40,000 nt of DNA from Cryptococcus deneoformans JEC21 (lineage: Eukaryota; Basidiomycota; Tremellomycetes; Tremellales; Cryptococcaceae): contig NC_006682.1 of the NCBI RefSeq assembly GCF_000091045.1, positions 455,001 to 495,000 on the forward strand, read 5' to 3'. Under the pieces are notes generated by a model. The model had not been told where the DNA came from and did not search any database. It was given only the letters and a program-made list of their open reading frames with translations. The position numbers and the translations under genes are program-made. Positions 1-40,000 of this stretch are shown in pieces. Each line of letters starts with the position of its first letter. Position 1 is the first letter of the stretch.

Positions 1-2377
1 CCGATATCCTTGAACCCTTCTAGCTCGTCTTTGACGCTGACTATCTCTGGTTCTATGAAGACTTGCGGTATACGTTGAAGTGTCTCATCGACGAGGCGCT
101 CCATGTAGTCTGCAGAGACATCAAGGTCGTTCAAGTATATCTGTTACAGCTTCATTAGTAGGAGCTCACAAACAGAAAGGGAGTAAGAGAGCTTACACTA
201 AATGCCTCCCTTTGATCCTTCTCCCTTCTTTCTCTCTCCGTTCTATCACCACCAGCAAGCGAATGCACGTTATCCATCTTTCTCCTAATCGCATCCGTAT
301 AATCCCTTTCCAAGACCTCTGTCACTTTCCTTCTCATGTTCTTCAAAGTGGAGAGCGATCCACATGAGAGGAGACGGGATAAGACGAGTTTGAGGAGGTA
401 AAATGTATCGTCGAGGATGGAGGAGAGATGGGGTTGGGTGGTGAGGTCGGGAGTATCGATCTTATGGGCCTGCAGTCGCACATCAGTCATCACGCCCACA
501 AAACAGCAGAAGGGACATGTACCTTTTCGATACTCATTCGCAAGAACCAAAATTCTAAGGGTTCATAATAGACCTTGAGCAAGTTCTCGATTGCTCGTTG
601 ACTTCCTGACTGTTCAAGTATCCCCATCTGAACCTCATATGGCTTCTTTTCGGGCAATTCCCCCTTCTCTTCCTTCTTTTCGCCATTTTTTTCACTTTCA
701 TCTTCATCCTCGTCCTACTTCCAATTAACATTTGTACTTTTTCTTCATTAAATGGATGCACTCACTGCGATACGGCTCCAAATGAACCGCCTAAACAACG
801 CCCACCTTCCTCCTAAAGCCACCAGCTCACCCAACACCTTGTCAACATCCCTTGGGTCAGGTCCCTCCTGCTCATGCTCCTGCTGACCACCCGCCTGTGA
901 TGATGCCGATGAAGGTGCCTGTGTCGGCGTAGATTTCCTACCGCCATGGGTATATGACTGGAGGAGATGTGAAGCAGAAGAGAGATTGGGAAGTGCTGAT
1001 GTTGTGGAGTTTGCTAGTGTGGCGAGTGTTATAGGGTTAGCATTGGATGGGAGGAGGCTAGGAAAGAGAGGCGGAAAAAGGGATGGGTTGGAAAGGAGAA
1101 GGAAGGAAGATGATTTGGTATCGCCTATTAATCTGCCTACTCGTCTTTCTTCTTCCCATCCCTCGACTAGGTTTCTCACTACTCTGTCGCTTTCGCCAAC
1201 AAGACGCCCGACAACCGCGACCATACGTCCTGGGCCGTAGTATTTGTCGACGACCGGTTGGTGCTGATCGATAATATGCGCAATGGATTCGAGAAGGTTT
1301 GTAAGGGAGGTCAGATAGTATAAAGGTGATGATGCTGAGAGGCGTTAGTCGTCGAGCAAAGTAACGATGGAGCATATACTAACCCTTTCCAGTTGTAGGA
1401 TTTCTTGCCTTTACTAGATCGACAACAAAATTACCGTAAACTTCCAGACCTTCTTCCTCTGCTCCAATAGCAGGCCAAAGCCTGAAGAATCGGCTAACGC
1501 CAGGCTGATCCTTGCGTGTAACCGCGGCGTCGAATTCACGTCGGAATGTCTGTAAGAGGGTATCACGCAACTCTTGGAGGGTTTGTGATGGCGGAAGGGG
1601 ATATTGTGATGTGGGCTTTGGATGTCATTAGCTAGATTTAGGAAACAAAATGAGCTACTTACGACGACGTTACCTGCAAAGTTACCATCTATGACCTGCT
1701 TGCGAACGGACATGGCTCTCCGGCATGCTCGAGAGGCCGATTCCCAATCTTCTTTAGCAATAGCCAGAGATAACGTCACTAATGAATTCTGTAGGGCTGT
1801 CAATGTCGCTCCTCGGCAAACACATTTCACAAACCTTAAGATCTATCACTTCAGAAACGATATCGACAGACTCCTTGACTCTTCCTACTTCCACATCCAA
1901 CCTTCTGACTTTTCCTCCTACCCTTTCACTTGTTTCCCATACCTTCCTCACTCTCTCTACTAAACCCTCATCCTCCTCTTCATACATATCGTGCCCGTTC
2001 GGCTGGAAGCCTAATCCTCGAGGCTGTCCGTGTGTCGATCGGCTACCTCCATCGACTTCCTGCACTAATCGCTCTACATGTTGGCCTAGTATTGTCAGAT
2101 GCTCCAGGGAGTCATCGATATCTTCTCTATCAGCAACAAGGGCGTTGAGAGAGAGCGATAGTTCTGCTTGTCGTTTGGTTAGGAGTGCAAGCTGAGTGCC
2201 TATTTGTTGCGGGGAGGTGAGCTGTCTGGGGTTTAGGGGTACTGGGGATCTGGACGGGGACGGAGGAGTTGGAGAAGAGTCCATCTGGGACGATGAGGAG
2301 AGGTATTTTGATTCTGCAGAACTAGATCTGAAAGATATAGCCAAGAAGACACGGACGGCGATGCTCGTTGCGTTCAT
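1..2377 (-). CDS. COG4: Conserved oligomeric Golgi complex subunit 4 (3' end outside window)
   Basis: COG4 belongs to the COG tether, which captures retrograde vesicles at the Golgi. Seven exons are visible on the minus strand: 2377-1835, 1788-1663, 1615-1384, 1334-766, 714-523, 469-197 and 140 to the edge. All junctions are GT..AG with introns of 46-56 nt, giving about 691 residues before the window ends. Family signatures seen: an N-terminal coiled coil, a W-E-S-A-S-R-A-C segment, FRLWPAIGAEEEGLE, the hallmark YGPGR followed by ESDRVVRNL and WEEERR, and a later SSILDDTFYLLK helix that matches the SSMVDDVFYIVKK segment of animal COG4. The first ATG is at 2377. The 31 residues after it are weakly hydrophobic, and a second in-frame ATG at 2284 begins the more usual Ser/Pro-rich start, so the start is uncertain. 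It is divergently transcribed from the zinc-cluster gene. Confidence 0.93.
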
Positions 2378-2736
2378 GGCTGGTGTTTACTTGCTGCGTC
2401 ACACTTTTCTCAAATGAGAGGTCTTCCCGCCCATTAGTGGAACCAAATTTCATTACAAATCTGTATTGCAACTTCAATACGAAAGCATATATTACGAGTA
2501 GTTTCCAACTGCGTATCGGCGGGTTGTTGCCTTGTTATAGGGAACGGAGATTGACAGATTTTCCGCGCCCTTTGCCCGAGAGAACCCGATGCCACCAGCA
2601 GGGAAACTGCGATATGATGAGATGTGCGAACGATGGCCAATCGCCGGCCATATTTGTCTTTCGTTTCCCTTCATATCAGTTCTTTATCCTCCCTCCACAA
2701 AAACATCACATTCACTGACAAACACCCTTCGCCGCC
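2378..2736. promoter_or_regulatory. Divergent intergenic region, COG4 / zinc-cluster gene
   Basis: A 359-bp head-to-head spacer that must hold both promoters. The right-hand ATG sits in a strong Kozak-like context (gccgccATGG). I see no clear TATA box and no conserved gene. Confidence 0.6.
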
Positions 2737-5700
2737 ATGGACTACTCACAGATTGATCCACAGTTGAGGTCACTAGATGCCCAATCCCCCGACAATGACT
2801 CGGTGTCGGGAACGAGCAACACTCCTCCGAGAGTTCTTGCGCGGAATTCTGCTTGTCATCAATGCCGGTTAGTCATATCGGGAGCAGTTCGCCATCAGAA
2901 CAGTCACTTATGATTCGATTTACAGTAAACGAAAACTTGTAATGTCGCTCGTACATCATAATCCATACCTTCTGACTATCTACAGAAATGTGATGCCCAG
3001 AAACCTATCTGTGGTAACTGCGCCAAACCTAGAGCTCGCGGAAAATCCGGAGATGAGCAGCCACATGAAGACTGTACCTGGGATGAGCCCAAAGAACCTA
3101 GTGCGAGGACAAAACGAAGGAGGGAACTCGCAAAGAGACAGGCTATGGAAAGCGGCCACACAGATGGGAAGGAATCTGGGGAAAAGACGAAAAGGGCAAG
3201 GCTGAATGAGCTTGAAGGACGAATTGGTAGGCTGCCCACTGGTCGATGGAAGACGCGCATCTGACATTAACAATTTGCAGCTGCGTTTGAGGGAGCCATG
3301 GAATCCCAACACTACCCTACGACAACTAACCCAACCCCTGTTCAGACGTTACAAGAAGCCATGCCCTATGCTCAACAAACAGAGTCTAATCCCTACGCCG
3401 CCAACGGTCCGTACGATTACCATCGTCCTCCTTTTTCAGCCGGTCCCTTGAGTGACTTCACTTTTGGACCTCACGGACACGGTCACGACACCCCAAATCA
3501 TGCTATAGGTCAGAACGAGGATGGGATTGCTAGAGAAGAGAGGACGTGGGCGGATCAGGCAGAGAATCAGGCATTGTGGGAAAATAGAATGGGTCGTGCC
3601 GCACTCAGAGAATGGAGCCGCAGCGAAAATGTTGCCGTGGAGTCTGGGCCGTCATTTTCACCGGATGGATATATGGGCATGGTCTTTCCTGAGTATGTGT
3701 ACCATCATCACATTGAAACTATTTGCTGATGTTCTCTCTGCAGTTGGCCGAAAGACCTGCCTCCACCTGCAGTCATCGAAGTAAGTGATTTGCTGTTACC
3801 TCTGGATCATATGCTCATGTATGGTTTATTAGCATGCTATCAGAGTATTTTTCGAAAAGGTTCCCCTCTTACCCAAGATGTTGAACAAGACACTCCTTCT
3901 CCAATCTCTTCAGCGTCCGCCATCCAATCCCAATTTCGCAGTAAGTTTTCACCATAACCCACTGTATGACCTAACAACTCATCCGACGTATTATCGTAGT
4001 GTGTCTCACTCCTCCACGCCATCCTCGCCGTCACAGCCAACTTCATCTCTGAAACTTCCCTTTCCTCCCCCGCTTACTTCCCGGTCGGTACCCCATCCAA
4101 CGCCACCATCCATCCCGAACATGATTTTGAGATTCCAGCCAATCCTTTGACGAGGGGTGGAAGCTGCAGCATGCACTTTCAAAGCTCGAACTTTAGAACG
4201 GCTATGTCTCCCATGGCCAGATTTCAACTTTGGCACAGACGAAAGGCCTTTGAAACGTTTTACCATTACGTCGATAAGGGAAACAAGTTCCTTCAATCTC
4301 TCCAAGGTATGTTTCTATAGTTTTGACTGAATACTGAGCTGTATTGCAGCACAAATCATTGCCACCACAGTTGATCAGTACAATGCATGGTGGACTGATA
4401 TCTGGCTTGAATCTGGCTCATGTATGAGGATCGCGACTCCCATGCGAATCAACGAGTCTCCTCGTACGTCCATTTTCCCCTTCCCCTTCCCGTAACTTCA
4501 GTTTCTCCTTCATCTGACTGTATGTGTAGATTGTGATGAAACATCTCTTCGCCGATATGCAAGTCTTCTACTTCCTCCAGCTCAAACAGCGTATGAGCAG
4601 GCTGAACGCGATCGCACCTGGTGGTACGTCGAAATGTTGCCCGCAGTCTCTATTTTTGCTGATGAGCAATCGACAGGATGACATTTATCTTGGAGAGATC
4701 TGTGACTGCTGCTACTACTTGGCCTAGTGTAAGTCCGGCCTTTCCCCTCTTATCAAGATTGTGACCTGACGATATGTAGTCCATGGTGAATGAAGATATT
4801 ACCGTGGAGTTGCCGTGTTTGCAGAGCAGTTTTGACTCCGCTTCTGGTGTTTTGGGTGGAAGCCAGAGCTTCCAGTGAGTGCACCAGAAACTGCTGTCTG
4901 TTTGTTTTTAAGCACAACAAGAGTTGACTGATTATGATGCTTTTAGGTCGCCTGACCTCCTGACAAACCGTAAGTAATCCTTGTTGCACGTCTTTTAGCT
5001 GTAGACTCATTGTCATTGCAGACCCACCCGAACATCGAGATGTAAGAAAATTTTTATGTGTATGTTATGTATGACAGGTACTAATTCCCACTTCAAAGGG
5101 TTTGAGCTTCTTGATCAAGTCCCTCAAACTGCTTGGGGATGTAAACTGCTTCTTCAGGCGCTACTCTCGCGGCCGGCATAGCATTGCGTAAGCGTCCTTA
5201 TACTTGCATCCATTTTTCTTAGAAAACTGATGTCTTTTGAAGCGGCTATGTATCTAACCCTACTTTTCGCCTCTTACTTTCCCAAATCAACGCTTTCCGC
5301 ATGTCATTCCCTCCCGAGTTTCGCCGGCCTACACAATCCTTACCCGGGCTTGGAGGGGCGAAAGTCCTGGATAGGGATCTGATCAACGCGCTTTGGATCA
5401 CACATAGGTCAGTATTCATCTTCAGCTCGAAATATAAAAGAAATTTTGCTGCAGTGAGGAAAAATGTTGATGAGATATGAACCTTAGCGCGATTATGGGA
5501 TTAGGAGAACCGTTGATTACTAGGGATTCGTGGATGGATGAAGGTGCGCGTGTTACTCTCTCTGCCATCCGAGCGACACTTTCGCTACTCTATGACGGTG
5601 GGTTGTACTTTGATTAATGCTGCCATTGGTTGATTAATGTTGTCATGTAGTGACTTCGACGAGCTACGATCTTTCCCTGTTCTCGCCACATTGCACTTTT

Positions 5701-6495
5701 GTGTGGTCGCTCTCATGTCGGGGTCTCGTCAGGTTTATGGGGACTGCCCTGCAATCAGGCGATATGGTGTCTGCTTCTGTCTTTAGGTCTGAGATCGAAG
5801 TCTTCAGGTGAGCCCAGTGGGGGATACTTAGATACTTAATTTAATGTCGGTTTATCACTGACTAATGGTCTTCAGGATGGCATTGAAGAGGTACGGCGAA
5901 CGCTTCCCAATTGGTATACGTCATCTCAAAGTAGTGGACGATCTACTCAAGGAGATGGAAGTGAGCCAGGTAACAGGATTGCCTCTAAGCATAGAATACG
6001 AGTAAGCCCACATCTAAGCCCACATCTTTCTCGTGGTATAGAAAAGAAAGGCTGAATTTAGCTGACGTTTATTTCAGCTGTCGTAAGACAAACTTAGGGG
6101 ATCGTCCAATAGGAGTGTCAGTCACTGAAGAGACAGTGTCTTCTCAAGTTGTCACCCCAGAAACTTCGTCATCTGTCGGCGATCTTAGCTTCAGTGCGAC
6201 AAGCGCATCTACATATCCTGATTCAACAAGCGCGAATGGCTCTTACACGGCTAGTAGACAAATTAACACCTCACAGGCGCCCAAGAACGTCAAGGCATCT
6301 TCGGTGGAAGGTCTTGGCATGAATGTGGCGGGCATGCCAGCGATTGCTGCTACTTCTCCTTTACTTATGAACCCTTCACCCGGTGAAGGGTTTGATATTT
6401 CAAGTTTCAGTTTTGACGTCAATAATGTGGTTGGAATGTTCGAGGGAGTCGAGGGGACTTTTATCGGAGCTGAATATGGATTGTGGACGTCATAG
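2737..6495 (+). CDS. Zn(II)2Cys6 fungal-specific transcription factor
   Basis: A nuclear regulator of the zinc-cluster class, about 903 residues. I traced 19 exons, all GT..AG and in frame: 2737-2867, 2926-2938, 2986-3226, 3281-3692, 3744-3780, 3833-3940, 4000-4306, 4350-4463, 4530-4623, 4677-4728, 4780-4874, 4947-4969, 5022-5041, 5099-5187, 5243-5407, 5488-5597, 5651-5807, 5876-6001 and 6078-6495. The binuclear cluster uses Cys40, 43, 50, 57, 60 and 78. The basic run RKRKLK lies between the second and third Cys, and an unusually long 17-residue loop separates the last two. The middle homology (Fungal_trans) region starts at about residue 266 (WPKDLPPPAVIE) and includes RTWWMTFILERS near residue 485, typical of the fold. 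The C-terminus is Ser/Thr-rich and probably an activation region. The target genes cannot be told from sequence. Confidence 0.92.
6370..6392. repeat. 23-bp palindrome inside the zinc-cluster coding exon
   Basis: Two perfect 11-bp arms (AACCCTTCACC and its complement) flank a single C at 6381. It lies in the last exon and encodes NPSPGEGF. Because of the symmetry the opposite strand would encode the same peptide. Confidence 0.85.
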
Positions 6496-6958
6496 AGATG
6501 TTCGTGCTGGCAGGAATGAATTACCGAGGCATACATCTTATGTATAATAATGTTGTTGAACAGAATCTCGATTATTCATTTCCCGCCTCATCAACTGTTG
6601 GCCGCCGTACATCCCATATTCAATACAGGTTAACATTTATAGATTACGGATGGGGTTTACGGACTGCTCGCTGACATGACGACTAGCTCAAAGATATACA
6701 TAGGTACGAGAATGCTGCGAGACCGCAGAACTGGGAGAATGTCACGGGCGTCACGTCAGTCAGCGTAGCTGCCCGGCGCTCAACTCGGATGATGTAGAAC
6801 TCGACGAATGAAAGTGAAGGATTCACGCCTAGCAGAGCCGGACGGAAGAATTGCCAGGCTGACGGAACAGAAGCTGGACTTAGAGGAAGGAATAGCCAGG
6901 GCCTGAAGGAGCAGGAGCTGGACTAATACTCATCACTCTCGGGAGAAAGTTATCGCTA

Positions 6959-7222
6959 ACTCGTGGCGGGGGCGGAGCTGTCGGACCGGGGGGGGAAATG
7001 AATACTGACCAAGTGTTGGGGAAGAAGAGGAGAGTGCTGACCAGGCGAAACGAAAGAAAAGGCAAGCCGAAAGATGCCTCGGTTGATTTTGCAAGAATCG
7101 GGCGATAAATCGCGGTCGTCTGAGGTGGAGGTTTGTTTGGTTACTTCGGGGACGAGGTGGAATAATATCCCGTTGCCCGGTTAAAGACGCCGCAGAGTGC
7201 GATTCTTGCATAACATCGTGAC
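6959..7222 (+). repeat. Duplicated upstream cassette, copy 1 (member A)
   Basis: About 264 bp related to 16068-16318 in the same orientation relative to the downstream gene. Shared blocks in the same order: ACTCGTGGCGG at the left end; a 22-bp identical core at 7009-7030; a GGCAAGCCG block; a TTGATTT block; AAATCGC; GAGGTGGAGGTT; and a right end resembling GCATAACATCGTGA. It lies 590-850 bp before the member A ATG. The similarity is patchy, so the outer limits are approximate. Confidence 0.75.
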
Positions 7223-7663
7223 AGAGAACAACCACTGTTGGCCATGGAAGATACGAGCCCGGTGAGTTGATGGTCCTTCCGTCAGCCTTTCGGTCAGGGC
7301 TCCGCCGCTGAGATCAGCTCGGAGATCGATAACGAGCGAGTCTCGTTACTGCTGACATCGTAAGTTTGTTGAAGATGGTTGTCGGTCGCAGAACCATCGG
7401 CATGTGTCTGGTCCCTTAAAGTCAGGAAAGGCAGATTCCCCTATACTGCCCAGTGAAGCCCGCATAATATCGTTGTGCGTTCGTTGCCAGGTTATAACGG
7501 ACTGTCGGATGTCCATAGTCAACTTAGATACTCCACCCACTTAACATGGAAAGTTCCAGGTCACTTCGTAGTTTACATGTTCGCAAATTTCTGCATACCA
7601 CCATATAGCCCCTGCTGAAGTGCCCACAAATTCCAACACGGACGGAGTGGCGAAGGGAGTTCG

Positions 7664-7673
7664 GTCACGTGAC
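7664..7673. promoter_or_regulatory. GTCACGTGAC E-box upstream of member A
   Basis: A perfect 10-bp palindrome with a CACGTG core, about 138 bp before the ATG at 7811. This is the kind of site bound by bHLH factors such as Cbf1. The same 10 bp occur at 37462-37471 upstream of member C. Confidence 0.55.
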
Positions 7674-7810
7674 TGTACAGTATCATCGGAAAGGGAAAGG
7701 ATAACAAGGAACTCGTTGCTGTTTTTTTGTTCTTTCTGCAGTGCTTTCGTCCTTGACCTCTATTATATTATTGTTTCTCCCCGGGACAAGTGTCTTTCAC
7801 ATCCTAAGCC

Positions 7811-10800
7811 ATGTTTCCCTTCGGAACGAAGGGCACAGTCGCCCCTAAGGCAAGGGAGGACCGTGACGCTATACAGTACGCAAGCTATTCCGCGCGCAAA
7901 GTCGCAAACCACGGTCCGCCTCCTTTACGAACTTACGCTGGGGAAAAGGCGGCCTATGACTTTACAGCTGGCGCAGAGGATAAGAATATCGCTGCCTCCG
8001 AAGATACAAAGGGTCGTGGAAGGTTCTTCACGACGTCAACAGGTTTATGGCAGCGGCCATCCGTGGCGAGTCCTGCTTCAACGTCATCCACCGGCGGTGG
8101 CAGTCAGTGGCCCGAAGCAAGTGCGGTGCAGTACCCTCAGCCTTCACCTGGATACGAATCTCAAGCAACTTTATTCAAGAAGCGCATTCCTACCGGTCCT
8201 GCAGCTATGGTATCACACGATACAAGGCCTATTCAATCTCTGCCTTCTGCGCAAGCGGACAGATCGAGAGATCCACGATTGACCGCTACAGATATCGCGC
8301 CTGATACTGCTTTGAAACCTGTTGAAACGCCCGAAAAACCATTAGATCCAAGACTTTACAGACCGAGCCCCTATCCACCCTCGCAACCTACCCAGTCGCC
8401 TCGCGATCTCCATCTTCCCGCACTTGAACAAAGTATCCCGTCAGCAGTACGAGAGTCAAACATATCTGCGCCTACCCTGCCCCTTCCGATGGAAAGCACT
8501 CAGAGAGCGCCGCTATGGTTTGGAATTCCTTCGAAGCCTTCGACAACCTCGTCCGCAAAAAGCGACAATAGTGCCCTCGAAAGGACGTCTGTCAAACCTA
8601 TTGCGGCAGAGAAAAGTCACGTTACAAATCCGGCCGGCGACATCAATGGGCAGCAGTTGAATCTGGAGGCGATCGCGGCCAAGGAAGGAGGGGAACAGAC
8701 CGCAATGGGCGCTTCAAAAGACACCGAGCCTGCAGCCGAGATGGTAGATGTCAAACCAACACCCGAGGAACTTGAGAAAGCAAGCAGTGCCACGATGCCC
8801 CAAGTAAGGGATGAGGATCGTTTGGAAGGATGCGTTTCATTCAGGTAAGCCGTATATTTCTTACCCCCTTAACTTTCACCTGACATATCTTTAGTCGTTC
8901 GGAGTTACCAGCCGAATACTGGTCTAAAGATGCGGTGGAACGGAGAGATTGGCGTACCAAGTTGAGAGCTGAGCAAGAGAAGGAGCTGGAGAAGATGGGG
9001 AGGAAGCTCATGAAAGGCCACTGGAGAGATGATGGTGTTGCTTTTGATTGGGTGTTGTCGCGAAATAATACTGGAACAAACGGCACAGTAAAGGATAATG
9101 AGGCGAGAGAGGTTGTTGAGGTCGCGGGGGCCACAAGCCCAAGAGCGGGCGAGCGATATAGCCAGTTCGAGGAAGAGGATTTCATCCCATTAGAGACTCA
9201 AACGACAGCTCGAAAGTTTATTGAGCCTGGCGAAATCTCGGAGCGTGCACAGAATAGTGCCACCGCCACTGACCCAACCGTCTCTGATGTGGCTGATGCC
9301 CTTCCGTCTTCCTCTCCTCAGATGCAGCAACCTAATCCAGGATCTCAATCCGGAGAAAAAGTTGGGTCGGCATCTGCGATCGCTCTTATTTCGGCTCCCG
9401 CGAAACATTCCAAGGCTGAAGCGAAATGGGGTCCTCCGATCATCGGTAAACCTCCTGCTACGGGCCCTATCAATCGAATCTATAAATATGACATCCCTGT
9501 TCCAAAAATCATGAAAGCGGGAGGTCGTTTCACGCCAGAATTTCAAGTTTGGAAGCTCCGCCATAGGGATGAAGCTAGCTGTTTGGATGCCAGGGGTTGC
9601 CCTACGCGCGAGGCCTTCCTCAACCACAACACTGCTGCCGACTGCGACATTTTGTCAATGAAGGTTGTCCCCATAGACATGAGTGACCCTGACAGCTGGC
9701 CGATGACCATGTTCCCAGAGCAAGTTTCGGTACCTATTCCAGCATCCGTCAAGCTAGGCAAAGAATTCGAAGTTTGGTCGGCGATGATTTGTGAGAGGGT
9801 CTCGGAGCCTGATTGGAAGGGAAGGCCTACAAGGTGGGTGAGATCCTTACATACGCCATCGTCGACTGCCCAGTTCAAAGTCAAATGGAGGGCGAAGACG
9901 AGGGAAGAGATTGAAAGCTACAATGGCCCAGCAATCTTTCCCAGCCAGGCGTCCCTCTTGAAGCTCGGCCAAAAAACGGTGGATATAGTGAACAACTCCT
10001 CGAGCTCGAGCATTGCGACTCCCAAAGCGGGAACGTCAGCAAAACTCAATCAAAGCCTTTTGGAGCAACAGAAGAAGCGAATGTCGAGTATGCTGGAAGC
10101 AGAGGCGGCTGAGGCCGCAAAGAGTAAGAGAAGGACGTCGGAGTCGTACTTTGAGAGGGAGTGGGATCGTGGGAAGAGGCCTGGATCGCCAGCATTCAAG
10201 GAGGGAAGGTTAAGTAAGATGCAAAAGAAGGATAAAGGGATGGACAAGAGCCGAGAACGGGACAAGGAGAAGGAGCGGGAAAGGGAGCGAGAGAGAACGA
10301 GGGACCTAGACCGAGAGAGGGAAGTGGAGCGAGTGAGGGAAAGGGAACGAGAGAGGGAAATGGATAGGGAGGCAGAAGGAGAAAAGCGGGACACGGCTTT
10401 GCAGTTGAACAGTGAAAGACGTCAATCCCCTCCGCATTATTCAAGTCAGTCAATTCCTCTCTGTATAAGAAGTCGACTGATCATTTTTAGAGTCTTCTAG
10501 GACTGTTGTATCAAACAGAATCCTGGACTTAGCTGGTGCACCACCTCCTGAATCAGCGATGTCGCCTTCTGCTAATGTTCCAGCTTTGCCTCAAGTTGTG
10601 CAAAGGGCAGACTCTGAGTCGTCCTTTGCCAGATTTGAGGTAGAAGATGTAATGACAGAATTGCATGCTTCTGAGCCGACTCATCTAATTCCCGAGGCCT
10701 CTACTGCCGCTCCATCTGTAGATCAGCCTGACCGAAGCGTTGTCGCTCCGGGCTTGTTGCCAGCACCTTCCGCGGTCTCTCACGTAACAGACTCTCACAC

Positions 10801-11044
10801 ATCATCCCCTGTTCCATCTGCTCCTCCTTTTGCTACGCAATCCGTACCTGCCATATCCTCGCGTCTTCAAGAGCTCCGCAAAAATGTCCGTCAGAAGATG
10901 ACGGAAATATCAAAATGGACGCACTTGTTGGAAGATTTCCCGGATATGGCGGAGACGGTGAACGTGCAGATACAGAGAACGCAAGATGAGATCTTCAGGT
11001 TGCATGATGTTATTAGAGAGGAGAAGGCGAAATTGCAGGATTGA
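7811..11044 (+). CDS. Family member A: large protein with WP/RWV module, RE-repeat and C-terminal coiled coil
   Basis: Product not recognised. Three exons (7811-8844, 8895-10444, 10491-11044) encode about 1045 residues. Residues 1-340 are disordered and Pro/Ser-rich, with two DPRL motifs (about 153 and 178). A module at about 540-690 carries RIYKYDIPVP, then PTRE, then SWPMTMFP, then W-(x)n-GRPTRWV and KVKW. Residues 792-845 are a dense Arg/Glu repeat. The last 60 residues are a coiled coil with KWTHLLEDFPDM and QIQR. The module and the coil recur in the genes at 16493-17794 and 35846-37234, with the same intron phases (2, then 1). A WRTKLR..WRDDGVAFDWV stretch at about 360-405 may be a second, degenerate module half. 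The gene follows a duplicated upstream cassette and an E-box. A nuclear or RNA-linked role is only a guess from the RE repeat. Gene model confidence is high; function is unknown. Confidence 0.85.
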
Positions 11045-11345
11045 ACGGGGGTTTCAAGGATGTGAGCGTTTAGTGACGACGAGGAAAAGTGGACAACACG
11101 TCCTTACACATTACGACCTTTGTTTCAGACAATTTTCATTCATTCATTCATGCTCATCATGAACGTCTCTTTCAGGATCGCGAATTATTGTATCATTAGC
11201 GCAATGATCTCATGCATGGTTTGGTTGGTTGTCACCGTTCGTTCTGATGGAACCAATGAAATTTGCATAGATGTATGTGATCTGATTTGCACCTTAGAAT
11301 TTTTGAAGTGTGTTTAGACGCAGCATTATCAACAGCGTTTCCCAT
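11045..11345. other. Convergent 3' intergenic region
   Basis: 301 bp between the stop codons of member A and the opposite-strand disordered protein. It contains a short TTCA tetranucleotide repeat (about 11136-11152) and AT-rich stretches suited to 3' end formation of both genes. No gene seen. Confidence 0.55.
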
Positions 11346-14300
11346 TCACACATCCCCTGGATGTTTATTTGAGCTCCTTCTCAAACTAGCTTTTAATCTG
11401 TCCGTCATTCGCTTAGTTCTGCCCTCTTCCTCTCTCTCTCCTTCAGTTCCCCTTTCCTTCTTTCGATTTTCGCCTTCTTCCCGAGCCTTGGCCGCCAATA
11501 CCAAATTCTGCTCTAAAATCGAAACCGCATCATTCTCAAATCCACTATCTCTCCTTTCCCTCGCCCAGCCTGTCTCCCCTTCACCATTTTCACTACCTCC
11601 TTCATCTCTCGACCCCATACGTTGATGCGATGATCGGAAACTGAACCGGCTCATAGGCGAATTAGGCTCATCCTCAGGACCGAACGTCGTCCTAGCGCGG
11701 ATTGACATTGCCTCAGTCTCTGGACTCAAATCTCCTGCTGTCACCTGGCTGATCGCTGTCGTTGGCTTCCCTCGAGAGGCAGACGGAAGAGAGGGGAAAG
11801 AAGCTTTGACGGTGTGGTTTGATGCAACAGATGGTTTCTTTTTCAAGATGTTTGGACTCGGTCTTTCGGGACTTGGTTTAGCCGGACTGAGTTTCTCGGG
11901 GGAAACAGATTGGGAACGTGAGAGGGAGGAATGCGAGCTACGGGAAAGAGCGAGTGAAGAATGAGAGGGCGATTGCGGGAGGGGTGAAAGGACGGGGAAG
12001 GGCTGCGTGGGTACCTGTGGTGTAGGAAGCTGGTCCGGGGACTGCTCAATAGTCGCCAATTCTGGCTTCGGAGAGAGTGGGCCCCTTTTCGGTGTACGAC
12101 CCATATTCCTCACTTTGCTCATCAATGACGATACAGCCGAGGCCGGTCGTTCTCGCGGTGAACGTGCGGAAAGAGGCGAGTAGGAATCGCCCATGGAAGT
12201 GGATGCACGGAGGACATCAAAGCTTCGTCGTGGAGTACTGGCACCAACCTGGTTGTACAGCGGGGATGGCTCATACGTCCCTGCTTCGCTATACACCGAG
12301 GCGGCTGACGGCGTCCACCTTCTAGGTCTCTCATCACCTGCTGAGCCGTAGCGAGGGGATTCATGGGCTAGGGAATTTGCGAGCGACGCTGAGCGACGGG
12401 GACGAACAGAGCCGGAGGGTGTAGATGGTGACACCCCATGTCCGTTAGAGTGTCGCAAGAGTTTCGGCAGATCAAGCATGACTCGTGTCATGTCCCTCAC
12501 GTTTTGGTCACTCGCCCGTCCAGCATCGCGGAGAAGCATTGTCAGCGCCTTGTACCCCTCCCGCACTTTTGCCGAGTCCTCATCCACCACCGCGTCCAAG
12601 CTGATCTGTTTCACAAGGTTGAAGGCCGCTTGCAAAACAGTGTTCGCACTTTCCGACGCCTTGGTCGCCGAACCCAGAGGACCGAGGATCTCAGTGCCCA
12701 AACCATCCTGAGTTAATTTGCTTTCCAACGATCGATACGCCTCGGACAATAATTTACCATGCTCGCTTGAGCTCGTCATGCGATGATCCAAACCCAAAGC
12801 CGCGCTCGACCTCCCACCAAGACTCGTATAACTCCTCTGACGTCTCGGTTCTGTCGCCGGCATCGGCAATCCCCTGGGACCTATCATACTCAACCTCGAT
12901 CCTCCTCCTCGGCCATACAAAGGGCTTGCAGGTGCATCGTGCTCCATGCTTCTTCGATGCCTGATTACATCAGCAGATACAGGCATTTTCCGGGGATAGG
13001 GGTTGTGGTAGATGTCGCGCATAGAAGACATGGATGTTGATGAACGGGGCATGTGCTCCCAACGTCGTTTGGATTCGACGCGTTGCTCCTCAAGTCGGCG
13101 AATGACGTCGAGAGGGTCCTTTTCTTTTTCCTTGCTCGTGTCGCGCTCGCTCTTGGTACCAATGACAGAGACAGAATCGCCAGGTGCAATCGAATTGAAA
13201 CGACGGCCAAAGTCTAGGTTGGCATTCGCTAAATCTCTTTCACTGATGAGCATGCTCACTCCTCTACGAACTTTTGTTTCTCTCGTTTGACCAAGAGCAT
13301 TGTTGGTGACGGTGCTCGTTCGTGTATGGTATCGCGACTTATCGTCTACATTGTCCAACACACTCTCGGGCATAAACCGATCCAACTCTCTCGGCAATCC
13401 TCTCTGATCCAATCCTACATCAATCGAACGCGGTAAACCCGATATCGACTGCGACCATCCTCTTCGTGCATAGCTCAACGGATCATCGCCTCTGAAACCA
13501 GACATGGTCGAAGAATGCTCGAGACCCTCTGCGCGGTGTGAAGCCCGAGAAGGGGATCTAACGGGATCGCATTCACGGGCCAGACGGGATGTGGTTGAGA
13601 AGCGAGACGAGAGGGGTGATGGGGAATGGTAATGCGCAGGTGAATCGATCATTTGACGGAGACGGGACCGCGTTGAGGGTGCAGGATCGTTGGAGGGTTG
13701 CGATGAAGCGGTTTTCTGCGCATTCGGAGTAAACTTTATAGTGACGCCAATTAGCAATGGAGGTTTCATAAATGCGAGGGGTACTCACAAAGCTACCATT
13801 CCTGAAATCCGTTGGCAAAGCCTTTCTCGGTCTGCTGCCGCCACTACCACCGCTCCTTTCCCCATTTTTCATTCTTTCTTCTTCCTCATATTCATGCTCA
13901 TAGCTTCCGTTTTTGAGAAGACTATTGCCATTAACCATTTCCATAGCTGTCTCCAGGTCCATAGATCGCGTCATCAACCTGCCGGCTTGTGTGTTTGCAA
14001 CAAGTGGCGATGCCCGAGTACCTGGCAGTCGATCACCATAAGAGTCTGGCGTATACTGTCTTACATTTTCCCGCAAAGGGGTAGTGGTAGTGTTTGAAGC
14101 GATATCGATTGACTGACGTTTAGGAGGACTAACCCGTATATGGGCAATCTTCTCTTCTACCTCATCAATCTTTTCATCCAGTACCTCACCCTGGGACTTT
14201 CGGCGACCGCGTTGTTTTTGTTCTGGATCGTCGTCCACCTGAACCGATGTTTTTATAGATTCTGTAATTTGCCGACGGGAAGATGAAGAACGAGGTCGAT

Positions 14301-15528
14301 GGGGTAATTCTCTAACCTTGTTATTATAGGCTACAGGCGGAAACTTAGGCTTGGCAGTCCCATTCGCTTCTGGGGAGTACGCTTGAGAATAAGAAGATGG
14401 TGAGAGGTCTAATGGTGGTGGTCCCCCGCGTCTCCTAGGGGACGACGGACTACCGCTACTCTCAAAACTCTGATTCGCACTATGTGACTGACCCTTTGTA
14501 AGCTCCGAAACCGGACTTTTCCTTGACCTGCCAAAGATCTCAGCTCTTCTTTGTTCAGATAATGGTCCGGATTGACGAGCAACAGATGTTGAAGAACTAG
14601 ATCGGGACATTGACATTGAGGCCGAACTGTTATGCTGAGAGGAGTTTTGATGGGGGCGGGCCTGCTGGGCGGCAAATTCGGGGGGGTGGATGGTAGATGA
14701 ACCAGAGTATGACGAAGTACGACGGGAAAGACGGCGAGAGGAAGAAGATGAAGGAACGGGTCTTGATGGAGGCGATTGATACTGGGGTTGCTGTGGCAAG
14801 GATGTTTGCTGTGATCGTCAAGGGACAGGGTGATGTCAACAAAGGTCGTGTCGCGTGCGATCTGACCACAAAAACGTCCGACTTACCTGTTCATATCTCG
14901 CTGATGCATCATTCCCGTTCCCCGATGGGGAGTGATTTGTTTCAACCGGAGGGGCGATGTCACTTTCGGTGCCGGGAGGACTGGGCAAGCCAGAGACTTT
15001 GTCCACATATCCACCTCTCTCCTCGTCTTCCCTCCCACTGCCAATTTCTTCCATTATTCTCTGTTCTTGTGCCGCCCTCTCTCGCATCAACCGGTCGTTC
15101 TCCAGCGCCTCCGGTCCCAGACTGCTCTCCCTCTGTCGCCTACCTGTACCAGGCCATTCTCGTCCAAACTCCAACTTTGGCGAGCCGATACCCACGTGAA
15201 GGCTCGCAAACCCAGTAGGGAGCATGGATAACGAAGACGGAGAAGCGTTTAACTGCTGATGATAATTTTGGCTGACGTTAGCGGCAGGGGGGCTTTGGCT
15301 GGCACGCTGGTCTGGGAGAAATCTCGAAGAGGATGGCTGGTTGCGTGTTGGCGGTGTGTAGACAGGGCTCTGGGTCCGAGTCTGAAAACTGTTCGACCGC
15401 AGTGACTTTGTAGGACTGTGTGTTTGCTGGGAGTTGTTCGAGCCAATTGACAGCGACGATTGCCCAGAATGAACGGAATCGAGAGAGAGGGAGGATGTAC
15501 TGGTTTTGCTCGGAGATGAAGGTGGCAT
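11346..15528 (-). CDS. Large disordered Ser/Arg-rich protein, function unknown
   Basis: Not recognised. Three exons on the minus strand (15528-14887, 14808-13789, 13733-11346) join in frame with GT..AG introns of 78 and 55 nt and give about 1349 residues. Most of the chain is low-complexity Ser/Pro/Arg sequence with many SP and RS sites, as in cytoskeletal or cell-polarity scaffold proteins that are heavily phosphorylated. Two segments look folded. One is a charged helix with DPLDVIRRLEEQRVESKRRW. The other is a helical block running from SEAYRSLESKLTQDG through ANTVLQAAFNLVKQ to MTRVMLDLPKLLRH. The C-terminus is a short charged coil (EQNLVLAAKAREEGENRKKE) followed by basic residues. It shares a 964-bp divergent promoter region with member B. 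No family is assigned. Confidence 0.85.
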
Positions 15529-16067
15529 GCCCTTTGAAACCTGATCTCAAGGTCCCTTTGGGAATTTGTTGACACTTTAAGCGGTGAAAAGGTAGAAGAA
15601 AATGGTATGTCGCCTAGGATAATTGCTGACAGTTACGTGTTGCGAGACTATAAAGCCACCGATTAGCACCTGCAAGGTTAAGGAAAAGAAGCGATTCCTC
15701 CAGTCACCCACCTCGCCTTTAATGAACGCAGGCAACAGGCTTTGTCTTTATTCAGAAGCCTTTTTACAGTTAGAGCGACTAAGCATGCCCTTTTAATAGC
15801 TCTCAATCGGGGACTGGAAGGAAGAATTTGTAAAGAAAAGGTAGATCAACCGTCTGGGGGCTGAGACAACGAAGGCAAGAGGAAAACAAAATGACGGCGC
15901 GACCGCCGTCCGAGAGCCCATTAGAAAACGCGTCATTTTACTACAAAATGCTTTGTATTCTATTTTGTAATTGCTTTCTAATCCCTCCTTCAATCCAGAA
16001 ATGATGACGACACAATAATGACTCGCTGTTTCAGCCGATTCACTACTATGAGACGCGGAGCGGTTTT

Positions 16068-16318
16068 ACTCGTGGCGGAGGCTGGGCTGTGAGACCGGAG
16101 GGATGCGACCGCTGCCCAAGCTTTGGAGAAGAAGAGAAGAGGACGTTGGCCAAGTGTTGGGGAAGAAGAGGCAAGCCGGAGGATGTTTTCTTGTTGATTT
16201 GCATGAGCCGGCTGAAGGTAAATCGCCGAGGTGGAGGTTGGGCCTGGGACAAGGTGAAATGAGAGTCCGTCGGTCGGCCCAATTTTGCCGGGATTCCGAC
16301 TCCCGCATACAACGTGAG
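16068..16318 (+). repeat. Duplicated upstream cassette, copy 2 (member B)
   Basis: About 251 bp related to 6959-7222, with the same block order and the identical 22-bp core at 16150-16171. It lies 175-425 bp before the member B ATG. Within it a GA-rich unit occurs twice in tandem (16116-16149 and from 16150). Copy 1 shows a more decayed version of the same tandem (7009-7040 and from 7041). Confidence 0.75.
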
Positions 16319-16401
16319 GTCCGTGCTGGTGGCGTTTGCTCTTATTGTTTGTGTGTTTCAAAGTCGCGTTTTCTGCCTATTGTGTCTCGGGCCCTAAACA
16401 G

Positions 16402-16408
16402 TATAAAA
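16402..16408 (+). promoter_or_regulatory. TATA box of member B
   Basis: TATAAAA, 85 nt before the ATG at 16493, in the right place for a core promoter. It lies just downstream of the duplicated cassette. Confidence 0.55.
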
Positions 16409-16492
16409 GGCGCAAATGTCTATCTCTCCCTCATTATATGTATTACATTCCAAGCTGCATTCCATATGCTCACGCAAGCACCAGCTTTCGCA

Positions 16493-17794
16493 ATGGCCCA
16501 GCAACGGGTTATCAACCCCCGTCCGTGAGTCACTTCTGTACCTCAGTTACCAAAGAGAGCCAACCAAATGTTGTTCTGGCAGAGCCCAACCTATCCTCTG
16601 CTTCCCGCCTCGTGACGTTCCTATTGAGGATATATACTCTTATACCATTCCCATCCCACCCGAGTATTCCTCGGGGCAGGTAACGAAGGAATACCAAGAC
16701 TGGGAAGACAGTCAATGGATTCACGCTTCCAACCTCTCAAAGCACGGTGATCCCACACGCACTGTCGTCACTTGTCCTAGGAGAAGCACATCTGGGCACG
16801 GTGATCACCTCTCTGTAATCGTTGGTCCGCTCGTAAAGCAGGTTCCACAAAGATGGCCTAGAAAGATGTTTCGGCATGAACGATTCACGCCCTACCCTTT
16901 CTATGCTGGTAAAGATCCTCATGCTAGAGACGCGGAGATTGTTACTTGGAGAAAAAAGTTGCGTGCAAAGGCAGAAAGGAAGGATGCGAGGGGAAGGCCG
17001 CTCACTTGGGTGCAAATTGAGCCGCAAAATGATGGGGTGATGATAAGATGGAGGAATAGGCTTGGTGTGCGTAGCAGGAAGGAAGAAAAATCGCATTGCG
17101 ACGTCTCAAGAAAGAGTGGTGCGTTATTGTAAATTACAACCCAAACCTGCTCCGTGCTACCCTTTTTATTGCAGATGATACTTCCCCCAATCCCAAGACC
17201 AACCTTCCTTCCCCTGCCATTTCTCCTGCTACCGGAGAATCGGTCAAAGCCGGTTCTCATATCTCTCCATCCCTCAGTCCTACTGCCCGAAGGACACTAC
17301 TTTCCCCTTGCTCATCTCTTTCCACATCCCCTTGCTCATCTTCCGTACATTCCTCGTCATCCACAATCTCATTACAACCTCCCTCCACACCCACCGGCAT
17401 CTTATCTCCATCTCTTACCCCTTCATCATCCGCAGCACCGTCACCACTGCTTGCTCATCCATTATCTCCGTCCATCTCTGGACCTCCATCTCTCATTATC
17501 CCAGCCAGCATCCCATCCTCTATCCCTACTCCGTCCCCGTCCCCGTCTCCACCCCCCTTCCACCACTCTCTCACCTTCATTAAACCCTTCGCCGCCCAAT
17601 CACCCACAGTCTCTTCCGAAATGCATCAACAACTCACAGAACTACTTGCAAAGAAAGACGAGCAGCTCACGCAGTGGGAGAAACTGAAGGAAGAGTTTCA
17701 TAATGACCATCATATGCTGAAGGCATTTGATAACCAAATCATTAGACTTTTAAAAGAGATTGAGGAGATAAAGCAGCTTCAGAGACGGACGTAG
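16493..17794 (+). CDS. Family member B: WP/RWV module plus C-terminal coiled coil
   Basis: Product not recognised, about 395 residues. Exons are 16493-16524, 16583-17118 and 17175-17794; both introns are GT..AG, in phases 2 and 1 as in member A. The module spans about residues 26-178: DIYSYTIPIP, then YQDWEDSQWIHAS, PTRTVV, a VIVGPL strand, RWPRKMF, W-RKKL, and GRPLTWV followed by MIRWRNRL. A long Ser/Pro linker (about 200-320) leads to a coiled coil in the last 55 residues with a KKDEQLTQWEKLKEEF signature. Members A and C have the same arrangement; C is of similar length, while A is much longer. The ATG at 16493 was chosen because the 32-nt first exon splices cleanly and is preceded by a TATA box. 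An upstream ATG at 16416 opens a different frame and would skip the first intron. Confidence 0.88.
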
Positions 17795-18218
17795 CGGTCG
17801 AGTTAATCAGATAGAATGGATACCATCCCAATAATCATTGGTTATGGGAATTAGTATAGCGGGTAATGTATAACCTGATCTGTAGACAAATGTCGTCACA
17901 TAAAAGTCTCGAAGATGTACAGCACGTAACATTAACATTTCCCTCTACTTTTATATTGCATTTCATCATAAAACTAAACCATAAAGATGAGCTCGCACGG
18001 CGGCAGAATTATGTATTTGTCAGTGCAACGAGTGCGTGTAATGCAGTAGATAAAAACTAAGTACAGGTGTGTCGTAGAAAAGTAGGCAGAATAGGTATCC
18101 AATAGGGCGTATACTATGATAGAAACTACAGTAGAGCAACATGTACAGGTTTGTGGATGCGAACGATGATGAGATGGAAGACAGAATGTAAATGTAAAGA
18201 TGATTTAATTAGATTTGA
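17795..18218. other. Convergent 3' intergenic region
   Basis: 424 bp between the stop codons of member B and the Ras GEF. AT-rich, consistent with two 3' UTRs. No gene or structured RNA recognised. Confidence 0.5.
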
Positions 18219-21200
18219 TTAGATCTTAACCATTAACCAATTTGGTTTTTCGACATTGGAACGTAATTTTTCGGAACCCTGCCTTGGTTCGAGCATTACT
18301 GCAGTTTTCATCAGTTTATCGGCTTTTGGCCAAAAAAAAAAGCACGACTTACAGCTCTTGCGGTATAAAGCATCGATAGAACCGCTCCCTCTCTCTGTAA
18401 GTACAGTATGCAAAAACGTTTGTACAGCTTCAAGCTCGTGGAAATTGAACGGCTATAATTATACCCATGTCAATATGCCGCTCACAGGTTTGAACCTGAG
18501 AATGGACATACCTCTTGATACCTTCTAAACTCTATCGCAATCTTTCCCAGTTTGGCGAACTTGTCGTAATTGATGAGCATCAGATCCGGCGCCGAGTTGC
18601 TTGGTCGGGTGGTAGGATTACCGTCCGAAGTGAAGGTGATACTAGTATGCCGGAATGTGGTTAGTCAGAAATCTTGGGGAAAAAACCAAGACGGGAAAAC
18701 ATACTCTGTGAGGATGAGACCTAGGAAAGGCAAACAAGGAGTCGGAGCTTGCCTCAAACGAGCGCGGTAGGCTGCATGATTCTATCGCGAATATCAGCAA
18801 CCATTCAAGACATAAGTCATCTAGATGTACCTTGGTATGCTCGATGATTCCACGTAACCTTTCAATCAAGATCTTATACTTTACCGACAAAGCCTGAAAT
18901 CTATTAGCAGTCGCTCATTGAACAGAATCGAAGACGAGCGACTTACATCCCAAGTTTTTTTCAACCTCAGAATAGTACTGCTATTCAGCCCTCCAAGCAC
19001 CGCAAACATCGTAAAAAAATTGTTGATCAACAGGCATTTCTAACAATCTCATCAGTCACACAGTCTCACGCCATGAATGAGAAATCTCACATCAGCCAGC
19101 TTGATGAAAAACTTCAACAACCCCGCTCTTCGCTTCGCATCTCCCTCATTCAAAATACTATCCGCCACCCAGCCTGTCACCTGATTTGAATGCGTGCTCA
19201 ACGCTTTCAGCTCTGGTACCGTCTTTTTCCCTGTCATCAACAATTCTTCAGGCTCGAGTTGGCGGAACATCTTGGAGACGATGATCGTTAACTGACGGGC
19301 GAGCTCAAGCGTGTCGAATTCGGTGATATGGATATGGGTAGAAGACGAAGAGGAGGAAGAGGACGCGGCTGTCGATTTTTTTAGGAGCGAATGGAGGTTC
19401 TTGGAGATGATGGGGGTAGGTGGGAGACCGCTGACGGCAGGTGGATGGAGAGTAGCTGAGCTAGCCGAAGTTGGACCATTCATAGATTCCCTCTTCCTCT
19501 TCTCATCCTCTCCACCGTCCTTCTTCCTCTGCACCAGGTTGATTAAGCGTTCACCCATCACCGGCAGACTACCAGCCATTTCTTCCCTTCCAAACTTTTC
19601 CAAGTCATTGAGGATGACATTATCCACCTCGGGCTGCCAGTGAAATTCAAGCCATGTACGGAGGAAGTTGAAGATCCTTATGCGGATCGGTAAGACCTTG
19701 GCCTCCCTCCAGACAGCTTCGTCCTTTTCACTCAACAATAGTTCTTCGGGAGGGGAGATGAACCATCGTTCTTGTACAGCCTCCAACAGATCCACGGGAG
19801 TGGTGAATAACCTAAAGGTGTAGAAAAAGGTGGCGCTGAAGCTAGAATCGACAGGTCCATCGTGCGGTGTCATCTTCTCTACCAATACCGCCAATGAGGC
19901 GCCCACCATATTTCCATCGGGATTATATGTGATATCGGCAGGCGAGTACGTAGGAGATCGAATGAGGTAAGAGATATCGCCCACAGGTACTGGCATCGGG
20001 GATGTTTGAGTACGGAGGACAGGTGGGCGGGAAGTTAATGTTTTCAGAGTTGTACTCGAACCAGCAGTAGAAACAGACTCCTCGGCAGGATTCTGAAGTG
20101 ATAGCTCTGACATTTGATTGGATATACCCTTAGGGATAACGACTCGTAATGATTCATGAGGCGACTTTCGGTTCTTTACAGGCGTACTCTGATCACCATT
20201 TTCGGAAGCAGACTTGGCAGAGGAGTCTGTATGGGTGAGAGAGGGTAAAGAAGAGACCGAAGTGAACATCGATAATCGGCTCGAGGCCGCCGTCACATTC
20301 CCACTTGCTTCCCATCTATCCTTGGCCTCCCCAGCTTCTCTGGGCTTCGCATCCGTACCGAGCTTGAGATCCTCACCGCTTGTAAACTTGTCCAAATCCG
20401 CAGATTTGGAAGGTGAACGGTGACCCATATGCCCGATGCGGGGGGTAGGCGAAGTTGAGAGACTCGTTGAACGAACTCTGGGACCGCGACGGCCTGTTTC
20501 GGAGAAGCCACGGAGGAGCTCGCCAGACGGACGACGGGGACGGGGAGTGGGGTACAGTTGGACTTCTTGAGAGGAGGGATCGGGGCTTGGCTATTATGGT
20601 AATGTTAGTGACAGGTTCAAACACCATGAGAGAGGAGTAATTTACAGGGAACGTGACGCCCTGAGAAGGTCGCGCTGTCATATCTTCCTCCTTCTCATCG
20701 ATAACTTCCTCTTCCTCTTCTTCGTCCTCTTGTCTAGATTCATTTTGCAGTGCACCGTAAAATCGCCCCTGAACCATCCCTCCATCTTCCATAAACCTCT
20801 TTTGCAGATGATCCAGACTTGTCGCTTTTCGATGCAAACTGGACAATGTATGTGGACCTCTGACGCCAACAGTTCTATCTCTTTCCATGACGGGGTTATC
20901 GAAATTTATTCTTGGGGTAAGCTGCTGTCTACCACCAGAGGCGGTTGGGGCACTTTGTTTAGGGGTATCGTTGAAGTGGATAGTCTCATCTTCCGGTACG
21001 CATATCCTTACTAGTCGCACACACTCTGTTCCGGCTCTCAGAGTCCCTGTGGCCGCACCCAACAATCCGGCCTTTTCCTTTTCGTACCCTTCCTCCACCA
21101 CTTCTTCAAACGGCGCATTTGCTACGATCTCTGCACTCTCCACTAACCGTCCTGCAACATCGTAAAGGCGATCTTTGGCGACACGAAGACTTTCAATTTC

Positions 21201-22794
21201 CTTGGGCCGCTTGGACCGGATACATGTGTTACGACCGACTGTTTCGACTGCGGTGAGGAGAGTGCGGACGGCATCGATGGTCTCACGGGTCATTTCAATC
21301 AGCGTAGAATGGGAAGAAGGGTGTGAGTGGATGTGATGAGAATGGATATGGCCGATGAAGGCGGCAATGATGGAGAGAAGGGTATCTTCAGCGTATGAGA
21401 TGCGCAAATGAATGTCAGCGATAGAGTTGCCACAGGGCGTTGACGGTTGTACGGCAGCGGTAGAAACAGATGTCCGATCTTCCCATGGGGAATGCGTATC
21501 TTCAGAAGTAGCCGTGCTACCGTGGCTAAAGACACTATCCATACTGCCCTGGATCCGATGTTCGAATGGTCGGGAAGATATAGGGGAGGAGACATCTGAA
21601 AAGGATGCAGAAATGGGGGTGTTAGCCTTGGACGCAGTTCGGGTGTGGGCGTGTTTTGATGATTGCGAAGAGCCAGTCGGGAGGGGAGGTGGACTTTCCG
21701 AACGTTGTTTGGCTGCGCGTAAATCGCCGATACTCGCGACACGTTTTTGAAACGTCTCTTGAAGACGAGCATTGCTCCCCGGTGATGCTCTGGATTTGGC
21801 GGGAGCATTGACTAGAGCCGACACTGAGGCGATCTCACTTGATGAAGACGATGACACGGACATGGGCACACCTTCGTTCTGTGTGTCTAGGGTTACTTGA
21901 ACACCGCATTGATGTGCAAGGTTGAGGAACCGTTTGACACTTTGAAAAACACCTCGGGCGGATTTGGCGAGTTCTTCCATGTCTTCCATCTCTCCTCCAG
22001 GGCTAGAATCACCCGCCGACTCCGTCATCCCACTTGCAGTGCGTGCACATCCTACTAGCCTAGACAGCTCTACAAGCACTACTTTTCGTTCCTTGGCCAA
22101 GACCGGCCATGACATCAGCGTTCGCGATTCTTTGCTCAAGCAGTCTGTTTGGGACAGTGCTGCTCTGATAGCGGAGATAACACAGGCCGTAGATGGTTGG
22201 ATATGTGACTTGCGGTTGTTGTGTATAGCCGTGTCCAGCAGAGACAGCGATTGGACAATAGGTTGTATGAGGATTTGGAAAGCTGCTGGTAGGGGTGCAA
22301 TGTCCGTACGAGGGGAAGTGAGAATCTGGGAGATGGAAGAGCTGGAAGCATTAGATTGATGAGAAGCGACGGAACCGTGCCGAGAATGGGTACCCTTGTA
22401 TGGCGATTTGGGACTCGTTACGGACATGCTCGATTCGGATCGCCTGTGCGTCTGTAAAAATGTTCAGCACGGGCCTTGAAGTGACTCATCCGAGAACGCT
22501 CACAGGGTCCCACTCGATTTCCCTTATGTAGTTGCTCGGAAACCATCCTCTTCTTAGTGTTCTCCCGTCATTGTCGGCAGCGACCTTACTCGTAATTTCT
22601 CCGTCCCACCAACCGGTCGGATCGCGTACATGGACTCTGATAATTTCTCCGGCCTTGAAGCTAAGGTACAGATTTGAGTTTGAAGAGGAGGTGGAAGCAA
22701 GGAGAGAGGGATCAAAGTCATGTATGGCCTGGGCGTGCGAGAACTTTGGAGATGCTGATATGGGAGACGTTGGTGTTGACTGTCGGTCCGTCAT
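18219..22794 (-). CDS. CDC25: Ras guanine nucleotide exchange factor, Cdc25 type (SH3, RasGEF_N, RasGEF)
   Basis: Promotes GDP/GTP exchange on Ras at membranes, upstream of cAMP signalling in fungi. Nine exons on the minus strand (22794-22504, 22451-20646, 20590-19091, 19039-18947, 18893-18831, 18781-18705, 18641-18512, 18452-18353, 18298-18219) give about 1379 residues. An SH3 domain (about 18-95) shows AIHDFDP, the GWWDGE tryptophans and the PSNY motif. After a long disordered linker comes the RasGEF_N domain (about 925-1040, FFYTFRLFTTPVDLLEAV). The catalytic RasGEF domain (about 1119-1360) shows FFIKLADKCLLINNFF, GGLNSSTILRLKKTWD, HTKNHAAYRARLR, PCLPFLGLILTDITF, SDGNP and LINYDKFAKL. This is the standard fungal domain order. 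It shares a 382-bp divergent promoter region with FAB1. Confidence 0.95.
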
Positions 22795-23176
22795 CGCGTC
22801 CTAAAATGTGTGAGCCGTGAAGTGCGTTGGCAGGGGCATGAGGGTGCTTACGGTGAGGCATCGGGTGGCGAATGGAATTTGAGCGCGGGGGGATGAGTCG
22901 ACTTTAGTCCGGGTAGGAAGGAGGAAGGAAGAAAGGCAGGAAAGTTGGTGGGAAGGAAGAACGGAAGGACACACTGTCAACAACTGTACGAACGAAACAA
23001 ACCGCGTCGCGTGGCTGCTGCGGAGAAATCCATGATCCCACGTGGACATCGCGTGGCTCTCACCTATCGCAGGCTAATTATGACTTCACGCCTTGCGCAT
23101 CAGCCTGTCCGTCCTCAACCATATATCGAGCGCCGATAGCGCATTTTAACACACTCAAATGGTATAACACATAATA
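22795..23176. promoter_or_regulatory. Divergent promoter region, Ras GEF / FAB1
   Basis: 382 bp head-to-head spacer. It has a CACGTG E-box core at 23039-23044 and a second near-match just after (CGCGTG). No gene seen. Confidence 0.5.
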
Positions 23177-26100
23177 ATGGACTCGCCCCGCCGCAACATG
23201 CACGGCCTTCCGCCCACCTGCCTCGCTCACCTCAAGGCGCTCCTCCATCAGTGGCTCACACAGCAGACGGCCCCCACGGGCGACTCTAAATTGTGGTCAG
23301 ACGAACGAGTAGCCCAGATAGAGAGGGCAATATGGGAAGGTGCAGTATTGACTTCGGCGGAAAGAGGATCAAGGCGGGAGAGCGGTATCCTCGAGCAAAA
23401 TTGGGAAGGTTGGATAGGTGGGTCGACAAAGAGGAAGAGTCTATGGAGGGAAGAAACGCGGCAAGAGGAAGAGAAAATCAAGGAAGATGAAAAGACCAAG
23501 GCGCATGCTTCGAGAAAGTCTTCAATGGGCGACGAAGACAGAGGAAGACTGAGTTTGCTGGTTATGCAAGCTGGATCGGCGGCATCAACACCCAGCAAAG
23601 CCAGTACGCGAGCTTCGTCCGTTGCTTCAACCGAACGTCGCCAAGGCACAGATAATGCGCCTCAAGATGTCAACAAGGAGAAAACTCTCGAACAGTCTGA
23701 CAAGGGAAAACTGCAAGAATGGTGTCGCATCGTCAGCACTCTTGATGGGTATGAACCTTTATCACTGGCCAAAACAGACGATTGGGAAGATGTCAACAGT
23801 ATGGCTTACATTCCATTACTTACAACCTATAAGCACGCTCACAACATATGCAGTCGATCGAGTACCCAAGTCCACACATCAAGATATCCCAGGCTCATTC
23901 CCTCAATCAGGCGTCTCTATTGAATACCGCCATTCTCTGGACAACCCATCACAATCCAAAGGCACCTTCTCCACCCTAGGTCTTCCTTCCTCTCCGCCAA
24001 AGCACGACCCTTCTAACAAATCGTACGACCTCCTTAAACCCGTCTTCTGCCTGCATTTTCCCACTTCTCACTCTTCTTATACTAGTGCTAAAGGGCACGT
24101 ACACAAGGAAGGCAGTCAGTCGACAATTCGGATAAGACGTGATCCATCACTTTCTGCACGATCGGCGGGCAGTGCAGGGTCGAGTCGATGGTGGGGTTCG
24201 GGGAATAAATGGGGGGATATACTCGGGGGTCCTTTACTGCAAGATGAAGGGGAGAGGATTGAGGTAGATTTTGTGCAGGGTAAGTTTGCGTTACCCTTCG
24301 ACTTGTTTGATTACCCCGCCTTGGAACGACAAGGGAGTAAAAAGGGGAGAGCAACTCAGAGAAAAAGGAGACGATCAATCTTCTCGGCCTTGGAAGTTGT
24401 CTCATCTTCGCTCTCGACAAATAGTTCATTACCATCCGAATCTACGTCGGATACTACTTCTGAGGCCGACTCTGGACTGTCAGATACGGATACAGACGAT
24501 GAACAATCAGGAAAAGAAGTAAAACGTCGAATACCTAGACGTCGACATCGACCGCTCAGCTTGATACTTAGTGGCGCGGAAGACGATATCCCTCGGTCAG
24601 CTGCTGAACGAGGTAAGATGCGGCTCGTTGGTGGGACCATCGTTGTAAGAGGTCTTCGAGGCGGGGAAAGGAAAGGTCTCGGAGAAGTTTTGAAAGCGCT
24701 CGTGAGTTAATCCAGTGGTGATATGCAAGATGCAGGGTGCTGATAGGACAAAGATATGGACGATAGGAATGATGAAGCTCGAACTCGATCTTTACACAGC
24801 TTTCCGCCTCCCACAAGAACCTGACCCACCTACCACCCCCGCCCTCTGCGCTTCATCCTCAGTCCCACTGACCTTACCAGCCCTTTCCCCTCAAACGTCA
24901 TCCAACCCTACTCCTCGTCCTTCCGGTGAAGTTTCTCGGAGCAATTCGTTGCGAGATAAAGACCTTTCATGGGGGCGGGAAAGTCGGAACGAGAAGAAGG
25001 GGTTTTTATCTAGGTTGGGTAGGGATACGAAAGGTGTGTGGAATGGTTTGTTGGGACGGAAAAGGTCTGCGAGAGATAAGGCTCGTGGTCAGTCCGGCGT
25101 GGAAGGAGAAGTGTATACAAGTCCTATACTTTCGCCTACCCTGCCCTCGGAATCTTCTCCTTCCTTGCCGCTGTTCCCAAGTCAGCCCTCGAGCTCCCAT
25201 CATCACTCCCCATCCCACTCTTCATCTTCTTCCCCTTTTCCAAGATTCAAGTATTCCTCTCACCCAAAAGATCCCAGCCCGGACTCCAACCCTTCTCTTC
25301 ACACCAACCCCAACATTAACACAGATGCTAATGCTAATGCCAATACCAATGCCAACCCACCTTCTCAACACCTCCAAACCCTCTCTTCCCTCTGTACTCT
25401 TCTCCCATCCTCGACCCCTGGCCTCAAATATCCTATGCCGCCTATCCTTCTGCGGATACAGGAGGAAGAACGGATCCGGCGGGAAAAAACCCAGAAAGAG
25501 ATTTTGACTATGAGCGAAAATAGCAGCGGCAGTGGAAATGCAAATGGAAATATGTTGAGAGGAAAAGCGATGGCATATAGACCCGGAGGGGATGTACGTT
25601 CCGGTCTACATGTTTTGGCAGTTGGGATGGATACCCTCGCGGGGTGGACGAGGTTGCAGCTTTTATGCGTGCTATACTGTGTCGGTCTACCGCCACCTAT
25701 TTCCGGATCTAATTCAGGGTCAATTGCCAATGAGGGAGCGCAACTAGGTGAAGATGGGAATGGAGAAGTGGACGAAGAAAAGGGTGATGAAGGAGAGATA
25801 TGTGAATCCCCACAAGCACAAATTATACCACCTACACTGACCATCCGGGATTACTTGCAACATCTTGGAGAAGAGTTGGGAGAGAATCTGCTCTGTACGA
25901 GGAGTGGGTGTGAGAAGGAGGTGGGGCAGCATGTGAGGTGGTATGTACATGCTGGGGTGAAGGTGGGAGTGAGGGTTGAGAATGTAAAGGTGAGGGAAGA
26001 TGGAGGCAGGGATGAGGATGGGGAGCGCGAGGACGAGGACGAAGGGGCCGTTGCAGGGAAGGCTGAGGATGGGAGGGATGTAGAAGGGTGGGTCAAGTGT

Positions 26101-29100
26101 ACGGTGTGTAGAGAAGAGAGTGAACCTCGTCAGCTTGGAGAAGGTGCCCTGTGAGTCTTTTACTCCCTTGTCCTTGACACAAGCTAACATAAACTCCAGA
26201 GCATATCCATGGTCAAAACTTCTCGAACTTTTGATATACACGCCCCATCTCCAGCCACCCATCTGCCCCCACCACACCACCCCCCACGCATATATCACAC
26301 TCTTCCGTACATCCTCCTATACGGCGTCACTCACGTCATCGCCTGTGAAGTTGTATGATATAAGATTGCCCAAATTGCAGATAGGGCCAAATGTACCGAA
26401 GCGCAAAGTTGGTGGGGGACGCCAAGGGATGGGCTTGATGATGGATGATGCAAAAGAGGGAGAAAATGGGTTGAAGAGGGAGGTGGAAAGGTGGTGTGAG
26501 GCTCTGGAAAATCGTATTGATATTATGGTACATCTTCATCTTCATCTTCAACAATGGATTGGGCGTTCGCTGACTTCATCGACAGAGGGAGAAGATTGAA
26601 AGAGAGTATGAAGCCGCTAAAGAGCTCTCCGAAGGATCCGAAAAAACCGGGCCAGGTTTACAAGAAAAGTTTGATACCCTCTTGAGCCTGTCCACCGACT
26701 TTGCGGCCTTCAAAAACAACTTGCTCGAAAGCATCTCTTCCACTCCACAAGGTCTCTTTAATGACCTCCGTATATCATTTTCGGCGTTCATCAGATCAAG
26801 TCTTTCGGAGATTGAGGCATGGGAGAAGAAATATTTACCAGAGAATGCGGACGAGGGGTTGGAAGCACTGAAGGAAATGATACCAGAATATGCTAAAGAA
26901 GGAGGAAGGGTGCATGCGCTTCCGGGAAGCGGTGTACTGGTAAGGGAGGATGAGCCAGCGAGCGTTGTCGCGTATACTCTTTCGCAAGTCGATTTAAATA
27001 TCCAGGTCATTGCGTTTGGAGATGCTAATGGAATTAATAGGTCCCTGGCGTACTTAATCGAACTGACTAACACTTCAAAACCCCCGGACGCCTCCAACCC
27101 TGTTACGGCCACCACCACCCCTAGAGATCCAATTGACTCTTCTATTCCTACAGCTCCAACTACAGGCGCTAATACTCCCACGTCCGCCTCAACTCCTTCA
27201 GGCGGTGGGTGGTCAACCAAAATTGATCATCGTGATTCCCCCCGAGATCTCCTCTCTCTCCGTTCCATTGTCAAGAAGAAATCTGATGCATCAGTATCAC
27301 TTGACAAAGCAAAGTCCACCCCTCCAGCCTTGGGTCTTTCCGCCTTATCTAGCGGCGCGCCAAGTTTAGAGCTCAATCTTGAAAAGGTGGAAGGGGTCTC
27401 AGAAGGAGCGGAAAGCGGAGATAGGATGGAGGAGATCGCCAAAGCTGTTGGTAAGGCCACGGGACAGGAAATGACTCTGGGAACCACGACCGCATATGCA
27501 GACCCCAACAGTCTGAGTAGGAGAGCGAGTATGACGGAAAGCGATACCAGTAGCTTGTCCGGCGTTCGCTTGTCATCCCAAATGGCCAAGAGCTCGCAGG
27601 CCCCACCCAGTAGTTTTCGATCCTTTAGAAGTGTTTCAAATACCCCCCTATCCCGTTCACCTATGTCACCTTTACCGACTGCTACAGAGTCTACTGCCTC
27701 AGGCGCTAGAACAGCAAGCACACTCTCTCCCAATACAGCCACTAGTCCTGGAGGGAGAGATTCTTCATGGGACTCTGTCACATCTTCGTTTGCCAATTCG
27801 GTGAACAGTCTCTGGAAACTTGGTTCGGAGATGGGTGAGACGATTTCTTCCATGCGATCTCGCCCACGAGATCGGTCCCTACAATCACTCATGGGACCTC
27901 TGTCTTCTATGGATAATTCTTTATCTACCCTCTCACCCCGTCCTCATCTCCATTTTACCTACGCCTTCGCCCATAAGCTCCGACTATCCTGTACAGTTTA
28001 TTTTGCGACTGCCTTCGACTCATTAAGGAGAAGGTGTGCGATAGACAAGGTGCTAGTCCAAAGTCTCCAGAGGACCGAAGTATGGGATGCACAAGGCGGG
28101 AAGAGTAAAGCGGGCTTCTGGATGACGGAAGATAAGAGGTTTATTGTGAAGGAGCTGTTGAGCAAATGGACTGTCAGTGATATGTGAGTGGACTTCCTGG
28201 CAGTATAAATGAGTGATGGCTGATGTTAGGACAGGCACGCATTGCTGGAGATTTCACCTGCATACTTCCACCATATGGCAGGGACTCATAACAGGGCCAC
28301 AGCTTTAGCCAAAATTGTAGGATTTTATACAGGTGAGCCTATTAATCATATAAACTTGGGATAGACACTAGAAATAGTCAACAGTGACTATCAAGGACTC
28401 CCAATCTGGCCAAAAACGACAACTTGACTTGCTCGTCATGGAGAACCTTTTTCACAATCAAAGCATCTCGAAAACCTTTGATCTCAAAGGCATTGGTCGG
28501 TTCCATTTGTTTATCAGTATTCATCTGTCTGTTTGTACTGACTTGTAGGTTTAGAGGGTAGACGAGTAGCCAAAACAAAAGACGGGGTTCAAGAGGTAAA
28601 GTTGGGGACAACGATGTTTGATGCGGATTGGTTGGAAGGGATGCAGAAAGGTCTCGTTCTACTTCAACCACGCAAGTGTATATTTTCTTCGGCTTCATAG
28701 CATCACCGCTAAATTTTGCATAGACGCCAAACGCATCCTTTTAGATGCCATCTCTCTCGATACAAGATTTCTTTCCTCACAATCTATAATGGACTACTCA
28801 CTGTTACTCGGCGTCGACACCCGCTCCTCTCTGTTAACTTCTTTAAATATCTCTGAGGACAAAGTGGAGCAAGAGAGGGAAAATGGGCTGCTGATTGTAG
28901 GACTTGTGGACGCCATCGGGAGTTTCAACCTCTTCAAAACCATTGAGAGTAGAGGGAAGATGGTTATGAATCGCGGTGGGGACGTCACCGTTGTAAGTTC
29001 CTTCTTTGCCACTCTTGTAGTTTTGAAAATTGGACTACGATCCTGACGGAGAGCCCATTTATGTAGATTCCTCCAGACCAATATCGCGAACGCTTCGAGA

Positions 29101-29201
29101 ACGCTATCCGGCACTATTTCGTGGCCTGCCCCGACAAGTGGTCGAAAGTATCTAGAAAAGTCGGGGGTTTAACCGGGTGCGAGGTGAGCTCAGTATTATA
29201 A
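23177..29201 (+). CDS. FAB1: 1-phosphatidylinositol-3-phosphate 5-kinase (Fab1/PIKfyve type), no FYVE finger
   Basis: Makes PI(3,5)P2 on vacuolar and endosomal membranes. Ten exons (23177-23798, 23854-24701, 24754-26150, 26200-26527, 26586-28183, 28235-28332, 28385-28495, 28555-28671, 28724-28992, 29067-29201) give about 1840 residues. The cysteine-rich Fab1 region is at about 836-1000: a CTRSGCEK pair, HVRWYVHAGV, CTVCREESE, YPWSKLLELLIY. The kinase domain is at about 1520-1840: KAGFWMTEDKRFIVKE with the ATP-site lysine, MENLF, FDLKG, IMDYSLLLG, and VGLVDAIG with the metal-binding Asp. The N-terminal residues show no FYVE cysteines, and a chaperonin-like domain is not obvious. The intron after residue 28671 begins with GC. 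The splice at 28496-28554 has an alternative reading. The orthology rests mainly on the kinase and cysteine-rich regions. Confidence 0.92.
28672..28723 (+). other. GC-AG intron in FAB1
   Basis: 52 nt with donor GCAAGT and acceptor TAG. Only this splice joins LLQP to HAKRILLDA in frame and keeps the conserved kinase sequence. The nearby GT (28677) would shift the frame. Confidence 0.8.
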
Positions 29202-29898
29202 ATTGTCATTTAAGGCCTTGAAAGGACAAATGGGAGCTGCGAATAGAGGGGGGCGAAACATTTTATAATGTCTCAATTTGTGCAAACTCTGCTGATTGCA
29301 ATATAACTATTATACGAATCCACAAGAAACTGGTTACGAACAGCCTTTTCACGATAATCTGTATCTAGCTGTAACGACCTACTATGTATCCTCGGGCGAT
29401 GAAAGTCAAATAAATGTTCTGCCATTACTGATCGTCATAATCGTTATATCGATCCAATGAAAAAATGCATTAGAAATTGAAGAGAATTTGGGAGCAAAAG
29501 GCTTGACAGACATTCTTTCTTGACTTCTTCAAGATGTACCCATACAAGTACTACGTGTACAAGAAGAAAGCCTCGAAAAGAAGAGTAAGTGAATAAGAGT
29601 ATGTTGCTATATGCATTAACATGATTAGATTGGTAAAGAATTTGCTAGTAACTGTTTTCTCTTTTTTTTCCTTTCTTTTTTTGAGAGGACAAATGCAAAT
29701 GTTAAAATGAAAAAATATGAAGGTAAGATTAAATGCTGTAATGCAGTATGTAGTGATTGGGGTGGTTGTCATTATAATCGTGAAAAGTGAAATTTCCCAG
29801 AAAAAGAAGCACCAGCTTTCTGGGTTTTGACTTCACAAAAGCTTCAAATTGTCCGTTTGATTCCGATTCCCCCTTGGGTTTTCAGCTCAGCTCATCTC
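29202..29898. other. Convergent 3' intergenic region
   Basis: 697 AT-rich bases between the stop codons of FAB1 and the opposite-strand coiled-coil gene. A long pyrimidine tract lies near 29660-29685. Apart from long 3' UTRs I see no gene. Confidence 0.5.
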
Positions 29899-32070
29899 TC
29901 ACTTCTTCATCCACCCGCCGACTGTCAGCCCTGCGAACCCAACCATTGTCATCCACCCTGAACATTTCGCTATAGTACCCAAGAGACATGCCATCTGTCG
30001 GGGGTTAGCTTGGTACGGATTATCAAGCGCCCGGGTTTGAGGATGAGTTCGGACGTGATCCTGTTGATTGCGGGTTGTGAGTTTCCTTTCAGAGCTAGGA
30101 CTTGCAGAATCGGAACCCGAGTGGGGGTGTGGAGAAGAAGAAGTCCGGGGAAAACATGTAGAATCTGAAGAGAGAGAAACGATGAATGGACTCCCACCAT
30201 CTCCATCTCCGCTGACATCATCTATCCCTCCAACCATCTGAGTCTTGCGATGAATATTTCGCTGGGTCGCATGGTACCCTTCCAACAAGGACCGGTCATC
30301 AGGTTCGCTATTATGGCCTGCGCCGTTTACCGATAACCTTTTTCTCGCTCGAGTTATCCCTGTTGAGTGGTTATGAGGACGAGTTCGAGAATAGGGGTGT
30401 GTGTCGTGGCCATGGTCATAATCATCTTCATCTTCATCTTCATATGCTCGTTTTGAACGATGATGATCGTGATGAGATTGATTTGAATCAGGAGGCGTGG
30501 GTGGCTTGTAGGCCGAGAATGTGTCTTGAGGGGTATCAACGGTATTGTGATGCAAACTGGCGGGAAGAGAAGGACGACCAACGAGCTTGTTGTACGTAGT
30601 GGTTATGGGACAATCGCCCTGTTTGCTTGGGAAGTCTTCTTCCATAATAGGAGGCGACCAGTTATACATCGTCTGAGGACGTGTACGGCGTTGACGCATT
30701 GACTCTCGTTTTGCCTGTTCATTCTCCGGCGTCGTTGTCATTAGCTTGTTGGCAGCTTCCGATTTGGCTCCAAAGACGTTGCCCTTCTTTGGCGAATCGG
30801 CCAGCATCTCCAGTTCTTCATACGCCCTCGCGTTGACAGAGTTTGAAGAAAGACAAGTAAACATCTGACTAAGACGGTATGATTTCGGTCGGGACGACGA
30901 TGTGGAAGGTGAAGTAGCACAATGGGTAGGCGAATCAATCGGTGTGCAGAGGGGTGAGTCGGCAGTCGAGGACACAGCATCAGGGGAAGCAGGGAGAGGG
31001 GTTGAAGGCAAATTGGCAGGAAGGGTAGAGGCGCGGTACGGGATGCCGCTATGTCGGGAAAAGGAGTGACGTTTAAAGGGAGGATCAGATACAGGCACTG
31101 AGTTCATGCTCTGACGCTTGGAGGTAGGTTGTTCGCCGTCTAATGATACTGATGCTGGTCTTGCTTTGGAGAGGAGACCAAGAGGACGAAGACCAGAGGG
31201 TCGTGGACGCTCAGAAGCTTTAATGGCGAGCTGGTATTCCAGAGTGATCCTCTCCTCTACTTCCTTCATAGTATCCTCCAGTACGACTTTTTCCTTCTCC
31301 AAACGTTGGATAGTCTGATATGCATCTGCTAGAGCATTCTCCAGTTGCATTATACGCTGACAGCTCTCCGCTAAAGCAATAGTCAGCACCGGCGATACAT
31401 GGGAAGGAAACGGACAACTCACCTCGGACTTGTTGCTCAACGTGAATTTTCATCTCTTCAAGCCTTCTCTTCAGCAATACCTTGCTCTTGTCGTCAGCCA
31501 GCTCCAATATCCTCTCTATCTCTGCGTCCTGCATCTCACGCTCAACTTCTACTCCAAGCCCAACACCAAGAGATACCGTAGCCTCGCCGAACTTTTTCCC
31601 TCCCCATTTTCTCCCTTGTTTACTCGAGTGTAGGCTTTGAAATGGGTTGGACTGTCGGCGCATACCTCTGGTTGGTTCCAGTCGGGAATAAGAATGAGTA
31701 GCAGCCGTTGTGAGGTGGGTCGCAAAGGGAGAGCGGTAGGGAGGTGGAGGTGAAGGAGTGTTTGGTGGAAGTTGCCACCCCGAACTAGTGGTAAACAATG
31801 GGGAAGGCGAAGACTGCATTGCAGTAGGGGACTGGGCAAAGATGCTGGACGGTGTGAGACTTATAATCTCCGGATCTATGTGGGGCCGGGCCTGAACAGG
31901 TGGTGATGCATCAGTTGTCGTCAGGGATATGATGAGATCTGATCCGAAGGAGTAAATGTGTCACTCACGTTTTTGGTTCGGAATGTTTTTGCTGCTGTGG
32001 CATCCTTCCATGTGGTCGCAGAGGAATGTATGCTGGAATTATAGGTGGATATAGATGGGTGAGCGGACAT
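29899..32070 (-). CDS. Coiled-coil protein with hydrophobic C-terminus, function unknown
   Basis: Not recognised. Exons on the minus strand (32070-31969, 31891-31423, 31370-29899) join in frame and give about 680 residues. I chose the ATG at 32070 because a 102-nt first exon splices, via a 77-nt intron, onto an open stretch (ARPHIDPEIISLTPSS) upstream of the next ATG at 31819. Residues from about 110 to 240 are predicted helix: DAEIERILELADDKSKVLLKRRL, then QRIMQLENALADAYQTIQRLEKEK, then EVEERITLEYQLAIK. The central part is disordered and rich in Ser, Pro and His/Asp. The last 30 residues, from MACLLGTIAKCSG to the end, are hydrophobic and stop with KK, as in a tail-anchored membrane protein. 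That membrane assignment is inference. Confidence 0.82.
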
Positions 32071-33366
32071 GGATAGTCATGTAGTGTTATGTTTATGTTG
32101 ATGTTGTTAGGGATGTTTGTTGTTGGAGGGGTGGGAGAGGGCTGGTCGTTGTAAAAGAGCGAATATGAGTGGGTAATGCCTGTGGGAGACCAGATCAATG
32201 TGTTCTACCTTGTTCCCCGAATTTATCTGGGGGCCATTGGAATATTTGGTGTGGACAGAGAATATACACCCGACTGTTGTCCCCCTAAACTCTCGTCTCC
32301 AGTGCTCCATTATCACTTACGTAAATCACCTTGACTTTCGGGATAACCCGCAAGAAATCAGGCGCGACCCTTATAATGACGTGGATTCCCCTTAGCTACC
32401 CACCATTTCTTTTCCATTAGTAGCTCATTTTTCGAGCATGCATACATACCATTTGTTGCGAATTTGAAAGAGAAGGATCGGGGATCGATAATCGTACATC
32501 CGGGAAACGATAGGACGTGCCGAGTGGCAGCTGTGTGAATGTGAACGATTGGCCTTTCAATTCGCCCTTCTAATCGATACCCGCCGGAAACTGAACGAAG
32601 TCCATTAATATTCTAAGTTGCTGGCGCCGGTGGGTGCAATTTTTTCGCAGTAGTTCAGAATGTAAATTTTCTTGGTACGGGTACCATGCACCCCCAATCG
32701 AACTTGACTGACACATGTAAAGCCAGTCGTATCTTGAATCACCATTAATTCAGACAATATATCATGCATTATCAGCTAGCACCACTCTCCTCCTCCAGCC
32801 AAACAACAGCGCACATAAGTCTTCATCAACGATTCTACGCATACTATCATCACATCCCTATCAAGTCCTTTATTTACCCAGCTGAACCCACCTTTGTACC
32901 TATCTACCATCCTTCCTTTGTCTATCGAAGCCAAAAGGGGAAGTGCACTGGACTTTTTGAATAGGGTCTGTGAGGAGGATAGATGTGATGCATGGAAGGG
33001 AGGATCCTTTTTACGATACCCAGAGGCGGTTGTATTTCATGGGAAGAAGTATATATTTAAAGAGGTGTAGGGGCTTTGGGTTTCCAGTCAAGAAAATAGA
33101 TTACCATCCTCATTGAAAGTATGGAGGAAGTAATAGGAAACTAAGCGGAGATAAGAAGCAATAAAGAACCGGTGGACTGGACCTAGGCGGCGTCAGAAGG
33201 TTGAACAACGGAAAACCGATCGAATATTCTTCATCTAACAGGCAGATGCCCATATCCGGCCATCCATTGCCAGCGAAGAAAGCTCGATTAAGGCTGCCAA
33301 AGTGGTCAGTTTTCTGGAGAAAGAACAGCTACACTTCTAGCCACGTTGGACACACACATCAGCAAG
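32071..33366. other. 1.3-kb divergent intergenic region
   Basis: Head-to-head spacer between the coiled-coil gene and the C2H2 gene. The left end (about 32071-32200) is an A/C-rich 5' leader of the left gene when read on the minus strand. There is a TGGTAC-GG-GTACCA inverted repeat at 32673-32686 and a TATA-like run near 33050. Short open frames at 32764-32964 and 33201-33398 have no supporting features. Confidence 0.5.
32673..32686. promoter_or_regulatory. Inverted repeat TGGTAC-N2-GTACCA
   Basis: Perfect 6-bp arms separated by GG in the middle of a long divergent promoter region. It could be a dimeric factor site. Nothing else supports this. Confidence 0.3.
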
Positions 33367-35672
33367 ATGCCTCGAAATATTATCGATACAGCTCGTGATG
33401 ACTACGATGATTATGACCATCATTACTCCGCACCCGAACAGTCTTGTAAGTGTCACAGACTTCCCTTCTTATCACCTCTTCCTTCGTCCCTCATCTTTTG
33501 ATTGTGCGCATGTCAAGATCAGACAGCGATGCCCCTCTCTTTGCTTTTTCTGTGACACTTACGCTGAAGAACGCGACAATGCTGCGCATGCGCTTGTTAC
33601 CATTGAGCCCGTAGAGTTTGATTTAAGTAGCCTTACTTTCCGCTTACCTTCCTCCCTTTCACGCCTCTCGCGCCAACCCACCACTGACTCTTTTCTCAGT
33701 CTCGGGCCACTACCCAGCTCACTTTCACCGAGCCTATCAGCCAAAGCACAGATACTATCACCACCCATACGCTCGCCATATTCCTTACTCTGCTGCTACT
33801 CCTCCTTCTCCTCTGCATTCGTCCCACCGAATGGATGGGAGAGAAGCAAGATTCGATTATTATGATGATCACTCTCCCTATCCTCCTCCTCTATCGCATC
33901 GTCCTCGAGTCTCACCTTTGCAAGTCCTCCAATCTCAAGTAAAATCCCCTTCTTCTTTGTCTCAGTTGCAAAATCAAAATCACGTTTATGATGTTCGTGT
34001 TGGCAGTGGTGATGGCAAGAAGCAAAGTGCACATAAACCTGCGTCCGCAACCGCACCCGCGTCCAAACCGTCGTCCAGCCGGTATCAACTCTCACGGGGT
34101 GCACAGAGGGATGCAAAGCATTCGCAGAGGGTACATCTCCAGATTCAGAGGTCGTATGCTGATAGTAAGGCGAAAAAGGAAGACAATAAGAAGGCAAAAA
34201 AAATCGCTCGACCTGTTGTTAATGATCTATACAAACCAAAGACCGACGATGAGCAGTCTAAAACTCTTCTGACCCGTCTCCTTCTTGCTCTTCCCTACCA
34301 CCGTCCTCCTCCCCTTCCTCCTCCAATGCAAGGTCTAGACCTCGAGATAATCAGGAGGGAACAGCAGCGGGCGATGGAAGAAGCAAGGCGACAACTGATA
34401 GAACGGGTGGAAAAGGAAAAAGAGAAGGAGAAAGTCGCGTCGAGGAAGATTGTTAACATTCAACTGCAGGTCTTTGTTCATGCACGGTAAGTTACAGGGT
34501 CGCCATATCCCTCCTCCTTCTCATTATTGCCAAAATAAAACGTGACGAATCCCATCAAACCTCTGACTTTTCGCTTCATTAGGGAAACACGATGCCACTG
34601 GGGAAAATGTGAAGCCATCCTCAATTCATGGGCCGTCCTCGAGAAACATATCTTCCAATCACATTTCCACCCTAACCGAACCCTCCCCGAGATGGTAGTG
34701 AATGGCGAGAGGAAAATTCGGTGTTTGTGGGGAGATGGGGAGTGCCAAGAGGCGTTTGGAACGAGAAACGAGCTGCATCAGCACGTGTTGGTTTTGCATA
34801 TGAAGTTTGTTTCGGCGAGATGTCCTTTTGGCGGTAAGTTCCAAGGACCTTTTGGATGAATGGAATATGATGTGGCAAAATAAAGTCGGGAGGCTGAGGG
34901 CTGATATTCTTGCTTTGAATGGATAGGATGCGAATATAACGGACATGACTTTAACCAGTTCATGCAGCACGTCAATCTCATTCATTCTACCGCCACACCA
35001 GATGACTTTATCCCCGGCCTCGTCCATTTTCGTCCTTCCCTTCCATCATCTTCTCCATCCCTCATTCACCCCCTTCCATCCGAACCTCTTCCAGCATACG
35101 GACCCCTCACCCAGACCGTCGCACTTTCATCCTACAAAGCGCCAGGTAGTAGGATGAAGAAATGGGTCAGCAGACGATGTCGGTCGGGCAAGTGGCCGAG
35201 GATGCATGCGGGTTCCGTGAGGTATGAAGTCAAAAAGGGGGCACAGGTGGCGATAAAGGCGTATACGGATAATGCGAGGAGTGTGAGGTTGGGTCTGCCC
35301 CCGGCGAGTGAGAAGGAAGCTAATGGAGAGATGGAGAAGATGAAAGAGGCAAAAGAAGAAGTCGAAAAGGAAGCGGAGGTGGCCAAGTCCAAGCCCGAAT
35401 CTGGAGGGTTGGTTGTCACCGTCTCGAGCCGAGATCTAACTCCGTCCACTTTTATAAACCCCTCATCAAACTCTTCACCTTTAAATAAATGCCGACAAGA
35501 CAAAACATGTCTTGTGATTTCACCTTCAATATCTTTATCGGGTGACAGCGACCAAGCACCCGTGAGCGATGATTATGTTGACTCGGCAAATTCGATAAAT
35601 AGTTTGAATAGCAAGATGAGCCAGGGCACAAGGTTCAGCGAGCGGCTAAAAAGGAAGATGGCTTCCCTTTGA
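33367..35672 (+). CDS. Three-finger C2H2 protein with CxW-type zinc fingers
   Basis: A likely nucleic-acid-binding nuclear protein of about 620 residues. Exons are 33367-33445, 33700-34486, 34583-34833 and 34927-35672. The N-terminus is rich in Asp, Tyr and His; a charged helix (about 245-285, RREQQRAMEEARRQLIERVEKEK) precedes the fingers. Finger 1 uses Cys293, Cys298, His311 and His316. Finger 2 uses Cys336, Cys343, His356 and His361. Finger 3 uses Cys369, Cys374, His387 and His392. Fingers 1 and 2 have Trp two residues after the first Cys, as in the Gli, Zic and AEBP2 finger class. After the fingers comes a basic patch (RMKKWVSRRCRSGKWPR) and a disordered tail. Introns are long here (254, 96 and 93 nt), and the first starts with an inverted-repeat arm. 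Specific orthology is not assigned. Confidence 0.85.
33446..33562 (+). repeat. 14-bp inverted repeat beginning exactly at a 5' splice site
   Basis: The first arm, GTAAGTGTCACAGA, occupies 33446-33459 and is the first 14 nt of intron 1 of the C2H2 gene. The second arm at 33549-33562 is its perfect complement. The loop is 89 nt. No target-site duplication is evident beside the 117-bp unit. Confidence 0.8.
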
Positions 35673-35845
35673 TGTACCGAGTCATGACTGTAAATGGGTT
35701 GTACGGCGTAGTAAAGTTTTGATACCATCACCGATATCTAATATATGTAGTGTTTCTCATTAACTGTTGACTTCATTTGATGCAGAGAAGACGGAAATAC
35801 CAGTCAACTTTACATCAGCCCTTAAAAAGGATGACTGGCAACTTG
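35673..35845. other. Short convergent 3' intergenic region
   Basis: 173 AT-rich bases between the stop codons of the C2H2 gene and member C. No gene seen. Confidence 0.5.
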
Positions 35846-37234
35846 CTAGCTCTGGCATCCTGATACTTTTTGAAGCTCCATCTCAAGGTTCTGAAGCTCC
35901 CGTTCATTCCTCTCAATTTGCATCGTAAACGTGCTGCTCATAGATGGGAACTCCTCCATCAATGCTCTCCAGCTTTGCAGCTGCTTTTTTTTGTCTATGA
36001 TTCGTGATTTGATTAGATCGAGAGAGGCCTTCGTGGTATCCACGGGGACTGAGAGAGAGGGAGATCGGAATGAGGGAGGTATTTGAGAATGCAGATCATT
36101 TGTGGAAATGTTCAGAGAGGAAGGCTGGGCTCCGTCTGTTGGATTGTTGAGCATGATACATGGTTTGATGCCTGACAGTGGGAATGTCGTGGTGGGTCTG
36201 CCTTGAAAATCGTCTGATGACGGCTGTTGTCCCGGTCCATCGGACAGCCTTGGGCGCTTTACCACATTTGAAGTGTATGACAGACGAGGGTCCACTGGCC
36301 TCTGAATATCCATTATTGGTCTTTTTTTGGCTGTAAGGATGGTGGAAATGGCTCTTTCGATTCTATCTGGACTGTGTCTCAGTACAGCTGTGCAGAAGGG
36401 AAATATTAGTCTTTTGAATTATGTCATCAGTTGGGAAATGCTTACCAGAAAACTTAGGCAATGTGCTCTCCCGGGGTGAAGCCGCAAGCATGGTGGTCTC
36501 TAACGTCGAACCCGCATGGGTAGATTGCGAATCTTCGAAGGATGTCAGGTGCTGGTGGGCGGGCATCCCTAGCTTGGAAGTACTCACCACGGTCGTTATA
36601 GAATACTGATGGAGATACCCCTGATATGGCAGGCGTTTTCGACAAGCTCTCCTCTTCTATGACATCCTGCGGTTTTTCTTTGACCCATACCACCAGTCCT
36701 TTCTTCGACGCACTTGTCTTGACCCATCTCTTGGTTCTTCCCCACTGATCCTTACCCTCAAATCCCTCTTTCACCTTTGCGTCCCATTGATTAAAAATTT
36801 CCTTATTATAATTCCTCTTGTGCCACTTTGCCCATTCGGCTTTCGGATAAGGGACGATTAGATGTGGGATGCCCCAAAGCCGCACAGGCCATTTTGTGGA
36901 ATCGTGACTCTTTAATGGCGAAACAGTGATGTGTAGTACAGCATTTTGACCCTTAGCTATCTTCCCTGCTCGCCGGATTGTTACATCCCGGGTTGGCAGA
37001 CCTCGTGAATCAAGTAATGATGCCTTGATCCATTCGTTGGTTTGCAAGATATCAAATTGAGGGGATGTAATGTCTGATGGGACCTTGACAGCGTATTTGA
37101 ACGTTGAATATATCCTTCCGTGATTTGGGGGTTGTCTCTCTATGATCTTTGAGTTTTTCGAACTGCTGGCATAAGACAGGTCAGGATTGGCCGCACGGGT
37201 AATGGTTACAAATGTCTGGAGGAACGTACCTCAT
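35846..37234 (-). CDS. Family member C: WP/RWV module plus C-terminal coiled coil
   Basis: Product not recognised, about 403 residues. Exons on the minus strand: 37234-37230, 37165-36588, 36532-36446 and 36387-35846. The first exon is only 5 nt (ATGAG), joined through a 64-nt GT..AG intron with a CTGAC branch point. Without this splice the frame has no upstream ATG. The module spans about residues 19-166: RIYSTFKYAVKVP, NEWIKAS, LPTRDV, LHITVSP, KWPVRLW, VPYP, W-DAKVKE, and GRTKRWV followed by LVVWV. Then comes a Ser-rich linker with a DPRL motif (about 256). The last 60 residues form a coiled coil with KKKQLQSWRALMEEFPSM and QIERNERELQNLE. Intron phases run 2, 1, 1. It is the family member closest in length to B. 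It shares a divergent promoter region with the Rictor-like gene. Confidence 0.83.
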
Positions 37235-37911
37235 ACTTCTGTACTTTCGCTATTCACACGGTGACATGTATGGATGTGAACAATGGGAGGAATCATTCAA
37301 GAGCTACCAGAGCTGACGAAAGCTGCTTGGAAAAGCCGTAGATTGGAAAGCATTGAATGAAACAACCGAGGGACTGATGGATTGGAAAGAGTACGTACTT
37401 ATAGTGTCTCACGCTCAACTTACTGACCGCTGCACCGTCAGTTGTGTTGCTGATTGGCTCGGTCACGTGACATATATTCTGCTGCAAGACGTCGGCCTGA
37501 CCCCCACAATCTTTTGATTCCGTCGAGATGTTGGTCGCCGGTCTGATGCGATGGAGGAAGGGATCGATGGTGGTTGACGCGTAGTTGATGGCGACAAAGC
37601 AGTTCAGATGGTGTAAATACAGTCTCTTATATACTCAAAGCATAAACAGCACTGGATAGACACCATCAAACCTACTGGCTGGAAATAGCCCGGTACCGGC
37701 TTGTCAGTTAACGACCAAATCATTCGACTTATTAGCGACGCAAGGCAGATCGTTTACAGACTGTACGACCGCCAGTGTCATCTACAAAACCTACGCATCG
37801 GCTTCTCTCGTCTCTCATACCAATGATAAAGATTAATTAGCTGGACTTGGAGTGGCTCAATATCAAAGAACTCAAACCATCTCGCAGGATTTAGAAGCAA
37901 GAGGGATCGTG
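37235..37911. promoter_or_regulatory. Divergent promoter region, member C / Rictor-like gene
   Basis: 677 bp head-to-head spacer. It includes an E-box at 37462-37471 and, on the minus strand, a TATA-like ACTATAAG near 37400 for member C. A five-codon upstream reading frame at 37823-37840 lies before the Rictor-like start. I find no copy of the A/B cassette here. Confidence 0.5.
37462..37471. promoter_or_regulatory. GTCACGTGAC E-box between member C and Rictor-like gene
   Basis: The same 10-bp palindrome as at 7664-7673, preceded in both places by CG. It is 228 bp before the member C ATG. It could equally serve the Rictor-like gene. Confidence 0.5.
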
Positions 37912-40000
37912 ATGGCTTTCTCGATCTCGAGTCGCCAGCTACCACGGCCAAGCATTGATAGTAATGTAACTGCCGGTGCAGACGATGTGGAGGATGGGGA
38001 GACTGTAAGCATGCATTGGCTCATGATCCGCGCATCGAAATGCTGACATGCATATAGATTGAAAGTCTGGAAAATAAGTTAGCCATCGAGCGAAGAGTTC
38101 AATATGGTGCAGAGAAGATGTTAGATGTAAGCATATTTCCAACCGAACGACATCAATCTGACACTATTATCAGGTTATAGAGAAGAAGGATGGAGGTGCA
38201 GATGGCGCTGAACAGGAAAAGGTGAAGGCTAATATAACAGCTCAGCTCGAAGCAGCCAACGAGCACATCAAATCACTAGAAGCAAAGTTGGAACGATTGA
38301 GAGGTAAGTCACACTGCGTTAAGGACAAGAACGCAATGCTCATGCTGCTGCAGGTACACCTCAAAGAACTCGCCGGCGTCCCCAAGCCCGATTACACGGC
38401 TACCCCTCATCGTCCTCTCTCAACCCTCTCTCATCATCACACTCTTCAAACGCTCTCCTGTCAGCCCAACGTCCCCGAGTACTTCGACAGCATTCCAACC
38501 TTACGCCCGAACGAGACCGTGAAGATGGTGGCTACTTCACCCAAGGCCTTGGGACACCCTCTAGGGGTCTACCAAGAATGGGAACGTCATCAACCTTGGC
38601 CAGTTCTAGTGGAGGAAGTGGTAATCGGCCAAGAAGTCGAAGCGCCGGAGAGGATGTACTTTCCGCGAGTTCTTCATGGGATCAAAGTTCTGGGATCTTG
38701 ATGGAGGATGAGAATACATCGGTGCTCTTGGATAATGTAAGAATTTTTTTAAGACGGCTCAAGGAAATTGGAAGAGGGAAGGGGAAAGAGAGACCTGTAG
38801 ATAACGGGACTGAGGAGTTGGAGGTGTTGGCTAGGTTAGGTGATATGTTGAAAAAGTCTGAAGGATTGAGATTAAGCGTTGAGTTGGACGAAATTGTCCA
38901 AAGGTGAGCCTATCTCATGTTTCCATTTCATACTTTTGCTTATAAGAGGTATAGTGTATTACCATCCTTAGACGACTCATCGGCCCCCAAAAGAAGAGCG
39001 GCTGCCTATCGCATACTACGCTACATCCTCACGCGAGAGTCATGGGCTAAAATGCTTTCGGCTGGTATTGAATGGCTCTTCATACGAACATTCACACGTG
39101 ACGCCAAAGCGGTACATGAAAGAGAACAAGCTCTTAGACTAATACGCTCTGTCATTGTTCTTCCACCTCCTTCTTTGCGGCCTATTTCTTCCCCCGTACG
39201 TTCGAGATCCCATTCTCAGTCACAAGCGTATTCGCGTTCGAATTCTCGCTCCACTAAGAGAGGTGTGAACGGAGATCATGAGGAGGGATTTGTAGCAGTA
39301 GTAATGGAGAACAAGGTGCCTTTGACAGATGGGATCGTGAGGGCGGTTGTCAGTGTAGCAGAAAATCCCGATGATGCAATGCGAACGATATGCATGGAGA
39401 CACTTTTGGAGATCGGTGAGCATTGGTATCCTTGTTTAATGGGTGCAGTAAAAGCTGACGAGCAACATAGGTCTACTCGACTTGGAATGTCTCGCTCGGT
39501 CTAACGCTTTCCGCACAGTCTTGTTAACCTTCAAGGACGGACCTGCCGAACTCGGTCCAGCGATTACAGGATTACTGCTTTTCCTTGTGAATAAACCGTC
39601 CACAAGAGAACTTCTTCTTCCCGGCTCGGACCTGGAGGTAGGTATCCAGTTTTCACATGATCAGGAAGCATTCGTAAAGCTGACGTGGGTGCTTCAGACC
39701 GTGTTGGTGGGTCTGACAGAAGCATATGGCAAGATACCGACAAGGCTTCATGGAAGACACTTGGAAAATCTGGAACAATGCGTGGCAAACATTGGAATGA
39801 TCTTAGCATCATGGCCAGGTGAGTATTCAAGTGATCACCTAATCAGACGGGATGATGCTCATTCTGCACAAGGTTTGTTATATATGTGCATGGATGATTG
39901 TCGAGCAATCAAAAGTCTGATTAGCTCTTTGCATGTACCCAACGCCGATATGCGAGTGAGCCTAGAAAAGCGTTTTGCCGATGCATGGTCACGCTAATGA
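37912..40000 (+). CDS. TSC11: TORC2 subunit, Rictor/Avo3/Ste20 family (N-terminal part)
   Basis: Rictor-type proteins are the defining scaffold of TOR complex 2, which controls actin and membrane homeostasis through AGC kinases. Exons seen: 37912-38004, 38058-38126, 38174-38303, 38354-38903, 38949-39415, 39471-39818 and 39873-39955. An intron then starts at 39956 (GTGAGC) and leaves the window. The N-terminus has a helix (ESLENKLAIERRVQ and QLEAANEHIKSLEAKLERLR) and a basic Ser-rich stretch. The Rictor N-terminal helical repeats follow: LDNVRIFLRRLKE, KRRAAAYRILRYIL, IEWLFIRTFTRD, EREQALRLIRSVI, AENPDDAMRTICMETLLEIGLLDLECL, GLLYMCMDDCRAIKSLI. The stop codon at 39995-39997 lies in the last intron, next to a CTAAT branch point, and is not the gene end. 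The ATG at 37912 is the first in frame; an upstream exon cannot be excluded. Confidence 0.92.

Follow-up and report, generated by a model that had tools for sequence, protein, structure and literature searches.

Three distant paralogues within 30 kb of Cryptococcus deneoformans DNA form a small, fast-evolving family with one conserved long member and two short forms

Three predicted genes in the window (the whole 40,000-nucleotide stretch of Cryptococcus deneoformans JEC21 analyzed here), designated A, B, and C, are by sequence comparison distant copies of one another and form one family. The family is real, and no earlier description of it was found in the searches made. A module of about 150 residues and a C-terminal coil are common to all three, as a sequence-only reading of the window had proposed, and both score above shuffled controls. 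The gene models are predictions from the splice consensus, and rebuilding them from GT-AG introns reproduces the previously given lengths of 1045, 395, and 403 residues.

7811..11044, + strand: gene A, 1045 aa; introns 8845-8894 and 10445-10490; splice consensus, full-length relatives P0008-P0017
16493..17794, + strand: gene B, 395 aa; introns 16525-16582 and 17119-17174; splice consensus, relative P0004
35846..37234, - strand: gene C, 403 aa; exons 37234-37230, 37165-36588, 36532-36446, and 36387-35846; relatives P0002 and P0003

In Smith-Waterman comparisons the modules score 151 (A/B), 124 (A/C), and 132 (B/C), whereas the highest-scoring of 2000 shuffles per pair reach 56, 61, and 61, respectively. 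For the coil, the scores are 69 (A/B), 85 (A/C), and 55 (B/C), and the best shuffles reach 59, 51, and 54, so that the B/C coil likeness, taken alone, appears only just above chance. The motifs listed earlier are present in all three proteins with local exceptions: RDEAS in A occupies the position of WI-x-AS in B and C, and FKY in C replaces IYxY. When the readable sequence of the 19.05-Mb assembly is searched with single proteins, the module queries each return A, B, and C and nothing more, the cross E-values being 1.4e-13 to 5.7e-8, and no fourth locus was found with these or with the A and C coil queries. The count of three applies to readable sequence, as 40,000 of the 160,000 flanking bases are N and unread bases may occur elsewhere in the assembly; within these flanks, only A, B, and C pass in scans with module, unit, and coil profiles. 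A coil match of L006 (E 0.015) was considered as a further member and is taken as chance, being a 22-residue match to the profile start.

The module had been read as a single domain, a view that we revise to a tandem duplication of a unit of about 75 residues. Alignment of unit 1 with unit 2 by hhalign gives an E-value of 6.8e-9; the strongest of 20 column-shuffled controls reaches 0.036 and the reversed control 0.24. The two units of B and C alone no longer match each other (E 0.36), and four full-length Kwoniella relatives (P0013-P0016) carry a single unit. In the D-x-x-G-R-x-x-x-W segment of unit 2, the D, G, R, and W are invariant in 23/23 aligned rows, some of which are near-identical, and these residues are retained also where unit 1 is lost.

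9469..9696, + strand: A unit 1 (aa 537-612), beta-alpha-beta-beta; unit HMM, AlphaFold2 model
9697..9930, + strand: A unit 2 (aa 613-690), with D-x-x-G-R-x-x-x-W; alignment, unit HMM, AlphaFold2 model
16623..16850, + strand: B unit 1 (aa 25-100); unit HMM
16854..17075, + strand: B unit 2 (aa 102-175), basic, net charge +12 as cut for the charge count; unit HMM, charge count
36892..37116, - strand: C unit 1 (aa 19-93); unit HMM, AlphaFold2 model
36661..36891, - strand: C unit 2 (aa 94-170); unit HMM, AlphaFold2 model

AlphaFold2 models of the A and C modules (pLDDT 87.9 and 84.2) each contain beta-alpha-beta-beta twice, and the identical order of strands and helices in these two models supports, for A and C, the shared fold that had been suggested. 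The view that no named domain is present also held: A (scanned as three exon pieces), B, and C fall under every Pfam cut-off, none of five relatives reaches an NCBIfam cut-off, and a PDB sequence search gave no match under E 0.1. Fold searches of the PDB with the A and C models, using Foldseek (best E 0.31 and 0.35) and VIA-align, gave no significant match, and neither did a comparison of viral structure models with the A model. The absence of a fold match does not make the A/C fold new.

The C-terminal coil shows a heptad contrast above most shuffles, in agreement with the original description; it is equalled by 9 (A), 4 (B), and 2 (C) of 300 shuffles in a test whose tryptophan setting was chosen by us. 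Among the relatives, 0 (P0008), 12 (P0009), 22 (P0011), and 2 (P0012) of 300 shuffles do as well, the signal being weaker in P0009 and P0011. In own-genome searches, the A and C coils match each other (6.6e-4 with A as the query and 1.7e-4 with C); these queries miss the B coil and find nothing else at an E-value of 10 or below. One relative of C, P0006, has a frame change inside the coil, and thus the coil may be dispensable there or the gene may be decaying.

10823..11041, + strand: A coil (aa 973-1045); coil HMM, own-genome search finding the C coil at 6.6e-4
17579..17791, + strand: B coil (aa 325-395); shuffle comparison, coil HMM
35852..36076, - strand: C coil (aa 328-402); shuffle comparison, own-genome search, coil HMM

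Gene A is the conserved long member, and B and C are short, basic, divergent forms that lack its N-terminal blocks. Ten full-length A-type relatives (P0008-P0017) from Cryptococcus and Kwoniella have the N-terminal blocks or variants of them, one or two units, and the coil; their database names are uncharacterized, hypothetical, and once Myb-like (P0011, "Myb-like domain-containing"). The relatives of the short forms include P0004, which is 61% identical to B in the module, and P0002 and the shorter P0003 for C, which is 81% identical to P0002. In the searches made here the family is found only in Cryptococcus and Kwoniella, and no characterized family akin to it was found. The A N-terminal block has no second place in the readable genome.

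8895..9051, + strand: A-only block, RSELP..W ... GRK..KGHWRDDGVAFDW; from alignment, with no copy in B or C

The three genes may have arisen by duplication within the region, because loci placed at random in 19 Mb would very seldom come to lie, all three, inside 30 kb. An old age for the duplication is suggested by the tree, which has supports of 81/80 and 92/94 and long branches under a midpoint root, with stems of 1.42 (B) and 1.91 (C) changes per column; the fast divergence previously proposed is supported. The description of the neighbors as conserved single-copy genes is correct only in part, since three PIP5K-family loci were found and the kinase gene at 23-29 kb is among them. A and B have 182 columns of upstream DNA in common (68.7%), and these were considered as a copied promoter. 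The A-side sequence, however, gives 26 rows genome-wide, its own place included, and the copies have TGTCACG...CGTGACA-type ends in common, so this DNA is a dispersed transposon-like element that provides no evidence on the gene duplication. Nothing comparable was found upstream of C, where the best match is 13 bases (E 0.086). A segmental duplication was also considered; all-against-all BLASTP of the 389 window ORFs of at least 50 residues gave little beyond A/B/C, namely one pair that stems from this dispersed element and three further pairs of weak score (E 0.002, 0.003, and 0.010).

The genes were sought in the literature without established public identifiers, and no description of the family was found in the open-access literature searched; nor was an open-access paper found under the prefixes CNM014 and CNM016, Rictor, or fast-evolving Cryptococcus paralogues. 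CNM01520 (a chaperone) and CNM01530 (YPD1) are not A, B, or C, and the guessed neighbor numbers CNAG_0614x/0615x correspond to a 26S protease subunit, an NADH oxidoreductase subunit, and an unplaced "cytoplasmic protein," CNAG_06144. An assignment of the window kinase as FAB1 (CNAG_01209) was dropped; CNAG_01211 (coatomer epsilon, placed by a weak match) and another PIP5K locus lie near C4:900-910 kb.

We tentatively favor a small fast-evolving family that arose by regional duplication. Its long member A would most likely act in the nucleus as a dimerizing adaptor, disordered in part, and its partners would be shared by the trimmed paralogues B and C. The nuclear placement of A is inferred from long RE/RD- and K-rich stretches in its sequence. 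Its unit pair would bind a partner, either protein or nucleic acid, and its coil would pair two subunits; B and C, using the common coil and unit pair, could join or compete with A for the partner while acting without its N-terminal functions. It is possible, if doubtful, that the unit pair is instead a nucleic acid-binding domain and the three proteins are regulators that bind DNA or RNA. The B and C modules have net charges of +10 and +14 and a pI of about 10, the G-R-x-x-x-W loop is conserved in unit 2, and P0011 carries its Myb-like name, but the module is near neutral in A (+3), P0011 (+1), and P0012 (0), so basic charge is no family trait. Moreover, no Pfam Myb profile matches P0008-P0016 or A, B, and C up to E 1, and the modules of A and C are predicted to have a mixed alpha/beta fold rather than the three helices of Myb.

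That A alone is functional, with B and C as decaying duplicates retained by chance, we consider unlikely. The very long stems of B and C, their 61% and 81% identities to P0004 and P0002, and the loss of the coil frame in P0006 are consistent with decay, whereas in P0004, P0002, and the shorter P0003 the reading frame of the module stays open and none of the invariant residues is lost, and B and C in the window have intact splice sites and coil. A bolder version of the adaptor reading, in which the short paralogues are natural antagonists of A, their mixed coil dimers keeping the unit pair and lacking A's N-terminal working parts, and the unit is an undescribed beta-alpha-beta-beta repeat of about 75 residues restricted to Cryptococcus and Kwoniella, is speculative and rather improbable. 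There is very little likelihood that these proteins use DPR motifs to cooperate with the Set1/Swd2 (WDR82) transcription machinery in the manner of SET1A, in which an N-terminal DPR motif is required for WDR82 binding (PMC9911701). DPR[LIVM] occurs twice in A and in P0008 and once in C and in the B relative P0004, with shuffle expectations of 0.08, 0.05, 0.02, and 0.02, respectively.

8270..8281, + strand: DPRL motif 1 of A (aa 154); motif count with shuffles
8345..8356, + strand: DPRL motif 2 of A (aa 179); motif count with shuffles
36281..36292, - strand: DPRL motif of C (aa 256); motif count with shuffles

A three-residue motif is, however, weak evidence, and among full-length A-type proteins it is present in 2/11 only (A and P0008), with no conservation across orthologues; it is absent from B in the window, from the six Kwoniella proteins, and from P0006, the sole C relative reaching the region.

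Lineage-restricted, fast-evolving families such as this escape annotation based on domains, and medically relevant fungi and model yeasts differ in such families, among other places. A/B/C offers a compact system for asking whether short paralogues interfere with a parent protein: the unit is defined and has invariant residues, the long member is conserved, and both trimmed copies lie nearby.

Among known systems, ribosomal protein S6, the IF3 C-terminal domain, and RepE show structural matches to the modeled module that are too weak for kinship, with no sequence match found. Likeness to the coil-like PF24999 LAMB4 consists of weak matches to the coil of four Kwoniella proteins among nine relatives scanned (22.5-25.0 bits), none of the nine reaching the cut-off of 27 bits; the Pfam scan gave no LAMB4 match in A (three exon pieces), B, or C, and the precomputed PF24999.2 label of P0016 is on rescanning a coil match of 25.0 of 27 bits. 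Like SET1A, A, C, and one B relative have a DPR motif (DPRL), but this counterpart is not conserved across the family. The A-type relatives P0008-P0017 are arranged as A is, with N-terminal blocks or variants of these followed by one or two units and then the coil, the Kwoniella proteins P0013-P0016 differing from A in having one unit rather than two.

The genes A (7811 to 11044, plus strand), B (16493 to 17794, plus strand), and C (35846 to 37234, minus strand) code for proteins of 1045, 395, and 403 residues by splice-consensus gene models, the lengths given in an earlier sequence-only reading. That reading had also proposed a common module of about 150 residues and a C-terminal coiled-coil-like region (the coil), and both hold up, as module pairs score 151, 124, and 132 against shuffle maxima of 56, 61, and 61 (2000 shuffles per pair), and coil pairs 69, 85, and 55 against 59, 51, and 54. 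The assembly searched has 19,051,922 bases in 14 contigs, with the window at C13:455001-495000 on a contig of 787,999 bases; of 160,000 bases retrieved from the flanks, 40,000 are N, and all statements of uniqueness apply to readable sequence. Each module finds three places in the readable assembly, A, B, and C, which bears out the proposed three-member family; the A and C coils match only each other, and profile scans find no further members in the 160,000 flanking bases (40,000 of them N). Three loci placed independently in 19 Mb would seldom end up within 30 kb of one another, which makes local duplication the most economical account of their origin, even though the copies lie on both strands with other genes in between.

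These other genes include a PIP5K-family kinase (23168 to 29300), a family for which searching the assembly turned up three loci in all, on C1, C4, and C13, with the C4 locus fitting FAB1 through its neighbor, coatomer epsilon (a weak match). On the minus strand, 19052 to 22463 holds a RasGEF_N plus RasGEF open reading frame (ORF) and an adjoining ORF matching DUF7783 (E 2.9e-12), probably one gene. Beside C, 33627 to 35672 codes for a basic protein in which a C2H2-like finger can be seen by eye; two ORFs scanned there have no Pfam hit at E 0.01 or better. The N-terminal part of a RICTOR homologue lies at 38908 to 39504 (RICTOR_N, E 2.7e-25) and probably extends past the window end. Upstream of A and B are two related repeats:

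6740 to 7223: copy of a dispersed MITE-like element, with its end ~590 bases upstream of A's start codon
16068 to 16239: diverged relative of that element (68.7% across 182 columns), ~250 bases upstream of B's start codon

Searched as DNA against the assembly, the A-side repeat returns 26 rows, counting its own place; a single copy may account for two of them, at C7:910 kb. The ten loci compared (L020 to L029) have TGTCACG...CGTGACA-type ends with small variations, and target duplications of ~5 bases are seen by eye (GAGAA at the window copy, which lacks ~134 bases present inside the nine other compared copies). The repeat upstream of A is mobile-element-like and uninformative about the gene family.

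Protein searches gave 24 distinct relatives (P0001 to P0024, with P0018 the window's own A exon), drawn partly from ~8000 candidates sharing most words, with length limits, and thus not proof of absence elsewhere. The 11 with a species name are all from Cryptococcus or Kwoniella. Over the module, A is 79 to 88% identical to P0019 to P0023, C 81% to P0002, and B 61% to P0004; P0001 and P0003 match B and C at 99% and thus probably come from the same species. P0006, a C relative in the C. neoformans LQV05 annotation, is annotated from mid-module onward only, and its frame diverges from that of C inside the coil, through either decay or sequencing error. Ten relatives (P0008 to P0017) are full-length A-type proteins, the long form resembling A, and share with it an N-terminal block (ED-x-D...GPP...T), a second block (W...HWRDDGVAFDW, or RWMSDGVA-x-DW in P0009, P0010, and P0017), one or two module units, and the coil. 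B and C have neither block, and searching the readable assembly finds the second only in A.

The sequence-only reading recognized no named domain, and in a Pfam scan, with A entered as its three exon pieces, A, B, and C all stay under the cut-offs. PF24999 LAMB4 scores 22.5 to 25.0 bits on the coils of four Kwoniella proteins, below its cut-off of 27, and is a label that P0016 carries in the protein database; five relatives scanned against NCBIfam pass no cut-off there, and the best PDB match by sequence has E 0.13. The coil profile picks out 13 proteins, those with a C-terminus and the same 13 used to build it, and F-P-D splits the coil into two stretches in 10 of these. Heptad contrast is equaled by few of 300 shuffles in A (9), B (4), C (2), P0008 (0), and P0012 (2), and is less marked in P0009 (12) and P0011 (22).

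The module is itself a tandem duplication of a ~75-residue unit. With profiles over ten modules (A, B, C, P0002, P0004, and P0008 to P0012), unit 1 matches unit 2 with a probability of 95.8 and E 6.8e-9, compared with E 0.24 for reversed unit 2, at least 0.036 for 20 column shuffles, and 0.32 for the coil. Matches also cross lineages (A-line unit 1 to B/C unit 2, E 1.6e-6; B/C unit 1 to A-line unit 2, E 6e-5), with B/C unit 1 against B/C unit 2 giving E 0.36. Within these ten single sequences, the half-versus-half alignment scores 57 in A (best of 2000 shuffles, 48) and 92 in Kwoniella shivajii P0011 (best, 66); the repeat is weaker in P0008 to P0010 (equaled or bettered by 7 to 31 of 2000 shuffles), not significant in C, P0002, and P0012 (132, 206, and 216), and without signal in B and P0004 (1966 and 1364). 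Among 27 proteins (P0001 to P0024 plus A, B, and C), ten of which also built the unit profile, 19 have two units, seven have one, and one, the exon-1 fragment P0024, has none. The one-unit proteins are fragments P0005 to P0007 and the full-length Kwoniella A-type P0013 to P0016, so family members differ in how many units they have. Unit 2 is likely the working part, since its D, G, R, and W are invariant in all 23 aligned rows (of which several are nearly identical to one another) and are kept in proteins that have lost unit 1.

A midpoint-rooted tree of 15 of the 23 rows, made after removal of near-copies, fragments, and proteins with a single unit, groups nine Cryptococcus A-type rows (support 92/94) beside B plus C (81/80), with both values below the starred level and long branches meeting. 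This would fit a duplication that came before the sampled Cryptococcus species diverged.

Long charged, probably disordered stretches suggest that A may be nuclear. Net module charges of +3 (A), +10 (B), and +14 (C) make general nucleic-acid binding possible for B and C, not as a family trait. We infer dimerization, a partner, and localization in proposing, at slightly under even confidence, that A would be an adaptor and that B and C would be trimmed versions with the coil and partner in common. DPRL motifs, which exceed shuffle expectation in A, C, P0004, and P0008 but are missing from 9 of 11 A-type proteins, recall the SET1A motif that is required for WDR82 binding (PMC9911701).
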